This document shows positions 1-64,000 of a DNA stretch of 64,000 nt, piece by piece; positions within the stretch are counted from its first letter, which is position 1; every line of letters starts with the position of its first letter. The notes beneath the pieces are model-generated. The model made no database searches, had not been told where the DNA came from, and saw nothing but the letters and a program-made list of their open reading frames with translations. Both the position numbers and the translations under genes were made by a program. Origin of the DNA: Paracoccus sediminis (GTDB lineage Bacteria > Pseudomonadota > Alphaproteobacteria > Rhodobacterales > Rhodobacteraceae); the NCBI RefSeq assembly GCF_900188295.1, contig NZ_FZNM01000004.1, forward strand, positions 124,001-188,000, written 5' to 3'.

Positions 1-179
1 CGGCGCACGCGGGTGCCCTGGGACGTCCCGCCCCCCGATCCCCCGGAGCCGCTGCCGCTGGGCTGCGCGGGGACGCGGCCGGCCCAGACCAGGCTGGCAG
101 CGGCGGTGCCGAATGCCGCAGTTCCCAGAAAGCCGCGGCGGGATAGGGACAGCCGGGTGCGGTCGTGGTGGGTGGTCAT
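1..179 (-). CDS. Tat-exported protein, N-terminal part only
   Basis: Reading leftwards from an ATG at 179, the frame stays open to the window edge, giving 59 codons. The N-terminus is a textbook twin-arginine signal: SRRGFLG followed by an Ala-rich hydrophobic stretch ending near VWAG. After this comes a Gly/Ser-rich segment, so the mature protein is probably exported to the periplasm in a folded form. Its start overlaps the stop of the cyclase-like gene by ATGA, so it is the last visible gene of the long minus-strand operon. The functional domain lies outside the window, and Tat dependence says nothing certain about cofactor or reaction. Confidence 0.7.
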   Translation of the reverse strand, partial: MTTHHDRTRLSLSRRGFLGTAAFGTAAASLVWAGRVPAQPSGSGSGGSGGGTSQGTRVR

Positions 180-2260
180 GACAATCCTCCTGCAAGCGGC
201 GCTGGGGCCGGGGAATGGGCTGGAAATGCAATGGGGTCGGGGGCCGGCGGCGGCGCGGCGGGACGCGCAAGGCGCGTGGCCAGCCAGCCGTCGGCGTGGC
301 AATAGACCGCCGCCCGCAACCGACCGCCCGGACCCAGGGTCAGGGTGTGCAGGCTGCGGGGCGCGGCGCCTGACGATCGCAGAACGGCCATCAGGTTCAG
401 CGCGGCGTCGGGCGACAGGCCCAGCCCCCTGGCCCAATGGCGGATCGCGGCGGCTTCATGCGCCGGATGCCAGGCGATGCCGCGTTCGGCCTGCGTGGCC
501 AGCGTCAGTTCGGGGACCACGCCGCGCGCCGGATCGATGCGGATCGCCAGCCCCGACAGCCCGCGCCGCGCCGCGGCGCGGCTGGCGATGCCTGGGATTT
601 CAGGAGTGAAGCCGTCCTGCGGATTAAGGCCCACCGCCGCGGCCAGCCGCCGGGTCGCCAGCGGATCATGGCAAGGCAGTTCCCAATAGACCTTGATCCC
701 CGCCAGACCCGGCGCGGCCAGCGCAAGGCCCATCTGCTGGGGATGGCCCGCTTGCAGTGCCCGGTCCAGCCGCATCAGGTCGGGCAGCACATCGATGCCC
801 CCCGCCGCGACAATCACCCTTGCGGCCAGGGCCAGACGGGCATCGCGGTCCGCGCCGGCCAGGGCCAGATTGCCATAGGCCTTGAGGATCGCCCCATCCG
901 GATCGTCGGTCAGGTCGAAACCGCCCCAGATCAGGAACCGTTCCCCCGGATCGGCATGGCGGGCGCAGGCCAGCAGCGGGGCAAGGCCCCTGATGAGCGG
1001 CGCGGGATCCAGGCTCAGCACCCGCGCCGCCCGGATCAGCGAAACGCGGGCCGCCCGCGCGCGCGCGCCGGGCAGCAGGCGGGGATCGCCCGCGTCGGCG
1101 GCAAGGCGCAGGGCCGGGCGGTGCCGGGGATCCAGCGTCGCCGAAAACTCGACCGGCCAGCCGCGCGCCAGGTTGGACACCGCGCGATTGGGCCAGGGCA
1201 GCGGCGCGGCCAGCACCGGGGTCAGCAGCGCGTCGCCTGCCAGCCGTGCCTGCGCCGCAGTGCGCGACGACAGGCCCAGCGCCTGCGCCAAGGTTTCAAG
1301 CGCCTGCGGGATCGCCCGCGCCGGTGGCCGGGGTAAAGACGCCGGACATTCGAGCGGCAGGGCGATCAGCGCGCGCAGGGCGGCGGCGGCGGTCAGCACG
1401 CCGCGCCCTTCGGGACTGGCATCGCCTGAAAGGGATGCCGGGTGGCGGGGCGGTGCCAGCAGGACGGCATCGGCGGGCCAGCGGCCGGGGCCGGTCATTC
1501 GCCGGCAGGCCTTGGCCAGCGACCGGGCGCCGGCCGCCGGATCCACCAGCCCGCGCGCCTGCGCCAGGGTCAAGGCATCCAGGGCGGACAGGTCGGGGGT
1601 CGCCGCGTCGGGCAGGCGGGGACGGGGATCGGGACGACCGGCAGCGTCCCAGACTTGGACTGAGGCCAGGGTCGCCACGCCGGGACCGGGCCACCAATAA
1701 GCGCGCCAATGCCCGTGATCGTCCGCCATCAGCGACAGGCGGCGCCACAGCGCGACCAGTGCCGCGCAATTGAGAGCGCCTGCCGCGGCAAGGGCCAGGG
1801 CGGCGGCGGCATCGACCTCGGGGCAGGGCTGGGACCAGCGGTCCCAGGACCGGTTCGGGCCATAGGTCGCCCAGCCGTCCACGGGATTGCCTTGCGCCAT
1901 CAGGAACCCGACCGAGGCGGACGGGGCATCCTGCCCAAGCGCCGCGAACAGCCGCAGCGCGGCCGCCGTGCTGTCGCTGTCGGGCGGAACGGCGGCGTTA
2001 TAGCCCCAGCCCCCGTCCGGTCTCTCGCAGGCGCGCAAAGCCGCCGCCGCCCGTTCGGCCCGGTGCCGGGCAGCGGCGGCCAGTGCGGGCGGCAAAAGGC
2101 CCGATCCCGCAGCCTCGGCCAGGGCAAAGCCCGCCACGGCGCCGACCCATTCGCGGCTTTCGCCGGGCCGCAGCCTAAACCCGCCCCACAGCCCGTCCCG
2201 GCCCTGCATCCCCATCAGACGGCGGGCGGTCGCTGCGGCTGGTTCCGACGGAACGGTCAT
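176..2260 (-). CDS. terpene cyclase-type repeat protein with extra C-terminal domain
   Basis: The protein is 694 aa. The start at 2260 is chosen over an in-frame ATG at 2353 because it forms an ATGA overlap with the upstream stop. The N-terminal half has alpha-toroid repeats like squalene-hopene cyclases: GLWGGF near residues 24-29 and the QW-like PDGGWGYN at 81-88, closely followed by DSDSTAAAL at 94-102, which resembles the class II cyclase DxDD acid motif but with Ser as third acidic residue. The C-terminal part (about 520-660) has alternating strands such as GIKVYWEL and is not explained by the cyclase fold; a resemblance to ABBA aromatic prenyltransferases is only a guess. No signal peptide or membrane segment is visible. 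The terpenoid role is inferred; it may be a non-catalytic repeat protein. Confidence 0.55.
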   Translation of the reverse strand: MTVPSEPAAATARRLMGMQGRDGLWGGFRLRPGESREWVGAVAGFALAEAAGSGLLPPALAAAARHRAERAAAALRACERPDGGWGYNAAVPPDSDSTAAALRLFAALGQDAPSASVGFLMAQGNPVDGWATYGPNRSWDRWSQPCPEVDAAAALALAAAGALNCAALVALWRRLSLMADDHGHWRAYWWPGPGVATLASVQVWDAAGRPDPRPRLPDAATPDLSALDALTLAQARGLVDPAAGARSLAKACRRMTGPGRWPADAVLLAPPRHPASLSGDASPEGRGVLTAAAALRALIALPLECPASLPRPPARAIPQALETLAQALGLSSRTAAQARLAGDALLTPVLAAPLPWPNRAVSNLARGWPVEFSATLDPRHRPALRLAADAGDPRLLPGARARAARVSLIRAARVLSLDPAPLIRGLAPLLACARHADPGERFLIWGGFDLTDDPDGAILKAYGNLALAGADRDARLALAARVIVAAGGIDVLPDLMRLDRALQAGHPQQMGLALAAPGLAGIKVYWELPCHDPLATRRLAAAVGLNPQDGFTPEIPGIASRAAARRGLSGLAIRIDPARGVVPELTLATQAERGIAWHPAHEAAAIRHWARGLGLSPDAALNLMAVLRSSGAAPRSLHTLTLGPGGRLRAAVYCHADGWLATRLARPAAPPPAPDPIAFPAHSPAPAPLAGGLS

Positions 2261-4533
2261 GGACCGCCCCCATCGCGCGGCGGGACGAACACGAACAGCG
2301 TGTCGCCGACATGATCGGCGGGATCGCCGAAGGGTCCGAACCCCGTGGGCCACACCCCGCGCGCCGTGACCGACAAGCGCAGGAAACCGTCGCTCGCCGC
2401 CCCGCCGCGGTCGGCGGGGATCAGGTCGTTCAGGGGCCGGGGAAAAGTCACGACACGTTCGGCCTGACCCGTCATCAGGGTGGCCTGCACGGGGGCGGCA
2501 CCCTCGCGGGTCAGGCGCACCTCGACCGCGACCATCTGGTCGGGACCGGGATCGGCGGCGGCCTGGGCCAGTTGCGGCGACAGGATCCGCAATTGCCAGC
2601 CAAAGCTGCCCGGAGGGGCAAGGGCATGGATCGCGCGCAGGGACGCGTCGGGGTCGAGGGCCGCGGTCACGCCGGTCAAAACCGGAACGACGGTGTTCCA
2701 GACCGCGCCTTCGGGCGCCGCGACCGGGCCGAAGGTCAGCGCCGTGGTGCCGCCGGGGGGCAGGGTCAGGGGAAGCGCCTCGGCGGGCCGGGCGGCCAGG
2801 ACGGCGGCGGGCAGCAAGGCGTTTTCGTCCAGCAGCAGCAACGACGCCTCGGCCCCCGCGATGGTGACGGGCTGGGCGGCGCGGTTGGTGATGTCCACGC
2901 GTTCGGGATTGATCGTCGCCGTCGGCACGGTTTCCGACAAGGGCAGCGCGCCAAGCCGCTGAAAGCTCAGGACCAAAGGCACCCGGCGCAGGGCGGCAGG
3001 GGCGCCGTCCGTGGCGGGGGTCAGCGTCACCTCGACCGATCCGGTCAGACCGACCGGGCCGGTCAGGATCGTGACCAGCAGGGCATAGTATTCCTCGGAC
3101 AGATCCAGGGTCAGGTCGAAGGGCGAGATCATGTCCACGGCCACCCCCTCTGCCCCGGCGTCGTCCTCGACCGCGATCTCCTCGGGGAAGATGGTGCGCA
3201 GGGTCAGCCGGGCGCCCGCGACGCCGCCCGCGATCACCTGGGGATGGACAAAGGCCCCGCCGCTTTGGCGCGACAGCGCGGATTGCAGCCCCGCGACGCG
3301 GGCCGGGTCGTACCAGGGTTCGGTGCGCAGCAGGACGCGCAACCGGCGGCTGCCGTCGGCTGCGGCGTACTGGACCGGCAGCATGTGCGGCAACCCGCGC
3401 GCCGCGTCATAGGCCAGCCGGAATTCGTGCGGCAGCAGATAGACGGTGTTGACGAATTCCGCCGGGCACAGCGTGCCCCATTCGCTGTCCTGCCAGTCGT
3501 CGGGCAGCGTAGCCGCCCCGGATATGGCGCGGAACACCCCCAGGTTCTGGTCCAGCGTGCGGTCAAAGAAGAACGGCACCCGGCGGGTAAAGCTGGCGGT
3601 CGCATCGCGTTCCTCGGTCTGGACGGGCCCGGCCCAGAAATCGGGAATGTCGATGATCCGCCGGATTTTCCAATGGGCCAGAAGCTGGGGCGAGATCAGG
3701 GCGCTTTTTCCGATCAGGGCCGTGCTGATCTGTCGGGCGGGGGTGGTTGCGGTCGTGCCGGGCTGCGACGCATCCGCCAGGATCGTTGCCAGGGACACCC
3801 GAAGATCCGCGGACGGGATCATCGATTCCACCGTGATGATGTCAGCGCCTGTTCTTTCCCTGGGGATACGGATCGGAAAGCGCGGCCGTTCGATCGGCTC
3901 GGCGGGCAGGGTCGGCCGTTCCTCGGGAAATGTCGGAAGGCGGGGCACCGAGACGGGTCGGGTTTCCTCGCGGACGCGATAGGACGCCGTATAGGCCGCG
4001 ACCAGGGCGCAGTCCGCCGCCGGATCGGTCATGGCCTGCACCAGTTGCGCCACCCGGTCGGGCGACAGGGGCGCCAGGATGCGCAGGCTGCCCGAAAGGG
4101 CGTCGTCGGCGATGGGGGTGGGTTCGGGCAGGACGAATTCGCCCCCCGCCCAGACGATGCGGGGCGGCCCGGACATCGTGCCCAGCGTTTCGGTGCCGTC
4201 CGGCGATCCGGCGGGCAGGGTCTGGCGCAAGGCGATGTGCAGATAGGCCGATCCGTCGATGTCCTTCAGAAATGCGACATCGGGACCAGGAAAGGTGCCG
4301 TCCCGCTGCCCCAGCGCCAGATCGGGCCGGGCAAGGCTGCGTCCGTCAATGGTCGCATACACGCGACCGTCCGCCAGCGGTTCGTCGGCCGCCCTGAAGA
4401 CCGGCGGGACGATCATCGCCATCTGCATGGTGCGCATGACGATGCCCATGTCTGCCGCCGCGCGATGCGGGCGCGGACTGATCCGAACCGGGCGGGCCGG
4501 ATCCTGAACGATGCTGAACAGCGCGTTTGCCAT
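2257..4533 (-). CDS. large uncharacterised protein, operon member of a different type
   Basis: The protein is 758 aa, with start ATG at 4533 preceded by an AGGG ribosome site and 6 bases after the previous stop. It has no signal peptide or transmembrane segment. Predicted structure is mostly beta, with many alternating hydrophobic strands and a Pro/Arg-rich linker near residues 195-230. It lacks the MLSL/MLSF head of its neighbours, so it is not clearly a member of the paralog family, although size, composition and beta-rich C-terminus are similar. It ends in a Gly/Pro tail (RDGGGP). I do not recognise the family. Its place between the paralogs and the cyclase-like gene, with translational coupling to the latter, suggests a shared task. 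Confidence 0.7.
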   Translation of the reverse strand: MANALFSIVQDPARPVRISPRPHRAAADMGIVMRTMQMAMIVPPVFRAADEPLADGRVYATIDGRSLARPDLALGQRDGTFPGPDVAFLKDIDGSAYLHIALRQTLPAGSPDGTETLGTMSGPPRIVWAGGEFVLPEPTPIADDALSGSLRILAPLSPDRVAQLVQAMTDPAADCALVAAYTASYRVREETRPVSVPRLPTFPEERPTLPAEPIERPRFPIRIPRERTGADIITVESMIPSADLRVSLATILADASQPGTTATTPARQISTALIGKSALISPQLLAHWKIRRIIDIPDFWAGPVQTEERDATASFTRRVPFFFDRTLDQNLGVFRAISGAATLPDDWQDSEWGTLCPAEFVNTVYLLPHEFRLAYDAARGLPHMLPVQYAAADGSRRLRVLLRTEPWYDPARVAGLQSALSRQSGGAFVHPQVIAGGVAGARLTLRTIFPEEIAVEDDAGAEGVAVDMISPFDLTLDLSEEYYALLVTILTGPVGLTGSVEVTLTPATDGAPAALRRVPLVLSFQRLGALPLSETVPTATINPERVDITNRAAQPVTIAGAEASLLLLDENALLPAAVLAARPAEALPLTLPPGGTTALTFGPVAAPEGAVWNTVVPVLTGVTAALDPDASLRAIHALAPPGSFGWQLRILSPQLAQAAADPGPDQMVAVEVRLTREGAAPVQATLMTGQAERVVTFPRPLNDLIPADRGGAASDGFLRLSVTARGVWPTGFGPFGDPADHVGDTLFVFVPPRDGGGP

Positions 4534-4539
4534 GATGCC

Positions 4540-6810
4540 CTACCGGATGACCACGAAGGGATCGTCGGTCCGGACCGGCGGCTCGATGATGTCGTCGGCC
4601 GATTGGCGGCCGACACGCCGCACGGTATAGACGAAGCCGCGGCGCGCGGGATCGGCGATCAGCCAGGACCAGGACTGGATCTTCCCGCCCGTGTCGGTGA
4701 ACAGCAGCGGCTTGCGCAACGAGATGCCGTTGGCGGGATCCTCATAGTCCAGCGTGACCATCACCCGCGCATAGCGGGTCCAATCCACCATCTCGGTATC
4801 GACGATCACCTCGACCGCATCGGCGCCGCTGGGTCCGACGGTGATGGTGTCGCCCAGGGTGCCGGTGTGGTCCGTCGCCGTTTCCGACCCGTTCCGGCGC
4901 AGGACGCGCACCTGATAGGCGAAGCTGGTCAGGTCGCGGTCCACCTGCCGCACCGTCCATGCGGCGCTGCGGGCGGTGCCGTTCAGCGTCAGGGTGACGC
5001 GTTCCATCAGGTCGTGGGCGGGATCGGCATAGGCGGCGGTCACGACGATCATCGACACGTCGGCGTCGAAATCGCCACGGCCGACAAAGGCGGTCGTCAC
5101 CCGCGCCTCGAACGGGCTGGTGATGGTCAGCGTCTCGGCGGCGTTTTCCTCGGGCGGAAGGGTCAGGGTGGATCCGTCCGTCATGCGGTACAGCCGGTCC
5201 ACGCGATAGGGGCGGATGGCGCCCCCCGCCGGAACCGACACGAGCCAGCTTGCGGTGGGGGCTTGCGGCGACAGGCTGACGGTCTTGACCGCGCCGCGCG
5301 CCGTCGGGTCGGGATAGGTCAGCGTCACATCGACCGACGCGACCTCGGGCGGCATGGGGGCCAGCAACAGGTCCACCTTGACCTGGCCCAATTGGGCATA
5401 GCTGATGACCAGAACCTCGCCCGTGCCCGCGTTCCAGCCCCCGGCGGGCGGATGTTCCACCGTGGCCATGGATCCGGTGAAATGGACCACGGTGCGGTAA
5501 CGGTAACTGGCCTTGGCAACCCGATCCGGTCCCATCGCCAGATCGAACCGGAACTGCTGCGGCCCGTCGTCGCGGCTGAGCCGCAATTGTTTCTGCACCC
5601 GGACCCGCTGGTTCTTGATGTCGTCGAATTCGTCGTAATCGATGAAGACGCTGACCAGCAGGATCGGATCGACCTCGAAGTTGATGTTGGGCACGACCGT
5701 CAGCGTCATCACCGGGATGTTCGGCTGCGAGAGGCTGGCATAGCGGATCGCGGCGGCGGCTTCCTGGGGCGTCAGGTCGGTGCCCAGGATGGCGTTGGCG
5801 CCGTGTTCGATCTGCACCACGTCGCGGCGGGTGATGGTGACATCGACGACCCCGGTGTCGGTCGTCATTTCGCGGAACCAGAATCCCCGGCCCTTTTCGT
5901 CTTCGCTCTCGCCCTCGGCCGGGATGGCGGTTTCGAAGAAGCTGGGCAGGATGTTGTTCTGCAGGATGGTCAGCGCCATCTTTTCCAGTTCCTGCGTCAG
6001 ATCCTCGGACGGGTCGGCGTCGCGGAAATCGCCGTCGTCGATTTCGACCGTCAGGGTGTGATGGGTTTCCCGAAAGCTGGACAGGGTGGGCGGCGCGTAC
6101 CAGACCAACCGCTGCACGAACATCCCTTGGGCGGTCATGAACTGGCGCATGAAGGACTGCTGGCGCGCTTCCTCCAGGAATTCGCGGCGGTTGCCGTTGA
6201 TTCGGATCGTCACGGCGGGAATGCGCGCGATCATCATCAGTTTCTCGTAGCGGACCTGGATCGGCAAGGCGCCCTGTTCCATGGTCTGCCGGATGAAGCG
6301 CGCTCCGCTTTGCGTCAGGTCATAGGAAAAGCTGGCGCTGTTGATGCCGGTGGCCAGGATCGGGCAGATGCCCTGCGCGGCGATCTGCAAGTCCTCTCCG
6401 AACGTGGTGGCGGTGGCGGTGCCGCCGATGAATTGCGGGGCATATCCCAATTCGGGTTCGCCGGGCCGGACGACGATGCCCAGGAACCGGAACCCCCGGC
6501 CCAGCTCCTCGGCCAGCCTTTGGCGCAGAAAGGCCCGGATGCGGTTCTGGTCGGCTTGGGCGATTTCCAGGCCCACGGTCATTTGCAAGTGGCCGCGTTC
6601 GACATCCTCGGTCGCGGGAATCGGCTGGGCGTGGTCGCGGGTATAGGCGATCAGGTCGATCATCGGGCGGCTGGCCGGGTCGCGCGGATCGCTGCGCAGG
6701 ATTTTCGGCTTGCCCGACACCATGTAGAACTTTCGCGCATTCTCGTCGTCGCGATAGATGACCACGTCCGGGACGCCGGGGACGGTAAAGCTGCCGTAGA
6801 GCGAAAGCAT
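4540..6810 (-). CDS. large paralog, family member 5 (unknown function)
   Basis: The protein is 756 aa, starting at MLSLYGSF with an AAGGA site about 9 bases upstream. The family head is visible: an Asp-rich strand (VVIYRDDEN, about residues 16-24) then an FYMV strand. The middle block includes GARFIR followed by an alternating-strand segment ending in IPAVTIRING. The C-terminal third has three beta-repeats with turns YPDPTARG, YADPAHD and YEDPANG (the last Tyr at about residue 689), spaced roughly 100 residues apart. There is no signal peptide or membrane helix. Function is unknown; it is separated by the short paralog and the phospholipase gene from the other four large copies. Confidence 0.8.
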   Translation of the reverse strand: MLSLYGSFTVPGVPDVVIYRDDENARKFYMVSGKPKILRSDPRDPASRPMIDLIAYTRDHAQPIPATEDVERGHLQMTVGLEIAQADQNRIRAFLRQRLAEELGRGFRFLGIVVRPGEPELGYAPQFIGGTATATTFGEDLQIAAQGICPILATGINSASFSYDLTQSGARFIRQTMEQGALPIQVRYEKLMMIARIPAVTIRINGNRREFLEEARQQSFMRQFMTAQGMFVQRLVWYAPPTLSSFRETHHTLTVEIDDGDFRDADPSEDLTQELEKMALTILQNNILPSFFETAIPAEGESEDEKGRGFWFREMTTDTGVVDVTITRRDVVQIEHGANAILGTDLTPQEAAAAIRYASLSQPNIPVMTLTVVPNINFEVDPILLVSVFIDYDEFDDIKNQRVRVQKQLRLSRDDGPQQFRFDLAMGPDRVAKASYRYRTVVHFTGSMATVEHPPAGGWNAGTGEVLVISYAQLGQVKVDLLLAPMPPEVASVDVTLTYPDPTARGAVKTVSLSPQAPTASWLVSVPAGGAIRPYRVDRLYRMTDGSTLTLPPEENAAETLTITSPFEARVTTAFVGRGDFDADVSMIVVTAAYADPAHDLMERVTLTLNGTARSAAWTVRQVDRDLTSFAYQVRVLRRNGSETATDHTGTLGDTITVGPSGADAVEVIVDTEMVDWTRYARVMVTLDYEDPANGISLRKPLLFTDTGGKIQSWSWLIADPARRGFVYTVRRVGRQSADDIIEPPVRTDDPFVVIR

Positions 6811-6827
6811 GTCGTCGGTCCTTTTCC

Positions 6828-7511
6828 TCAGGCTCGGTCGAATCCGGCCCAGATCACGTCTCGGTCGGCGGGCAGGCGCAGCGGCTGTTCGCGCCGGATG
6901 GTCAGCACCCCCATGGCCCGCTGGCGGGTGGTGGTGCTGGCGGTCGAAACCTCCAGTTTCACTTGCCCGTCCTGCCCCGACAGGCGCAGCGTTTCGTCCA
7001 GGATCGTGGCGCCGTCGGGATCCGTCATCCCATGCAGGGTCAGGGTCAGATGGGCCGCCCCGTCCGGCAGGCCGCGATCCCAGGCGCGGGCCAGGGCCGC
7101 GCCCGCCGCGCCCGCGGGGGCCTCTCCGTTCAGGACGATGGTGCCCCCGCGCCAGGCGGCGACCAGATTGGCCGATCCCGTTTCCGGTTCCGGGATCAGC
7201 AGGACGCGCAGGTCCAGATCCGCCTCGGCCATGGCCAGGCGCGGCGGCGGGCTGTCGGGCCGGGTCAACCGTGCCGTGATCGCCGCCAGATCCTGGGACG
7301 GCGCGTCGCCGCGCAAAGGCAGGGTCCAGAACCCGCCCAGAATCCCTTCGGCCCGGTCGCGCGGCCCGCGGCCCATGACCGTCAGCGTCGGGGGGCTGTC
7401 CGGCACCAGTTTCAGCGGCAGGACATGGTGGACATAAGCGTCGTCCGCGTCGTCGAAGACCAGCAGGTTGCCCCGCCCCGCCACCGTCCGCAGGGATGCC
7501 AGCGCGATCAT
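6828..7511 (-). CDS. short paralog with head domain only
   Basis: The protein is 227 aa. Its start at 7511 overlaps the stop of the phospholipase D gene by ATGA. Residues 16-33 (LLVFDDADD then VHHVLPL) match the head of the 750-aa paralogs (for example PVFSDHDD then FHVLP in the gene starting at 16266). It therefore looks like a minimal version lacking the long middle block. The rest is beta-rich and ends LRLPADRDVIWAGFDRA. No export signal is seen. It could cap or nucleate an assembly of the larger paralogs, but this is inference only. Confidence 0.7.
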   Translation of the reverse strand: MIALASLRTVAGRGNLLVFDDADDAYVHHVLPLKLVPDSPPTLTVMGRGPRDRAEGILGGFWTLPLRGDAPSQDLAAITARLTRPDSPPPRLAMAEADLDLRVLLIPEPETGSANLVAAWRGGTIVLNGEAPAGAAGAALARAWDRGLPDGAAHLTLTLHGMTDPDGATILDETLRLSGQDGQVKLEVSTASTTTRQRAMGVLTIRREQPLRLPADRDVIWAGFDRA

Positions 7512-9109
7512 GACGTCACCGGCAGGCCGATGTTGCCGGTCAGCATCAGGATCAGGTCCGATCCCCAGCTCTGGCGGCTGTCCACCTCGAACAACGCATC
7601 CGCCGCCAGCCGTTCGACGGTGCCCAGCGTGGGCACGGCGACCGGCGTGGCGATGCGCTGCAACGACCCTTGCGTGCCGCCTTCAGGGATGGCGAACCAG
7701 CGGGCCAGGGCGGCGGTCACGTCGGGTTCCGCTGCGCCGAAGATGCTGTCCCACAACTGGCGGCGGAACGCGGGGACGGCGGCTTCCGCCTCGTCCATGA
7801 AGGCGAAGCCGTGTTCGAAATCGGTGAACTGCGACCGGACCGAAAAGTTGGGCGATCCCACGAAACCCCATTTGTCGTCGGCGATGGCGATCTTGCAATG
7901 CACGACCTTGGCCGAATGGTTGAAGATCCCGACCCGCGCCTTTTGCGCCGCCGACAGCCCCCGCATCAGGTGGAAATTGATCGCCCGCGCCCGCGTCCAG
8001 GCGCCGATGTCGCTGGGCGGGTCGTTTGGATCGAACCGGCCTGTGACCAGCACCACGCGGAAATCGTCGTCCGCCCGCAGCCGCGCGTTCAGCGCGTCGC
8101 ACAGGGGCTGCGAGGACAGCATCTGATCCTCGACGTAGTAATAGGTTTCCGCCCCGGCGATGGCCGCGCGCCAGCCGCGATCGACGTCGAAGATACCGGA
8201 CGGCGCAAAGCTGCACTTGTCGTTCATGGGGATCGGCGACAGCCCGAACAGCGACGGAAAGTTGAACTGCGGCACGGTGCGCAACGACTGTGCGTGGATG
8301 CGCCCGGCGGACGGACGGCCGACGCTGCGCGCGGGAATGGCCATGGCGGCGGCGGTGCGGTTGTCCAGGCTGATCGCATGAACCTTGCCGCCCAGCGTGA
8401 CGGAAAAGGACAGCGGCTTGACCGGGCGGGCCTGCACCTCGTTCCACATCTCGCGCCAGAAATCGAAGGCGGGCTGCGCGCAAGGCCCGGTCAGGCGCAG
8501 CTGCACGTCGCGCCAGACCGGATCGTGCCGGTCGTTCACGCAATCCAGCCCGCCGGTGAACACCGTCATCTGGTCGTCGTTCCCGACAAGCGCCAGCTTG
8601 GTGTGGACCGCGCCCGCCGGGTGGGACAGCGTGTTGCAGGCGACCTTGTTGGCCAGCGCCGGTTCGCTGCGCAGTTCCTTGACAAAGCGCATGGTGCCAT
8701 AGCTGGTACGGAACGCCTCGGCCGCCTGAGATTGGACAATGCTTGATCCCATCATTTCCGGCGCCAGAACCCAGCCCAGCACGCGCACGTCCACCCCCGC
8801 CCGCGCCTTGGCCTTCAAAAGCGCGGTCATTTCCGCCCCGCCGGTCATCGTGTCCAACGAGAACAGCGGCGTGAACCACCAGCCCGCCAGCCACAGGATC
8901 GGGTTGCCGCCGGCGGGCAGCGCGTCGATGGCGGCCTTGAGCCTGGCGAAATAGGCCGGTCCCATCAGCAGGGGTTCGACCTCGTTCGCCATGTGGATCG
9001 GGACGACCGGGTTGGCGGTGCCGCCGCCCCCGCCGCTGCCGAAAAGGCCGCTGCCGCCCGGCGTTTCCGTGGTGAACATGTAGCGCTGCTTGTCTGTGTC
9101 GAAACTCAT
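7508..9109 (-). CDS. phospholipase D superfamily protein
   Basis: The protein is 533 aa, with GGAG 8 bases before the start. Two HKD-type halves are visible. The second is canonical: H404, K406 and D411 in VHCKIAIADDKWGFVGSPNF. The first (H169, K171) reads HTKLALVGND, with Gly where the Asp normally falls and the acid shifted two residues, followed by TGGLD. The superfamily includes phosphodiesterases acting on phospholipids, cardiolipin or nucleic acid through a phospho-His intermediate. A Gly-rich N-terminal stretch (SGGGGG) replaces any signal peptide, so the protein is probably cytoplasmic unless exported by a dedicated route. It is embedded in the paralog operon and coupled to the short paralog, which suggests it is the enzymatic component. 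Confidence 0.85.
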   Translation of the reverse strand: MSFDTDKQRYMFTTETPGGSGLFGSGGGGGTANPVVPIHMANEVEPLLMGPAYFARLKAAIDALPAGGNPILWLAGWWFTPLFSLDTMTGGAEMTALLKAKARAGVDVRVLGWVLAPEMMGSSIVQSQAAEAFRTSYGTMRFVKELRSEPALANKVACNTLSHPAGAVHTKLALVGNDDQMTVFTGGLDCVNDRHDPVWRDVQLRLTGPCAQPAFDFWREMWNEVQARPVKPLSFSVTLGGKVHAISLDNRTAAAMAIPARSVGRPSAGRIHAQSLRTVPQFNFPSLFGLSPIPMNDKCSFAPSGIFDVDRGWRAAIAGAETYYYVEDQMLSSQPLCDALNARLRADDDFRVVLVTGRFDPNDPPSDIGAWTRARAINFHLMRGLSAAQKARVGIFNHSAKVVHCKIAIADDKWGFVGSPNFSVRSQFTDFEHGFAFMDEAEAAVPAFRRQLWDSIFGAAEPDVTAALARWFAIPEGGTQGSLQRIATPVAVPTLGTVERLAADALFEVDSRQSWGSDLILMLTGNIGLPVTS

Positions 9110-9124
9110 GATCGCGCTCCGGTC

Positions 9125-11575
9125 TCAGGCGGTGATCTGCAAAAGGACAAGATTGTTGTCGGTGGCGACTTCGGGCAGGGCGCGCTGCTGCCCGGTCTGA
9201 AGCATCAGCGTCGTCTGGTGAATGAACCGGCGCGCCGTGCGGTCCTTCAGCCGCACGACCCAGCGGGCGGGTTCGGCGGCTTCCAGGAACAGGCTGGCGG
9301 TCTGTCGGAATTGGGGGTCGTCGTCGGGGGTCTGGTATCGCAGCGTGACCAGCATCCCCAGCACGCCCAGCGTCTGCATCGGCGGGCCGAGGTAGCGCAG
9401 CGTCACCTCCATCACATCCGCCGCCGGCACGCCAACGATGGCCATGCCGTCGGTCAGGGGCTGGAAATCCAGCGTCTCGATCCCGCCGCGGTCGAAGATG
9501 CGGCGTTCGCGCAGCCGCACCTCGGGCAGGGGGGCCGGGGCTGGCAGGACCACGGTGACGGGGACGGCGCGCAGGGCCTCGGTGACTTCGACGGCGGCGG
9601 CGGCGATCAGTTGGCCCGCCTGCCTGACCTCGTAATCGACCAGCACGGACCGCAGTTCGTCCAGCGGATCAGACAGCATCACGGAAAACTGCGCGGCGGG
9701 GCGTTGCGGGATCGGCAAGACCACCAGATCCAGCGGCTTGGCGCCGGCGGGATCGGGGCGCATCTCCTCGGGCAGGGGCTGGCTGCGGCCATCGGCGAAG
9801 ATCGCCTCGCCCGTGATCCGGGCGGCGTCGTTGGCGTCGGCGAAGCGGACGTTGGCGACGGCAGGCGCGCCGCCCGGCGTCAGCACGAAGCTGCGGCGGT
9901 CGTCGATGACGCCTTCGGGATCGACATAGGCGACGGTCACGCGCACCTCGGACAGGTCGGGCTGGGTGACGCGGGGCAGGGCCAGCGTGATCGGCTGGCG
10001 CCGGGCCAGCATCGACGGATGGACCGACAGCTGCCGCGCCTCGGTCCGGGTCCAGGGTCCGGTGACGGTCTGACGCGTGTCGCCCAGGCCGAAGCCCGGC
10101 AGGTAATGCAGCGTCAGCTGGTATTCATAGCCCATGTCGCCGCCCTGGTCGCGGGCGAAGACGAAGCTGGCGCGGTCGTCCGCGCTGTCCAGGATCACGT
10201 CGGCAGTTTCCTTGGGCAGCCCGTCCGGGCGGCGGCCATAGCGCAGGTTGACGGTCATCGCCCGGATGCCTTCAACGGCGAAATCGGTGCCGCCCGCGTC
10301 CACGTCGATGCGCAGCCGTGCAAAGAACGGATGGTTGAGGCTGATCTTGTGGATGCGGGCCCGGATCTCGCGTTCCGACCCCATGAACAGCAGCGGGTTC
10401 TGCGGCCCGGTGCTGCGCTGCATGGCGGTGGTGCGGGACAGGTCATAGACGACCTTGCGCAATTCGCGCTGTTGCAGCTGCCGCATGGTGAAGGTGGCGG
10501 TGGGATGGCCCAAGGCCGACGATTGCGCCGCGACCTGGGTGTTGGCGGGGGGGCGCGCGCCTTCGCCCGGTTCCGGGGGCGGCGTGTTGATGTCGGTGCC
10601 GGTGGCCATTTCCCGCGTCGTCACCGCCTGGCCCATCGCCTGTCCGATGGCGGCGGGCAGGCCCTGGCGGAACAGGCCGGACTGCGTTTCGACCGTGGGC
10701 GCGGCGAACACGTCGCGTTCGTTGACCGACGGATCGCCCAGCTTCAGCGAGGGCGCGAAGAACGCCCCGGTCGCCAGTTCCTTGACCAAGGCGTCGATCC
10801 GGTCGCGGCGTTCCTTCATCGCCTCGGGGGTGGACAGTTCCAGGCTGCGCACGGTGTCGTCGATCTTGATCGCCTGGTTGTCGCGCAACTCCTCGACGAT
10901 GGTGTCGATCTCGCCCGCCACGACGATGGCATTGAAGCCGATGCGGGTGCGCAGGAAATCATAGACGCGGGAATAGTCGATCTCGATCCGCAGGCTCTCG
11001 ACCTCCATCAGCCCGGTGTATTTCAGGTCGTAGATGGCGATCAGCGGGCGGGCGGAGCGACCCTGTTCCATCAGGTCGGCAAAAAAGGCCGCGCCGTCTT
11101 CGGACAGTTGCAGGGAAAAGACCGCGCGGTTGTCGCCGTCCAGGTTCGGCGTGGTCGCGCCAAAGACCTTTTCCACCAGCCGGATGCCGGTCGGGCCGGG
11201 ATCGCTGGCGGGCGGGCCGCTGCCGTCGGGGTTGATGGGGGCCACGCCCGTGTCCAGCCCGGCCAGCCGGACGGATCCTTCGGTGAAGGGGATCGACACC
11301 AGCCGGGCGTTGTCGCCGAACTGGCGCCGCAGTTCCCGCAGCAGCGGCTGTTCCAGCGATCCAAGCCCCGTGGTGATCGCCAGTGTCAGAAAGCCGCCGG
11401 TCTGCAAATCCTCGGCCTGGCCGCCCTTTTCATACAGCATCAGGTCGAACATCAGCCCGGCCCGGTCCCGCGCGATCACCGGGTTCTGGGGCAGGAAGAA
11501 AAACACCTCGGTCTGGTCGGCGTCGCGATACAGCGTCACGCCCAGAAGCTCGAAACGGGTATTCAGGTCCAGCAT
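9125..11575 (-). CDS. large paralog, family member 4 (unknown function)
   Basis: The protein is 816 aa. The start at 11575 (MLDLNTRFELLG) aligns with the other family starts and has AGGGGA upstream; an in-frame ATG at 11641 would extend into the preceding gene. Head: VTLYRDADQ then FFFLPQNP. Middle: DGAAFFADLM, then IYDLKYTGLM and an IDYSRVYDFL segment, parallel to the other copies. A Pro/Gly-rich linker (PPPEPGEGARPP) separates this from the C-terminal half, which carries repeats with YVDPEG and YQTPDDDP turns. It is the longest copy. No signal peptide or membrane segment is seen. The function is not recognised. Confidence 0.8.
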   Translation of the reverse strand: MLDLNTRFELLGVTLYRDADQTEVFFFLPQNPVIARDRAGLMFDLMLYEKGGQAEDLQTGGFLTLAITTGLGSLEQPLLRELRRQFGDNARLVSIPFTEGSVRLAGLDTGVAPINPDGSGPPASDPGPTGIRLVEKVFGATTPNLDGDNRAVFSLQLSEDGAAFFADLMEQGRSARPLIAIYDLKYTGLMEVESLRIEIDYSRVYDFLRTRIGFNAIVVAGEIDTIVEELRDNQAIKIDDTVRSLELSTPEAMKERRDRIDALVKELATGAFFAPSLKLGDPSVNERDVFAAPTVETQSGLFRQGLPAAIGQAMGQAVTTREMATGTDINTPPPEPGEGARPPANTQVAAQSSALGHPTATFTMRQLQQRELRKVVYDLSRTTAMQRSTGPQNPLLFMGSEREIRARIHKISLNHPFFARLRIDVDAGGTDFAVEGIRAMTVNLRYGRRPDGLPKETADVILDSADDRASFVFARDQGGDMGYEYQLTLHYLPGFGLGDTRQTVTGPWTRTEARQLSVHPSMLARRQPITLALPRVTQPDLSEVRVTVAYVDPEGVIDDRRSFVLTPGGAPAVANVRFADANDAARITGEAIFADGRSQPLPEEMRPDPAGAKPLDLVVLPIPQRPAAQFSVMLSDPLDELRSVLVDYEVRQAGQLIAAAAVEVTEALRAVPVTVVLPAPAPLPEVRLRERRIFDRGGIETLDFQPLTDGMAIVGVPAADVMEVTLRYLGPPMQTLGVLGMLVTLRYQTPDDDPQFRQTASLFLEAAEPARWVVRLKDRTARRFIHQTTLMLQTGQQRALPEVATDNNLVLLQITA

Positions 11576-11586
11576 GGTCGTGTCCC

Positions 11587-13956
11587 CTAAAGGGTTCGTA
11601 TCGAGATGATGAGTTGCAGGGCATCGGTGCGGGTCTGCCACAGGCTGACGGTCGCCTCGCCCGTGGTGCGAAAGGTCTGGGTGCGAAAGTCATAGGTCAT
11701 AGGCTGGCCGGGGCGGCGGATCAGATCGACCGTGGCGGTCGGCGGGTCGGCGGGGCCGAAGAACAGTTCGGTGGTGCGGGGCTGGCCGGTTTCGTCGGGG
11801 GCGCGGACCTCGACCAGAACGGCGTCCAGACCGGCCGAGGCCAGGTCGCCGCCAATCAGGCGGATGGTCAGCGCATCGGGGCGCGCGGCGTCGGTGCCGA
11901 CGACATGGGTGGTTTCCTCGGTTTCCACCCATTCGCCCTGGGACACGATGCCGCCTTCGCGCACGGTGGACCGGATGCGGATGGTGCGGCGATCCTCGTC
12001 CAGGATCGACCATTGCAGCGTCAGCGCCTGGAAGGGCGGAACAAGGGTGGCGCGGAAACGGCGGCGGTAATCGCCGGGCGTGTCGTCGTATTCGACCTCT
12101 ACGTCGATGCCTTCGACGGACGGGGACAGCACGTTCGGCTGCACGATCAACTGCCGTTGCGCGCGAAAGGGTGCGTCCAGCGTGACGAAGGGGGATTCCG
12201 CGACCTGCTGCGGCGCGGTCCAGACGCCGCCCTCGGCAAAGACATACGTTGGCGTCAGGCGGAAGGTGCCGGGGCCTTTCTCCTCGGTCCGGATGGTCCA
12301 GTCGGCGCCGTCGGGGGCGATGTCCGCGATGGGGCGATTGAACGGACCGGTCAGGCGAAAGCCACGGCTGGCGGTGAACCCCCCGGACGGCGTTTCGAAA
12401 TCCGCGTCCAGGCTGATTTCGGCCACATCGGTTGGGATCCGTCCGGGCCGCAGCGTCAGGCGGCGATAACCGAAATCGCCGCGCGGATCGACCATCACCG
12501 CCCGGCTGGCCGAGGTCTGGCGCGGCGTGACATACCGGCTGCGGTCCACCGTGGCGTTCACCGGATCGTCGAATTCATAGGTGATGTCATAGCTGACGGC
12601 CATGCTGGGCCGCCCGTTGCGGGGAAAGGCCAGCAGGCGGTTCCGTTCGCCCCCCGGCCGGCAGATCAGCGGCGGCTTCACGTCAGGGGGGCGCGACGGG
12701 TCGTCGTCGCCATAGGACATGCTGACGACCGCCTGGCGCAGATTCATCTCGGCAAAGGTTTCATCCTCGGGCAGGGACACGATGGCCTCGACCCGGTCGA
12801 AGAACGCGGATGCCGTGCCCAGATCGACGACCGTGGTGTGTTCGTCGTGATCGTCGGGGTCGATCAGGGTTTGCAGGAACGCCTGGGGCGCATCGGTGCG
12901 GCTGACCGGCATCCGCGAATTGTACGAGAACCGGCCCGACAGGTTCGCGGTTTCCTGCTGGAATTTCAGCGTCAGCCCCAGCGATCCGCCAGTCGCCGCC
13001 GTGGCCGCCCCCGCCGCGCCGCCAGCCCCGGCCCCCGCGCCGGTGCGGGCCAGGGCGGCGATGGCCTGGCCCAGGCCCTGGCCCGGCGCGGGCTGCGGGG
13101 GCTGGGGCAGGGACGGCCGGAACATCTGCTGGATCAGATCCTCCTTGAACAGGGCGATCGCCTTCTGTTCGGCCTCGCGCGCGGCGTCGCTGTCGATAAA
13201 GGTCGAACTGTCGATCTGCACCACGTTGGTCTGCACCAGATCATCGACAGCAGCCTGGATGTCGGCCTTGAACCATTGCACCTGGCCTTGCAGCCCGCCC
13301 CCGAAATGGCGGCGCACCTTGTCCATGTCGGCGGTGACAGTGACGTTGACGGCGGGCGACAGCCCCTCGAACTCCAGTTCATAGACCACGCCCACGGGGG
13401 TCGAGGTCGCCTCGAACATGCCCGCCATGAAGGCCGCGCCGTCGTCGGACAGCGACAGCGAAAAGATGGATTGCAGATCGCCCAGCAGCGCGGGCACTCC
13501 GGCGCCCAGGATCTGCGTGACGAAACGCGGGCGCCCGGCATTGGGATCGGCCCCCGCCGGATCGGGCGTGCCGGTGCCCAGCGTGGTGTTGTCCAGGGCG
13601 ATGACGCTGGCCTTGCCTTTGGTATAGGGGATGGGGGACAGCTTTACCGCGTCTTCTTCCGCCTCTGCTGCCCGCGCGATGGCCTTGCGCGCCTCTCTCA
13701 GGTCGCGGTCGGTGCGGCGGCAGTTGACGCCCAGCGTCAGGAAGCCGCCGCCCATCTGGTCGGGGATCTGCGTGCCGGTCAGGAAATTGTGGACCAAGGC
13801 CTCGGTATAGACCCACAGGTCGAACATGGGGCGGCCCTGCGGGCCAAGCGCCATCTGCGGCGCCCCGGCGCTGTAATACCACAGCAGGGGATCCTCGTGG
13901 TCGGGGAACAGGATCACCCCGTCGGCTTCGATATGCGGGGTCTCGAAGCTGAGCAT
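11587..13956 (-). CDS. large paralog, family member 3 (unknown function)
   Basis: The protein is 789 aa, starting MLSFETPHIEADG with AGGGGGAACGGGAC directly upstream. Head: VILFPDHEDP then WYYSAG. A GGGFLTLGVN strand follows. The middle block has DDGAAFMAGM and VVYELEFEGLSPAVNVTV, the clearest example of the shared family core. An unusual Ala/Gly-rich linker (TGAGAGAGGAAGAATAATGG) lies near residues 310-330. A C-terminal repeat has VEVEYDDTPGDY at about residue 623. It is soluble by inspection. The low-complexity linker implies two separately folded halves. Function unknown. Confidence 0.8.
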   Translation of the reverse strand: MLSFETPHIEADGVILFPDHEDPLLWYYSAGAPQMALGPQGRPMFDLWVYTEALVHNFLTGTQIPDQMGGGFLTLGVNCRRTDRDLREARKAIARAAEAEEDAVKLSPIPYTKGKASVIALDNTTLGTGTPDPAGADPNAGRPRFVTQILGAGVPALLGDLQSIFSLSLSDDGAAFMAGMFEATSTPVGVVYELEFEGLSPAVNVTVTADMDKVRRHFGGGLQGQVQWFKADIQAAVDDLVQTNVVQIDSSTFIDSDAAREAEQKAIALFKEDLIQQMFRPSLPQPPQPAPGQGLGQAIAALARTGAGAGAGGAAGAATAATGGSLGLTLKFQQETANLSGRFSYNSRMPVSRTDAPQAFLQTLIDPDDHDEHTTVVDLGTASAFFDRVEAIVSLPEDETFAEMNLRQAVVSMSYGDDDPSRPPDVKPPLICRPGGERNRLLAFPRNGRPSMAVSYDITYEFDDPVNATVDRSRYVTPRQTSASRAVMVDPRGDFGYRRLTLRPGRIPTDVAEISLDADFETPSGGFTASRGFRLTGPFNRPIADIAPDGADWTIRTEEKGPGTFRLTPTYVFAEGGVWTAPQQVAESPFVTLDAPFRAQRQLIVQPNVLSPSVEGIDVEVEYDDTPGDYRRRFRATLVPPFQALTLQWSILDEDRRTIRIRSTVREGGIVSQGEWVETEETTHVVGTDAARPDALTIRLIGGDLASAGLDAVLVEVRAPDETGQPRTTELFFGPADPPTATVDLIRRPGQPMTYDFRTQTFRTTGEATVSLWQTRTDALQLIISIRTL

Positions 13957-13968
13957 GTCCCGTTCCCC

Positions 13969-16266
13969 CTATGCCTGAAAGGTCATCTGTGGGACGCGGA
14001 CCAGGACCAGATCGCGGGTCCAGTCGGTCCAGGCGCTGCCGTTCGGAAAGCCGTTGGCATCGCGCCAATCGGCCTTGATGCGCAGCTTCGCCACCTCGGG
14101 CGCGAAGCGTGGAAAGGTCCAGGTGCCCAGATCGGTGCCCGCCTGATCGCCCGCGACCGTGATGCGGTGCTGATGGCGCAGGCTGCCATCCGCGCCCAAC
14201 GCCTCGGCACGAATTTCCATCTGCGACAGACGGTGCTGGGACAGGGGCAGGCCCACCGCGCGGAACCGCACGGCCCGCATGTCCACCAGTTCGCGCCCCA
14301 GCGCGATGGTGGTGTCCGTCGTTTCGCGCCAGTCGCCCTGGATGAATCCGCGCGCGGGCATCATCGCAGTCAGGCGATAGGTGATGGCGGCGACCGCGGG
14401 ATCGGCGATGGCATAGTCGCGTTCGACCACCGGCTGATCGGCGGACAGGTTGATGCGTTCGTCGATCCGCACCCCGTTCGCCGGATCGTCATAGCGGACT
14501 TCCAGGAACGCCATCGTCACCTCGACCCAGGGCAGGGCCGCAAAGAAGGTCGCGCGGCGGCGATGGGGCAGGGGATCGGGCAGGGTGATGCGCAGGCCGG
14601 TTTCGCGGCGCCAGTCCAGGGCGACGGGGCCGCCCTGCGGCATGGGCCGTTCGAATTGCAGCCGGTATTCGAAGGCCTGCGGATCGTCGCCATGGCCGCG
14701 AAAGGTCCATGTGGCGTCGGGGTTATCGACCGTCAGCGCCAGGATGTCGCGCTGCGTTTCGGTGCCGTCTTCCACCCGGCGCAGATCGACGGTGACTTGC
14801 GGAAACTGGGCAAAGGGAAAGCCCGGCGCGACGCCGATCACCGGCTGGCGCAGGCGATAGGGGCCATCGACGCGCGGGTCCACGATCAGTTCGCCCGCGC
14901 GCCCCTCGACCCAGGGTCCGGTTTCCGGCGGGCGCTGCCCGAAAGGCGAACCGGGATCGAAATGGCAGCGCAGGCGATAGCGATAGGGATCGGTCAGCAG
15001 CGCGGGATCCGCGTCTAGCAGGTTGACCGCATAAGGCCGGCGTTCCGTGGCATCGTGAAAGACCAGTGTTTCGGTATGCAGATCGCCCGTCCCGTCGGGA
15101 TCGGGCAGGGCCAGGTCCACCTCGACCGCGAACAGGCCGTCGCTGGCGAAACGGTCCATGACTCCCACCTGGACCTCTCGGCGCGGAATGGATGCGATGT
15201 TGACGCCGCCGATTATCCGGTCGCGCAGCGCGGGCCAGTCGGGGCGCTCAACGCCGTCCTGATCCACGCGGCGGGCGTGCAGATCGTGGCCCAGCGTCGC
15301 TTGGAACACCAGGTCGCGGCGGCGGACGGTGGTGCGGTTCAGCACCGCGTCGATCTGGCGCACGTCGGTTTCGCGCCGGGTCTTCAGCGTGAAGGACGCG
15401 CCGGGCATCAGCGTGTCGAACAGATCCATCACGGAACCGGCGATGGAATCGACCAGGTTCGGTGCGGGGGCGGCGGGCCGGGTGCCATAGGCGGGGTCGA
15501 AATACGTTTCGGTGATCCAGTCCAGCACGGCGCGTTCGGCGGCGGCTGCGTCATCGACGGCCTCGCCGTCCATGATGACCGTATCGACGCGCACGTCCGC
15601 ATTGGACAGGGCGTCGCGGGTCTGGGCGGCGATGTCGGCGCGGACATAATAGACATTGGCACGGAACCGGCTGTCCAGTTCCCGGTCCAGCCGCGACAGG
15701 TCGCCCGACACGCTGATGCGAAAGGCCGGATGCAGCCCCGACAGCGCCATGCGGTACACGACAAGCGCGGGCAGGGTCGGATCGCCCACCCCGGCCTCGA
15801 TGAAGGCGGCGGCGGCGGCGTTCAGCGCGATCTGGAACGTGGCGGTGTTGGTCCCCGCCATCGACGGTCGGCCGCTGCCCAGCACCGTGACCTGCAACGG
15901 ACCGCCCGGCGTGGCCGCCCCGCCCTGATCCTGGCCCAGCAGCGTCAGTTCCACCTGCCCGTCGTCGAACAGCGGCAGCGACAGGCGCACCGGGCGGCCC
16001 AGGTCGTCGGACAGGCGGTCGCGGATTCGGCCCTGCGCGTCCTGCGAAATCGCCAGTTCGGTCGCAAGCGACAGAAACCCGCCCGCAAGGGCTGTCCCGT
16101 TCGGCCCGTCCCCCAGATAGCGCATCAGGCCGAAGGCCGGATCGCCCCCCGGTGCCTGCGCCAGCGTCGGCCCGGCAGGCAGGACATGGAACAGCCCTGT
16201 GTCGTCGTGATCCGAAAAGACCGGATGACCCTCGATCAGGCGGATGGGCGAAGCAAAGGACAGCAT
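13969..16266 (-). CDS. large paralog, family member 2 (unknown function)
   Basis: The protein is 765 aa, starting MLSFASPIRLIEGHPVF after a GGGGGG ribosome site. Head: PVFSDHDDTGLFHVLP, nearly the same pattern as the short 227-aa copy. GGFLSLATELAI and AAAAFIEAG lead into the shared core strand VVYRMALSGLHPAFRI and a DLSRLDREL segment. In the C-terminal half the turn YDDPANG falls at about residue 592, followed by an ADP-A pattern 30 residues later as in the other copies. No export or membrane signal is visible. Function unknown. Confidence 0.8.
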   Translation of the reverse strand: MLSFASPIRLIEGHPVFSDHDDTGLFHVLPAGPTLAQAPGGDPAFGLMRYLGDGPNGTALAGGFLSLATELAISQDAQGRIRDRLSDDLGRPVRLSLPLFDDGQVELTLLGQDQGGAATPGGPLQVTVLGSGRPSMAGTNTATFQIALNAAAAAFIEAGVGDPTLPALVVYRMALSGLHPAFRISVSGDLSRLDRELDSRFRANVYYVRADIAAQTRDALSNADVRVDTVIMDGEAVDDAAAAERAVLDWITETYFDPAYGTRPAAPAPNLVDSIAGSVMDLFDTLMPGASFTLKTRRETDVRQIDAVLNRTTVRRRDLVFQATLGHDLHARRVDQDGVERPDWPALRDRIIGGVNIASIPRREVQVGVMDRFASDGLFAVEVDLALPDPDGTGDLHTETLVFHDATERRPYAVNLLDADPALLTDPYRYRLRCHFDPGSPFGQRPPETGPWVEGRAGELIVDPRVDGPYRLRQPVIGVAPGFPFAQFPQVTVDLRRVEDGTETQRDILALTVDNPDATWTFRGHGDDPQAFEYRLQFERPMPQGGPVALDWRRETGLRITLPDPLPHRRRATFFAALPWVEVTMAFLEVRYDDPANGVRIDERINLSADQPVVERDYAIADPAVAAITYRLTAMMPARGFIQGDWRETTDTTIALGRELVDMRAVRFRAVGLPLSQHRLSQMEIRAEALGADGSLRHQHRITVAGDQAGTDLGTWTFPRFAPEVAKLRIKADWRDANGFPNGSAWTDWTRDLVLVRVPQMTFQA

Positions 16267-16285
16267 GGGCGGCTACCCCCCCGCC

Positions 16286-18523
16286 TCAGGGCGCTGGCGG
16301 TTCGACGAACAGCCAGTCCTCGGGATTGCCGAAGGTGGCGGTCTTCTCTGGTCCGGCGATCCGGTCGCCCGAAGCCAGGAAATAGTCCGCCCGGTAGGTA
16401 TAATCCAACTTGGAGGGATCGGCCAGGGCGACCGACCAGACCGAGGTTTCGCCCGGCCCGCGCAACAGCGCACCGTGCATGTCGATCACGTCGTTGGCCG
16501 CATCCTCATAGCGCAGCGTGACGGTCACGCGCCGCACATCGGTGCCAAGCGCCACGTCTTCGCCGGACAGGGTCAGCCGATAAACCCCGCCCGGCGCATT
16601 GCCGACCACGGCCGGGACGCCGTTCGCGACATGGGTGCGGGCCTCCAGGCTGCGGGCCGCGCCGGATTTGAACAGATGCGTTTCGGCCACGGTCACGTCG
16701 CGCCGGGCGGGATCCTTTAAGGGCGCGATGAAGGTCTTGACCTTGCCCACGTCCTCGGGGGCGAAGAACAGCGACTGCTGGCTGCGCACGTCGTTTTCCG
16801 CGTCCTCGTAGGTCAGGGATACCAGGATGCCGGTCAGTTCCGTCCAGTCGGCCGAGGGCACCACATCCAGCCGCAATTCATCCTCGAACGGGGTGGATAC
16901 CTTGATCTGCGTGGTGCCCGCCCCCGCTTCCAGCCAGGGGGTCGAGATTTTCTGCGTCGGAAACACATGGGTAATGCGATAGCGGAAGGCCTTGACCTCG
17001 GGCGAATAGACCGGGCGCTTGATCTGGACCTGCGGCGCGTCCTTGGTCAGGCTGCGCTGCTCGATGAACGGTGCGATACCGTTGCGCCGGTCCTCGTAGG
17101 CCAGTTCGATATCGATGGATTGCAGGTCGCCGTCAAAGCCGATCGCGGGGGCGGAAAAGGTCACGTCGATCTCTCCCGGATTGGCCACCGCGATGACCTG
17201 GGCGGGGGCGACCGATGTCGCGTTCAAAAGCCGCTGTCTCAGGACCGGGCCGTTGCGGTAATGCACCTCGGCCGTGACCTGGTATTCGTTGCTGCGGCCC
17301 TTGGCGGTGACGAACTTGCGGCGTTCGTTATCGTCCTTTGTGAAGATGAAGCTTTCCGCCTTCTGGATGCGCCGCCCGGTGTCGTCGGGACTGTCATAGG
17401 TCAGGTCCACCACGATGGAATGGACGTAATCGTCGAACCGTTCGAAATCGAAGCTGGTCGAGACATCGACCTCCAGCCGCTTGAAGAACGGGTGGGCAAG
17501 GGTATCGACGACGATCAGGTAATCGGCCACGTCGGCGGCGATGAAGGTCGGGTTGATCGTGGCGCTGGGGTTGTACTGGCGCTTGATGACATCCGATTGC
17601 GTCAGCACCAGATCGAAATTCTTTTCAAAGTCCTCGTTGATGAATTCCAGCCACTCGCTTTGCAGTTGTTCGGTGGTCAGAATGCCGCCCACATTCAGCC
17701 ATTGTTCGTTGATGAACTTGTCCATCGCGCCAAGGGCGAAGTCGCGCAGGTCCGAGATCATGTCGTCGTCCAGCTCGACCTCGGAGGAACCGGACCGGAT
17801 GTCCAGTTCGACCAGGGAATTCTCGCGCAGGAATTCGGAATAGCCGGTGCGCTTGCGCACCTCGGTCGTGGTATCGCCGCCCCAGAAATCCTCGTCCACG
17901 ACCTCTTGGGTGGTGTAGGTGGCGACGACCGCGCGGACGCGGGACGAACTGATATGCGCCTCGATCACGACGGCGGGCAGCCGCACCTCGAACTCAAGGT
18001 TGTATTCGACGACCGCGATGGCGCCGCCCTGCCGCAAGACGTCGGCAAAGATCTCGGCCCCCATCAGGGTCATGTCGGCCACCACGGACACGGTGTTGCG
18101 CCCGAACAGCGACGGGCGGCCCAGATCGATGTTCTGGATCAACTGGTTGCCCGTGCCGCGCGCAATGCGCAGGACGGCCGTGCCGCCGATGAAGTTGACG
18201 GGCCTGATCTTGGGCGTCGGGATCGGCGCGCCGGGCGACGGCGCCTCGGCCCGCAGGATCCGCTGCGCCTCGGCGGTGGCGCGCGGCCCGATGATGTCGG
18301 CGGGCGCCGTCAGCACGGTCGTCAGGACCAGGAACCCGCCGCCTTGCTGCTTGCCCTCGATGGGCAGTCCGGCCTGATAGAGCACGAACTGGAATTGCGG
18401 CGTCCCATCCGGGTTGCGGGCCAGTTCGACCGTGTTGGGCAGGTAATAGAATGTTTCCTTCGCTTCGTCGTCGCGAAAGAAATCGACCCCCTCGATGGAG
18501 AATCCGTCGGTCAGCGACAGCAT
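16286..18523 (-). CDS. large paralog, family member 1, first gene of the operon
   Basis: The protein is 745 aa. The start at 18523 (MLSLTDGFSIEG) is preferred over ATG at 18556 because it matches the family N-terminus and has AAAGG 9 bases upstream. Head: VDFFRDDEA then FYYLPN. Core: GAEIFADVLRQGG and VVEYNLEFE. The C-terminal 277 residues hold three tandem repeats with YED turns at about 476, 572 and 672, each followed by a strand and a DP[AS] motif. This gives the best view of the roughly 96-100 residue beta-sandwich-like unit. It is the first gene after the AT-rich promoter. Function not recognised. Confidence 0.8.
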   Translation of the reverse strand: MLSLTDGFSIEGVDFFRDDEAKETFYYLPNTVELARNPDGTPQFQFVLYQAGLPIEGKQQGGGFLVLTTVLTAPADIIGPRATAEAQRILRAEAPSPGAPIPTPKIRPVNFIGGTAVLRIARGTGNQLIQNIDLGRPSLFGRNTVSVVADMTLMGAEIFADVLRQGGAIAVVEYNLEFEVRLPAVVIEAHISSSRVRAVVATYTTQEVVDEDFWGGDTTTEVRKRTGYSEFLRENSLVELDIRSGSSEVELDDDMISDLRDFALGAMDKFINEQWLNVGGILTTEQLQSEWLEFINEDFEKNFDLVLTQSDVIKRQYNPSATINPTFIAADVADYLIVVDTLAHPFFKRLEVDVSTSFDFERFDDYVHSIVVDLTYDSPDDTGRRIQKAESFIFTKDDNERRKFVTAKGRSNEYQVTAEVHYRNGPVLRQRLLNATSVAPAQVIAVANPGEIDVTFSAPAIGFDGDLQSIDIELAYEDRRNGIAPFIEQRSLTKDAPQVQIKRPVYSPEVKAFRYRITHVFPTQKISTPWLEAGAGTTQIKVSTPFEDELRLDVVPSADWTELTGILVSLTYEDAENDVRSQQSLFFAPEDVGKVKTFIAPLKDPARRDVTVAETHLFKSGAARSLEARTHVANGVPAVVGNAPGGVYRLTLSGEDVALGTDVRRVTVTLRYEDAANDVIDMHGALLRGPGETSVWSVALADPSKLDYTYRADYFLASGDRIAGPEKTATFGNPEDWLFVEPPAP

Positions 18524-18653
18524 CCTTGCGAACCTTTGAAAAGTCAGGTGCCGCAAAACGCGATCCCCGACATGACAGACAACTTTTACGACACTAAGGA
18601 TGCCAGATTAATGACTCTGCGGCTGGCAAAAGTAAAGCAAAGAATTCTCGTCG

Positions 18654-18757
18654 ATTTGCAAGTTTTTATGAACACATTATAAATTAATTAATAGAGTATA
18701 ATGATTATTATTATGGTAGCAAATTTTGGATTTATTATTACAGCCATATCAGGATTT
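18654..18757. other. AT-rich intergenic island
   Basis: Only 11 of the 60 bases in 18661-18720 are G or C, in a segment where the genes are visibly very GC-rich. The island lies between the end of the glycosyltransferase gene (18775) and the start of the paralog operon (18523). The gap of about 250 bases holds no supported gene. Such islands are typical targets of xenogeneic silencers and often mark horizontally acquired promoters; that role is inferred here. Confidence 0.75.
18695..18722 (-). promoter_or_regulatory. candidate sigma-70 promoter of the paralog operon
   Basis: On the minus strand, TTGCTA (18722-18717) and TATACT (18700-18695) are separated by 16 bases. This is a good match to the sigma-70 consensus and implies a leader of about 165 bases before the start at 18523. 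No other comparably good promoter was noticed ahead of the ten-gene operon. Confidence 0.5.
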
Positions 18758-18774
18758 TGCGTCGAACAGCCTGT

Positions 18775-19824
18775 TCAGCCGCCATGCCGGGACAAAACCC
18801 TGCTGGCGATCATGGTGGTTCGGCCCCAGTCCGGCAAAAGGGTGCCGATGTCGGCTGCGGCGCGTGCCATGCCGAGCCGCAGGGTGTCGTCGGACAGTAT
18901 CCGGCGCACGGCCCTGGCGAACGCGTGGGCATCGTCGGGGGGCACCAGCAGGCCCGCCGCCGTGGGAACGGTATCGGGCACGGCGCCGGTGGCGCAACTG
19001 ACCACGGGCAGGCCCCGCACGATCGCCTCGTCGAAGACAAGGCCATGCCCCTCGTATCGGGTGGCCAGGGCAAAGATGCTGGCACCGGCATAAAGGGTTT
19101 CCAGCACATCGGGCGCGACCTGGCCGGCCAGCGTGATCCGCGCGGCCGCCGGGCTGGCCGCGATCTGGCCTGCCAGGGCATCGGCATGGACGGCATCCCA
19201 GCGGTTCCCGACGATGACCGCCTGCCAGTCCAGGTCCATCAGTTGCGACAGTGCGGCGACCAGGATGTCGTGGCCCTTGCGCGGGTGCAGGATCCCCACC
19301 GACAGGATCAGCGGCGGCGCGACGGGCGCGGGCGGCAGACGGGGACGTTCGACGCCGGGCCGGGCGATGGTGATGCGATCCCCCGGCACATCGTAACGGT
19401 CGATCAGGATGCGCCGGGTATGCGGGCTGGGAACCAGGACATGCCGGGCCAGCCGCAGGTTGTCGCGTTCGGTGCGATGCAGATGGTCGCGCCGCGCCGG
19501 GACCAGCCTGCTTTCCAGGGCAAGCGGGTGATGGATCATGGCGATGACCGGCGCGCGGACCTGCGCCAGCCCGGCGGTGTCGATGGAACCGAAGACCAGC
19601 CCGTCCAGAATCAGCGGCCGGTCCGGCGCCACGGCCCGCAGCGCCGCGACCGCCGCCGCCATCTCTGCATCGAACGGGTCGGGAAAACCAGCGGGCAGTT
19701 GCAGGTGCAGCATGTCGTGGCCGATGTCGCGCAGCCCTTCCAGCAGGCGGCGTTCGTACAGATAGCCGCCGGTCAGGGTGGCGATGTCGCCGGGAATGGC
19801 AAAGGCGGCGGGTCCGGGCCTCAT
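18775..19824 (-). CDS. GT4-family glycosyltransferase
   Basis: The protein is 349 aa. Its start at 19824 overlaps the permease stop by ATGA. The C-terminal Rossmann half shows the GT4 pattern: SVGILHPRKGHD at about 175-186 (nucleotide-sugar site) and the E-x7-E pair E258/E266 in YEGHGLVFDEA. The N-terminal half has GGYLYERRLLEGL, typical of the acceptor domain. The retaining transfer reaction is known for the family; donor and acceptor are unknown. There is no membrane segment. Co-transcription with a CDP-alcohol phosphatidyltransferase suggests a glycolipid product, but this is inference. Confidence 0.85.
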   Translation of the reverse strand: MRPGPAAFAIPGDIATLTGGYLYERRLLEGLRDIGHDMLHLQLPAGFPDPFDAEMAAAVAALRAVAPDRPLILDGLVFGSIDTAGLAQVRAPVIAMIHHPLALESRLVPARRDHLHRTERDNLRLARHVLVPSPHTRRILIDRYDVPGDRITIARPGVERPRLPPAPVAPPLILSVGILHPRKGHDILVAALSQLMDLDWQAVIVGNRWDAVHADALAGQIAASPAAARITLAGQVAPDVLETLYAGASIFALATRYEGHGLVFDEAIVRGLPVVSCATGAVPDTVPTAAGLLVPPDDAHAFARAVRRILSDDTLRLGMARAAADIGTLLPDWGRTTMIASRVLSRHGG

Positions 19825-21368
19825 CGGTCCACCTGTTCGGGGGCAAAGACGCGCAGCACCCGCCGTTCCGCCCAGGCCACCCCCGCATAGCCGAGGATCG
19901 AGGCCAGCGTGGCCAGCACCACCGTCAGCCACAGCATCGTGTAATCCGACAGGGACGCCGACAGCGTCATCAGGTTGCCCAATCCTCGCCCAGTGGCCAG
20001 CCATTCGGCCACCGTGACCGCCAGGATCGCGGCGGGAACCCCGATCCGGGCCGAGGCGAAGAACGCGGGCAGCATCGCGGGGATGCGGACATGCAGCATC
20101 TGCCGCAACGGTCCCGCGCCATAGCTGCGCAGGATGTCCAGAACCTGCCCCGGCGCCTGCCGCAGCCCGTGCTGGCAGGCCACGAAGGTCGGAAAGAACA
20201 CCATCAGGGCGACAAGGGCGATCGTGCCGGCCGCGCCGCGGCCCAACAGCAGAACGACCAGCGGCGCGGTGGTCACGATGGGCACCGACCGCAGGGCGAT
20301 GGCCAGCGGCGTCACCAGCTCTGCTAAGGCCGGGACCAGCGACAGAAGCATCGCCAGCCCCGCGCCAAGCGCCAGGCCCGCCGCATAGCCGGGCAGGACG
20401 AACGCTGCGGTCTCGCCCGCCGCGCGCAGCAGGGCCTGCCACATGGCCGCAGCCTCCGGCGCGACGGTCAGCGCCGCCAGCAGATCCGGCGGGCGCTTGG
20501 CGAAGAACGGGTCCAGGCCCAGCGCCTCCATCCCGCCCCACCACAGGGCCAGGGTGGCAACGGCCAGCAGCCCGGCGTGTCCCAGGCGGTCGGGCGCCGA
20601 TCCCCGCGACAGCCGGGGCGGGGCCAGGATCACCGGGGGCCGTTCGGTCTGAAGTCGTTTGCCCGCCGCGCCGATGGCCAGGTAAGCGGCGATGGAGATT
20701 GCGGCTGCCACGGCGGCCAGGCTCCACAAGGCGGGGACGTTCAGGTCGCGGGCAAAGCGGATGGTCAGCACGCCCAGGCCGCGTTCGGCGCCGGTGAATT
20801 CGCCCACCATGGCCCCCAGAAAGGCGGCAGGGGCCGAGATTTGCAGCCCCGCCAGCAGATAGGGCAGGGACGAACGGGCGCGAATATGGACCAGTTCGGC
20901 CAGCCGACCCCGGCCATAGGTGGCGACCAGATCGAACCACCCGGCAGGCGCGGCCCGCAGCCCCGCCAGCAGGGGGATCAGCGTGGTGTAATAGACCGCA
21001 AGGGCCGCCAGCACGATCTGGGGGCCGTTGCCCGGCCCCATCATCACCCGCAGGATCGGCCCGGTGGCGATCAGCGGCAGGCAAAAGACCACAAGCGCCA
21101 GCCCGGTCAGCAGGGGCAGGACACGCGGCCATCCCATCGCCACGGCCGCGATCAGGATCGCCGCCACATTGCCAGTCAAGAACCCCCAGGCGGCATTGGC
21201 GAGGGTGACGGACAACGCCCGTCCAACAAGGCCGGGATTGGCTGACAGCCACGCCAGAACCTCGACCGGGCCGGCCAGCAGGAACCGCCCCGCCGTCGCT
21301 GCGGCCGCCAGCTGCCACAGCATCAGCAGGGCAAAGGGCGATCCGGCCTGCCGGGCCAGCGTGGTCAT
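19821..21368 (-). CDS. fused ABC transporter permease, two domains in one chain
   Basis: The protein is 515 aa, about twice the usual 250-280 aa for NitT/TauT-type permeases. Two homologous BPD-type membrane domains are joined: residues about 1-250 and 260-515, each with its own EAA-like loop (near VATYGRGRLAELVHI and LRSYGAGPLRQMLHV). The chain would therefore form the complete transmembrane channel without dimerising. Start at 21368 overlaps the ATPase stop by ATGA. It works with the ATPase (21365-22156) and binding protein (22146-23144). Confidence 0.88.
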   Translation of the reverse strand: MTTLARQAGSPFALLMLWQLAAAATAGRFLLAGPVEVLAWLSANPGLVGRALSVTLANAAWGFLTGNVAAILIAAVAMGWPRVLPLLTGLALVVFCLPLIATGPILRVMMGPGNGPQIVLAALAVYYTTLIPLLAGLRAAPAGWFDLVATYGRGRLAELVHIRARSSLPYLLAGLQISAPAAFLGAMVGEFTGAERGLGVLTIRFARDLNVPALWSLAAVAAAISIAAYLAIGAAGKRLQTERPPVILAPPRLSRGSAPDRLGHAGLLAVATLALWWGGMEALGLDPFFAKRPPDLLAALTVAPEAAAMWQALLRAAGETAAFVLPGYAAGLALGAGLAMLLSLVPALAELVTPLAIALRSVPIVTTAPLVVLLLGRGAAGTIALVALMVFFPTFVACQHGLRQAPGQVLDILRSYGAGPLRQMLHVRIPAMLPAFFASARIGVPAAILAVTVAEWLATGRGLGNLMTLSASLSDYTMLWLTVVLATLASILGYAGVAWAERRVLRVFAPEQVDR

Positions 21369-22156
21369 TGCGCGGCCAGGGCCGGATTGTCGGCGACACC
21401 CTGGGCCAGGGCCTGCAACGCCTGGGCGGCGATTCGGCGGAATTCCGGCGTTTCGGTCATTTCCGGCGGGCGCGGCCGGGGCAGGTCCACGGGCAGGTCG
21501 GCCACCACGCGCGCGGGCCGGGGCGACAGCACGACGATGCGGTCGGCCAGCAGCACGGCCTCGTCCACGGAATGCGTCACCAGCAGGGTGGTGGTGCCCA
21601 GCGGCTGCCACAACGGGGGCAGGTCGCGGGCCAACTGGCGGCGGGTCAGCTCGTCCACCGCCCCGAAGGGTTCGTCCAGCAGCAGCACCTGGGGCCGGGT
21701 CGCCAGGGCGCGCGCGATGGCCGCCCGCTGGCGCATACCGCCGGACAGGGCGGCAGGGCGGGTTTCGTGAAAGCCTTCCAGCCCCACCAGGCCGATCAGT
21801 TCGTCCACCAGCCGGGGATCGGCGGGCTGGCGCGCCAGCGTCCGGGCCAGGGCTATGTTGCGGCGCAGCGTCAGCCAGGGCAGCAGCGAGGGATCCTGGA
21901 ACGCCATCGCGATCGCGCCGCGCGCGGCCTGTTCCGCAGGGGCCAGGCCGGCAAGGGAAACACGCCCCGCCGTGGGCTGTTCCAAACCGGCGATCAGGCG
22001 CAGCAACGTCGATTTGCCGCAGCCCGAAGGCCCGATCAGCGCAATCGTCCGACCGCCTTCGAAGGTCAGATCCAGCGGGTCGAGCGCCATGACGCCGTTG
22101 TCGTGAATCTTCGACAGGCCCGTGCAGGTGATCGGGACAAGCGGCCTATCGACCAT
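21365..22156 (-). CDS. ABC transporter ATPase, NitT/TauT type
   Basis: The protein is 263 aa. Walker A is GPSGCGKST, the signature LSGGMRQRAAIARAL, and Walker B LLLDEPFGAVDELTR, followed by the switch His in VTHSVDEA. The family (SsuB/TauB/ThiZ-like) powers uptake of small organic substrates. The chosen start at 22156 overlaps the binding-protein gene by 11 bases; earlier in-frame ATGs lie deeper inside that gene. Substrate is set by the neighbouring binding protein. Confidence 0.9.
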   Translation of the reverse strand: MVDRPLVPITCTGLSKIHDNGVMALDPLDLTFEGGRTIALIGPSGCGKSTLLRLIAGLEQPTAGRVSLAGLAPAEQAARGAIAMAFQDPSLLPWLTLRRNIALARTLARQPADPRLVDELIGLVGLEGFHETRPAALSGGMRQRAAIARALATRPQVLLLDEPFGAVDELTRRQLARDLPPLWQPLGTTTLLVTHSVDEAVLLADRIVVLSPRPARVVADLPVDLPRPRPPEMTETPEFRRIAAQALQALAQGVADNPALAAQ

Positions 22157-23144
22157 GGACTTCGTCAAGGATCGACCGGTCCCACAGCTCGGGCGTGACG
22201 GACCGGCCCAGCAGCGCCAGGGTGCGGATGTTGGCCTGCACGGCCTCGTCCGTCCAGGATCCGAAGCCCTGGGCATCGGTCAGGTCCGAAAACATCAGCG
22301 GCACCTGCCGTTCCGCCTGCAACCGCTGGGTCGGCAGATCCATTCCGGCATCGGGAAACATCGCAACCGTCAGTTCGGCGGCCGCATCCGTGTCGGCGCG
22401 ATAGGCGTTCCAGCCCCGCACCTCTCCGGTCATCAGGGCGACCAGTTCGGAACGGCGGTTGGCCAGGCTGTCGTCGGTGGCGATATAGGTCTGGGAATGC
22501 AGGGCATAGCCGTGATCGGCCATCAGCATGGTTTGCGCCCGGACCCCCTGCATCGCCATGGCAACGGGCAGGTCGGTTTCCCAGCACAGCAGCCCATCCA
22601 CCTCGCCCGCCAGCAGGGGCTGGGCGGAATACTGGGTCGGCACGATCCGGACCGCGTTGAAATCGACATCGTTCAGGCTGCACAGGGCTTGCAGCACGGG
22701 CGTATTCGCCACCGCCATGCCGATGCGCTTGCCCGGCAGGTCGGCGGGCGCGACGATGGGGTTGCCGGGTAGGGACGCGATGACGAAGGGGTTCTTTTGC
22801 ATCGCCACGCCGATGATCCGGAACGGCGCGCCCTGGGCGACGGCGGCGGCGGTGTAATCGGCGGCCGAGATCCCGACCAGGGCCGTCCCCGACACCACCG
22901 GCGGTTCGACCGGGGCGTTCGGGCCACCTTGCAGCAAGGACACCTCCAGCCCCGCGTCCCGCCACCAGCCGTTCTGCACCGCGAGGTAGCTGCCCGCGAA
23001 CTGCACCGAATGCAGCCACGACAGTTGCAGGGCCACCGGGGTCTGCGCCCAGGCGGCCGGCGCCCCCAGCCCCGCCCGGCTTGCCGCCAGACCGGCAAGG
23101 CCCGTGACCAGAACGCGTCGCCGGGTGATGGATCGGGAAATCAT
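22146..23144 (-). CDS. NMT1/THI5-like ABC substrate-binding protein
   Basis: The protein is 332 aa, with an N-terminal signal containing TRRRVLVTG and ending near AWAQ, probably Tat-type. The mature part opens LQLSWLHSVQFAGSYLAV, resembling pyrimidine-precursor (ThiY) and related NMT1-domain binding proteins. Later segments fit the two-lobe fold (VVSGTALVGISAADY; IVAPADLPGKRIGM). A thiamine-precursor role is possible, but no TPP riboswitch is seen upstream and no thi gene lies nearby, so the ligand is open. ATGA overlap with the upstream gene at 23141-23144. Confidence 0.82.
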   Translation of the reverse strand: MISRSITRRRVLVTGLAGLAASRAGLGAPAAWAQTPVALQLSWLHSVQFAGSYLAVQNGWWRDAGLEVSLLQGGPNAPVEPPVVSGTALVGISAADYTAAAVAQGAPFRIIGVAMQKNPFVIASLPGNPIVAPADLPGKRIGMAVANTPVLQALCSLNDVDFNAVRIVPTQYSAQPLLAGEVDGLLCWETDLPVAMAMQGVRAQTMLMADHGYALHSQTYIATDDSLANRRSELVALMTGEVRGWNAYRADTDAAAELTVAMFPDAGMDLPTQRLQAERQVPLMFSDLTDAQGFGSWTDEAVQANIRTLALLGRSVTPELWDRSILDEVHGR

Positions 23145-23896
23145 CGCAGTTCTCCTTGGGCACGGGCTTCGTTTCGCAAGGCGATGATGTCGCTGCCAAA
23201 GGACCAGATCAAGGCCATCGCCGCGCCCCGCGCCAGAAGAATGGCGGCATCGTGCGGCAGGGCGGGGATTTGCAGGGCGATCAGCACCGACAGTTGCAGC
23301 ACGCAGACCAGCTTGCGCCGGCGGCTTGGCGCCAGATCCCCGCGCAGCCAGGGCCAGATCCGGGACGCCAGCACGAAAGCATAGCGGATCAAGCCCAGCA
23401 CCAGGATCTCGGCGCCTACGACGGTGCCGGACAGGACGTGCAGCGCCAGCACCAGGGCCAGGGCGGCATCGACCTCCATGTCGAAGCGGGCGCCGAACCG
23501 GGACACCAGCCCGCTGCGCCGCGCCAGCCAGCCATCGACGCCGTCCAGGGCCAGGGCGACCATCGCCAGGGCCGCGACCGCGTATCCCGCGGCCCAGCCG
23601 TCGGCCAGCGGCATCAGCAGCGCCGCGACAAGCGCGGCCCGCAGCAGCGTCGTGGCATTGCAGCCGCCCAGACGGACGTGGGGATAGCTGCGCCCGATCC
23701 GGTCGGCGACCAGCAGCGACGCCAAACCAAAGGCCGCCATCGCCGCCCCCTGGGCCGGGATCGACACGCCAAGCGCCAGCCCGACCGTGGCGATCACCGC
23801 AAGCCAGGCCAGGGCGCAGGCCGCAAGCCGGACGCGGATCGCATCGCGCGCGTCGCGCGGTGCGATCCGTTCGGCAAGGGGCTGCTGGTCGCGCAT
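23141..23896 (-). CDS. CDP-alcohol phosphatidyltransferase family protein
   Basis: The protein is 251 aa and highly hydrophobic, with about six membrane segments. The family catalytic motif is visible: D118, D121, G122, A125, R126, G135, D139 and D143 in DGVDGWLARR followed by GARFDMEVD. The enzymes transfer a phospho-alcohol group from a CDP-activated substrate with release of CMP at the membrane. Specific substrates cannot be read from sequence. It is the first gene of the operon with the ABC transporter and glycosyltransferase; start ATG at 23896. Confidence 0.85.
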   Translation of the reverse strand: MRDQQPLAERIAPRDARDAIRVRLAACALAWLAVIATVGLALGVSIPAQGAAMAAFGLASLLVADRIGRSYPHVRLGGCNATTLLRAALVAALLMPLADGWAAGYAVAALAMVALALDGVDGWLARRSGLVSRFGARFDMEVDAALALVLALHVLSGTVVGAEILVLGLIRYAFVLASRIWPWLRGDLAPSRRRKLVCVLQLSVLIALQIPALPHDAAILLARGAAMALIWSFGSDIIALRNEARAQGELR

Positions 23897-23998
23897 GGTG
23901 CAAGCCTTAGGTTCGGCGCCGCGTGCGTCAAGCCGCCATTTCGCGCGGCTGTTCAGATCGCCGAACTTGCAGTATCCTGCCCGGCAAGGAGCCGCGCC

Positions 23999-24541
23999 AT
24001 GCCCGAACGCCTGCCAGGCTATCGCCCGCCCGCCCGATGGCTGCACTGGATCGTGGCCGCAGCCGTGCTGCTGATGATCCCGGCGGGCCTGACCATGACC
24101 CAAGAGGGATTGTCCCGGCCCGTCCAGGACACGCTGTTCCTGTTTCACAAGAACCTGGGCACGGTGCTGATCCCGGTGATCCTGATGCGGGTGATCTATC
24201 GCCTGACGCACCGCCCCCCACCGTTGCCGAAAACGATCCCGGCGTGGCAGCGGACGGCTGCGGCGGTGTCGCACGGGTTGCTGTATGCGCTGCTGATCGT
24301 CATGCCGCTCAGCGGTTTCGTCCGGGTCCGGGCGGGGGGCTATCCGATCGAATTGCTGGACCGCCTTGGCTTTGGGCCGTGGATCGCCAAGTCCGAGTCG
24401 CTGGCCGACGCCGCTTCGGCCTTGCACGCCACCGCCGCATTCGTGCTGATCGCCATACTGGCCGTGCATGTCGGCGCAGCCTTGCAGCACGCGCTGATCC
24501 GCCGGGACGGGGTGTGGTCGCGGATGTGGCCGGGCGGCTAG
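23999..24541 (+). CDS. cytochrome b561 family membrane protein
   Basis: The protein is 180 aa with about four membrane helices and AAGGAG 7 bases before the start. Heme-ligand histidines are expected at H16 in RWLHW, H50 in LFHKNLG, and in the C-terminal helices (SALHATAAFV, LAVHVGAAL). The family shuttles electrons between quinol and heme at the inner membrane, often for superoxide scavenging. It diverges from the phosphatidyltransferase operon. Its TAG stop overlaps the idi stop on the other strand by two bases. Confidence 0.88.
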   Translation: MPERLPGYRPPARWLHWIVAAAVLLMIPAGLTMTQEGLSRPVQDTLFLFHKNLGTVLIPVILMRVIYRLTHRPPPLPKTIPAWQRTAAAVSHGLLYALLIVMPLSGFVRVRAGGYPIELLDRLGFGPWIAKSESLADAASALHATAAFVLIAILAVHVGAALQHALIRRDGVWSRMWPGG

Positions 24542-25599
24542 CCGATCAGCGCCGCGCGCCGCAGCATCGCCAGATCGGCGCTGCCGGTGCAGAAACAGGC
24601 GGTGCGAAGCTGTTGCAGGACAACGGTCAACTGCCGTTCCAAGGCATCCGGTCCGTTGATGGCCGACGCAAGGACGGCGCCCGCCAAGGACACCACATCC
24701 GCCCCCAGGCGGATCGCCCGCGCGGCGTCCAGCCCGGTCACGATGCCCCCCGATCCGATGATCGTCGCATCGGGCGCCGCCTGCCGCGCTTGGCGGATCG
24801 CGGCGGCGGTGGGAATGCCCCAACCGGCAAAGCAGGCGGCGACCTGCGCGGCATCGGGGTCGGATGCACGGGCGGCCTCGACCCGCGCCCAGTCGGTGCC
24901 GCCCGCGCCCGCGACGTCGAAGATAGCGATGCCTTCGGCGGCCAGCCGGGCGATGACGGCGGCGGACAGGCCCGCGCCAACCTCCTTGACCACGACCGGC
25001 ACCGGCAGGTCGCGGGCCAGGGCGCCGATCCTGGCGGCGAGGCCGCGCCAATCCCGGTCGCCTTCGGGCTGGACCGCCTCTTGCAGGGGGTTCAGGTGCA
25101 GGATCAGGGCGGTCGCGCCGATGGATTCGACCGCCCGCAGCGCCTGGTCGCGGCCAAACCCCCGGTTCAGCTGCGCCGCGCCGAAATTCGCCAGGATCGG
25201 GATGTCCGGGGCAATTTGTCGCAGGCTGGCATCCAGCCCTGCGGCGGGACCGCCTTCGATCACCACCCGCTGCGATCCCACGGCCAGCGGCAGACGCAGC
25301 CGCTGGCAGACCTGCGCCAACGTACGGTTGATGGCCGCCGCGCGGCTCGGGCCTCCGGTCATCGACCCGATCATCACCGGGGCGCCGATCCGGTGGCCCA
25401 GAAAACCGGTGGACAAATCGATGTCATGCCACGAAACTTCCGGCAGGGCGACGTGTTCGAACAGGACCGCTTCCAGCCCGGTCGTCACCCTTGCGCCCGC
25501 CTGTCCCGCAAGGACGACGTCAAGATGCTGCTCTTTACGCGAGGTGAGCTTGAGACCGGAAACATCGTCTTTCCCAAGCGAAGGATCAGGGTGGGTCAT
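24538..25599 (-). CDS. fni: type 2 isopentenyl-diphosphate delta-isomerase
   Basis: The protein is 353 aa, the usual length for the FMN-dependent enzyme. It interconverts IPP and DMAPP. Supporting motifs are SRKEQHLDV near the N-terminus, MTGG (FMN site), VGSQRVVIEG, VKEVGAG and the phosphate-binding GSGGIVTGLDAARAI. It diverges from crtE across 69 bases and supplies the substrate for it, which fits a carotenoid cluster. Type 2 isomerases are linked with the crt or mevalonate genes in several Paracoccus and related bacteria. Confidence 0.93.
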   Translation of the reverse strand: MTHPDPSLGKDDVSGLKLTSRKEQHLDVVLAGQAGARVTTGLEAVLFEHVALPEVSWHDIDLSTGFLGHRIGAPVMIGSMTGGPSRAAAINRTLAQVCQRLRLPLAVGSQRVVIEGGPAAGLDASLRQIAPDIPILANFGAAQLNRGFGRDQALRAVESIGATALILHLNPLQEAVQPEGDRDWRGLAARIGALARDLPVPVVVKEVGAGLSAAVIARLAAEGIAIFDVAGAGGTDWARVEAARASDPDAAQVAACFAGWGIPTAAAIRQARQAAPDATIIGSGGIVTGLDAARAIRLGADVVSLAGAVLASAINGPDALERQLTVVLQQLRTACFCTGSADLAMLRRAALIG

Positions 25600-25668
25600 C
25601 TGTGGCAGCCCTTGTCGTTTTTTGTTGTCCCTGTCGGGCCGCAACGCCAGCCCTGAAGGACCACTTTC

Positions 25669-26631
25669 ATGCACCAGCAGGCAATAGACAAGGCGAACCC
25701 CGCGACCAAGCATCCCGACGCGCAGGCCGGCTTTGCGCGTCAGCTTGACTTGCGGATCGGCCATCACCTGTCCAAGCTGTCGCCCGCCCCCGCCCGCCTG
25801 GTCGAGGCCGCGCAGGATGCCATGTCCAGCGGCAAGCGGCTGCGTCCCTATCTGCTGCATCTGGTGGCGGGGGACGCCGCCGACGGCGATTGCGTCCTGG
25901 ACATGGCCGTGGCGCTGGAGATGGTGCACACCGCGTCCCTGATCGTCGATGATCTGCCGTCGATGGACAACGCTGCCCTGCGGCGGGGCCGTCCCACCAC
26001 CCACGCCGCCTTTGGCGAGGCGACGGCGATCCTGACGGCCATCGGGCTGCTGAACCACGCGATCTCGATTGCCAATCACCTGCCGGGAACCGACGACCAT
26101 CGGCGCAATGCCCTGGTTGCGATCCTGTCGGGGGTGATGGGCTGGCAGGGGCTGGTCGCGGGACAGGAACTGGATCTGCACGGCTTTTCCGAACGCGATG
26201 ACCTGTCGGGCGACGCCCTGGGCCGCATCACCCGCATCAATGCGCTGAAGACCGGCGCCCTGCTGTGCGCGGCGGTCGAGGCGGGGGCCATCCTGGGCGG
26301 CCGCGCCGATGAGGAGCGCAGTCTTCTGCGCCGTTTTGGCGAGGATCTGGGCCAAGCCTTCCAGATCGCCGACGATCTGGCCGACATGCTGGCCGACAGC
26401 GCGGCCATCGGCAAGGATTCCCGCCAGGATGTCGGCAAGGAAACCTATCTGGCCGTCTATGGTGTCGAAGAAGCATTCCGGCGCTGCCGCGCGCTGCTCG
26501 CCTCGGCCGACGAGGCGTTGGTCCGCGCGGGTCTTGCACCCGATCCGTTCCGCCAGATGATCCAGGCGATCTTCGATCCGATGCTGGACCGCGTGCCGCA
26601 GTCCGGCCCCAAGGCCGGCGCCGCGCGATGA
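25669..26631 (+). CDS. crtE: geranylgeranyl diphosphate synthase
   Basis: The protein is 320 aa, with AAGGA 9 bases before the start. Both aspartate-rich motifs of trans-prenyl synthases are present: DDLPSMD at 94-100 and DDLAD at 235-239, plus SGKRLRP at 54-60. It condenses IPP with allylic diphosphates to GGPP, the C20 precursor of phytoene. Stop overlaps the crtZ start by ATGA. Neighbouring carotenoid genes support the GGPP product rather than FPP. Confidence 0.93.
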   Translation: MHQQAIDKANPATKHPDAQAGFARQLDLRIGHHLSKLSPAPARLVEAAQDAMSSGKRLRPYLLHLVAGDAADGDCVLDMAVALEMVHTASLIVDDLPSMDNAALRRGRPTTHAAFGEATAILTAIGLLNHAISIANHLPGTDDHRRNALVAILSGVMGWQGLVAGQELDLHGFSERDDLSGDALGRITRINALKTGALLCAAVEAGAILGGRADEERSLLRRFGEDLGQAFQIADDLADMLADSAAIGKDSRQDVGKETYLAVYGVEEAFRRCRALLASADEALVRAGLAPDPFRQMIQAIFDPMLDRVPQSGPKAGAAR

Positions 26632-27149
26632 CCTGGCTGGTGCCCCTTCTTATCGTCGTCCTGACGGTCGCCACGATGGAATTCGTGGCGTGGTGGACCC
26701 ATAAATATGTCATGCACGGCTGGGGCTGGGGCTGGCACAAATCGCATCACGAACCCCACGACGGCGGTTTCGAACTGAACGACCTGTATGCGGTGTTTTT
26801 CGCGGCCGCCGCCATCGGGCTGTTCTGGTGGGGTCAGTCGTGGTGGCCCGCCACCTGGCTGGGCGCGGGCATGACGCTCTATGGCCTGCTGTATTTCATC
26901 GCCCATGACGGGCTGGTGCACAAACGCTGGCCCTTTTCCTATATCCCCCGCAAGGGCTACATGAAGCGCCTGTATCAGGCGCACCGCCTGCACCATGCGG
27001 TCGATGGCAAGGATGGCTGCGTCAGCTTCGGCTTCATCTATGCCCCGCCGATCCCCAAATTGGTCAAGGAACTGGACGGCAACCGCACGGTGTCACGGCC
27101 TGCGGTAAAGACCGTCGCGGGGGACGGCGGAGACCCGACGGCGCGGTGA
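26628..27149 (+). CDS. crtZ: beta-carotene hydroxylase
   Basis: The protein is 173 aa and membrane-embedded. The four His clusters of the di-iron hydroxylase family are HKYVMH, HKSHH, HDGLVH and HRLHH. It adds 3- and 3'-hydroxyl groups to beta-carotene, giving zeaxanthin. It is translationally coupled to crtE. Its last 57 bases overlap the end of crtB on the opposite strand. Confidence 0.95.
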   Translation: MTWLVPLLIVVLTVATMEFVAWWTHKYVMHGWGWGWHKSHHEPHDGGFELNDLYAVFFAAAAIGLFWWGQSWWPATWLGAGMTLYGLLYFIAHDGLVHKRWPFSYIPRKGYMKRLYQAHRLHHAVDGKDGCVSFGFIYAPPIPKLVKELDGNRTVSRPAVKTVAGDGGDPTAR

Positions 27150-28010
27150 CAGAACCGTGCCCGCCGCCGCTTGGGCGGCCAGCCGCAGCTTTTCGCCCCT
27201 GGTCGTGGTCAGGCGCCCGTTCCAGGCATCAGGCCCCTGGTCGCGCAGCTTGACGCCGATCTGGCGATAGATGTTGCGGGCGGCGGCGATGGCCAGGGCC
27301 GGGCGCCGGGGCAGGGCGGCAATCCCCGCATCGGCGCTGCGATAATAGATCTCGGCCTGATCCAGCAGATGCAACGCCACGCGGTGCAGGGCGGGGCGTT
27401 GGGACAGATCGTCGGGATCAACGGCGGCGATGCCCTGTGACGCCAGCAGGTCGCGGGGCAGATAGGTCCGCCCGATCCGGGCATCGTCGATCACGTCGCG
27501 GGCGACGTTGGTCAGTTGGAACGCAAGCCCCAGATCGCTGGCGCGGTCCAGTACGGATTCGTCCCGGACGCCCATGATCCGCGCCATCATCACGCCCACC
27601 ACCCCCGCGACGTGATAGCAGTAATCCAGCAGATCGTTGAGGCCGTTATAGACGCGCCCGTCCACGTCCATCGCGAACCCGTCCAGCAGTTCATCGACAT
27701 GCCGATGGGGAATAGCGCGTGCCGCCATGACCCGCGCCAGGCCGGCATAGACGGGCGCGGACGCCTCGCCCCGCAGCGCCCGATGCGTCAGATCGCGCAA
27801 TTCCCTCAGCCGCGCGGCGGGATCGTGGGCGGCCCCGGCGGAAAACCCCGCCTCCTGCCCGTCGATCATGTCGTCGGCGTGGCGGCACCAGGCATACAGC
27901 ATCACGCAGTCGTCATGCATTCCGGGCGGCAGGAACCGCGACGCCATGGAAAAGCTTTTCGACCCCACGGCGATGGATTGCCGGGCCTGATCCAGGGTGG
28001 CGTCGGTCAT
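27093..28010 (-). CDS. crtB: phytoene synthase
   Basis: The protein is 305 aa. It joins two GGPP molecules head-to-head to phytoene. The two acidic motifs are HADDMIDG near residue 44 and NVARDVIDDARIGR, with YCYHVAGVVG between them. Start overlaps the crtI stop by ATGA, forming crtY-crtI-crtB. The convergent overlap with crtZ is unusual and could produce antisense RNA. Confidence 0.95.
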   Translation of the reverse strand: MTDATLDQARQSIAVGSKSFSMASRFLPPGMHDDCVMLYAWCRHADDMIDGQEAGFSAGAAHDPAARLRELRDLTHRALRGEASAPVYAGLARVMAARAIPHRHVDELLDGFAMDVDGRVYNGLNDLLDYCYHVAGVVGVMMARIMGVRDESVLDRASDLGLAFQLTNVARDVIDDARIGRTYLPRDLLASQGIAAVDPDDLSQRPALHRVALHLLDQAEIYYRSADAGIAALPRRPALAIAAARNIYRQIGVKLRDQGPDAWNGRLTTTRGEKLRLAAQAAAGTVLSPRRRVSAVPRDGLYRRP

Positions 28011-29482
28011 GCCCGTTCGCCGATCATCAGGGATGCGGTGGCCTCGGCCGATCCGACGACGCCGGGAATGCCCGCGCCCGGATGAGTGCCCGCGCCGACG
28101 ATATACAGGTTCTTCAGCCGGTCGTCCCGGTTATGGGGACGGAACCACGCGCTCTGGGTCAGGATCGGTTCGATGGAAAAGGCCGACCCCAGATGGGCGT
28201 TCAGTTCGGACCGGAAATCGAGAGGCGTGAAATGGCGCACCGTCATCAGGTCGCGCCGCAGGTTCGGGATATAGCGCGATTCCAGATAATCCAGGATCCG
28301 GTCGCGGTAGATCGGCGCCTGCCGGTCCCAATCGGGATCCACCGTGCCCAGATGCGGCACAGGGGCCAGCACATAATAGGCGCTGCACCCTTCGGGCGCG
28401 AGGCCGGGGTCGGTGACGGACGGCGCGTGCAGATACAGCGAGAAATCGTCGGCCAAACCGTTGCCCGCGAAAATCTGGTTGACCAGTTCGCGATAACGCG
28501 GGCCGAACAGCACCATGTGGTGGCGCAGGTCGGGGCGCAGCCCGCGCAGGCCGAAATAGATCATGAACAGCGACATGGAATGGCGTTTCGCCGCCAGCCG
28601 GTCGCCCTTGGGATCGCCCAGAAGGCTGCGATAGGTGTGAACGACATCGGCATTGCTGGCGATCATGTCGAAGGGATGGCGCACGCCCATTGCATGGACG
28701 GCGGTGGCGCGGTCTTCCTGGGTCTCGATCCGGTCCACAGGGGCGTTCAGGTGGATGGTCCCGCCCAGTTCCCGGAACAGTTGCGCCATGCCCGCGACCA
28801 GTGCGCCCGTGCCCCCCTTGGCGAACCACACGCCGCCCTTGCGTTCCAGCGCATGGATCAGCGCATAGATGGACGAGGTGGAAAAGGGATTTCCCCCCAC
28901 CAGCAGCGTGTGAAAGCTGAAGGCCTGGCGCAGCCGATCGTCCCGGATGTGCCGGGCTACCATCGAATGGACCGACCGCCAGGCTTGCAGCCGGGCCAGT
29001 TGCGGGGCGGCGCGGATCATGTCGCTGAAATGCAGGAACGGCACGGTGCCCAGCTTCTCGTACCCCTCGCGATAAACGTCGCGGGAATAGGCGAGGAACC
29101 GGCGATAGCCCTGGACATCGGGGGGATTGAAGGCGCGGATCTGGCGTTCGATGGCGTCCTGGTCGTCGGCGTAATCGAAGACGCTGCCGTCCTCCCAGCA
29201 CAGGCGATAGAAGGGATTGACCGGCAGCAGCGTCACATGGTCGGCCATGTCGCGGCCCGACAGGCGCCACAGTTTCCTCAGGCAGTCAGGATCGGTGATG
29301 ACCGTCGGCCCCGCGTCGAAGGTGAAGCCGTCGTCGTGATAGACATAGGCCCGCCCGCCGGGCTTGTCGCGCTTTTCAAACACGGTCGTGGACAACCCTG
29401 CGCTTTGCAGCCGGATCGCCAGCGCAAGCCCGCCCAGGCCCGCGCCGATCACGGCGGCGGTCTTGCCGGTGGTTTGTGTCAT
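28007..29482 (-). CDS. crtI: phytoene desaturase
   Basis: The protein is 491 aa, the normal length. The N-terminal FAD site is VIGAGLGGLALAIRL, followed by FEKRDKPGGRAYVY. The C-terminus has GAGTHPGAGIPGVVGSAEA, the conserved bacterial CrtI ending. It converts phytoene to lycopene by four desaturations. It is coupled to crtY upstream and crtB downstream through 4-base overlaps. Confidence 0.96.
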   Translation of the reverse strand: MTQTTGKTAAVIGAGLGGLALAIRLQSAGLSTTVFEKRDKPGGRAYVYHDDGFTFDAGPTVITDPDCLRKLWRLSGRDMADHVTLLPVNPFYRLCWEDGSVFDYADDQDAIERQIRAFNPPDVQGYRRFLAYSRDVYREGYEKLGTVPFLHFSDMIRAAPQLARLQAWRSVHSMVARHIRDDRLRQAFSFHTLLVGGNPFSTSSIYALIHALERKGGVWFAKGGTGALVAGMAQLFRELGGTIHLNAPVDRIETQEDRATAVHAMGVRHPFDMIASNADVVHTYRSLLGDPKGDRLAAKRHSMSLFMIYFGLRGLRPDLRHHMVLFGPRYRELVNQIFAGNGLADDFSLYLHAPSVTDPGLAPEGCSAYYVLAPVPHLGTVDPDWDRQAPIYRDRILDYLESRYIPNLRRDLMTVRHFTPLDFRSELNAHLGSAFSIEPILTQSAWFRPHNRDDRLKNLYIVGAGTHPGAGIPGVVGSAEATASLMIGERA

Positions 29483-30633
29483 GCGGGTTTCACCTTGAAT
29501 GTTTCGGGCAGGCAGCGCAGGGCGCGGCCCACGGGCACCGGCGGGCGCCCCGTCAGGATCCGCGCCTTGTCGGCCAGGGTGCTGGTGCCCGCGTAAAGCC
29601 GTTCGATCAGCGGTTCGGGCAGGCGATAGAACCGCTGCATCACGTGGCGCCGCCGGTCGGGGTCGGCGGCCTCGAACAGCATCCGCGACAACAGGCGGTA
29701 AAAGCCCTGTGCCCTGGCTTCGTGCAGGGACAAGCGGCGCAGCGCCAAGGCCAGCGTCTGCGGACCCTGCTGCCAGTGCCGCGCGATCAGGTCGGCGCTG
29801 CGCACCGCTTGGGGCAAGCTGTATCCGGTCAGCGGATGGAACCGCATGGCGCGCAGGCCGATGGCGGGAACAGGCGGTTGGGCCTTCCAGAACGCATCCG
29901 CATCGAACCGCAGCGCGATGGGCAGGACGCCGGTTTCCTCGCGGTCCACCTGGGCGATCCGCCAGCCCTGGGCTGCGGCATAATCCGCGATGGCCCCGCG
30001 CTGGCGTTCCGGCGACAGGACGGCACGGTCCGAATAATAGGTTTCCTCGATCAACAGGCGCATATCGTCGAAGGGCAGCAGATAGAAAAACCGATAACCG
30101 TCCTGCTGGGGCACGGTGGCATCCATGATGACCGGACGCGTCAGCCCGTGCGGCGCGGTCAGACGGACCTCTTGCCCCAGGAACTTCTGGAATCGCACCT
30201 CGATGGCAGGGTGCGGCACAAAGCCGCGGGCATCGATGGCGATCCTGGCCTCGATCCGCCGGCCATCGGCCAGGACCACGCCGGTCGCATCGACCGAGGC
30301 GACCCTTGCCGTCAGTCTGCCGATTCCCGGCAGGCCCGAGATGGCCGCGCCCAGGCTGTCCGCGTCCAGCGAGGCATAGCCCGACCGCAGGCGGCGGGCG
30401 TAACCGGGGAATCGGACGTCCTGACCGTTCCAGCGGCGGCGGACCGCCGGGCCCAGCCAGTCGCGCTGGGCCGGATCCAGGTCGCCGTCGTGAAAGGACC
30501 AGGTGTGCCCAGCCAGCGGATCGGGACGCTGATCGATCAGCAGGACGCGCCCGGCGGCGCCCAGGCGCAGCGCGGCAAGGGCGGCCGACAGACCGGCCCC
30601 GGCAATCACGATGTCGGCAGTGTGCTGTGCCAT
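29479..30633 (-). CDS. crtY: lycopene beta-cyclase
   Basis: The protein is 384 aa, typical for proteobacterial CrtY. The dinucleotide site is IVIAGAGLSAALAALRL. Family-specific segments are HTWSFHD, DARGF, FLGQEVRL and HPLTGYSLPQAV. It cyclises both ends of lycopene to beta-carotene. It is the first gene of crtY-I-B; the start at 30633 has AGAGGG just upstream, closer to the ATG than usual. Confidence 0.93.
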   Translation of the reverse strand: MAQHTADIVIAGAGLSAALAALRLGAAGRVLLIDQRPDPLAGHTWSFHDGDLDPAQRDWLGPAVRRRWNGQDVRFPGYARRLRSGYASLDADSLGAAISGLPGIGRLTARVASVDATGVVLADGRRIEARIAIDARGFVPHPAIEVRFQKFLGQEVRLTAPHGLTRPVIMDATVPQQDGYRFFYLLPFDDMRLLIEETYYSDRAVLSPERQRGAIADYAAAQGWRIAQVDREETGVLPIALRFDADAFWKAQPPVPAIGLRAMRFHPLTGYSLPQAVRSADLIARHWQQGPQTLALALRRLSLHEARAQGFYRLLSRMLFEAADPDRRRHVMQRFYRLPEPLIERLYAGTSTLADKARILTGRPPVPVGRALRCLPETFKVKPA

Positions 30634-30690
30634 ATCCCTCTGATCTTGCGGCCCCTTGTCATGGCGACGGGCAGCCTTACTGTGGCAACG

Positions 30691-31302
30691 ATGAAAGACG
30701 AAAACCGTTCCGCCCCGCCGCTGACCCCCGAACGATCCGCCAGCCTGCCGCCAGTTGCAAGGGTCTTGCCACGCCCTTTCGGCCGTGGAAAGCAGGCGGC
30801 AACGCTGATCGTGCTGGCCCTGGCGGCCAAGCTGGTCTTGCTGGCGATGGTGGGACGCCCCCTGGGCTGCGACTGCGGGCAGATCTGGGCCATGCCCGGA
30901 GAAGCGCGGCTCAATTCCCGGACGCTGCTGGATCCCTATAGCCTGCTGCATCTGGTGTTCGGCGCCGTGCTTATGAAACTGGTCCGCTGGCAGCGGCCCG
31001 ACTGGCCGCTGTGGACGCTGCTGGCCGCCGCCATCGTCAGCAGCACGGTCTGGGAGGTGGTTGAGAACCTGCCCGTCACCATCGCCATGTTCGGCTATTC
31101 TCCCAACGATCCGCTGGCCTATGGGGGCGACAGCATCCTCAACTCGCTGGGCGATACGGCGGCGGTAGCCCTGGGCGCGGTTCTGGCGCTGCCGTTGGCC
31201 CCGCCGGTCGTGGCGGGGCTGGCCGTTGCGGTGGAACTGGCGGTGTCGCTGTGGATCGGCGATGGGTTCGCCATCACGCTGTCGCGGGCGCTGGGGCTTT
31301 AA
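30691..31302 (+). CDS. DUF2585 (UPF0314-like) membrane protein
   Basis: The protein is 203 aa from ATG 30691; an in-frame ATG at 30661 would add ten residues. After a soluble N-terminus there are about five membrane segments. Recognisable DUF2585 features are GRPLGCDCG, LLDPYSLLHLVFG, WEVVEN and YGGDSILNSLGD. The role of this family is unknown. It lies inside the carotenoid cluster, divergent from crtY and overlapping the end of crtX by 29 bases, so it may be an insertion by gene shuffling or a membrane partner of the pathway. Confidence 0.82.
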   Translation: MKDENRSAPPLTPERSASLPPVARVLPRPFGRGKQAATLIVLALAAKLVLLAMVGRPLGCDCGQIWAMPGEARLNSRTLLDPYSLLHLVFGAVLMKLVRWQRPDWPLWTLLAAAIVSSTVWEVVENLPVTIAMFGYSPNDPLAYGGDSILNSLGDTAAVALGAVLALPLAPPVVAGLAVAVELAVSLWIGDGFAITLSRALGL

Positions 31303-32488
31303 GCAGCGCCTCGATCCGGTCAATCGCCCCTGCGGCGCCGCGCCAGGTGTCCGCCGCATCGGCAAAGTGCCGGGCTGCGGCGCGATGGGCGGGGTCGGAC
31401 AGCAGCGCCGTCACGGCGGCAGCCATACGCGCGGTGCTGCGTTGCCACGGCGGCAACCTCAACCCCGCGCCGCACCGGACGATCCGCGCGGCGACGCCGG
31501 GCTGGTCGTGGGTCAGCGGCAGCGCCAGCATCGGCACCCCGGCGGCCAGGCATTCCAGGGCGGTGTTCAGTCCGGCATGGGTCACACACAGGTCGGCGCG
31601 CGCCAGCACGGCCCCCTGCGGCACAAAGCCGCGCACCCAGTCCGCCGGGATTGCCCGCGCCTTGTCGTCCGGCAGGCACCCGGCATGGGACACCAGCACC
31701 TGCGCCCCCGCCTGACGGCAGGCCCGCGCGATTCGCGACAACAGCCCCGCGCGATGCCCCTGCAACGTGCCAAGCGAGGCATAGACGAACGGACGATCCG
31801 GGTCGGGCCGGATGTCGGCCGGAAAATCGCCCGGCGCCTGACCGCGCCGGAATGGGCCAAGCTGGGCGACATGGGCGCCGTTGGCCGGGCGGGGGTAATC
31901 GAAACCCGGCGCCATTTGCGACACCGTCAGACGGGGCGACAGGCAATCCTGCAAGCGCCGCAGGTCGCCCAGGCCCCAGGTCCGCGACCAGCGGCGGATC
32001 GCCCGCGATTGCGGCGTCATCAGGACATCCGCGACCCGTTCGCCGCCCCGGTTCCGGCGCAGACCACCGGCGGTCGGATCATGCGGCCAGCCCAGGAACG
32101 GCAGGGGAATCCCCGGTTCCGGGTCCATCGGCACCGCGCAGGCCACCGACACGAGGGGCACGCCCAGGACGCGGGCCAGCAGGCCGCCCGCAGGCTCCAT
32201 CTGGTCGCCCAGGATCAGGTCCGGGGACAGGCCGCGCAGGATGGCCAGCCCATCGCGGCACAGCCGGTCGGTGCGGCGGGCGCCGGTGACGATCTCGGCC
32301 AGCAGGCGGTGCGGCTGGGGACGGGTGGGCGGGCCGGGCAGGGTGGCCTGCGCGACCCCGCCTTGCAGCAGGACGCCCGGTTCGGTCAGAAAGACCGCCT
32401 CGTGCCCGCGACGGGCCAGTTCCTGGGCCAGGGCCTCGAAGGCGCGCAGGTGGCTGGGCAGGGGCGGGGTAATCAGGATGGCGCGCAT
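31274..32488 (-). CDS. crtX: zeaxanthin glucosyltransferase
   Basis: The protein is 404 aa and of the UGT (GT1) type. The C-terminal donor signature is present: THAGLNTALECLAAGVPML then THDQPGVAARI. The N-terminus has PPLPSHLRAFEALAQELARR, typical of CrtX. With crtZ in the same cluster, the likely reaction is UDP-glucose plus zeaxanthin to mono- and diglucoside. The N-terminal ATG at 32488 is the first in-frame start that fits the family. Confidence 0.9.
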   Translation of the reverse strand: MRAILITPPLPSHLRAFEALAQELARRGHEAVFLTEPGVLLQGGVAQATLPGPPTRPQPHRLLAEIVTGARRTDRLCRDGLAILRGLSPDLILGDQMEPAGGLLARVLGVPLVSVACAVPMDPEPGIPLPFLGWPHDPTAGGLRRNRGGERVADVLMTPQSRAIRRWSRTWGLGDLRRLQDCLSPRLTVSQMAPGFDYPRPANGAHVAQLGPFRRGQAPGDFPADIRPDPDRPFVYASLGTLQGHRAGLLSRIARACRQAGAQVLVSHAGCLPDDKARAIPADWVRGFVPQGAVLARADLCVTHAGLNTALECLAAGVPMLALPLTHDQPGVAARIVRCGAGLRLPPWQRSTARMAAAVTALLSDPAHRAAARHFADAADTWRGAAGAIDRIEALLKAPAPATA

Positions 32489-32533
32489 AAGACCTCGGGG
32501 ACTCTGGCGCCAAGGGTGTCGCGCAATGCCGTG

Positions 32534-32564
32534 TCTTGCGCAAGCGCGGCTGTTGGCCGCAAGA
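32534..32564. promoter_or_regulatory. inverted repeat TCTTGCG-N17-CGCAAGA
   Basis: Perfect 7-base arms lie in the 100-base gap between divergent crtX and the HAD gene. Similar arms (TCTTG/CAAGA) recur at 34230-34244 ahead of smoE. Together they may be sites for the SorC-type regulator encoded between them; this is inference. Confidence 0.35.
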
Positions 32565-32588
32565 TTGCCCTGACACGGGGGCGGAACG

Positions 32589-33263
32589 TTGACCATCGGG
32601 CTGATTATCTTCGATTGCGACGGCGTGATCGCCGACAGCGAGGTTCTGTCGGCCTTGGTGCTGATCGACCAGCTTGCCGCGCTTGGCATCGCCGTCACCC
32701 CGGCCGAGGTGCGACGCGATTTCCTGGGCCGCAGCTTTCCCACCGTCGCCGACACGATCCGGCAGCGGTTCGGCAACCCGCTGCCCCCCAGCTTCGAGAT
32801 GGACTATCGCCGTCGCCTGCTGGACCGTTTCGCCACCGAACTGCGCCCCACCCCCGGCATCATGGCGGTTCTGGACAGGCTGATCCATCCGTCCTGCATT
32901 GCCACGTCCTCCAGCCCGCAGCGGGTCGGGCGCACCTTGCAGGTTCTGGGACTGGCGGAACGGTTTGCGGGTCGCGTCTTTACCGCCAGTCAGGTCCGCC
33001 ACGGCAAGCCCGCCCCGGACCTGTTCCTGTTCGCCGCGGCGCAGATGGGCCACGCCCCCGCCGATACCCTGGTCATCGAGGACAGCGCCCCCGGCATCGC
33101 TGCGGCCCAGGCCGCCGGGATGCAGGTGCTGCATTACGCGGGGGGCGCGCATTTGCGGAATTCGGATGCCGCATCCATGCCGGGGGACGTGCAATCCTTT
33201 GACAACTGGACAGAATTCCCGCATCTGTTACGCGAATTGTCAGCCGGAGCAAGCATCCCGTGA
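32589..33263 (+). CDS. HAD-superfamily phosphatase
   Basis: The protein is 224 aa, with a TTG start at 32589 preceded by GGGGGCGGA. HAD motifs are DCDGV (I, residues 9-13), a Thr/Ser-containing motif II near CIATSSSP, KPAPD (III) and VIEDSAPG (IV). It belongs to the beta-phosphoglucomutase-like group acting on small sugar or polyol phosphates. Its stop overlaps the start of the regulator (GTGA), placing it at the head of the polyol locus, where a polyol- or sugar-phosphate substrate is plausible. Confidence 0.82.
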   Translation: MTIGLIIFDCDGVIADSEVLSALVLIDQLAALGIAVTPAEVRRDFLGRSFPTVADTIRQRFGNPLPPSFEMDYRRRLLDRFATELRPTPGIMAVLDRLIHPSCIATSSSPQRVGRTLQVLGLAERFAGRVFTASQVRHGKPAPDLFLFAAAQMGHAPADTLVIEDSAPGIAAAQAAGMQVLHYAGGAHLRNSDAASMPGDVQSFDNWTEFPHLLRELSAGASIP

Positions 33264-34219
33264 ACGCCACCCGATTTTCCCCCGAGGCGGTGCGGCTGGA
33301 CGATGCGGCGCGGGCGGGCTGGCTGTATTACGTCGCCGGCAACACCCAGGACGAGATCGCCCGCAAGCTGGGCGTCAGCCGCCAGTCGGCGCAGCGTCTG
33401 GTGGCGATGGCCGTCAGCGAACGGCTGATAAAGGTCCGCATGGATCACCCGATCGCGCGGTGCATGGATTTGGCGGGCGCGCTGTCGGACCGTTTCGGCC
33501 TGACGTCCTGCGACGTGGTGCCGTCCGATCCCGATGCGCCGGGCCTGTTGACAGGCATCGCCATCGCGGCGGCGGCGGAACTGGAAAGAACCCTGAAATC
33601 GCCCGAACGCCGGATCGTCAGCCTTGGGACGGGCCGGGCGCTGAAGGCCACGGTGGAACAACTGCCGCGCATGTCCTGTCCGCAGCATGTGGTCGTGTCT
33701 CGGCTTGGCAACATGATGCAGGACGGATCCGCCTCGCCCTATAACGCGACGATCAGCCTGGCCGAACGGATCGGGGCGCCGCATTATCCCTATCCCCTGC
33801 CGGTGCTGGCGCGCGATCCGGCGGAACTGGCCGCGATGCGCCAGCAGGAAGCGGTGCGGAACACCATCCGCCTGTGCGAACAGGCCCATCTGTCCCTGGT
33901 CGGCATCGGCCAGATGGACCGCACCGCGCCCTTGTTCGTCGATGGCTTCGTCAGCGCGGCCGAGATGGACGACCTGGCTGCCAAGGGCGCCGTGGGCGAG
34001 ATCACGAGCTGGGTCTATGACGCGGACGGCCATGTGATCGATTGCGACTTTACCGCCCGCGTGGCGTCCGCGCCCCTGCCGCGCGCGGCGGAACGCCCTG
34101 TGATCGCGGTCGCCACGGGCGCGGCCAAGCTGCCCGCGATTCGGGCCGCCTTGGTGGGGCGGCTGGTGAACGGCCTGATAACCTCGGAAGCGACGGCCGA
34201 ACGCCTGCTGGCCTGCTGA
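33260..34219 (+). CDS. SorC/DeoR-type transcriptional regulator of the polyol operon
   Basis: The protein is 319 aa with a GTG start overlapping the HAD stop. The N-terminal helix-turn-helix is visible as YYVAGNTQDEIARKLGVSRQ, with the C-terminal sugar-binding domain (SLGTGRALKATVEQL; LVGIGQ) of the SorC family. Such proteins bind a sugar or sugar phosphate and control adjacent sugar operons. The following 146 bases contain a promoter and palindromes that fit this. The position corresponds to smoC of Rhodobacter polyol loci, but I leave the symbol open. Confidence 0.85.
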   Translation: MNATRFSPEAVRLDDAARAGWLYYVAGNTQDEIARKLGVSRQSAQRLVAMAVSERLIKVRMDHPIARCMDLAGALSDRFGLTSCDVVPSDPDAPGLLTGIAIAAAAELERTLKSPERRIVSLGTGRALKATVEQLPRMSCPQHVVVSRLGNMMQDGSASPYNATISLAERIGAPHYPYPLPVLARDPAELAAMRQQEAVRNTIRLCEQAHLSLVGIGQMDRTAPLFVDGFVSAAEMDDLAAKGAVGEITSWVYDADGHVIDCDFTARVASAPLPRAAERPVIAVATGAAKLPAIRAALVGRLVNGLITSEATAERLLAC

Positions 34220-34229
34220 TCCGCGGCTA

Positions 34230-34244
34230 TCTTGTCACGCAAGA
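34230..34244. promoter_or_regulatory. inverted repeat TCTTG-N5-CAAGA
   Basis: A 5-base perfect inverted repeat lies just after the regulator stop codon and upstream of the smoE promoter. It shares arm sequence with the larger repeat at 32534-32564. Confidence 0.3.
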
Positions 34245-34289
34245 AAGTTGCGGCTTTGGGCCGGTGACTTTTCATGTCAAACTTGGCGA

Positions 34290-34318
34290 TTGACAGAGTG
34301 CCCAAGCTTTGTGAATAT
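34290..34318 (+). promoter_or_regulatory. candidate smoE promoter
   Basis: A perfect TTGACA -35 box (34290-34295) is followed after 17 bases by GAATAT (34313-34318). The distance to the smoE start is about 48 bases. The -10 match is weak, which fits a regulated promoter. Confidence 0.5.
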
Positions 34319-34339
34319 TTGCCCGTCGATATGGCAAAT
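34317..34339. promoter_or_regulatory. candidate operator ATTTGCC-N9-GGCAAAT
   Basis: Perfect 7-base inverted arms at 34317-34323 and 34333-34339 overlap the predicted -10 box and transcription start. Size and position suit binding by the SorC-type regulator, with repression in the absence of polyol as the simplest reading. Confidence 0.5.
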
Positions 34340-34365
34340 GCCCAAACGACAAGGGGAGGAATAGC

Positions 34366-35688
34366 ATGACCACCACACTTCGCGCCTTGATGGGCGCGAC
34401 GGCGCTGTGCGCCACCGCCGGCCTTGCCGCCGCGCAGGACAACGTGACCCTGACGGTCGCCACCGTGAACAACGGCGACATGATCCGCATGCAGGGCCTG
34501 ACCAGCGAATTCACCGCCGCCAATCCCGGCATCACCGTCGAATGGGTGACGCTGGAGGAAAACATCCTGCGCGAGCGCGTCACCACCGACATCGCGACGC
34601 AGGGCGGCCAGTACGACGTCCTGACCATCGGCACCTACGAGGTTCCGATCTGGGCCAAGCAGGGCTGGCTGGTGCCGCTGGAGTTCGACGAAGACTATGC
34701 CGTCGATGACCTGATCCCCGCCGTGCGCGAGGCGCTGTCGGTGGACGGCAAACTCTATGCGGCGCCTTTCTATGCCGAATCGGCCATGGTGATGTATCGC
34801 ACCGACCTGGCCGAGGCCGCGGGCGTGACGATCCCGGAAGAACCGACCTGGACCGACATCATGGCCGCCGCCAAGGCGATGACCGACAAGTCCAAGGAAC
34901 AATACGGCATCTGCCTGCGCGGCAAGCCGGGCTGGGGCGAAAACATGGGCTTCATCACCGCCATGGCCAACAGCTATGGCGCGCGTTGGTTCGACACCGA
35001 CTGGAAACCCCAGTTCGACAGCGCCGAATGGAAGGAAACGACCACCGACTATCTGGCGATGATGAACGAATACGGTCCCCCCGGCGCATCGTCCAACGGC
35101 TTCAACGAAAACCTGTCGCTGTTCCAGCAGGGCAAATGCGGCATGTGGATCGACGCCACGGTGGCCGCCAGCTTCGTGACGGATCCCAAAACCTCGACCG
35201 TGGCCGATAACGTCGGCTTTGCCAAGTTCCCGACCAAGGAAGGCTTGGACAACCGCGGCAACTGGCTTTGGGCCTGGTCGCTGGCGATCCCGGCATCGTC
35301 GGATGCGCAGGATGCGGCCAAGACCTTTATCGCCTGGGCGACATCCAAGGGCTATACCGAACTGGTCGCAAGCAAGGAAGGCTGGCGCGCGGCCCCTCCG
35401 GGCACGCGGACCTCGCTGTACGAGAATGCCGATTACCAGAAGGAAGCGCCTTTCGCGGCGATGACCATTTCGGCGATCAATGCGGCAACCCCGCAGAAAG
35501 CCTCGGTGCAGGACATCCCCTATACCGGCGGTCAGTTCGTGGCGATCCCGGAATTCCAGGGCATCGGCACGGCGGTCGGGCAGCAGTTTTCGGCGGCATT
35601 GGCCGGACAGATGTCGGCCGAGGACGCGCTGGCCACCGCACAGGCCAACACCACGCGCGAGATGACGCGCGCAGGCTACATCAAGTAA
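34366..35688 (+). CDS. smoE: polyol ABC transporter, substrate-binding protein
   Basis: The protein is 440 aa with a Sec signal (residues 1 to about 24, ending AAAQD) and GGGGAGGA before the start. It is an extracellular solute-binding protein of family 1, with KQGWLVPL and an AYAPFYAES-like segment (YAAPFYAESAMVMY). In Rhodobacter the homologue binds sorbitol and mannitol. Gene order with smoF, smoG, smoK, a sorbitol dehydrogenase and a mannitol dehydrogenase supports the assignment. Confidence 0.88.
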   Translation: MTTTLRALMGATALCATAGLAAAQDNVTLTVATVNNGDMIRMQGLTSEFTAANPGITVEWVTLEENILRERVTTDIATQGGQYDVLTIGTYEVPIWAKQGWLVPLEFDEDYAVDDLIPAVREALSVDGKLYAAPFYAESAMVMYRTDLAEAAGVTIPEEPTWTDIMAAAKAMTDKSKEQYGICLRGKPGWGENMGFITAMANSYGARWFDTDWKPQFDSAEWKETTTDYLAMMNEYGPPGASSNGFNENLSLFQQGKCGMWIDATVAASFVTDPKTSTVADNVGFAKFPTKEGLDNRGNWLWAWSLAIPASSDAQDAAKTFIAWATSKGYTELVASKEGWRAAPPGTRTSLYENADYQKEAPFAAMTISAINAATPQKASVQDIPYTGGQFVAIPEFQGIGTAVGQQFSAALAGQMSAEDALATAQANTTREMTRAGYIK

Positions 35689-35715
35689 CGAGTGTCACCC
35701 CGTTGCCTGTGACGG

Positions 35716-35743
35716 CACCGCCCGGCCCCTCCTCCGGGCGGTG
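35716..35743 (+). other. intercistronic hairpin between smoE and smoF
   Basis: Ten-base perfect arms CACCGCCCGG and CCGGGCGGTG enclose an 8-base loop. There is no T-run, so it probably stabilises the smoE message or partly stops transcription, raising binding-protein levels relative to the permeases. This arrangement is common in ABC operons. Confidence 0.65.
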
Positions 35744-35788
35744 ACCACAAGGGGCCGATGGCCCCGCCGCCCAAGGGAGTTCTTCGCC

Positions 35789-36658
35789 ATGGCCACCCGC
35801 CAGACACAAGGTCTTGCCCGGCTGATGCGGGCGCCCGCCATCATCCTGCTGTTCATCTGGATGATCGTGCCGCTGTGCATGACGCTGTATTATTCCTTTC
35901 TGAATTATAACCTGCTGAACCCCGGCATGACCAGTTGGGCGGGATGGTTCAATTACCAGTATTTCTACACCGACCCGGCCTTTCTGGAATCGATCAAGAA
36001 CACCCTGATCCTGGTCCTGGGGGTGCTGTTCATCACGGTCGTGGGCGGCATCGGCATCGCCATCCTGATCGACAAGCCGATCTGGGGGCAGGGGATCGTG
36101 CGGATTCTGGTGATTTCTCCGTTCTTCGTGATGCCGCCGGTCGCGGCGCTGATCTGGAAGAACATGATTATGCATCCATCCTATGGGGTGCTGGCGGACG
36201 TGGCGCAGTTCTTTGGCGCGCAGCCGGTGGACTGGTTCGCGCAGTATCCGCTGACCTCGATCATCCTGATCGTGGCCTGGCAATGGCTGCCCTTCGCCAC
36301 GCTGATCCTGCTGACCGCGCTGCAATCGCTGGATACCGAACAGATGGAAGCGGCCGAGATGGATGGCGCGCCCGCCCATTCCCGGTTCCTGTATCTGGTG
36401 CTGCCGCATATGGCCCGCGCGATCACCGTGGTGATCCTGATCCAGACGATCTTCCTGCTGGGCATCTATGCGGAAATCCTGGTCACGACCAACGGCGGTC
36501 CGGGCTTTGCATCCACCAACCTGACCTTCCTGATCTATCGCGCGGCGCGTCTGAACTTCGACATCGGCGGCGCGGCGGCGGGGGGCATCATCGCCGTCAT
36601 CCTGGCCAACGTCATCGCCGTCTTCCTGATGCGCGCCGTCGGCAAGAACCTGGACTGA
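35789..36658 (+). CDS. smoF: polyol ABC transporter permease
   Basis: The protein is 289 aa with six membrane segments; the start at 35789 has AGGGAG upstream. The EAA loop is EAAEMDGAPAHSRFLYLVLP, which contacts the SmoK ATPase. It belongs to the MalF-type carbohydrate permeases. An in-frame ATG at 35741 would add an Arg-rich stretch unlike the family and is less likely. Confidence 0.9.
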   Translation: MATRQTQGLARLMRAPAIILLFIWMIVPLCMTLYYSFLNYNLLNPGMTSWAGWFNYQYFYTDPAFLESIKNTLILVLGVLFITVVGGIGIAILIDKPIWGQGIVRILVISPFFVMPPVAALIWKNMIMHPSYGVLADVAQFFGAQPVDWFAQYPLTSIILIVAWQWLPFATLILLTALQSLDTEQMEAAEMDGAPAHSRFLYLVLPHMARAITVVILIQTIFLLGIYAEILVTTNGGPGFASTNLTFLIYRAARLNFDIGGAAAGGIIAVILANVIAVFLMRAVGKNLD

Positions 36659-36668
36659 GGGGGTACAT

Positions 36669-37493
36669 ATGGCACGCGCGACATCCCGCAACGCCAAGAT
36701 CGGCTGGACCGCCGCCGCGTGGTTCGTGGCCCTGCTGATCTTCTTTCCGATCCTTTACACGATCATCACCAGCCTCAAGACCGAGCAGGAGGCCATCGCC
36801 GGTTTCGACCTGATCCCGTCGCTGACGCTGGAAAGCTATCAGACCGTCCAGTCGCAGAACAACTATTGGCGACCCTTTACCAATTCGGTGATCCTGGCAG
36901 TCGGATCCACCATCCTGGCGCTGATCGTGGCGATCCCGGCAGCCTGGGCGATGGCGTTTTCGCCCACCAGGCGGACCAAGGACATCCTGATGTGGATGCT
37001 GTCCACCAAGATGATGCCCGCCGTGGCGGTGCTGGTGCCGATCTATCTGATCTTCCTGCGCACCGGGCTGATGGACACCCGCATCGGCCTGACGGTCCTG
37101 CTGATGCTGATAAATCTGCCGATCGTGGTCTGGATGCTGTACACCTATTTCCGCGAAATCCCCGGAGAGATCCTGGAAGCCGCGCGGATGGACGGCGCAA
37201 CCCTGCGCGACGAGATCCTGTATGTGCTGACGCCCATGGCGATCCCCGGCATCGCATCGACGCTGCTGCTGAACATCATCCTGGCCTGGAACGAGGCGTT
37301 CTGGACCATCCAGCTGACCACCACCAACGCGGCGCCGCTGTCGGCCTTCATCGCCAGTTTCTCCAGCCCGCAGGGGTTGTTCTGGGCCAAGCTGTCGGCG
37401 GCGTCCACCATGGCCATCGCGCCGATCCTGATCCTGGGCTGGTTCAGCCAGAAGCAACTGGTCCGCGGCCTGACCTTCGGCGCCGTGAAATAA
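36669..37493 (+). CDS. smoG: polyol ABC transporter permease
   Basis: The protein is 274 aa, of the MalG type, with six membrane segments and an EAA loop [20 protein letters not shown]. It forms the channel with SmoF. It lies 10 bases after smoF and 10 before smoK, clearly one transcript. Confidence 0.9.
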
Positions 37494-37503
37494 GGGGAAA
37501 CAC

Positions 37504-38504
<1,001 letters not shown>

Positions 38505-38508
<4 letters not shown>

Positions 38509-39278
38509 AGCGGCTTGACGGCAAGCGCGCCCTTATCACCGGCGCGGCTCGGGGAATCGGCCTGGAATTCGCCCGCGCCTATCTGGCCGAGGGGGCGCGG
38601 GTGGCGATCTGCGACATCAACCTGGATGCCGCGCAACAGGCTGCAAGGGCGTTGGGCAGCGACGCCATCGCCGTGCGGCTGGACGTCACCGACCAGGCAT
38701 CCATCGACGCCTGCGTGGCGGCGGTCGAGGATGCCTTTGGCGGCATCGACATCCTGGTCAACAACGCCGCCCTGTTCACCGCCGCGCCCATCGCCGACAT
38801 CGCCCGCGCCGATTACGATCGCATCTTTGCGGTCAACGTGTCGGGCACGCTGTTCATGATGCAGGCGGTCGCGCGCGGCATGATCGCGCGGGGGCAGGGT
38901 GGCAAGATCATCAACATGGCGTCCCAGGCCGGGCGCCGGGGCGAACCGCTGGTCGCCGTCTATTGCGCCAGCAAGGCCGCCGTCATCAGCCTGACCCAGT
39001 CGGCGGGCCTGAACCTGATCGCGCACCGCATCAACGTGAACGCCATCGCGCCCGGCGTGGTCGATGGCGAACACTGGGACGGGGTGGACGCGTTCTTTGC
39101 CAGATACGAAGGCAAGGCCCCCGGCCAGAAGAAACGCGAGGTCGGCGAGGCCGTTCCGTTCGGCCGCATGGGCACCGCCGCCGACCTGACCGGCATGGCG
39201 ATCTTTCTGGCCACCCCCGAGGCCGATTACATCGTCGCCCAAACCTATAACGTGGATGGCGGACAGTGGATGAGCTGA
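38505..39278 (+). CDS. smoS: sorbitol dehydrogenase, short-chain type
   Basis: The protein is 257 aa, matching the Rhodobacter enzyme in size. SDR features are the NAD site GAARGIG at 13-19, NNAA, catalytic Ser in INMASQAG, and Tyr/Lys in YCASK. It oxidises D-glucitol to fructose (and galactitol in the relative) with NAD+. It is coupled to smoK, so import and oxidation are co-expressed. Confidence 0.9.
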
Positions 39279-39317
39279 GGCCGTCCATCCCCGCATCCCC
39301 TGACGAAAGGTCCAAGC

Positions 39318-40796
39318 ATGGCCGTCAACCTGTCTGAAACCACCCTGTCGGCCCTTCCCGACACCGTGGGCCGCCCCGGTTACGATCGTGGTGCCCTGGG
39401 CCGCGGCATCGTTCATGTCGGGGTGGGCAATTTTCACCGCGCCCACATGGCATGGTATCTGGACCAGTTGTTCGAGATGGGCGAGGGCCATGACTGGGGC
39501 CTGATCGGCGCGGGCGTGCGGCCGGGCGATGCGGCGATGCGCGACCGGCTGGCCGGGCAGGACTGGCTGACCACCGTGGTCGAACTGGATCCGGACGGGC
39601 TGAACGCGCGGGTCATCGGGTCGATGATCGATTTCGTGCCCATCGATCCGCAGGCGGTCGTTCATGCCATGGCCGATCCCGCCATCCGCATCGTGTCGCT
39701 GACGATCACCGAAGGGGGTTATTACGTCGATGCCAAGACCGACGGTTTTGACGCAGCCCATCCCGATATCGCCCATGACGCGGCCCATCCCGACGCGCCG
39801 AAAACGGTGTTCGGCATGATTCTGGCCGCGCTGCGCCGCAGGCGGGATGCAGGGTCCGAACCGTTCACCGTCATGTCCTGCGACAATCTGCCGGAAAACG
39901 GTCATGTCTGCGCCCGCACGGTCACGGAACTGGCGCAACTGTCCGACCCGGCCCTGGCGGACTGGATCCGGCGCCATGTGGCCTTTCCGAACTCGATGGT
40001 CGATTGCATCACCCCCGCCACGTCGGACCGCGAACGCAGCCTGGTCAGCGACCGTTTCGGCATCGCCGACGCCGCCCCCGTGGTCTGCGAGCCGTTCCGC
40101 CAATGGGTGCTGGAGGATCATTTCCCCCAGGGGCGCCCGCCGCTGGAAAGGGTCGGGGCGGAATTCGTGGCCGATGTCAGCCGGCACGAACTGATGAAGC
40201 TGCGGATCCTGAACGGGGGCCATGCGGCCATCGCCTATCCCTCGGCCCTGTTGGGGCACCATTTCGTTCACGATGCCATGGCCGATCCCCAGATCGAGGC
40301 CTGGCTGCGCGCCCTGGAAACGCGCGAGATCATCCCGACCCTGCAACCGATCCCCGGCGTCAGCTATGACGAATACCTGGAACTGATCGTCAGCCGATTC
40401 GCCAACCCCGAGATCGGCGACACCATCCTGCGCCTGTGCCTGGACGGATCGAACCGGCAGCCGAAATTCATCCTGCCGGTTCTGGCGGATACGCTGAAAT
40501 CCGATGCGGACGTGGACGGCCTTGCGCAAGAAGTGGCGTTCTGGTGCCGGTATTGCGAAGGCACGGACGAGGCGGGCAATGCCATCGCGCCGAACGACGA
40601 CAACCATGCCCAGTTGCGGGAATACGCGCTGGCCTCGCGGCGCGATCCGCTGGCCTTCTTGCAGAATGAGACAGTGTTCGGGCCGCTGGCCGGCAATCCG
40701 GTTTTCCGGGAAGCCTTTGCCCGCAAGCTGACGCTGGTGCAGAAACAGGGCGTGCGGACGGCCATCGACACCTATCTGTCCGGCACCCGCGCCTGA
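39318..40796 (+). CDS. mtlK: mannitol 2-dehydrogenase
   Basis: The protein is 492 aa, a polyol-specific long-chain dehydrogenase without metal. The N-terminal NAD site is GIVHVGVGNFHRAH, and the active-site motif is KLRILNGGH (Lys, Asn, His). It oxidises D-mannitol to fructose. It follows smoS by 39 bases and is the last gene before the terminator. The fructokinase (mtlZ) known from Rhodobacter is not adjacent here. Confidence 0.93.
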   Translation: MAVNLSETTLSALPDTVGRPGYDRGALGRGIVHVGVGNFHRAHMAWYLDQLFEMGEGHDWGLIGAGVRPGDAAMRDRLAGQDWLTTVVELDPDGLNARVIGSMIDFVPIDPQAVVHAMADPAIRIVSLTITEGGYYVDAKTDGFDAAHPDIAHDAAHPDAPKTVFGMILAALRRRRDAGSEPFTVMSCDNLPENGHVCARTVTELAQLSDPALADWIRRHVAFPNSMVDCITPATSDRERSLVSDRFGIADAAPVVCEPFRQWVLEDHFPQGRPPLERVGAEFVADVSRHELMKLRILNGGHAAIAYPSALLGHHFVHDAMADPQIEAWLRALETREIIPTLQPIPGVSYDEYLELIVSRFANPEIGDTILRLCLDGSNRQPKFILPVLADTLKSDADVDGLAQEVAFWCRYCEGTDEAGNAIAPNDDNHAQLREYALASRRDPLAFLQNETVFGPLAGNPVFREAFARKLTLVQKQGVRTAIDTYLSGTRA

Positions 40797-40801
40797 CGGG
40801 G

Positions 40802-40823
40802 AACCGGCCCGCAGGGGCCGGTT
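40802..40823. terminator. hairpin terminator after mtlK
   Basis: Nine-base perfect arms AACCGGCCC and GGGCCGGTT with a GCAG loop, followed by a short T-run. It sits between convergent mtlK and the YjbF-like gene and may serve both directions. Confidence 0.7.
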
Positions 40824-40835
40824 TCGGTTGTCGGG

Positions 40836-41486
40836 TCAGGGCCGCAGCGTCTGGATCGTCACATAGCCCAGGTTCGGCCCGATCCATTGGCGCGACACGG
40901 CAATCTGGCCCCCCGCAACCATGTAGCTGTTCTGGAAACTGGTGCCATGGCCCTGGCAGCTTTCGACCGTCACGCCGGGCCGCGGACCCGCGCCCACGGT
41001 GCAGGAAAACTGCAAGGGGCGTTCGACGCCATCGCCGGCGAAATAGCGCATGATGCGCACGCCGGTGCCCGTGGCCCCCGCGCGAATCAGCGTTTCGGTC
41101 TGCGGTTCCGCCACCGACAGGTCGTGGCCCAGGCCGCGCGTGCCGACCAGCATCCCGCCGCGCAGGATCAGCGCCTCCTCGGCGGGGGTCATGTAGGTGC
41201 GCAGGGCGCCGTTCTGGCCGGTCAGCGCCATGACCTGCGTGCGGTCCAGGCTTTCGAAACCGGCCTGGATCAGCGGGCCGGGGTTGACACGCAGCGCCTC
41301 GGCCGCAGCTTCCTGCGGGGATTTGGGCGCCACCACGGGCTGGTCGGCGGCCCGGCGCTGCGCCACCACCTGACTGGCGGTCTGCGCCAGGACGCCCAAC
41401 GGGCCGCTGCGTTCGTCGTCGTTGCCGCAGGCGGCAAGCCCGGCCACCAGCGACGCCGCCAGCGTGATCTTCAACGCGCCGTTCAT
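40836..41486 (-). CDS. YjbF/GfcB-family lipoprotein
   Basis: The protein is 216 aa. The lipobox LAAC places the lipidated Cys at residue 20. The rest resembles YjbF/GfcB proteins of group 4 capsule and yjb exopolysaccharide operons (RIMRYFAGDG; ISRQWIG-like VSRQWIGPNLGY). It is expected at the outer membrane. It is coupled by ATGA to the YjbH gene, matching the E. coli yjbEFGH logic, although yjbE and yjbG are absent here. Confidence 0.78.
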   Translation of the reverse strand: MNGALKITLAASLVAGLAACGNDDERSGPLGVLAQTASQVVAQRRAADQPVVAPKSPQEAAAEALRVNPGPLIQAGFESLDRTQVMALTGQNGALRTYMTPAEEALILRGGMLVGTRGLGHDLSVAEPQTETLIRAGATGTGVRIMRYFAGDGVERPLQFSCTVGAGPRPGVTVESCQGHGTSFQNSYMVAGGQIAVSRQWIGPNLGYVTIQTLRP

Positions 41487-43669
41487 CGCCAGAACCTCCC
41501 CCAGCCTTCATACAGTTTGACGGAATGGCTTTCGCGCACTTGGTCGTACAAACGGTCCCGCACGTTCAACTGCGCGCCGCCATCGCGCGACAGCGACCGC
41601 AGGTTGGCGTTGACCCGCTCGCGCGAGGGTTGCCCGGTCGCCCAGCCCAGCGGGATCGATAGGGTGACGCCCTTGTCGAAGCTGCCCTCGCCGAACTCCT
41701 CGGACGACAGGTCGGTCTTGGTCGCATAGGCCCCCAGCCGCCAGCCATTCGCGAATTCGCGCGTCAGGCTGACGGTCGCGCCCTTGTCGCCCGCCAGATA
41801 CTTGCCGACATCGACCTGCGCCGTGAACCCGTTCGCGAATTCGTAATAGGCCGAGACATGGCCCATCGTGACCTCGTAGTCGCGAAAGTCGAAAAGCTGG
41901 TCGAAGTCGCGCTTGCGGACCCGGTTCACCTCGGCCCCCAGGGCCAGGGGCGATCCCGCAGGCTTCCACAGAACCTCGGCCGAAACGCCGCCATAGGCCC
42001 GTTCCAGCAGGCCCGCGGTGACACGGGTGTAAACCGCCGGCGTGGGCTTGGCGTAATAGGCCAGCGTCAGTTCCGGGATCACCGGGCTGTCGTTGCCGGA
42101 ATACATGCGCGTGTCGGACCGGACGCGCGGCACGCCTTCGGGCGTGGTTTCCAGCGACGGGTCGGCCTCGTACTCCTCGGCGGTATAGTATTCGCCGCGC
42201 TGACCGGGAATGCCGGGACCGCGCCGTTCAATATTGCCAAAGACCCGCTGGCGCAGGGCGCCGGTCAGGACCAGGCCCGGCGCGATTTCGTAACTGGCGC
42301 GTGCCTCGGCCCCGACTTCGTGGGTCAACCCGTCCTCGGCGCTGAAAATGCCCAGGTTCAGCGTGGGCTTGATCGACCAGCGGAACCGGGGATAGACGCC
42401 TTCGCTGCGCACCAGTCCGGGCGCGCCCGCCGGGGCATCGGACAGCACCGAGGCGGCGGCGATCTGCCCAGCCTCGGTGTTTTCAAGGCGTTCCACATCG
42501 GACCGGCGCAAGGTGACGGACGATGTCGGCAAGCCTTCGGCGGTCGAGGTGATGACGAAGGTTTCGACCGACGGGGGCAGGGCGCGGGTCATCAGCCGCG
42601 CGGTGCGGCCGACGGCCTCGGCCTGGTTGATGTAACGGGTGTTGCGCAGCCGCACCTCGGCCCGGCTGGACGACAGGGCCATGCTTTCCAGGATCTGCCC
42701 TTCGTCGGCCATCGCATCGCCAAGCGCGGCCTGGATCGCGGGTTGCGCGGTCGGATCCTGCGCCCAGACGCCCGACCAGCCGTCGGGGTCAGCACCGGGC
42801 GACGGGCGCGGGCGCACCGGGGCCGGGGCCTTTTCCAGGCCCGAGGGATAGGGCGCCTCTCTGGGGTTCAGGGCGATCGAGAACTGCGCGCCGAAGGAGT
42901 TCCCGCCGATCGAATAAACGCCCACCTGATAGGCGCGGCCGAAGCTGTAATAGGCGCCAAGGTTCAGGCTGCTGCCCGGCTCGTCGCCCTGCTGGAAGAC
43001 CTGGCCGTTGCTGTACCGCGCCACATAATCGGTGTTGGAATATTCGGCCACCAGGCTCAGCCGGTCGTTGACCTGCCAACTGACCGAGGCGAAGGGCCTG
43101 GCGCCGCCCCGGAACCAGTCGTCGACGTTCGGCGTGCCGCCTTCGTCGTCGATATCGATGGTGCGCGGCTTGCCCGCCAGCACGCCCCAGCCCAGACCGG
43201 CGGACACGCGGACCGACGGCGTCACCGTCTTGGTGGCGACGATGTATTCGCCCGAATAGACGCCGGTTCCCAGAAAATCCTGCAAGCCCACGGCCAATGC
43301 GGGACGCCAGCCCTGTTCGTCCAGCACCTGATAGCGCAGATCCAGCGACCGGTCGGTGATATAGCCGTTGTCGCGGTAATCGTTGATTCCGTCGATGCGC
43401 GAATAGCGCAGCACGGTCGTCAGCCCCGGCAACGCCTGAAAGACGATATTGCTGCGCCGCGCATAATCCGACCAGGACACCGTCGCGCCCAGCGTGCCAT
43501 CGGGCAGCGTTTCGGCCGTGGGCGTGTCGATGCCGCCGGGCAGGCCATAGGTGGACATGCTGCGGCCATACATCGGTTCCGCCACAGCGGTCGTGCCGGC
43601 CGAACCCAGTACCAGGGCGATGGGCAGGGTGGTCGCCATCAGGCGTCCTGCAAGGGGGGATCGGCGCAT
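41483..43669 (-). CDS. YjbH-family outer-membrane exopolysaccharide protein
   Basis: The protein is 728 aa, with a signal peptide (cleavage near AVAEP) and a YjbH N-terminus: YGLPGGIDTPTAETLPDGTL, LPGLTTVLRYSRIDG. Many amphipathic strands and a C-terminus ending in Trp-Arg suggest a beta-barrel at the outer membrane. It likely helps export or assemble exopolysaccharide together with the lipoprotein. Start at 43669 has GAGGAC upstream; a second ATG 10 codons in is also possible. Confidence 0.85.
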   Translation of the reverse strand: MRRSPLAGRLMATTLPIALVLGSAGTTAVAEPMYGRSMSTYGLPGGIDTPTAETLPDGTLGATVSWSDYARRSNIVFQALPGLTTVLRYSRIDGINDYRDNGYITDRSLDLRYQVLDEQGWRPALAVGLQDFLGTGVYSGEYIVATKTVTPSVRVSAGLGWGVLAGKPRTIDIDDEGGTPNVDDWFRGGARPFASVSWQVNDRLSLVAEYSNTDYVARYSNGQVFQQGDEPGSSLNLGAYYSFGRAYQVGVYSIGGNSFGAQFSIALNPREAPYPSGLEKAPAPVRPRPSPGADPDGWSGVWAQDPTAQPAIQAALGDAMADEGQILESMALSSSRAEVRLRNTRYINQAEAVGRTARLMTRALPPSVETFVITSTAEGLPTSSVTLRRSDVERLENTEAGQIAAASVLSDAPAGAPGLVRSEGVYPRFRWSIKPTLNLGIFSAEDGLTHEVGAEARASYEIAPGLVLTGALRQRVFGNIERRGPGIPGQRGEYYTAEEYEADPSLETTPEGVPRVRSDTRMYSGNDSPVIPELTLAYYAKPTPAVYTRVTAGLLERAYGGVSAEVLWKPAGSPLALGAEVNRVRKRDFDQLFDFRDYEVTMGHVSAYYEFANGFTAQVDVGKYLAGDKGATVSLTREFANGWRLGAYATKTDLSSEEFGEGSFDKGVTLSIPLGWATGQPSRERVNANLRSLSRDGGAQLNVRDRLYDQVRESHSVKLYEGWGRFWR

Positions 43670-43699
43670 GGTGGCATGTCCTCGTTGGCGTTTGGCCGG

Positions 43700-43729
43700 A
43701 TCATAGACGGCAAACCGGTTCCCTGACAG
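43700..43729 (-). promoter_or_regulatory. candidate promoter of the yjbH-yjbF pair
   Basis: On the minus strand, CTGTCA (43729-43724) and TATGAT (43705-43700) are separated by 18 bases, giving a leader of about 25-30 bases before the start at 43669. Confidence 0.5.
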
Positions 43730-43790
43730 CCCGGCTGCGCATCATGCCCGCGCGGGTGCGTCCCGGATGCCGCAGCGGGCGGTCAGCGGG

Positions 43791-44621
43791 TCAATCGGCG
43801 GGTTCGGTCGCGGTCGTGTCGGCGCCGGTCGACTGGGCCGGGGGAAGAACCCGCAATTCCGGCACGATCGGCGCGGCGGTCGCCGCGGGGGTGCCGCTGG
43901 CGGTGGGCGGGGGCGGCAGGTCGCCCGTGCCTTCCGACGCGGGCGCGGTGGGGGCAGGGCTGGCCGCGGGCTGGGATGCGGGGGCCGGTGCCGACGTTTC
44001 CGCACCGGCTGCCGCGGCTGCGGCAGGGACCGCTGCGGGGCGGGACGCGGCGGGTCGTGGGCTGTTCGTGGTCGCGCGCGGCGTGGCCGGGGCGGGGGCG
44101 CGGGTGGCGGCGACGGCCTGGGCGGTCTCGGCGGTGGCGGCGGCCGCGCAACCGGTCTGCGTGTTGCCCGAAACGGTCAGGCGCGCGCTAAAGGGAAAGT
44201 CCTGGCCCGACATGCTGTCCCGGCATTCGGCTGCGCGGATGTTGAGCGCAAAGGGACGGCCCGCATGGACGCCGATGTATTCGACACCCTGCGCAAAGAC
44301 CAGGCGGTTCACGCGGATCGGACGGCCGTTCTGGTTGTCCGGCGTCTTGTAAAGGGCGGTGCTGCCCGCGACATCGACGGCCCAGAACGGCTCGTTTCCG
44401 CGCGCGCTGAAGGCGGCGGTGTTGTAGGTCGCGGCCTCGGCGGTGGACACGGGCCTCATTTCGGTTCCGGTTTCAATGGGCTGTTCCAGCGGCGACACGC
44501 CGGGCGGGCCCTTGTGGCCTTCGACCAGGGGGGCGGCGCGGTCCATGCCGGGGATGGTCACGCCTTCGCAGGCGGCAAGCGGCAGGGTCATCAGCGCGAT
44601 GAATGCAAGACGCGGGGTCAT
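43791..44621 (-). CDS. lipoprotein of the COG3650 type with a low-complexity tail
   Basis: The protein is 276 aa, with lipobox LAAC and lipidated Cys at residue 18. Residues about 70-165 hold the conserved domain: FSARGNEPFWAVDV, YIGVHAGRPFALNIRAAEC, and a Cys near the end of the domain. The C-terminal 110 residues are an Ala/Pro/Thr-rich tail, probably disordered and reaching into the periplasm. Function is unknown for this domain family. It stands alone between yjbH and sdaA. Confidence 0.72.
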   Translation of the reverse strand: MTPRLAFIALMTLPLAACEGVTIPGMDRAAPLVEGHKGPPGVSPLEQPIETGTEMRPVSTAEAATYNTAAFSARGNEPFWAVDVAGSTALYKTPDNQNGRPIRVNRLVFAQGVEYIGVHAGRPFALNIRAAECRDSMSGQDFPFSARLTVSGNTQTGCAAAATAETAQAVAATRAPAPATPRATTNSPRPAASRPAAVPAAAAAAGAETSAPAPASQPAASPAPTAPASEGTGDLPPPPTASGTPAATAAPIVPELRVLPPAQSTGADTTATEPAD

Positions 44622-44701
44622 CGGTCAGCCTTCTTCAGGGGATCACTGTCATGCCAGCGTTAGCAACCGGCCGCCGCCGGGGCAAGCCGATCACAGACCC
44701 T

Positions 44702-44719
44702 GCGGCGGCAGCCCGCCGC
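44702..44719 (-). terminator. hairpin after sdaA, no T-run
   Basis: Seven-base perfect arms GCGGCGG and CCGCCGC with a 4-base loop lie 10 bases past the sdaA stop. The missing T-run makes a factor-independent terminator uncertain. Confidence 0.4.
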
Positions 44720-44728
44720 TGTATCCCA

Positions 44729-46111
44729 TCAACAGTTCGGCACGTTGACCGCCAGCCCGCCCAGGGATGTTTCCTTGTATTTGTCCGACATGTCGCGGCC
44801 GGTCTGGCGCATCGTCTCGATCGCGGCGTCCAGCGGCACGAAATGGGTGCCGTCGCCGCGCAGGGACAGGCTGGCCGCGCTGACCGCCTTGATCGCGCCA
44901 AGCCCGTTGCGTTCGATGCAGGGCACCTGCACCAGCCCCCGCACCGGATCGCAGGTCATGCCCAGGTGATGCTCCAGGGCGATTTCGGCGGCGTTTTCGA
45001 CCTGTTCCGGCGTGCCCCCCAGCACAGCCGCCAGTCCCGCCGCCGCCATCGCGGATGCGCTGCCCACCTCGGCCTGGCACCCCGCCTCGGCGCCGGAAAT
45101 GCTGGCGTTGTGCTTGACCAGCCCGCCGATGGCCGCCGCTGTCAGCAGGAATTCGGGGATGTCGCGTTCGGACGCGCCCGGCACATGGTCCAGCCAATAG
45201 CGGATCACGGCCGGCACGGTGCCTGCCGCGCCGTTGGTAGGCGCGGTGACGACCTGGCCGCCGGCCGCGTTCTCCTCGTTCACGGCCATGGCATAGGTGG
45301 ACATCCAGTCGTTGATGACATGGGGCGCGGTCAGGTTCATGCCGCGTTCGGCCAGCAGCTTTTCGTGGATCGCCTTGGCGCGGCGCTTCACCGACAGCCC
45401 GCCCGGCAGGATGCCGTCGCTGGTCAGCCCCCGGTCCATGCAGTCGCGCATCACCTGCCAGATCCGCATCAGTCCGTCGCGGATCTCGGCGTCCGAGCGG
45501 TAGACGCGTTCGTTGTCATGCTTCATCCGGGCGATGCTTTTGCCCGACGCCTTGGCCATGGCCAGCATCTCGGCCGCGCTGGCAAACGGGAACGGCACCG
45601 CGGGTGCGTCATCGCTGCGCTTTTCGTCCCCCTTGCGGGCCAGTTCTTGATCGGTCAGCACAAAGCCGCCGCCGATGGAATAATAGACGCGGTGGAAGAT
45701 CACGTCGCCCTGCGCGTCGGTCGCGGACAGGGTCATGCCGTTGGCGTGGCCCGGCAGCGCATGGTCGTAATCGAAGCGCAGGTCGCGGTCGGGGTCGAAG
45801 GCCAGATCGCCCAGCCCCTCGGGCGACAGGAGGCGGGTATCGCGGTTCGCCGCCAGCGCCGCCTCGGCGGCCTCGGCGTCCAGCGTGGCGGGCACGAAGC
45901 CCGCAAGGCCCAGGATCGTGGCGCGGTCGGTCGCATGGCCCTTGCCGGTAAAGGCCAGGCTGCCGTGCAGGCTGGCCTTTACGCCGTGGGCCTTGAACGG
46001 CTGCTGGCGCAAATCGTCCAGAAAGCGTGCGCCGGCGACCATCGGCCCCATCGTGTGCGACGACGACGGGCCGACGCCCACCTTGAACAGATCGAAAACC
46101 GACAGGAACAT
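44729..46111 (-). CDS. sdaA: L-serine ammonia-lyase (iron-sulfur)
   Basis: The protein is 460 aa. The start at 46111 ([19 protein letters not shown]) is chosen because it matches the family and has AAGGGGGA upstream; an in-frame ATG lies at 46138. N-terminal and catalytic parts are fused in one chain, as in E. coli SdaA. Iron-sulfur Cys candidates lie in [21 protein letters not shown] and the C-terminal NC. It deaminates serine to pyruvate and ammonia. It diverges from dusB. Confidence 0.93.
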
Positions 46112-46223
46112 CCTGTCCCCCTTGTGATTTCCTTTCATCTACGCATCTGCTACGGGTTTCGCCACCGCGATTGCGGCAATGCGGTCGGATCTTCGCGACA
46201 TTTTCCCGGACTCCGGCGCTGCT

Positions 46224-46251
46224 GTGAAAATAGGCGGCATGCCTATATAAC
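46224..46251 (+). promoter_or_regulatory. candidate promoter with a palindrome, upstream of dusB
   Basis: GTGAAA (46224-46229) and TATAAC (46246-46251) are 16 bases apart. The palindrome ATAGGC-N5-GCCTAT (46230-46246) fills the spacer, so a bound protein would directly affect polymerase. It lies within the 228-base divergent gap between sdaA and dusB; the rest of the gap shows nothing else I can support. Confidence 0.4.
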
Positions 46252-46339
46252 AGGCTTTCGACCGTCTGATGAAACACGCGGCAGCACCCCCTGCATCGAC
46301 GATCTTGCAGCAGGCAGGTGGCGGGTAAAGGAACGACAC

Positions 46340-47338
46340 ATGCAGTTCGGCGAACCGATCATTCTTGGCGACACGCGGCTGGGACCGCCGGTGTTTCTTG
46401 CACCGATGGCGGGAATCACGGATCTGCCGTTTCGCCGTGCCGTTGCGCGATACGGCGCCGGGCTGATGGTCAGCGAAATGGTCGCCTCGACCGAGATGGT
46501 GACGCCGCGCCCGTCCACCCGCGCCGCTGTCCGCGCCAAGGCTTTGACCGAAGGCGCGCTGCCTGTCAGCGTGCAGATCGCGGGCCGCGAAGCGGGCGCG
46601 ATGGCCGAAACCGCCCGGATCGTGCAGGGCATGGGCGCGCGGATCATCGACATCAACATGGGCTGTCCGGCCAAGAAAGTGACGGGCGGGCTGTCGGGCG
46701 CGGCGCTGATGCGCGATCTGGACCACGCGCTGACGCTGATCGACGCGGTGGTGAGCGCGGTCAACGTGCCCGTGACACTGAAGATGCGGCTGGGCTGGGA
46801 CGACGATTGCCTGAACGCGGCCGATCTGGCGCGCCGCGCGACGGATGCGGGCGTCAGGATGCTGACGGTGCATGGCCGGACGCGCGCGCAATTCTACAAG
46901 GGTCGGGCCGACTGGACCCGCATCCGCGCGGTGGCGAACCTGCCGGGCCGCCCGCCGTTGGTCGCCAACGGCGATGTGGTGGACGGGGCGTCGGCGCGCG
47001 CCGCCCTGTCGGCCTCGGGGGCGGATGCGGTGATGGTCGGGCGCGGCGCCCAGGGGGCGCCCTGGCGGCTGGCGCAGATCGCGCATGACCTGGTGGGCAG
47101 CCCTGCGCCCAGGGTGCCGCAGGGCGATGCCCTGGCCGATGCGGTGGCCGAACATTACGAAGACATGCTGGATTTCCATGGCACCGACCTGGGCCTGCGT
47201 GTCGCCCGCAAGCATCTGGGCTGGTATGCCGACGCGAACGGCGCCCCCCTGCGCGACCGGATGCTGCGGGCCGACAGCCCCGCGGCGACGCTGGCGCTGA
47301 TCCGGCGGGCCTTCGGCGATGCGCGGGTGGCCGCATGA
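46340..47338 (+). CDS. dusB: tRNA-dihydrouridine synthase B (NifR3)
   Basis: The protein is 332 aa, with AAAGGA before the start. FMN enzyme features are LAPMAGITDLPFR, the catalytic Cys in NMGCPAKKV, TLKMRLGW, TVHGRTRAQ and GRGAQGAPW. It reduces uridine in the D-loop of tRNA. In this group it always precedes ntrB, hence the old name nifR3. The stop overlaps the ntrB start by ATGA. Confidence 0.95.
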   Translation: MQFGEPIILGDTRLGPPVFLAPMAGITDLPFRRAVARYGAGLMVSEMVASTEMVTPRPSTRAAVRAKALTEGALPVSVQIAGREAGAMAETARIVQGMGARIIDINMGCPAKKVTGGLSGAALMRDLDHALTLIDAVVSAVNVPVTLKMRLGWDDDCLNAADLARRATDAGVRMLTVHGRTRAQFYKGRADWTRIRAVANLPGRPPLVANGDVVDGASARAALSASGADAVMVGRGAQGAPWRLAQIAHDLVGSPAPRVPQGDALADAVAEHYEDMLDFHGTDLGLRVARKHLGWYADANGAPLRDRMLRADSPAATLALIRRAFGDARVAA

Positions 47339-48453
47339 CACGGCGCAGCCCGGCGGGCTTCGATCAGGTGTGCCCCGGTCCGGGCTGGGACGCCCTGCCG
47401 CTGCCTGCGCTGGTGCTGGACGAGAAAGGCCGGGTTGCCGCGATGAACGACGCGGCCGAGGTGTGGCTGAACATCTCGCGCAATTCCACCCTGGGGCGGA
47501 CCCTGGACGGCGACGAGATGGGCACCCGCCTGCGCATCCTGCCGCCGCTGTCGCCGCTGATCGACCGCGTGATCGCCACCGACGAGGCGCTGTATCAGCC
47601 CAATGTCCGGTTCGAGATCGGCGACCGCGTGGGCGGACATCAGGAACGCCGCGCCCTGGTCCATGCCGGACCGGCCGGGCCGATCGGCGGCGCGATGACG
47701 CTGCTGCTGGTGCCCCTGGACGAGGCGGGCCTGCAATCGCAGAACCGCGCCGTGCGCACCGCCGCGCGCAGCGCCATCGGCATGGCCGAGATGCTGGCCC
47801 ACGAAATCAAGAACCCCCTGGCGGGCATTCGCGGCGCCGCGCAGCTGATCGGCATGAACGCCTCTGCCGACGATCGCGAGATGGCCGAGATGATCGTCAG
47901 CGAATCGAAACGCATCGTGTCGCTGCTGGAACAGGTGGAACGCTTCGGCGACACCTCGGCCCCGAACCTGCGGCCGGTCAATGTTCACGACGTGCTGGAA
48001 AAGGTCCGCCGGTCCGCCGCCGTGGGCTTTGCCAAGAAGATCGGCATCGTCGCGGAATACGACCCGTCCCTGCCGGATGCCCTGGCCGATGCCGACCAGT
48101 TCACGCAGGTCTGCCTGAACCTGGTCAAGAACGCGGCCGAGGCGTTGAAGGACACCGACCATCCCACCATCCGGCTGCGCAGCTTTTACGACCACACCTT
48201 GCGCCTGCCCCCGGACGAATCCGATCCATCCGGCCGCCCGCTGCCCTTGCAGATCGAGATCGAGGACAACGGTCCCGGCCTGCCCCCCGTCATCGCCGAC
48301 CAGATCTTTGAACCCTTCGTGTCGGGGCGCGAGAACGGCACCGGGCTGGGTCTGGCCTTGGTCAGCAAGATCATCACCGACCACGGCGCGCTGATCCGCG
48401 TGGATTCGCGCCCCGGCCGCACCGTTTTCCGCATATCATTGCCCAAGGCATAA
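47335..48453 (+). CDS. ntrB: nitrogen-regulation sensor kinase NtrB
   Basis: The protein is 372 aa and soluble. A PAS-like N-terminus (LVLDEKGRVAAMNDAAEV) is followed by the H-box MLAHEIKNPLAGIRGAA and ATPase boxes EDNGPGLPPV and GTGLGLALV. It phosphorylates or dephosphorylates NtrC according to PII signals. It lies 11 bases before ntrC. Confidence 0.95.
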   Translation: MTRRSPAGFDQVCPGPGWDALPLPALVLDEKGRVAAMNDAAEVWLNISRNSTLGRTLDGDEMGTRLRILPPLSPLIDRVIATDEALYQPNVRFEIGDRVGGHQERRALVHAGPAGPIGGAMTLLLVPLDEAGLQSQNRAVRTAARSAIGMAEMLAHEIKNPLAGIRGAAQLIGMNASADDREMAEMIVSESKRIVSLLEQVERFGDTSAPNLRPVNVHDVLEKVRRSAAVGFAKKIGIVAEYDPSLPDALADADQFTQVCLNLVKNAAEALKDTDHPTIRLRSFYDHTLRLPPDESDPSGRPLPLQIEIEDNGPGLPPVIADQIFEPFVSGRENGTGLGLALVSKIITDHGALIRVDSRPGRTVFRISLPKA

Positions 48454-48464
48454 GGACCCGCGCC

Positions 48465-49922
48465 ATGGACGGAACCGTTCTGATCGCCGACGACGACCGC
48501 ACCATCCGCACGGTGCTGACCCAGGCGCTGACCCGCGCAGGCTGCCGCGTCCATGCCACCGGCAGTCTGGCGCAACTGTCGAAATGGGTCGAGGAAGGGC
48601 GCGGCGATCTGGTCATCACCGACGTGATGATGCCCGACGGCAACGGGATCGACCGGATCCCCGCCATCCGCGAGGCGCGGCCCGACCTGCCGGTCATCGT
48701 GATTTCCGCCCAGAACACCATCGTCACCGCCATCCGCGCGACCGAAGCCGAAGCATTTGAATACTTGCCCAAGCCCTTCGACCTGCCCGACCTGATGACC
48801 AAGGCGAACCAGGCCCTGTCGCGCCGCCCGCGCAGGTCCGACCCGTTGCCCGATGCCATCCCGGCGCCGCGCCCCGCCGCCGATCCGGCCATGCCGCTGA
48901 TCGGCCACGCGCCCGCCATGCAGGCGCTGTTCCGCATGGTGGCCCGCGTCCTGAACGCCGACCTGCCCGTGCTGATCGCGGGCGAACCGGGTGTGGGCAA
49001 GACCACCATCGCCCGGTCGTTCCACGACCTGTCGGACCGGCGCGATCAGGGGCTTGCCGTCCTTACCTCGGCCGACGCGGCCGAAGATTCCATTGCCCGC
49101 GCCGCCGACAAGGCGCGTGGCGGCACGGTCGTCATCGAAAACCCGGCCGGCTTCGAGCCGGCTGCCCAAGCGCGTCTTATCGGTCTGATCGAGGCCTTGG
49201 AAAGCGGTCCCGACCGCGCCACGGCGCCGCGCATCGTGGCGACCACCGGCCCGGATCCCCAGGCGGACGTGGCTTCGGGGCGGCTGCGGTCGGACCTGTA
49301 TTATCGGCTGGCAGGCGTGACGGTGACGGTGCCGCCGCTGCGCGCGCGGGTCGATGACATCCTGCCGCTGGCCGGTCATCTGCTGGCGCGCGCCGCGGCC
49401 CAAGGGTTGCCCGACCGCACGCTGGGTGACGACGCCGCAGGGGTGCTGCGCGTGCATGCCTTTCCCGGCAACGTGCGCGAACTGGAAAACATGATGCGCC
49501 GCCTGGCCCTGACCGCCAGCGGCGCCACCATCACCGCGTCCGAGATGCGCGAGGCCCTGAACCAGCAGGGCATCGCCCGCCCGGCCCCGATTCCCATGGC
49601 GCCCAGTGCCTTCGCACAGCCTGCAAGCGAAGGCCTCGTCTCGCCCGGCTATCAGCTTGGCACCGGCAACGGCCCCCTCTCGGACTCGGTCGAGGCGCAT
49701 CTGCAACGGTATTTCGACCTGCATGGCGACAGCCTGCCGCCCCCCGGTCTTTATGACCGCATCCTGCAGGAAATCGAACGGCCGCTGTTGCAGGTGGCCC
49801 TGGATGCCACGGGCGGAAACCAGCTGAGATGTGCCGACCTGCTGGGAATAAACCGCAATACGCTGCGCAAGAAACTGACCGAGCTGAATATCGAGGTGAC
49901 ACGCCGCCGCAAACTGATGTAA
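48465..49922 (+). CDS. ntrC: nitrogen response regulator NtrC, non-sigma-54 variant
   Basis: The protein is 485 aa. The receiver domain has its phospho-Asp at D53 (VITDVMMPDG), and Walker A is GEPGVGKT at 173-180. The sigma-54 contact loop GAFTGA is absent, the segment after Walker A is short, and Walker B is degenerate (GGTVVIENPAGF). The Arg-finger region RSDLYYRLAGV is kept. The C-terminal Fis-type DNA-binding helix is ADLLGINRNTLRKKL. Rhodobacter capsulatus NtrC likewise lacks GAFTGA and activates through sigma-70, so the same is expected here. Confidence 0.93.
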   Translation: MDGTVLIADDDRTIRTVLTQALTRAGCRVHATGSLAQLSKWVEEGRGDLVITDVMMPDGNGIDRIPAIREARPDLPVIVISAQNTIVTAIRATEAEAFEYLPKPFDLPDLMTKANQALSRRPRRSDPLPDAIPAPRPAADPAMPLIGHAPAMQALFRMVARVLNADLPVLIAGEPGVGKTTIARSFHDLSDRRDQGLAVLTSADAAEDSIARAADKARGGTVVIENPAGFEPAAQARLIGLIEALESGPDRATAPRIVATTGPDPQADVASGRLRSDLYYRLAGVTVTVPPLRARVDDILPLAGHLLARAAAQGLPDRTLGDDAAGVLRVHAFPGNVRELENMMRRLALTASGATITASEMREALNQQGIARPAPIPMAPSAFAQPASEGLVSPGYQLGTGNGPLSDSVEAHLQRYFDLHGDSLPPPGLYDRILQEIERPLLQVALDATGGNQLRCADLLGINRNTLRKKLTELNIEVTRRRKLM

Positions 49923-49935
49923 AACCGCCACAGGG

Positions 49936-49960
49936 GCAGCGCCATCCGTATCGGCGCTGC
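49936..49960 (+). other. hairpin between ntrC and ntrY
   Basis: Eight-base perfect arms GCAGCGCC and GGCGCTGC enclose a 9-base loop. No T-run follows. It may reduce read-through into ntrYX or protect the ntrBC transcript. Confidence 0.5.
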
Positions 49961-49994
49961 AACAGAAAGCCGCGTCAGACGGCAAGTGGGGGCT

Positions 49995-52259
49995 ATGGCG
50001 GGCACCGCATCAGGGCTGAGCTGGGACAGGCTGGCACAAATCAGACTGCCGCGCCACTGGCGGGGGGGCGTGGCCATGGCCGTCCTGGTCGCGGGCATCC
50101 TGCTGGCGGGCGCGACGCTGACCGTGCTGGGGCCATTCGCCCAAGGCGCGGAAAGCCGGATGCTGCGGCTGATCCTGCTGCTGGATCTGGCCTATCTGAT
50201 CGTCCTGATCGGGTTCATCGTGCTGCGCATGGCCCGGCTTATCACCTCGCGCCGCAGGACTGCCGCCGGATCGCGGCTGCATGCGCGCCTGGTTCTGATC
50301 TTTGCCGGGCTGGCTCTGGTGCCGACGGTGCTGGTCGCGCTGTTTGCCGGGTTTCTGGTCAACATCGGGCTTGAAGGGTGGTTTTCGGGCCGCGTCCAGC
50401 AGGTCGTCACCACATCGCAGGCAGCGGCCGAGGCGTATCAGGACGAGCACCGGCGCGACCTGACCGAGGATGCCACCGCACTGGCGGGCGTCCTGACCCA
50501 GGCGGGCCGCGCCAATCCCATGATCGAAGACGGCGAATTGCGGCTGTTGCTGGGGCAGGGCCAGGCGCTGATCCAGCGGGGGCTGCGCGAAGCCTATGTC
50601 ATCAACGGCGCAGGAGAAATCCGCGCGCGGGGCGAACGGTCCTATCTGTTCTGGTACGAGGCCCCGACCAGCGCCGACCTGGACCGCGCGCGATCGGGCA
50701 GCGTCGTCTTGATCCAGGATTGGCAGAACAACGAATTTCGCGCCCTGGTGGCCCTTCCGCCGCTGGCCGACCGATATCTGTACGTGACCCGCGATGTGGA
50801 CGGCAGCCTGCTGGGACTGCTGGACGACACCCGCGCCACCGTCGGCAGCTATCGTCAACTGGAACAAACCCGCAGCCAGGTGCTGTTCGAATTCTCGCTG
50901 GTATATCTGGCCTTTGCGCTGCTGCTGGTCGCGGCCGCCGTGCTTTTGGGGCTGTGGTTCGCCAGCCGCCTGTCCCGCCCGATCGGCCTGCTGGCCCATG
51001 CCAGCGAACAGGTAGGCCACGGCAACCTGGACATCCAGGTGCCCGAACCCGACACCGGCGACGAAATCCAGACCTTGGGACAATCCTTCAACCGCATGAC
51101 CCGGCAGCTCAAGGCGCAGCGCGACGAACTGATCGACAGCTATCGCACAAGCGACGAACAGCGGCGGCTGTTCGACAACGTGCTGTCTTCGGTCACGTCA
51201 GGCGTGATCGGGCTGGATGCGGCGGGGGAAATCGACTTCGTCAACCGCTCGGCCAGCCGCCTGCTGGGGCTGGACCCCAAGCGCGAAATCGATGCCCTCC
51301 TGTCCGAGGCCGTGCCCGAATTTGCGCCCCTGTTCGACCGGCTGTCCGCGTCGGTCGCCGAAACCGTGCAGGACGAGGTGCGCCTGATGCGCGAAGGCCG
51401 CGTCGAAAGCCTGCTGGTGCGCATGGCGGTGCGGCGCGGCACGGACGGCGACCTGGAAGGCTATGTGGTGGCCTTCGACGACGTGACCGAGCTTGTGACC
51501 GCGCAACGCATGGCCGCCTGGGGCGACGTGGCCCGGCGTGTCGCGCACGAGATCAAGAATCCGCTGACGCCGATCCAGCTGTCGGCCGAACGCCTGCGCC
51601 GCAAGTTCGGCAGGCTGGCCAGCGCGGAAGACAAGGCGTCGCTGGACCAGTACACGGATGTCATCATCCGCCAGACGGGCGACCTGCGCCGGATCGTGGA
51701 CGAATTCAGCCGCTTTGCCCGGATGCCCGAACCCGACCGCGCCGAGATCGACCTGGCCGCCCTGCTGCGAGAGGTGGCGCTGTTGCAGCAGGATGCGCTG
51801 AAAGGCGCGCTGCACACCCGGATCCCCGATGGGCCGGTGATCGTCGATTGCGACGCTGGGATGCTGCGGCAAGCCTTCACGAACCTATTGAAGAACGCAG
51901 GCGAAGCCGTTGAGGAGAAATCGGAAAACCCGCCTGTTGGCTGGGTGCCCCGCATCGTTGTGGACATGCGTTCCGACCACGACGCGGTAACGGTCCGCAT
52001 CGCCGACAACGGCCCCGGCCTGCCCGCCGACCGATCGCGGCTGTTCGAACCCTATGTGACCATGAAATCCGGGGGCACCGGCCTGGGCCTGCCCATCGTC
52101 AAGAAGATCGTCGAGGAGCACGGCGGAAGCCTGTCCCTGTCGGACGGGCCGGACGGCCAAGGCGCGATGGCCGAAATCAGACTGCCGCGGGAACGCCATC
52201 CCGTGCGCGGCGCGCAACGAAAAACCAAAACAAAAGAAGATGAGGCAGCACCGACATGA
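49995..52259 (+). CDS. ntrY: membrane-bound sensor kinase NtrY
   Basis: The protein is 754 aa from ATG 49995; a GTG at 49986 is an alternative. Three membrane segments occur in the first 120 residues and another near 300, enclosing a periplasmic sensing region. HAMP (GLWFASRLSRPIGLLAHASE), a PAS domain (VIGLDAAGEIDFVNRSASRL), H-box ARRVAHEIKNPLTPIQLS and ATPase boxes (ADNGPGLPAD, GGTGLGLPIV) follow. It signals to NtrX. The stop overlaps ntrX by ATGA. Confidence 0.93.
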   Translation: MAGTASGLSWDRLAQIRLPRHWRGGVAMAVLVAGILLAGATLTVLGPFAQGAESRMLRLILLLDLAYLIVLIGFIVLRMARLITSRRRTAAGSRLHARLVLIFAGLALVPTVLVALFAGFLVNIGLEGWFSGRVQQVVTTSQAAAEAYQDEHRRDLTEDATALAGVLTQAGRANPMIEDGELRLLLGQGQALIQRGLREAYVINGAGEIRARGERSYLFWYEAPTSADLDRARSGSVVLIQDWQNNEFRALVALPPLADRYLYVTRDVDGSLLGLLDDTRATVGSYRQLEQTRSQVLFEFSLVYLAFALLLVAAAVLLGLWFASRLSRPIGLLAHASEQVGHGNLDIQVPEPDTGDEIQTLGQSFNRMTRQLKAQRDELIDSYRTSDEQRRLFDNVLSSVTSGVIGLDAAGEIDFVNRSASRLLGLDPKREIDALLSEAVPEFAPLFDRLSASVAETVQDEVRLMREGRVESLLVRMAVRRGTDGDLEGYVVAFDDVTELVTAQRMAAWGDVARRVAHEIKNPLTPIQLSAERLRRKFGRLASAEDKASLDQYTDVIIRQTGDLRRIVDEFSRFARMPEPDRAEIDLAALLREVALLQQDALKGALHTRIPDGPVIVDCDAGMLRQAFTNLLKNAGEAVEEKSENPPVGWVPRIVVDMRSDHDAVTVRIADNGPGLPADRSRLFEPYVTMKSGGTGLGLPIVKKIVEEHGGSLSLSDGPDGQGAMAEIRLPRERHPVRGAQRKTKTKEDEAAPT

Positions 52260-53647
52260 GCGATATCCTGATCGTTGACGACGAACGCGATATCCGCGAA
52301 CTGGTCGCGGACATCCTGAAGGACGAAGGGTTCGAGACGCGCCTTGCCGCGAACTCGGACGAGGCGCTGGGGGCGCTGAACCAGCATCCGCCCGCCCTGA
52401 TGATCCTGGACATCTGGCTGAAGGACAGCCGGATGGACGGCATCGACATCCTGAAGCAGGTGAAGCGCAACAACCCCGACGTCCCGGTCATCATCATCTC
52501 CGGGCACGGCAACATCGAGATCGCGGTGGCCGCGATCAAGCAGGGCGCCTATGATTTCATCGAAAAGCCCTTCAACATCGACCAACTGATGGTGGTCGTG
52601 AACCGGGCCATGGAAACCAGCCGCCTGCGCCGCGAAAACAGCACCCTGCGCCGGGGCGGCGACCGCGCGGCGGACATGCTGGGCCATTCGCTGGCCTTCA
52701 AGCGGTTGCGCGACAGCCTGGACAAGGTCGCCAAGTCCAACGGCCGCGTCATGCTGGCGGGGGAACCGGGAACCGGCAAGGAAATGGCCGCCCGGTATAT
52801 CCATGCCCACAGCCCGCGCGCATCCGCGCCCTTCGTCACCGTGCCCTGCGCCACCATCGAACCCGAACGGATGGAGGAGGTTCTGTTCGGCCGCGAATCC
52901 GCCGAACGGGGGATCGAGCCGGGATTGCTGGAACAAGCCCATGGCGGCGTCATCTATTTCGACGAGGTGGGGGACATGCCATTGGGAACCCAGCCGAAAA
53001 TCCTGCGCGTCCTGACCGAACAGCAGTTCGTGCGGGCCGGGGGCGCCGACCGGGTGCGGGTCGATCTGCGGGTCATATCCTCGACCAACCGCGACCTGCC
53101 TGGGGAAATCGCGGCGGGCCGGTTCCGGCAGGAACTCTATGACCGGCTGAACGTGGTGCCGGTCGCCGTGCCGTCGCTGATCGAACGGCGCGACGACATC
53201 GCGGTGCTGGGGCGCCATTTCATCGATCATTTTCACCGCACCCAAGGCCTTGCCCCCCGCGATCTGCCGGACGATACCGTGGCGGCGCTGCAATCGATGC
53301 GCTGGCCCGGCAACATCCGCCAGCTGCGCAACGTGATCGAACGCGTGCTGATCCTGGCCGAGGGGGCCGGCCCCATCCATCCGGCCGAACTGGAACCCCA
53401 GGGCGCAACCCCCGACAACAGCGACGCGCTGAGCCTTGGCCCGCAGATCACTGCCATGGCCCTGCGCGAAGCGCGCGAGATGTTCGAGCGCGAATATCTG
53501 GTCGCCCAGATCAACCGTTTCGGCGGCAACATCAGCCGCACCGCGCAGTTCGTCGGCATGGAGCGCAGCGCCCTGCACCGCAAGCTGAAATCGCTGGGCG
53601 TCGTCGGCGGGATGCGCCCCGAGGACGAATTGCTGATGGGCAAATAG
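52256..53647 (+). CDS. ntrX: response regulator NtrX, lacking GAFTGA
   Basis: The protein is 463 aa. Receiver phospho-Asp D52 (MILDIWLKD), Walker A GEPGTGKE at 169-176, intact Walker B GVIYFDEVGDM, and a C-terminal helix-turn-helix (NISRTAQFVGMERSALHRKL). The GAFTGA loop expected between the Walker motifs is replaced by RESAERGIEPG, so sigma-54 activation is unlikely. Known roles in relatives include nitrogen and redox-linked respiratory control. Confidence 0.93.
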   Translation: MSDILIVDDERDIRELVADILKDEGFETRLAANSDEALGALNQHPPALMILDIWLKDSRMDGIDILKQVKRNNPDVPVIIISGHGNIEIAVAAIKQGAYDFIEKPFNIDQLMVVVNRAMETSRLRRENSTLRRGGDRAADMLGHSLAFKRLRDSLDKVAKSNGRVMLAGEPGTGKEMAARYIHAHSPRASAPFVTVPCATIEPERMEEVLFGRESAERGIEPGLLEQAHGGVIYFDEVGDMPLGTQPKILRVLTEQQFVRAGGADRVRVDLRVISSTNRDLPGEIAAGRFRQELYDRLNVVPVAVPSLIERRDDIAVLGRHFIDHFHRTQGLAPRDLPDDTVAALQSMRWPGNIRQLRNVIERVLILAEGAGPIHPAELEPQGATPDNSDALSLGPQITAMALREAREMFEREYLVAQINRFGGNISRTAQFVGMERSALHRKLKSLGVVGGMRPEDELLMGK

Positions 53648-53758
53648 GCCCGGCCCGGCGCCCGGCCCCCCGCCCGCCGTGCAGGACGGTTGCGCCATCC
53701 TTGCCGGCGGCATAGGCAAGGGGGCGGCGCGGTCGGCGTCTGCGGCAGGGGGACGGCC

Positions 53759-55135
53759 ATGAAGATCATCATCTGCGGCGCGGGTCAGGTCGGCTGGCAG
53801 ATCGCCCGGCACCTGTCGGGCGAACGCAACGACATCACGGTCATCGACACCAACGCCGACCTGATCCGTCGCGCGACCGAGGCGCTGGACGTCCAGGGGG
53901 TCACCGGCTTTGCCAGCCATCCCGACGTGCTGAACAGCGCCGGGGCGCGCGACGCCGACCTTCTGATCGCCGCAACCCATTCGGACGAGGTGAACATGGT
54001 CACCTGCCAGGTGGCCCATTCGGTCTTTCAGGTGCCGCGCAAGATCGCGCGCCTGCGCAGCAGCGCCTATCTGGATGCGATCTATTCGGATTTCTACACC
54101 ACCTCTCACCTGCCCATCGACGTGGTCATCAGCCCGGAACGAGAGGTCGCGAACGCCGCGCTGCAACGGTTGTCGGCCCCGTCCACGTTCGATGTGGAAA
54201 CCTTCATGGGCGGCAAGGTCCAGCTTCTGGGCATCGTTCTGGAAGACGACTGTCCGGCGCTGAACACTCCCCTGCGGCAACTGAGCGAACTGTTTTCCAC
54301 CCTGCGCGCCATCGTCGTGGGGGTGCGCCGGCAGGGACGGCTGTTCGCGCCCGAACCGGGCGATCAGTTGTTCGCCCGCGACCAGATCTATGTCTTCAGC
54401 CACCGCGAGGATGTCGCCCGGACGCTGGAAATCTTTGGCAAGCCGCCATTGAAACAGGAACGGGTGGCGATCATCGGCGCGGGGAACGTGGGCCTTGCGG
54501 TGGCACAGGCGCTCGAGGCGCGGCCCGACCGCATCCGAACCAAGCTGATCGAACGCGACCGTGCCCGCGCCGAACATGCCGCCGACCGGCTGGAACGGAC
54601 CATCGTGCTGAACGGCGACGGCCTGTCCGCCGAACTGCTGGAGGAGGCGGCGGTGCCGTCGGCCGATGCCGTGCTGGCCGTGACGGACGACGACAAGACC
54701 AACATCCTGGCGTCCGTCCGCGCCAAGCAGGCGGGGGCCAAGCTGGCCATCGCGCTGATAAACGACCCGACGCTGGTGTCGCTGATGGATGCCCTGGACA
54801 TCGACGCCTATATCAATCCGCGCGCCACGACCGTATCGACGATCCTGCGCCATATCCGCCATGGCCGGGTGCGCGACATCTATTCCATCGGCGACGCCGA
54901 AGCCGAAGTGATCGAGGCGCAGGCCCTGTCCACCTCGCCCATATCGGGCCGGGCGATCCGTGACATCGAATTTCCCGAAGGCGTGCTGATCGGGGCCGTC
55001 CAAAAGGGCGACCGCATCGTCAGGCCCGCCCCGGACACCCGGATCGAGGAAGGCGACATCATCCTGATCTTCGCCCTGTCCAAGGATGTCCCCGAGGTCG
55101 AGCGCCTGTTGCAGGTCTCGATCGATTTTTTCTGA
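53759..55135 (+). CDS. trkA: Trk potassium system NAD-binding regulator
   Basis: The protein is 458 aa, with two RCK-N Rossmann halves (CGAGQVGWQIARHL and IIGAGNVGLAVAQAL), each followed by an RCK-C domain. It gates the TrkH channel in response to nucleotide. It follows ntrX by 111 bases and precedes trkH by 6 bases. Start ATG at 53759. Confidence 0.94.
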   Translation: MKIIICGAGQVGWQIARHLSGERNDITVIDTNADLIRRATEALDVQGVTGFASHPDVLNSAGARDADLLIAATHSDEVNMVTCQVAHSVFQVPRKIARLRSSAYLDAIYSDFYTTSHLPIDVVISPEREVANAALQRLSAPSTFDVETFMGGKVQLLGIVLEDDCPALNTPLRQLSELFSTLRAIVVGVRRQGRLFAPEPGDQLFARDQIYVFSHREDVARTLEIFGKPPLKQERVAIIGAGNVGLAVAQALEARPDRIRTKLIERDRARAEHAADRLERTIVLNGDGLSAELLEEAAVPSADAVLAVTDDDKTNILASVRAKQAGAKLAIALINDPTLVSLMDALDIDAYINPRATTVSTILRHIRHGRVRDIYSIGDAEAEVIEAQALSTSPISGRAIRDIEFPEGVLIGAVQKGDRIVRPAPDTRIEEGDIILIFALSKDVPEVERLLQVSIDFF

Positions 55136-55141
55136 TCCGCC

Positions 55142-56767
55142 ATGACCGTCTTTCTCCGCCTGCCGCTGTTTGTCCTGCTGGCCGCGATAACGGGGCTGTC
55201 GATGCTGGTGCCGGCGGCCTATGCCTCGGTCAACAACAACGACGAACTGGCGCGCAACTTCTTTTATTCTGGGCTGCTGGTGCTGGTCGGGGCGGGGATG
55301 ATCGGGCTGGCCACGTCGGCCGATCCGCGCCCTCCGCGCCCGCGCGACACGCTGCTGGCCATGCTGGCTGTGTTCGGGGGGATGCCGCTGGTCATGGCGC
55401 TGCCCTTTGCCGAAAGCATGCCCGACACGGGGCTGTTCAACGCTTGGTGGGAAATGACCTCGGCCCTGACCACCACGGGGGCATCGCTGTATTCGGCGGA
55501 TCTGCTGCCCATGCCGCTGCACCTGTGGCGCGCGATGGCGGGATGGATGGGGGGGTTCTTCATCCTGACCGCCGCGACCGCCATTCTGGCGCCCCTGCAT
55601 ATCGGCGGGTTCGAGATCATGGAACCGCCGTACGGCCACCGCGAATCCCATCCCGCCATGCCCCGTTCGGCCGGTCCCCTGGATGTCGGTCCGTATCTGT
55701 CGTCGGGCTTTCAGACGATCCTGTCCCATCCCCATTACCGGCTGATGCGGTCCGCTGCGGTCGTCTTTCCGCTTTATGCCGGATTGACGCTGGGTCTGTG
55801 GCTGATCCTGCTGCTGTTGGGCGATCCGGGGCTGATCGCGCTGTGCCGGTCGATGGGCACCTTGTCCACCAGCGGCATCTCTCCCGTGCTTGGATCGCCG
55901 GGCACCGGTTCCGGCCTGCCCGGAGAATTCGCGGTATTTCTGTTCCTGATCCCGGCCCTGTCGCGCCGCTTCTGGCCCGGCGGCGGGCAGTTGCGCGCGA
56001 CCGACAGGCTGCAAGACGATCCCGAACTGAAAATGGCCGCAGGTTTCGTGGCGGTTGTCGCGCTGTCGCTGTTCGCGCGGCATTTCCTGGGCGCGATCGA
56101 AGGCGAACAGGCGCCCGAAGGATCGCTGGAACTGCTGCACGATCTGCGCAATGGCCTGTCCGCGTTCTGGGGCGGGCTGTTCAACGGGCTAAGCTATCTG
56201 ACCACGACGGGCTGGTCCTCGATCGACTGGCAGGGCGCGCGGGCCTGGTCGGGCCTGACTTCGCCCGGACTGATCCTGGCCGGGCTGGCCATGATGGGCG
56301 GCGGGGTCGCCACGACGGCGGGCGGGGTCAAGCTGCTGCGGGTCCATGCCCTGGCGATGCACGGCCAGCGGGAAATGGAACGGATCATCCATCCCAATTC
56401 CATCGCCGGGGGCGGGCGCATCGCGCGCAGGCTGCGGCGCGAAGGCGCCTATCTGGCGTTTATCTTCTTCATGCTGTTCGCCACGTCCATCGCCGTGGTG
56501 GTGGCCCTTGTCTCGATCCAGCGGATCGAGATCGAGACGGCGACAATCCTGTCCATCGCCGCCCTGACCAACACCGGACCCCTTGCGGGCGCCATCCCGC
56601 TGACCCCCGCGTTCGAGGCGACCGCCGGCGTCGCGTCCGCCCCGTGGGAGGGATGGTCGGGCCTGCCGGTGTTCACCAAGACGGTCCTGGCCGGGGCGAT
56701 GATCGTGGGGCGCATGGAAACGCTGGCGGTCATTGCGCTCTTTTCGCCGCAGTTCTGGCGGCGCTGA
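55142..56767 (+). CDS. trkH: Trk potassium channel subunit
   Basis: The protein is 541 aa with about ten membrane segments. Selectivity-loop sequences recognised: TTTGASLYS, STSGISPV, TTTGWSSID and TNTGPLAG. It forms the K+-conducting dimer regulated by TrkA. It lies in the conserved ntrX-trkA-trkH-hfq order. Confidence 0.94.
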   Translation: MTVFLRLPLFVLLAAITGLSMLVPAAYASVNNNDELARNFFYSGLLVLVGAGMIGLATSADPRPPRPRDTLLAMLAVFGGMPLVMALPFAESMPDTGLFNAWWEMTSALTTTGASLYSADLLPMPLHLWRAMAGWMGGFFILTAATAILAPLHIGGFEIMEPPYGHRESHPAMPRSAGPLDVGPYLSSGFQTILSHPHYRLMRSAAVVFPLYAGLTLGLWLILLLLGDPGLIALCRSMGTLSTSGISPVLGSPGTGSGLPGEFAVFLFLIPALSRRFWPGGGQLRATDRLQDDPELKMAAGFVAVVALSLFARHFLGAIEGEQAPEGSLELLHDLRNGLSAFWGGLFNGLSYLTTTGWSSIDWQGARAWSGLTSPGLILAGLAMMGGGVATTAGGVKLLRVHALAMHGQREMERIIHPNSIAGGGRIARRLRREGAYLAFIFFMLFATSIAVVVALVSIQRIEIETATILSIAALTNTGPLAGAIPLTPAFEATAGVASAPWEGWSGLPVFTKTVLAGAMIVGRMETLAVIALFSPQFWRR

Positions 56768-56787
56768 CAGGCTGGACCCTGGGGCGC

Positions 56788-56816
56788 TTGCAAGGTTCGC
56801 ATCAACCGCTTAGATG
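56788..56816 (+). promoter_or_regulatory. candidate hfq promoter
   Basis: TTGCAA (56788-56793) and TAGATG (56811-56816) are separated by 17 bases. They lie about 40 bases before the hfq start. The -10 match is only partial. Confidence 0.4.
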
Positions 56817-56855
56817 TGATCCCCGACCTGGGACAGTTGAAAAACGGAAAAAATA

Positions 56856-57089
56856 ATGGCTGGCGACAAGCAGAACTTGCAGGACGCATTCCTTAATCAC
56901 GTCCGCAAGGCCAAGGTTCCCGTCACGATTTTCCTGATAAACGGCGTCAAGCTGCAAGGCGTCATCACCTGGTTCGACAATTTCTGCGTGCTGCTGCGCC
57001 GCGATGGCCAGTCGCAGCTTGTCTACAAGCATGCGATCAGCACCATCATGCCGGGCCAGCCCATTTCGCTGTACGAAGGCGAGGACTGA
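56856..57089 (+). CDS. hfq: RNA chaperone Hfq
   Basis: The protein is 77 aa. Sm1 region ([17 protein letters not shown]) and Sm2 (YKHAISTI) are intact. It binds small RNAs and mRNAs as a hexamer and has only a short C-terminal tail, as usual in Alphaproteobacteria. The stop codon is immediately followed by the TTG start of hflX. Confidence 0.96.
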
Positions 57090-58400
57090 TTGGCGGAACC
57101 CACCGCGACCGAGGCCCGGCCCACCCGCGCCTATGTGATCCACCCCGACCTGGCCAGCCGGACCCAGCGGCGTGAACCTGAACACGCCTTGGCCGAGGCC
57201 GTGGCCCTGGCCCATGCGCTGCCGGGGATCGAGATCGTCGGCGACGAGGTCGCCCGCCTGCGCAAGCCCGATCCGGGCCGCCTGTTCGGCAAGGGCAAGA
57301 TGGCCGAGATCGGGCACCGGCTGGACGATGCCGAGGTCGATCTGGTCCTTGTCGACGGGCCGGTCAGCCCGGTGCAGCAGCGCAATCTGGAAAAGGACTG
57401 GAGGGTCAAGCTGCTGGACCGGACCGGGCTGATCCTGGAAATCTTTGCCGACCGGGCGCGCACGCGCGAAGGCGTGTTGCAGGTTGAACTGGCCGCGCTG
57501 TCCTATCAGCGCACCCGTCTGGTCCGCGCCTGGACCCACCTGGAACGGCAGCGCGGCGGGCTCGGCTTTGTCGGCGGTCCCGGCGAGACGCAGATCGAGG
57601 CCGACCGCCGCGCCATCGACGAACAGATGACCCGGCTGCGCCGCCAACTGGAGCGGGTCGTGAAAACCCGCACCTTGCACCGCGCGGCGCGGGCCAAGGT
57701 GCCCTACCCGATCGTGGCGCTTGTGGGTTACACCAATGCCGGGAAATCCACGCTGTTCAACCGGCTGACCGGGGCCGATGTGCTGGCCCGCGACATGCTG
57801 TTCGCCACGCTGGATCCGACCATGCGCGGCGTTCATCTGCCTAGCGCCGGGGGCGGGCAGGGGCGCAAGATCATCCTGTCGGACACCGTGGGCTTTATCA
57901 GCGACCTGCCCACCGAACTGGTCGCCGCCTTCCGCGCCACGCTCGAGGAGGTGTTGGAGGCCGACCTGATCCTGCATGTCCGCGACATCAGCCACCCCGA
58001 GACTGAGGAGCAGGCGGCCGACGTGGCCGAAATCCTGGATTCGCTGGGGGTCGATGACGACGTGGCGGCCATCGAGGTCTGGAACAAGATCGACGCCCTG
58101 TCGGCCGACACACGCGCCGCGCTGCGCCGCACCGATGCCCGGACCCAGGGCATCCAGGCCGTCAGCGCCCTGACGGGCGAGGGATTGGACGACCTGATCG
58201 CCGCCATCGACGCGCGTCTGTCGGACGCGCTGGACGAACCGAAGACGACCGGCACGGTGACGCTGCCCTTCTCGGACGGCCGCCGCCGCGCCTGGCTGCA
58301 CGAGGCGGGCGTGGTCGAGCGTGAGGAATCGGGCGAAAACGGGCTGACGCTGCATCTGCTGTGGACGGAACGGCAGAGGGCGGGGTTCGAGGCGCTGTAG
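57090..58400 (+). CDS. hflX: GTPase HflX
   Basis: The protein is 436 aa with a TTG start directly after the hfq stop. The N-terminal HflX domain includes GKGKMAEI and GGPGETQIE; the G domain has GYTNAGKST (G1), DTVGFISDLP (G3) and NKID (G4). It binds the ribosome and rescues stalled ribosomes under stress. Its end lies 9 bases from the end of convergent ung. Confidence 0.95.
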   Translation: MAEPTATEARPTRAYVIHPDLASRTQRREPEHALAEAVALAHALPGIEIVGDEVARLRKPDPGRLFGKGKMAEIGHRLDDAEVDLVLVDGPVSPVQQRNLEKDWRVKLLDRTGLILEIFADRARTREGVLQVELAALSYQRTRLVRAWTHLERQRGGLGFVGGPGETQIEADRRAIDEQMTRLRRQLERVVKTRTLHRAARAKVPYPIVALVGYTNAGKSTLFNRLTGADVLARDMLFATLDPTMRGVHLPSAGGGQGRKIILSDTVGFISDLPTELVAAFRATLEEVLEADLILHVRDISHPETEEQAADVAEILDSLGVDDDVAAIEVWNKIDALSADTRAALRRTDARTQGIQAVSALTGEGLDDLIAAIDARLSDALDEPKTTGTVTLPFSDGRRRAWLHEAGVVEREESGENGLTLHLLWTERQRAGFEAL

Positions 58401-58409
58401 GCCGGGGCG

Positions 58410-59069
58410 TCATTTCCCCGCTATCGCCTCTTGGGCCGCCCAGTCCACCGGCCTGCGCCCCTGAGCCGCCAACCAGCCGTTGATCCGTGAAAACGGCCTG
58501 CTGCCGAAAAACCCCCGACGCGCAGACAAAGGCGAGGGATGCGCCGTCGCGATCACCAGATCCTGCGGGCGGGGCAGACCAGCCATCGCCTTTTGCGCAT
58601 GGGCGCCCCACAGCAGAAAAGCCAGCGGTCCGTGTCGCTGCGCCTCGGTCACGGCTTCGCGCGCGAGCCTGTCCCACCCCCATTTTGCGTGCCGCGCGGC
58701 ATCCCCCGGCGGCACGGACAGGGACGTGTTCAGCAGCAGCACCCCCTGCCGCGCCCAGCCGGACAGATCGCCCGTGGCAGGCGCCGCGCCGATATCGTCG
58801 CGCAGTTCGGCAAAGATGTTCTTCAGCGACCGGGGCAGGGCCACGTCAGGCGCGACCGAGAAGGCCAGACCGTTGGCATGGCCGGGCGTGGGATAGGGAT
58901 CCTGGCCCAGGATGACGACCCGCACATTGTCCGGCGGCGTCGCCTCGAGCGCGGCGAAGACCAGGGCAGGACCGGGCAGCCAGTCGTCAAGCCCTTGCAG
59001 GCGGTCACGGATCGCGGGCCAGTCGTCCTGAAAGAAGGGCAGGTGATCCCAGGCCTTTGGCGGCTTCAC
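58410..59069 (-). CDS. ung: uracil-DNA glycosylase
   Basis: The protein is 219 aa with a GTG start at 59069 overlapping the trpD stop. Family 1 motifs are [17 protein letters not shown] (catalytic Asp) and HPSPLSA (catalytic His). It removes uracil from DNA. Being coupled to trpG-trpD is unusual; trpC is the usual follower in relatives. Confidence 0.95.
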
Positions 59070-60091
59070 GTTTCGGGCGCCCCGGTGATATGCGCCAGCC
59101 GGTCCAGCCGGGCCTTAGCCGCGCCGCTGTCGATGGATTCGGCGGCCATCGCGGCCCCTTCGTGCAGGTCGCCCGCCTTTCCGGCGATCAGCAGCGCGGC
59201 GGCGGCGTTCAGCAGCACCGCATCCCGATAGGCGCCAGGATCCCCGCCCAGCAGCGCGCGGAAGGCTGCGGCGTTTTCATGCGGTTCCCCGCCGATGATC
59301 GACTCGAACGGATGGCGGGACAGGCCCGCGTCTTCGGGCACCACGACGAATTCGCTGATGGCGCCGTCCTTCAGCGCGGCCACACGGGTTTCCCCCGCGA
59401 TGCTGATCTCGTCCGTGCCGTCGGCGCCATGGACCAGCCAGGCCGCATCGCTGCCCAAGTCGCGCAGCACCTCGGCCATGGGGCGGATCCAGTCGGCGCT
59501 GAAGGCGCCGGTCAACTGGCGGCGCACGGACGCCGGATTCGTCAGCGGCCCCAACAGGTTGAAGACCGTTCTTGTGCCCAGTTCCGCGCGCGGCGGGCCG
59601 ACATGGCGCATGGCCGGATGGTGCATCGTCGCCATCATGAAGCAGATGCCGGCGTGGCTAATCGCCTCTTGCGCGACGGTTGGGCCGCCCATGACGTTGA
59701 TGCCCATGGCGGTCAGCGCGTCGGCGGCCCCCGATTTCGACGACAGGTTGCGGTTGCCGTGCTTGGCGACCGGCACGCCCGCGCCCGCCACCACGAAAGC
59801 CGTCGCGGTCGAGATGTTGAGCGTGCCCTTGCCGTCCCCGCCGGTGCCCACGATATCCATGGCGCCGATGGGGGCATGGATGCGGTTCATGCGGGCGCGC
59901 ATGGCGCGGGCGGCGGCGGCGATTTCATCGACCGTCTCGCCCCGCACCCGCAGCGCCATCAGCAAACCGCCGATCTGGGCGGGCGTCGCCGCGCCGTCGA
60001 ACAGGGCCGAAAACGCCGCCTCGGCCTCGGATCCCGTCAGGGGGCGGGTGGCCGCGATGCCGATCAGCGGGCGGATGTCGCCGAGGGTCAT
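59066..60091 (-). CDS. trpD: anthranilate phosphoribosyltransferase
   Basis: The protein is 341 aa. PRPP and anthranilate sites are [14 protein letters not shown] and [12 protein letters not shown]. It catalyses the second step of tryptophan synthesis. Start at 60091 overlaps the trpG stop by ATGA. Confidence 0.95.
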
Positions 60092-60678
60092 GCCGCAGCC
60101 TCGCGCGGGGTGCAGCGGGCCAGGAAATTCCGGATCATCTCGTGCCCGTGTTCGGATGCGATGGATTCGGGATGGAACTGCACGCCCTCGATAGGCAGGG
60201 CCTCGTGGACCAGGCCCATGATCGTGCCGTCGTCGGACGTGGCGGTGACGCGCAGGCAATTCGGCAGGCTTTCCGGTTCCACCGTCAGCGAATGATAGCG
60301 CGTGGCCGTCAGGGGGGATTGCAGCCCGGCGAACACCCCGGTGCCGTCGTGGCTGATCGCATCGGTCTTGCCGTGCATGATGCGCACCGCGCGCACGACC
60401 TTGCCCCCGAAGGCCTCGCCGATGGCCTGATGGCCCAGGCAGACGCCGAACAGGGGGATGGCGCGGTCGGCCGCCGCCCGGATCAGATCCAGGCAGATGC
60501 CCGCCTGCGCCGGATCGCAGGGACCGGGCGAGATCACGATTCCGTCAGGCGCCATCGCCAAGGCCTGATCCACGGTCAGGGCGTCGTTGCGGCGAACCTC
60601 GACCTCGGCCCCCGCCTCGGCCAGATAATGCACGAGGTTCCAGGTGAAGCTGTCATAGTTGTCGATCAGAAGGATCAT
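60088..60678 (-). CDS. trpG: anthranilate synthase, glutamine amidotransferase subunit
   Basis: The protein is 196 aa. The amidotransferase triad is seen: Cys in [16 protein letters not shown] and His/Glu in [12 protein letters not shown]. It provides ammonia to TrpE, which is not in this window. The N-terminal start [11 protein letters not shown] at 60678 fits the family; a longer in-frame start at 60816 is not supported. Confidence 0.95.
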
Positions 60679-60783
60679 CGCGAACGCCCCGGTATGGTGG
60701 CGGTTTCCCCGCCGGAATGGCTCGGCTATAGATGGGCCGAAGCGCGCCGGGGGGTCAAGACCGGCAGGGACACGAAGGGGCAC

Positions 60784-61533
60784 ATGGCACGCGGTTTCTG
60801 GAGGGGTCTTTTCCATGGCGGCGTGGCCAGCGTCGCTGCGGTGGCCGCACTGTCGCTGGCCGTGCCGTTGCCACAGCCGGAACCGGCGCGGGAACCCGGC
60901 GTCGCCCGTCCCGTGCCCATGCCCCAGCCTGCGCCTGTTTTGGAACCGGTGCCCGAACCGGCGCCTGAACTGACGCCCGAACCGACGTCGGTGCCCCGGC
61001 CGGAGCCCTCAGCCGCGCGGCCAGCCGATTCCCCGGTCGCGGGCGCGGTCGATCTGCCGGTCGGGTCCGAATTCGGCCGGGGCGGCGATGTGGTGCCACG
61101 GCTGCCCGCGCCGCTGGCCGTGGAACGCCCCGCCCAGCCCGAGGCGCCCGCCGTGACCGCGCCGACATCCGAACCCGCGCCCGTGGCCGTGACGGCCGCC
61201 GATCCGCGCCCCGAACCTGCGGGCGGGCGCGATGGCCCGGTCCAGACCGCCCCCGTCCTGGGCGAGGACGCCCCCGCGCTCGACCGTCCCGACGCCTTGG
61301 CGCGGCGGGCCTTGCCTGCCGCGCCCGACCGGGCCACGGCCAACCAGCCCGACCGCCTGCCGTCGGTTCGTGTGGACGCGCCGCTGGCCGTCCGGCCCAA
61401 GCCTGAGCCTGAGCCGGAACCCGTGCGGGCGCCGGTCGCGACGCCGACCCCCAGCCCCGGTCTGCCCGCGCCGATGCCGGATCTGTCGCTGCCCCCCGAC
61501 CTGTCCGACCTGCAAGGGCTGGCGCGTGACTGA
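60784..61533 (+). CDS. Pro-rich membrane-anchored protein, possible deacetylase remnant
   Basis: The protein is 249 aa. The N-terminus ([20 protein letters not shown] and a hydrophobic segment) looks like that of Rhodobacterales divergent polysaccharide deacetylases. After it come about 220 residues of Pro/Glu/Ala-rich low complexity, and the protein then stops without any deacetylase domain. It may be a truncated remnant or a periplasmic spacer protein. Its stop overlaps the following GTG start by 8 bases. Confidence 0.55.
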
Positions 61534-62710
61534 CCGCGCCCCCCTGAACCCCACCCTGGCCGCCACCTTCCCGCCCCCGGTGATGGAGGCGCGCCGCTGG
61601 CTGGCGGGCGCAACCTTTCCGCCGGACCGTCCTCTCATCAATGTCAGCCAGGCCGCCCCGGTCGATCCGCCGCCCATGGCCCTACGGCAGGTCATGGCCG
61701 ACGCCGCGCTGCACCGCCCCGAGTCGCATCTTTATGGCCCGGTGCTTGGCAATCCCGACCTGCGGGCCGCTGTCGCCGCAACCTTTTCGCGCCGCTATGG
61801 CGGGGCGGTGGGTCCGCATCAGGTGGCCATCACGCAGGGCTGCAACCAGGCCTTCTGCGCGGCGATCACGACCCTGGCGGGGGCGGGGGATCAGGTGATC
61901 CTGCCGACGCCATGGTATTTCAACCACAAGATGTGGCTGGACATGCAGGGCATCGACGCGGTGCCGCTGCCCTGCGGGGACGACCTGTTGCCCGATCCCG
62001 AACGCGCCGCCGCCCTGATCGCGCCGCGCTGCCGGGCCATCGTGCTGGTCACGCCCAACAATCCGTCAGGCGCGGAATATCCCGCGGAACTGGTGGGACG
62101 GTTCTTCGATCTGGCGCAGGCGCATGGGCTGGCGCTGATCCTGGATGAAACCTATCGCGACTTCGACAGCCGCGACGGACCTCCGCACGACCTGCCGACG
62201 CGTCCCGATTGGGACCGGACGGTGATCCAGCTTTACAGCTTTTCCAAGGCCTACCGGCTGACCGGGCATCGGGTGGGCGCGTTGATCGCATCGGATGCGC
62301 GGATGGCGCAGGTGGAAAAGTTCCTGGACACGGTGGCGATCTCGACCTCGCAACTGGGACAGATCGCGGCCCTGTGGGGATTGGGGAACCTGGGGGACTG
62401 GCTGGCGGGGGAACGGCAGGCCATCCTGTTGCGGCGGGATGCCGCGGTTGCGGCGCTGTCCGGGCTGCCCGGCTGGCAGGTCAAAAGCGCGGGGGCCTAT
62501 TTCGCCTGGGTCCGGCATCCCTTTGCTGCCTCGTCCGCGGATCTGGCCCGGCGGATGGTGGCCGAAATCGGCGTGCTGGCGCTGCCCGGCACCATGTTCG
62601 TGCCGCAGGACGATCCGGTCGGTCCCGCCCATCTGCGCATCGCATTCGCCAATATCGACGCGATGCGAATCGCCGAACTGGCAGGACGGCTGCGCGGCTT
62701 GCAGGTGTGA
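61526..62710 (+). CDS. class I/II PLP-dependent aminotransferase
   Basis: The protein is 394 aa from a GTG start with AAGGG 8 bases upstream. PLP Lys lies in SFSKAYRLTGHRVG, substrate Asn in NNPSG, and Asp/Tyr in DETYRDFD. It belongs to the aspartate-aminotransferase fold. The substrate is not evident. Confidence 0.88.
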   Translation: MTDRAPLNPTLAATFPPPVMEARRWLAGATFPPDRPLINVSQAAPVDPPPMALRQVMADAALHRPESHLYGPVLGNPDLRAAVAATFSRRYGGAVGPHQVAITQGCNQAFCAAITTLAGAGDQVILPTPWYFNHKMWLDMQGIDAVPLPCGDDLLPDPERAAALIAPRCRAIVLVTPNNPSGAEYPAELVGRFFDLAQAHGLALILDETYRDFDSRDGPPHDLPTRPDWDRTVIQLYSFSKAYRLTGHRVGALIASDARMAQVEKFLDTVAISTSQLGQIAALWGLGNLGDWLAGERQAILLRRDAAVAALSGLPGWQVKSAGAYFAWVRHPFAASSADLARRMVAEIGVLALPGTMFVPQDDPVGPAHLRIAFANIDAMRIAELAGRLRGLQV

Positions 62711-62777
62711 CAGGCTTGTGGCGGGGCCGCGCGCGGCTTATGGAAACCCGGACGCGACCAGAAGGAAAGGCCGGGCC

Positions 62778-64000
62778 ATGAAGAACCTGCGGACACACGG
62801 AAAATCCACCATCGTCTGGGTGCTGATGGGCCTGATGGTTCTGGGCCTCGGCGGCTTTGGCGTGACCAGCTTTTCCGGGGGATCGACCAGCATCGGGTCG
62901 GTGGGCGACACCACCATCACCGCCGACGAATATGTCCGGGCCTTGCGCAATCAGTTGAACGCCTATCAGCAGCAGACCGGCCAGGCCATCAGCATGGCGC
63001 AGGCCCAGACCATGGGGCTGCCGCAGGCCGTGCAGGCGCAACTGATTGCCGCCGCCGCCCTGGAAGAACAGGCCCGCCGCATCGGCGTGGCCGTGGGCGA
63101 CGAACAGGTCCGCCAGAACATCCTGGAGGCCCCAGCGTTCCGCGGCCCTACGGGCAGCTTCGACCGCGCCGCCTATGCCGATGTGCTGCGCCGCGAAAAT
63201 CTCTCCGAGGCCGAGTTCGAGCGCGAGGTCCGCACCGACGAGGCCCGCCTGCTGATCCAGCGTGCCGTCACGGGCGGGGTCGCCGCACCCAAGGTCGCCG
63301 TGGACACCACCGCCCGGTGGATCCTGGAACGGCGCGACGTGGCCTGGCGCGAACTGACCCCCGACATGCTGCCCACGCCCATAGCCGAACCCGACGAGGC
63401 GACGCTGCGCGCTTGGCACAGCGCCAATGCCGACCGCTTCACCGCCCCGGAACTGCGCAAGATCACCTATGTCTGGCTGACGCCGGAAATGCTGGCGCCC
63501 CAGGTGCAACTGGACGAAGCGGCGCTGCGGGCGGCCTATGATGCCAATATCGACGAATATCAGCGCCCCGAACGGCGTCTGGTCAGCCGTCTGGTCTTTC
63601 CGTCGGCCGAGGAGGCGCAGGCCGCCAAGGCGCAGATCGACGCGGGCACCGCGCCGTTCGAGGCGTTCGTTCTGGAACGCGGCCTGCAACCCGAGGACGT
63701 GGAGGAAGGCGAGGTGTCGCAGGCCGATCTTGGTGCCGCGGGCGAGGCCGTGTTCGCCACCAACCAGACCGGCGTCGTCGGCCCCGTCCAGACGGATCTC
63801 GGACCCGCATTGTTCAACATTCATGCTATCCTGGAACCCGTGAACACGCCGTTTGAGGACGCGCGTGAAACCCTGCGGGCCGAGGCGGCGGTCGATCGCG
63901 CCGCCCGCGACATCGAGGAGCGGTCGTCCGATTACGAAGACCTGCTGGCCGGCGGCGCGACGCTGGAGCAGGTGGCCGAGGAAACCGAGCTTGAGCTGGG
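62778..64000 (+). CDS. PpiD/SurA-like peptidylprolyl isomerase, N-terminal part
   Basis: The open frame runs to the right edge, giving 407 codons. AAGGAAAGG precedes the start. A single N-terminal membrane anchor (about residues 11-33) is followed by a SurA_N-like region (VGDTTITADEYVRALRNQL) and a later stretch (about residues 230-370) consistent with parvulin-type folding helpers of the periplasm. In relatives, this gene precedes trpE-trpG-trpD. The C-terminal part is beyond the window. Confidence 0.88.
   Translation, partial: MKNLRTHGKSTIVWVLMGLMVLGLGGFGVTSFSGGSTSIGSVGDTTITADEYVRALRNQLNAYQQQTGQAISMAQAQTMGLPQAVQAQLIAAAALEEQARRIGVAVGDEQVRQNILEAPAFRGPTGSFDRAAYADVLRRENLSEAEFEREVRTDEARLLIQRAVTGGVAAPKVAVDTTARWILERRDVAWRELTPDMLPTPIAEPDEATLRAWHSANADRFTAPELRKITYVWLTPEMLAPQVQLDEAALRAAYDANIDEYQRPERRLVSRLVFPSAEEAQAAKAQIDAGTAPFEAFVLERGLQPEDVEEGEVSQADLGAAGEAVFATNQTGVVGPVQTDLGPALFNIHAILEPVNTPFEDARETLRAEAAVDRAARDIEERSSDYEDLLAGGATLEQVAEETELEL

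What the first reader, a model, noticed from the sequence alone, without database searches (positions are those of the whole stretch)
1..18770. Ten-gene operon of unknown large paralogs with a phospholipase D and a cyclase-like protein
Five proteins of 745-816 aa share the same N-terminal head (MLS[LF] then an Asp-rich strand and FYYLP-like strand), a common middle block, and C-terminal beta repeats. With them are a 227-aa head-only copy, a PLD-family enzyme, an unrelated large beta-rich protein, a terpene-cyclase-repeat protein and a Tat protein. All genes are within 19 bases of each other or overlap, so they are one transcript. I recognise no family for the paralogs. An assembly with multiple related shell or fibre subunits plus an enzyme is one possible reading.
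Basis: partly seen in the sequence, partly recalled or inferred. Interest (0 to 1): 0.9.

Follow-up and report, generated by a model that had tools for sequence, protein, structure and literature searches.

The report
Cross-phylum Ig-arm cassette, unknown function
A bacterium related to Paracoccus carries an operon of five related large proteins plus several enzymes; the core of this gene set recurs in the same order in bacteria of many phyla and matches no named protein family, so it looks like an undescribed molecular machine.

Summary
A closely packed minus-strand gene run encodes five related 745-816-aa proteins, a small protein, a PLD-fold enzyme, another large protein, a two-domain enzyme and a Tat-signal tyrosinase. 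It continues past the window start into a trypsin-like protease: at least 11 genes. Pfam, NCBIfam, PHROGs and PADLOC do not name the large proteins. A genome scan gave 46 loci titled as many bacterial phyla and one archaeon. There, relatives form an ordered cassette: F1, P600, P230, A, B, C (A-B-C in a row in 32 of 46). The window holds A, B and C types with extra copies; its "unrelated" large protein is the F1 homologue. A predicted structure shows a head plus Ig/FN3-like arms. Accessory genes vary: caspases in some loci, a DMATS-like aromatic prenyltransferase in others. PLD, tyrosinase and trypsin were seen only in Paracoccus, where an EAD1/STAND module lies nearby in two of three cases. 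Best reading, unproven: a soluble hetero-oligomeric complex carrying interchangeable, protease-gated enzymes for conflict or cell death. Rivals: cargo linked to contractile injection systems, or an aromatic prenylation/oxidation scaffold. The core looks categorically new; its function is open.

The parts
16286..18523 (-). A-type core protein (745 aa)
   Evidence: A profile 3.3e-70; AlphaFold2 mean pLDDT 81.6, pTM 0.44: strand-rich head, long polar hairpin, Ig/FN3-like domains from about 349 on
13969..16266 (-). B-type core protein (765 aa), divergent
   Evidence: B profile 1.7e-54; with its Paracoccus orthologues outside the main B split of the tree
11587..13956 (-). C-type core protein (789 aa)
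   Evidence: C profile 3e-84; inside the C split
9125..11575 (-). second C-like core protein (816 aa), divergent
   Evidence: C profile 3.5e-61; outside the main C split
7508..9109 (-). PLD-fold enzyme (533 aa); second HKD motif canonical, first without the Asp at the usual place (motif rule recalled)
   Evidence: Pfam PLDc_2 2.6e-9; motifs read from the sequence
6828..7511 (-). 227-aa small protein; homology to the heads or to P230 not proven
   Evidence: conserved in G012 and SMMA; weak profile matches
4540..6810 (-). second A-type core protein (756 aa)
   Evidence: A profile 4.6e-50; nearest outside Paracoccus in the tree: L083:2140 and L071:2255, extra A copies of Sphaerisporangium
2257..4533 (-). 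F1 homologue (758 aa)
   Evidence: F1 profile 1.6e-10; hhalign F1 vs F6 99.4, E 3.5e-21
176..2209 (-). fusion: N-terminal alpha/alpha-toroid-like half (DSDST where relatives have DxDDT) and C-terminal DMATS-like half
   Evidence: NCBIfam SCO2321_fam 8.4e-7 (28 bits, cut-off 300) and Pfam SQHop_cyclase_N 0.019, both under cut-off; hhalign to the DMATS-like family E 3.9e-4, probability 35; alignments A12, A13; A13 profile vs PDB 6zrx 6.4e-5
1..179 (-). start of the Tat-signal tyrosinase; the rest is outside the window (L006:16659-18179), followed by a trypsin-like protease (L006:15724-16653)
   Evidence: Pfam Tyrosinase 5.1e-38, DUF7868 1.1e-8, PPO1_DWL 8.8e-6, PPO1_KFDV 0.0012 (below its cut-off); Trypsin 2.5e-8

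Best explanation
The operon is a Paracoccus variant of an undescribed, sparsely but very widely distributed cassette. Three ancient paralogues (A, B, C), each a head plus Ig/FN3-like arms, with F1 and smaller partners, most likely form a soluble hetero-oligomer. It serves as a chassis for interchangeable enzymes kept latent and released by proteolysis. In Paracoccus the enzymes are a PLD-fold protein and a tyrosinase with a plant-PPO-like C-terminal extension, expected to be a pro-enzyme activated by the trypsin encoded 5 bases downstream; nearby EAD1-trypsin/EAD1/STAND genes would supply the trigger. Elsewhere caspases may take the protease place. The purpose would be biological conflict or programmed cell death. 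Shown: cassette, order, subtypes, enzyme families. Inferred: assembly, latency, triggering, purpose.
For: A-B-C in a row in 32 of 46 loci. In a tree of 143 A/B/C proteins all 60 A fall in one split (support only 0.445), 39 of 42 B (0.94) and 38 of 41 C (0.996), as expected of old, co-kept subunits. Highest 19-residue hydropathy in the window's core proteins is 1.56. Arms look Ig/FN3-like. Of 33 loci with 1.5 kb or more beyond C, 8 have a caspase-cluster gene among the next three; one was confirmed in Pfam (3.8e-19). Of the 13 caspase-cluster proteins over 200 aa, 13 have GHG and 7 D[CS]CHS. In L057 a Tle1-like phospholipase (8.2e-64) lies two genes after the caspase; L053 has a NAL1-family protein (2e-57; trypsin-like by recall) and an amidase (7.1e-12). 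Trypsin, EAD1 and AAA_16/nSTAND1 hits beside the cassette in the window genome and SMMA. Protease-gated killing enzymes, sometimes with Ig-like folds, are documented defence logic (PMC12799240, abstract and passages); EAD1 with trypsin is a conflict-system theme (PMC7159879, passages).
Against: Profiles of the Paracoccus STAND, EAD1, EAD1-trypsin, tyrosinase, trypsin and PLD proteins find nothing in the 46 loci with their flanks (0 of 46 each), so this enzyme set is local to Paracoccus in my sample. 17 of 33 loci have neither caspase nor DMATS-like gene among the next three. In G012 only a STAND fragment was found, on another contig. PADLOC gives no hit to the six large core proteins submitted. 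The Tat signal puts the tyrosinase outside the cytoplasm while the core shows no obvious export signal (hydropathy and eye only). No assembly, activity or phenotype was tested; no defence-island survey was done.
Confidence: 0.3

Rival explanations
1. Contractile-injection-linked cargo or accessory system: the cassette makes proteins loaded on, or acting with, an extracellular contractile injection system (eCIS).
For: The eCIS marker Pvc16_N (PF14065) is in 16 of 35 genomes with a core-protein locus (15 over its cut-off) and 5 of 13 further ones (its 2 plasmid records have none), against 7 of 61 relatives of the window genome, itself included, and 1.9% of 64,756 genomes in PMC8213781 (passages). 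In the Methanosarcinales assembly an eCIS begins 2.7 kb beyond the DMATS-like gene; in one Streptomyces it lies about 18 kb from the cassette. The window genome has an eCIS on another contig.
Against: Not matched by lineage; the 48 include fragmentary or single-gene loci. Profiles of eCIS cap, sheath and tube hit 1 of 46 locus flanks, the Methanosarcinales one that helped build them. 27 of 48 genomes lack the marker. No eCIS gene is in the operon.
Confidence: 0.17
2. A scaffold for prenylating and oxidising an aromatic substrate (small molecule, peptide or the core proteins): DMATS-like prenyltransferase, DxDDT cyclase-like toroid and, in Paracoccus, a tyrosinase.
For: The DMATS-like profile hits PDB 6zrx at 6.4e-5; a DMATS-like gene is among the next three after C in 9 of 33 loci; a toroid also follows in 4 of those 9 (L064, L069, L079, L084); DxDDT in 6 of 7 aligned toroids.
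Against: No DMATS-like gene among the next three in 24 of 33 loci; 5 of the 9 with it show no toroid; tyrosinase in 0 of 46 loci; caspases and PLD unexplained; toroid profile has no PDB sequence match.
Confidence: 0.17
3. A structural particle (fibre or shell) whose enzyme neighbours are incidental.
For: Tandem Ig-like domains, several paralogous subunits, conserved A-B-C order; enzymes vary while the core stays.
Against: In Paracoccus enzymes lie inside the gene run in three genomes or records in the same order; no known shell or fibre fold was matched, though the head was barely tested.
Confidence: 0.16
4. A pore-forming or complement-like killing complex.
For: Residues 348-450 of the A model align to cholesterol-dependent cytolysins at Z up to 7.2, in the part that I recall as their domain 4; macroglobulin and complement chains are frequent at the top of the Foldseek list, with TM-scores near 0.1; one toroid hits TED_complement at 0.042.
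Against: Z under 8 and tied with plain Ig/FN3 rows; the long hairpin is polar (mean hydropathy -0.4 and -0.6); no C[GA]EQ motif in 6 toroid sequences.
Confidence: 0.04

Closest known systems
EAD1/STAND/trypsin conflict systems (Kaur et al. 2020, PMC7159879)
   Same: EAD1 fused to trypsin, a second EAD1 protein and a STAND-type NTPase lie near the cassette in two Paracoccus
   Different: No occurrence of tyrosinase, immunoglobulin or contractile in that main text (find); the module was in 0 of 46 other loci
canu caspase-nuclease defence loci (PMC12799240)
   Same: Protease-gated enzyme logic; caspases with Ig-like folds; L057 has a caspase and, further on, a protein with a sub-threshold metallo-beta-lactamase hit (0.013)
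   Different: No caspase or MBL nuclease found in the window operon; the six-gene core is not in the passages I saw
eCIS
   Same: Marker present in 21 of 48 genomes with a core-protein locus
   Different: No sheath, tube or baseplate gene in the operon; within the fetched flanks in 1 of 46 loci
DMATS-type aromatic prenyltransferases
   Same: Profile match over 258 positions
   Different: Found after a cassette of Ig-arm proteins; fused to a toroid in Paracoccus
Polyphenol oxidases / tyrosinases
   Same: Tyrosinase core; PPO1_DWL and C-terminal domain hits; alignment to a chloroplastic polyphenol oxidase, 6els, residues 235-479
   Different: Bacterial, Tat-signal, beside a protease gene and Ig-arm proteins; best PDB hits by E-value are haemocyanins

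Membership tests
Named family for the A/B/C proteins (Pfam, NCBIfam, PHROGs, PADLOC, PDB sequences) | match over curated cut-off, or a convincing E-value | tested here: not met
   window proteins; best 0.068; some relatives; profiles against PDB sequences; best 0.075
EAD1/STAND/trypsin conflict system | EAD1 domain | tested here: met
   PF19955 3.5e-9 and 1.6e-8, both over cut-off, in two genes near the cassette
EAD1/STAND/trypsin conflict system | STAND-type NTPase | tested here: met
   AAA_16 2e-9 and nSTAND1 6.6e-7, over cut-off
EAD1/STAND/trypsin conflict system | the Ig-arm operon is part of the same system | tested here: inconclusive
   near it in the window genome (2.4 kb beyond the trypsin, an opposite-strand gene between) and in SMMA (just upstream of A); fragment only in G012; 0 of 46 other loci
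eCIS | sheath, tube and baseplate genes in the locus | tested here: not met
   no such hit among the operon proteins; the eCIS of this genome is on contig C23
canu | caspase plus gated MBL nuclease | tested here: not met
   no caspase or MBL hit among the operon proteins scanned
Cholesterol-dependent cytolysin / MACPF | MACPF/CDC core fold | tested here: inconclusive
   only an Ig-like domain matches; head barely tested
Thioester (complement / alpha-2-macroglobulin) proteins | CGEQ thioester motif in the toroid (motif recalled) | tested here: not met
   0 of 6 toroid sequences, one of them a fragment
DMATS-type aromatic prenyltransferase | sequence relationship to solved members | tested here: met
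   family profile A13 vs 6zrx 6.4e-5; for the window half the link is moderate (hhalign E 3.9e-4, probability 35; 22% identity)
Class II terpene cyclase | DxDD motif (recalled) | tested here: not met
   window has DSDST; the 6 aligned relatives have DxDDT
Phospholipase D superfamily | two HKD motifs | tested here: inconclusive
   PLDc_2 over cut-off; second motif canonical, first lacks the Asp at the usual place
Tyrosinase | Tyrosinase domain | tested here: met
   PF00264 5.1e-38
Latent polyphenol oxidase | activation by proteolysis | not testable with these tools
   only domain resemblance

The most novel reading that the evidence does not exclude
A new class of soluble multi-subunit machine, spread over many bacterial phyla and possibly archaea. 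Three ancient paralogous Ig-arm subunits plus F1 form a standard chassis onto which lineages bolt different protease-gated enzymes (caspases, phospholipases, a pro-phenoloxidase, prenyltransferase/cyclase), for cell death or attack. The Paracoccus trypsin-tyrosinase pair would be a bacterial parallel of the animal prophenoloxidase cascade (parallel from recalled knowledge).
Probability: 0.23. Interest if true: 0.92.

Novelty: categorically new. Interest (0 to 1): 0.76.

Why it matters
A gene set this large, kept in order across phyla yet present in few genomes (2 of 61 relatives, 3 of 385 class, 3 of 398 phylum, 2 of 394 Actinomycetes-carrier class and 2 of 296 Bacteroidota-carrier phylum genomes, each count including the carrier it started from) and unnamed in the libraries used, is likely a real machine that nobody has described. 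Its company of caspases, trypsins, lipases and aromatic-modifying enzymes makes its role testable in non-pathogenic hosts.

Tried and rejected
Phage origin: no relative confirmed in viral contigs (pattern scans from one protein and one alignment) or in 50,697 phage records (one B protein). Plasmid spread: the same 3 of 72,556 plasmid records in three searches. Beta-barrel pore: the long hairpin is polar. Thioester toroid: no motif. Known defence system: PADLOC weakly hits only the PLD protein (DrmC), the STAND protein (mad8) and the EAD1-trypsin protein (RT-Protease_XI, a trypsin-like model) (the 227-aa protein, tyrosinase, second EAD1 protein and trypsin were not submitted). Sheath family PF04984 in 21 of 35 genomes was not used as an eCIS count, as phages share it (3 of 14 control genomes ring). 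Fold search of the F1-type model (mean pLDDT 63.3) gave no Z of 8 or more and mostly Ig-like matches. The viral structure search of the A model gave low TM-scores. The head was barely tested, as the arms fill the lists; no match there means nothing. Literature: searches listed no paper that I recognised as describing the cassette; they cover open-licence PMC papers only, one search was empty and off target, so this is weak. I had also called the toroid the usual partner of the DMATS-like gene: it follows in 4 of 9.
Full report
WHAT IS THERE. The window lies in G000:C30:124001-188000. Its nearest annotated matches are Paracoccus plasmids (SMMA_5 and SMMA_5_TC, 80.5% identical over the first gene product). 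On the minus strand, from 18523 down to 1, lie ten closely packed genes; an eleventh follows outside the window. Five encode 745-816-aa relatives at about 20% identity. Over their cut-offs, the scans name only the PLD protein, the tyrosinase and the trypsin of the eleven.

CONSERVATION. In the genus-level sample 2 of 61 genomes have the first gene, the window genome included. G012 has the whole set from trypsin to A in the same order, and so does plasmid pNSM5TCa of Paracoccus sp. SMMA_5_TC. More widely hits are rare: 3 of 385 class genomes, 3 of 398 phylum genomes, 3 of 10 in the family of G075, 2 of 394 in the class of a Streptomyces carrier, 2 of 296 in the phylum of a Bacteroidota carrier; each count includes the genome it started from. 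By record title they include Rhizobium, Shinella, Mesorhizobium, Anaerolineae and Chloroflexales, Mariprofundaceae, Myxococcaceae, Nonlabens, Larkinella, Fermentimonas, Streptomyces and other Actinomycetes, cyanobacteria, Acidobacteria, Cohnella, Nitrotoga and one uncultured Methanosarcinales. Many are metagenome-assembled, so single titles, above all the archaeon, may be wrong. L092 (Oligoflexia) is a weak, short match.

THE CASSETTE. Profiles built in Python from 7 canonical loci sort the proteins into F1, P600, P230, A, B and C. A-B-C is consecutive in 32 of 46 loci, and F1 (with or without P600 and P230) followed by A and B in 21 of 46; many loci are cut by contig or fetch ends, and the Cohnella loci look broken into short frames. 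Window genes: 16286 = A (3.3e-70), 4540 = A (4.6e-50), 13969 = B (1.7e-54), 11587 = C (3e-84), 9125 = C (3.5e-61), 2257 = F1 homologue (1.6e-10; hhalign 3.5e-21). A tree of 143 proteins (length 640-1150 aa; the chimaeric G300 protein left out; G470 and L053 are the same genome and both in) puts all 60 A in one split (support 0.445, weak), 39 of 42 B (0.94) and 38 of 41 C (0.996). The exceptions are the window's 13969 and 9125 with their Paracoccus orthologues. P230 and P600 are distant relatives of A (hhalign probability 96.5 and 93). The 227-aa window protein could not be tied to them with confidence.

STRUCTURE. The A protein (35-row alignment) was modelled at mean pLDDT 81.6, pTM 0.44: a strand-rich head with two helices between strands (residues 1-180), a long hairpin (185-244), a helix, then Ig/FN3-like domains from about 349 to 745. 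PDB searches match the arms, at Z up to 7.2. The F1-type model is poorer (63.3). Highest 19-residue hydropathy in the window's core proteins is 1.56, so they are probably soluble. Among relatives over 200 aa, 10 of 71 A, 8 of 48 B, 5 of 51 C, 7 of 29 F1, 9 of 24 P600 and 1 of 18 P230 exceed 1.6; I did not follow these up.

ACCESSORY GENES. Of 46 loci, 4 have no C on the plus strand, 9 end within 1.5 kb of C, and 33 can be judged. Among their next three genes 7 have caspase-cluster genes, 8 a DMATS-like gene, 1 both, and 17 neither. One caspase-cluster member was confirmed in Pfam; the rest rest on blastp clusters and profiles built from them. The DMATS-like profile matches PDB 6zrx and 6zry, 'DMATS type aromatic prenyltransferase', at 6.4e-5 and 7e-5. 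A toroid of about 290 aa follows in 4 of the 9 (L064, L069, L079, L084); in all it was found in 11 genomes or records counting the window's, several of which built the profile. It has DxDDT in the 6 aligned relatives and DSDST in the window, where toroid and DMATS-like half are one protein. L057 adds a Tle1-like phospholipase (8.2e-64); L053 a NAL1-family protein and an amidase. The Paracoccus-type PLD, tyrosinase, trypsin, EAD1-trypsin, EAD1 and STAND proteins have no match in any of the 46 loci with their flanks. In the window genome and SMMA the EAD1/STAND genes lie near the cassette, on different sides of it. In the 61-genome sample the STAND protein is found only in the window genome and, as a C-terminal fragment, in G012, the two genomes that carry the cassette.

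HOW IT MIGHT WORK. Shown: subunit types, order, enzyme families. Inferred: (1) A, B, C and F1 form one soluble complex; (2) heads and arms hold partners; (3) enzymes wait in latent form, most clearly the tyrosinase, whose C-terminal part resembles that of polyphenol oxidases (PPO1_DWL 8.8e-6; PPO1_KFDV 0.0012, below cut-off) and whose gene abuts a trypsin gene (that plant latent enzymes are activated by proteolysis is recalled); (4) an NTP-dependent switch triggers the protease; (5) the outcome is damage to self or rival. Protease-gated killing enzymes are documented in bacterial immunity (PMC12799240, abstract and passages) and EAD1 with trypsin in conflict systems (PMC7159879, passages).

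AGAINST AND OPEN. The eCIS marker is in 21 of 48 genomes with a core-protein locus (16 of 35; 5 of 13, its two plasmid records set aside), against 7 of 61 relatives. That is suggestive but not lineage-matched, and eCIS genes lie in the fetched flanks of 1 of 46 loci only; in one Streptomyces they are about 18 kb away. The Paracoccus enzymes and the STAND module are local to that genus in my sample, so the gating idea may not carry over to other phyla. The Tat signal of the tyrosinase argues against one compartment for all parts. No bench data exist here.

VERDICT.

Noticed in passing
G000:C23:176650-205000 (L111, L112): The window genome carries what looks like an eCIS gene cluster (Pvc16-type cap, two sheath-family genes, tube and baseplate-like genes judged partly by eye) on another contig.
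   Followed up: partly
L026:2369-4642 (G300): A 757-aa protein that matches A type at its start and C type towards its end, with B missing: probably recombination between paralogues.
   Followed up: partly
L089 versus G300:C35: Both contigs are 39,656 bases with the same gene layout; the record title says Candidatus Kuenenia, but the genome search places G300 in the window's own class, so the title may be a mislabel.
   Followed up: no
L059:12380-14113, L066:12251-14102: Adjacent caspase-cluster pairs in which one has GHG and D[CS]CHS and the other only GHG by simple pattern search.
   Followed up: no
L088, L090, L091, L093 (Cohnella faecalis): Partial or frame-broken copies of cassette genes on four contigs of one genome.
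   Followed up: no
L045:6147-13941: In G708 a single core-like protein is followed by a gene alignable to the DMATS-like family (25% identity), a DxDDT toroid gene and an unfamiliar 1197-aa protein: a possible minimal version.
   Followed up: partly
window 18775-22276: Next genes upstream on the same strand: a group 1 glycosyltransferase (Pfam), then what look by eye like ABC transporter permease and ATPase genes.
   Followed up: no
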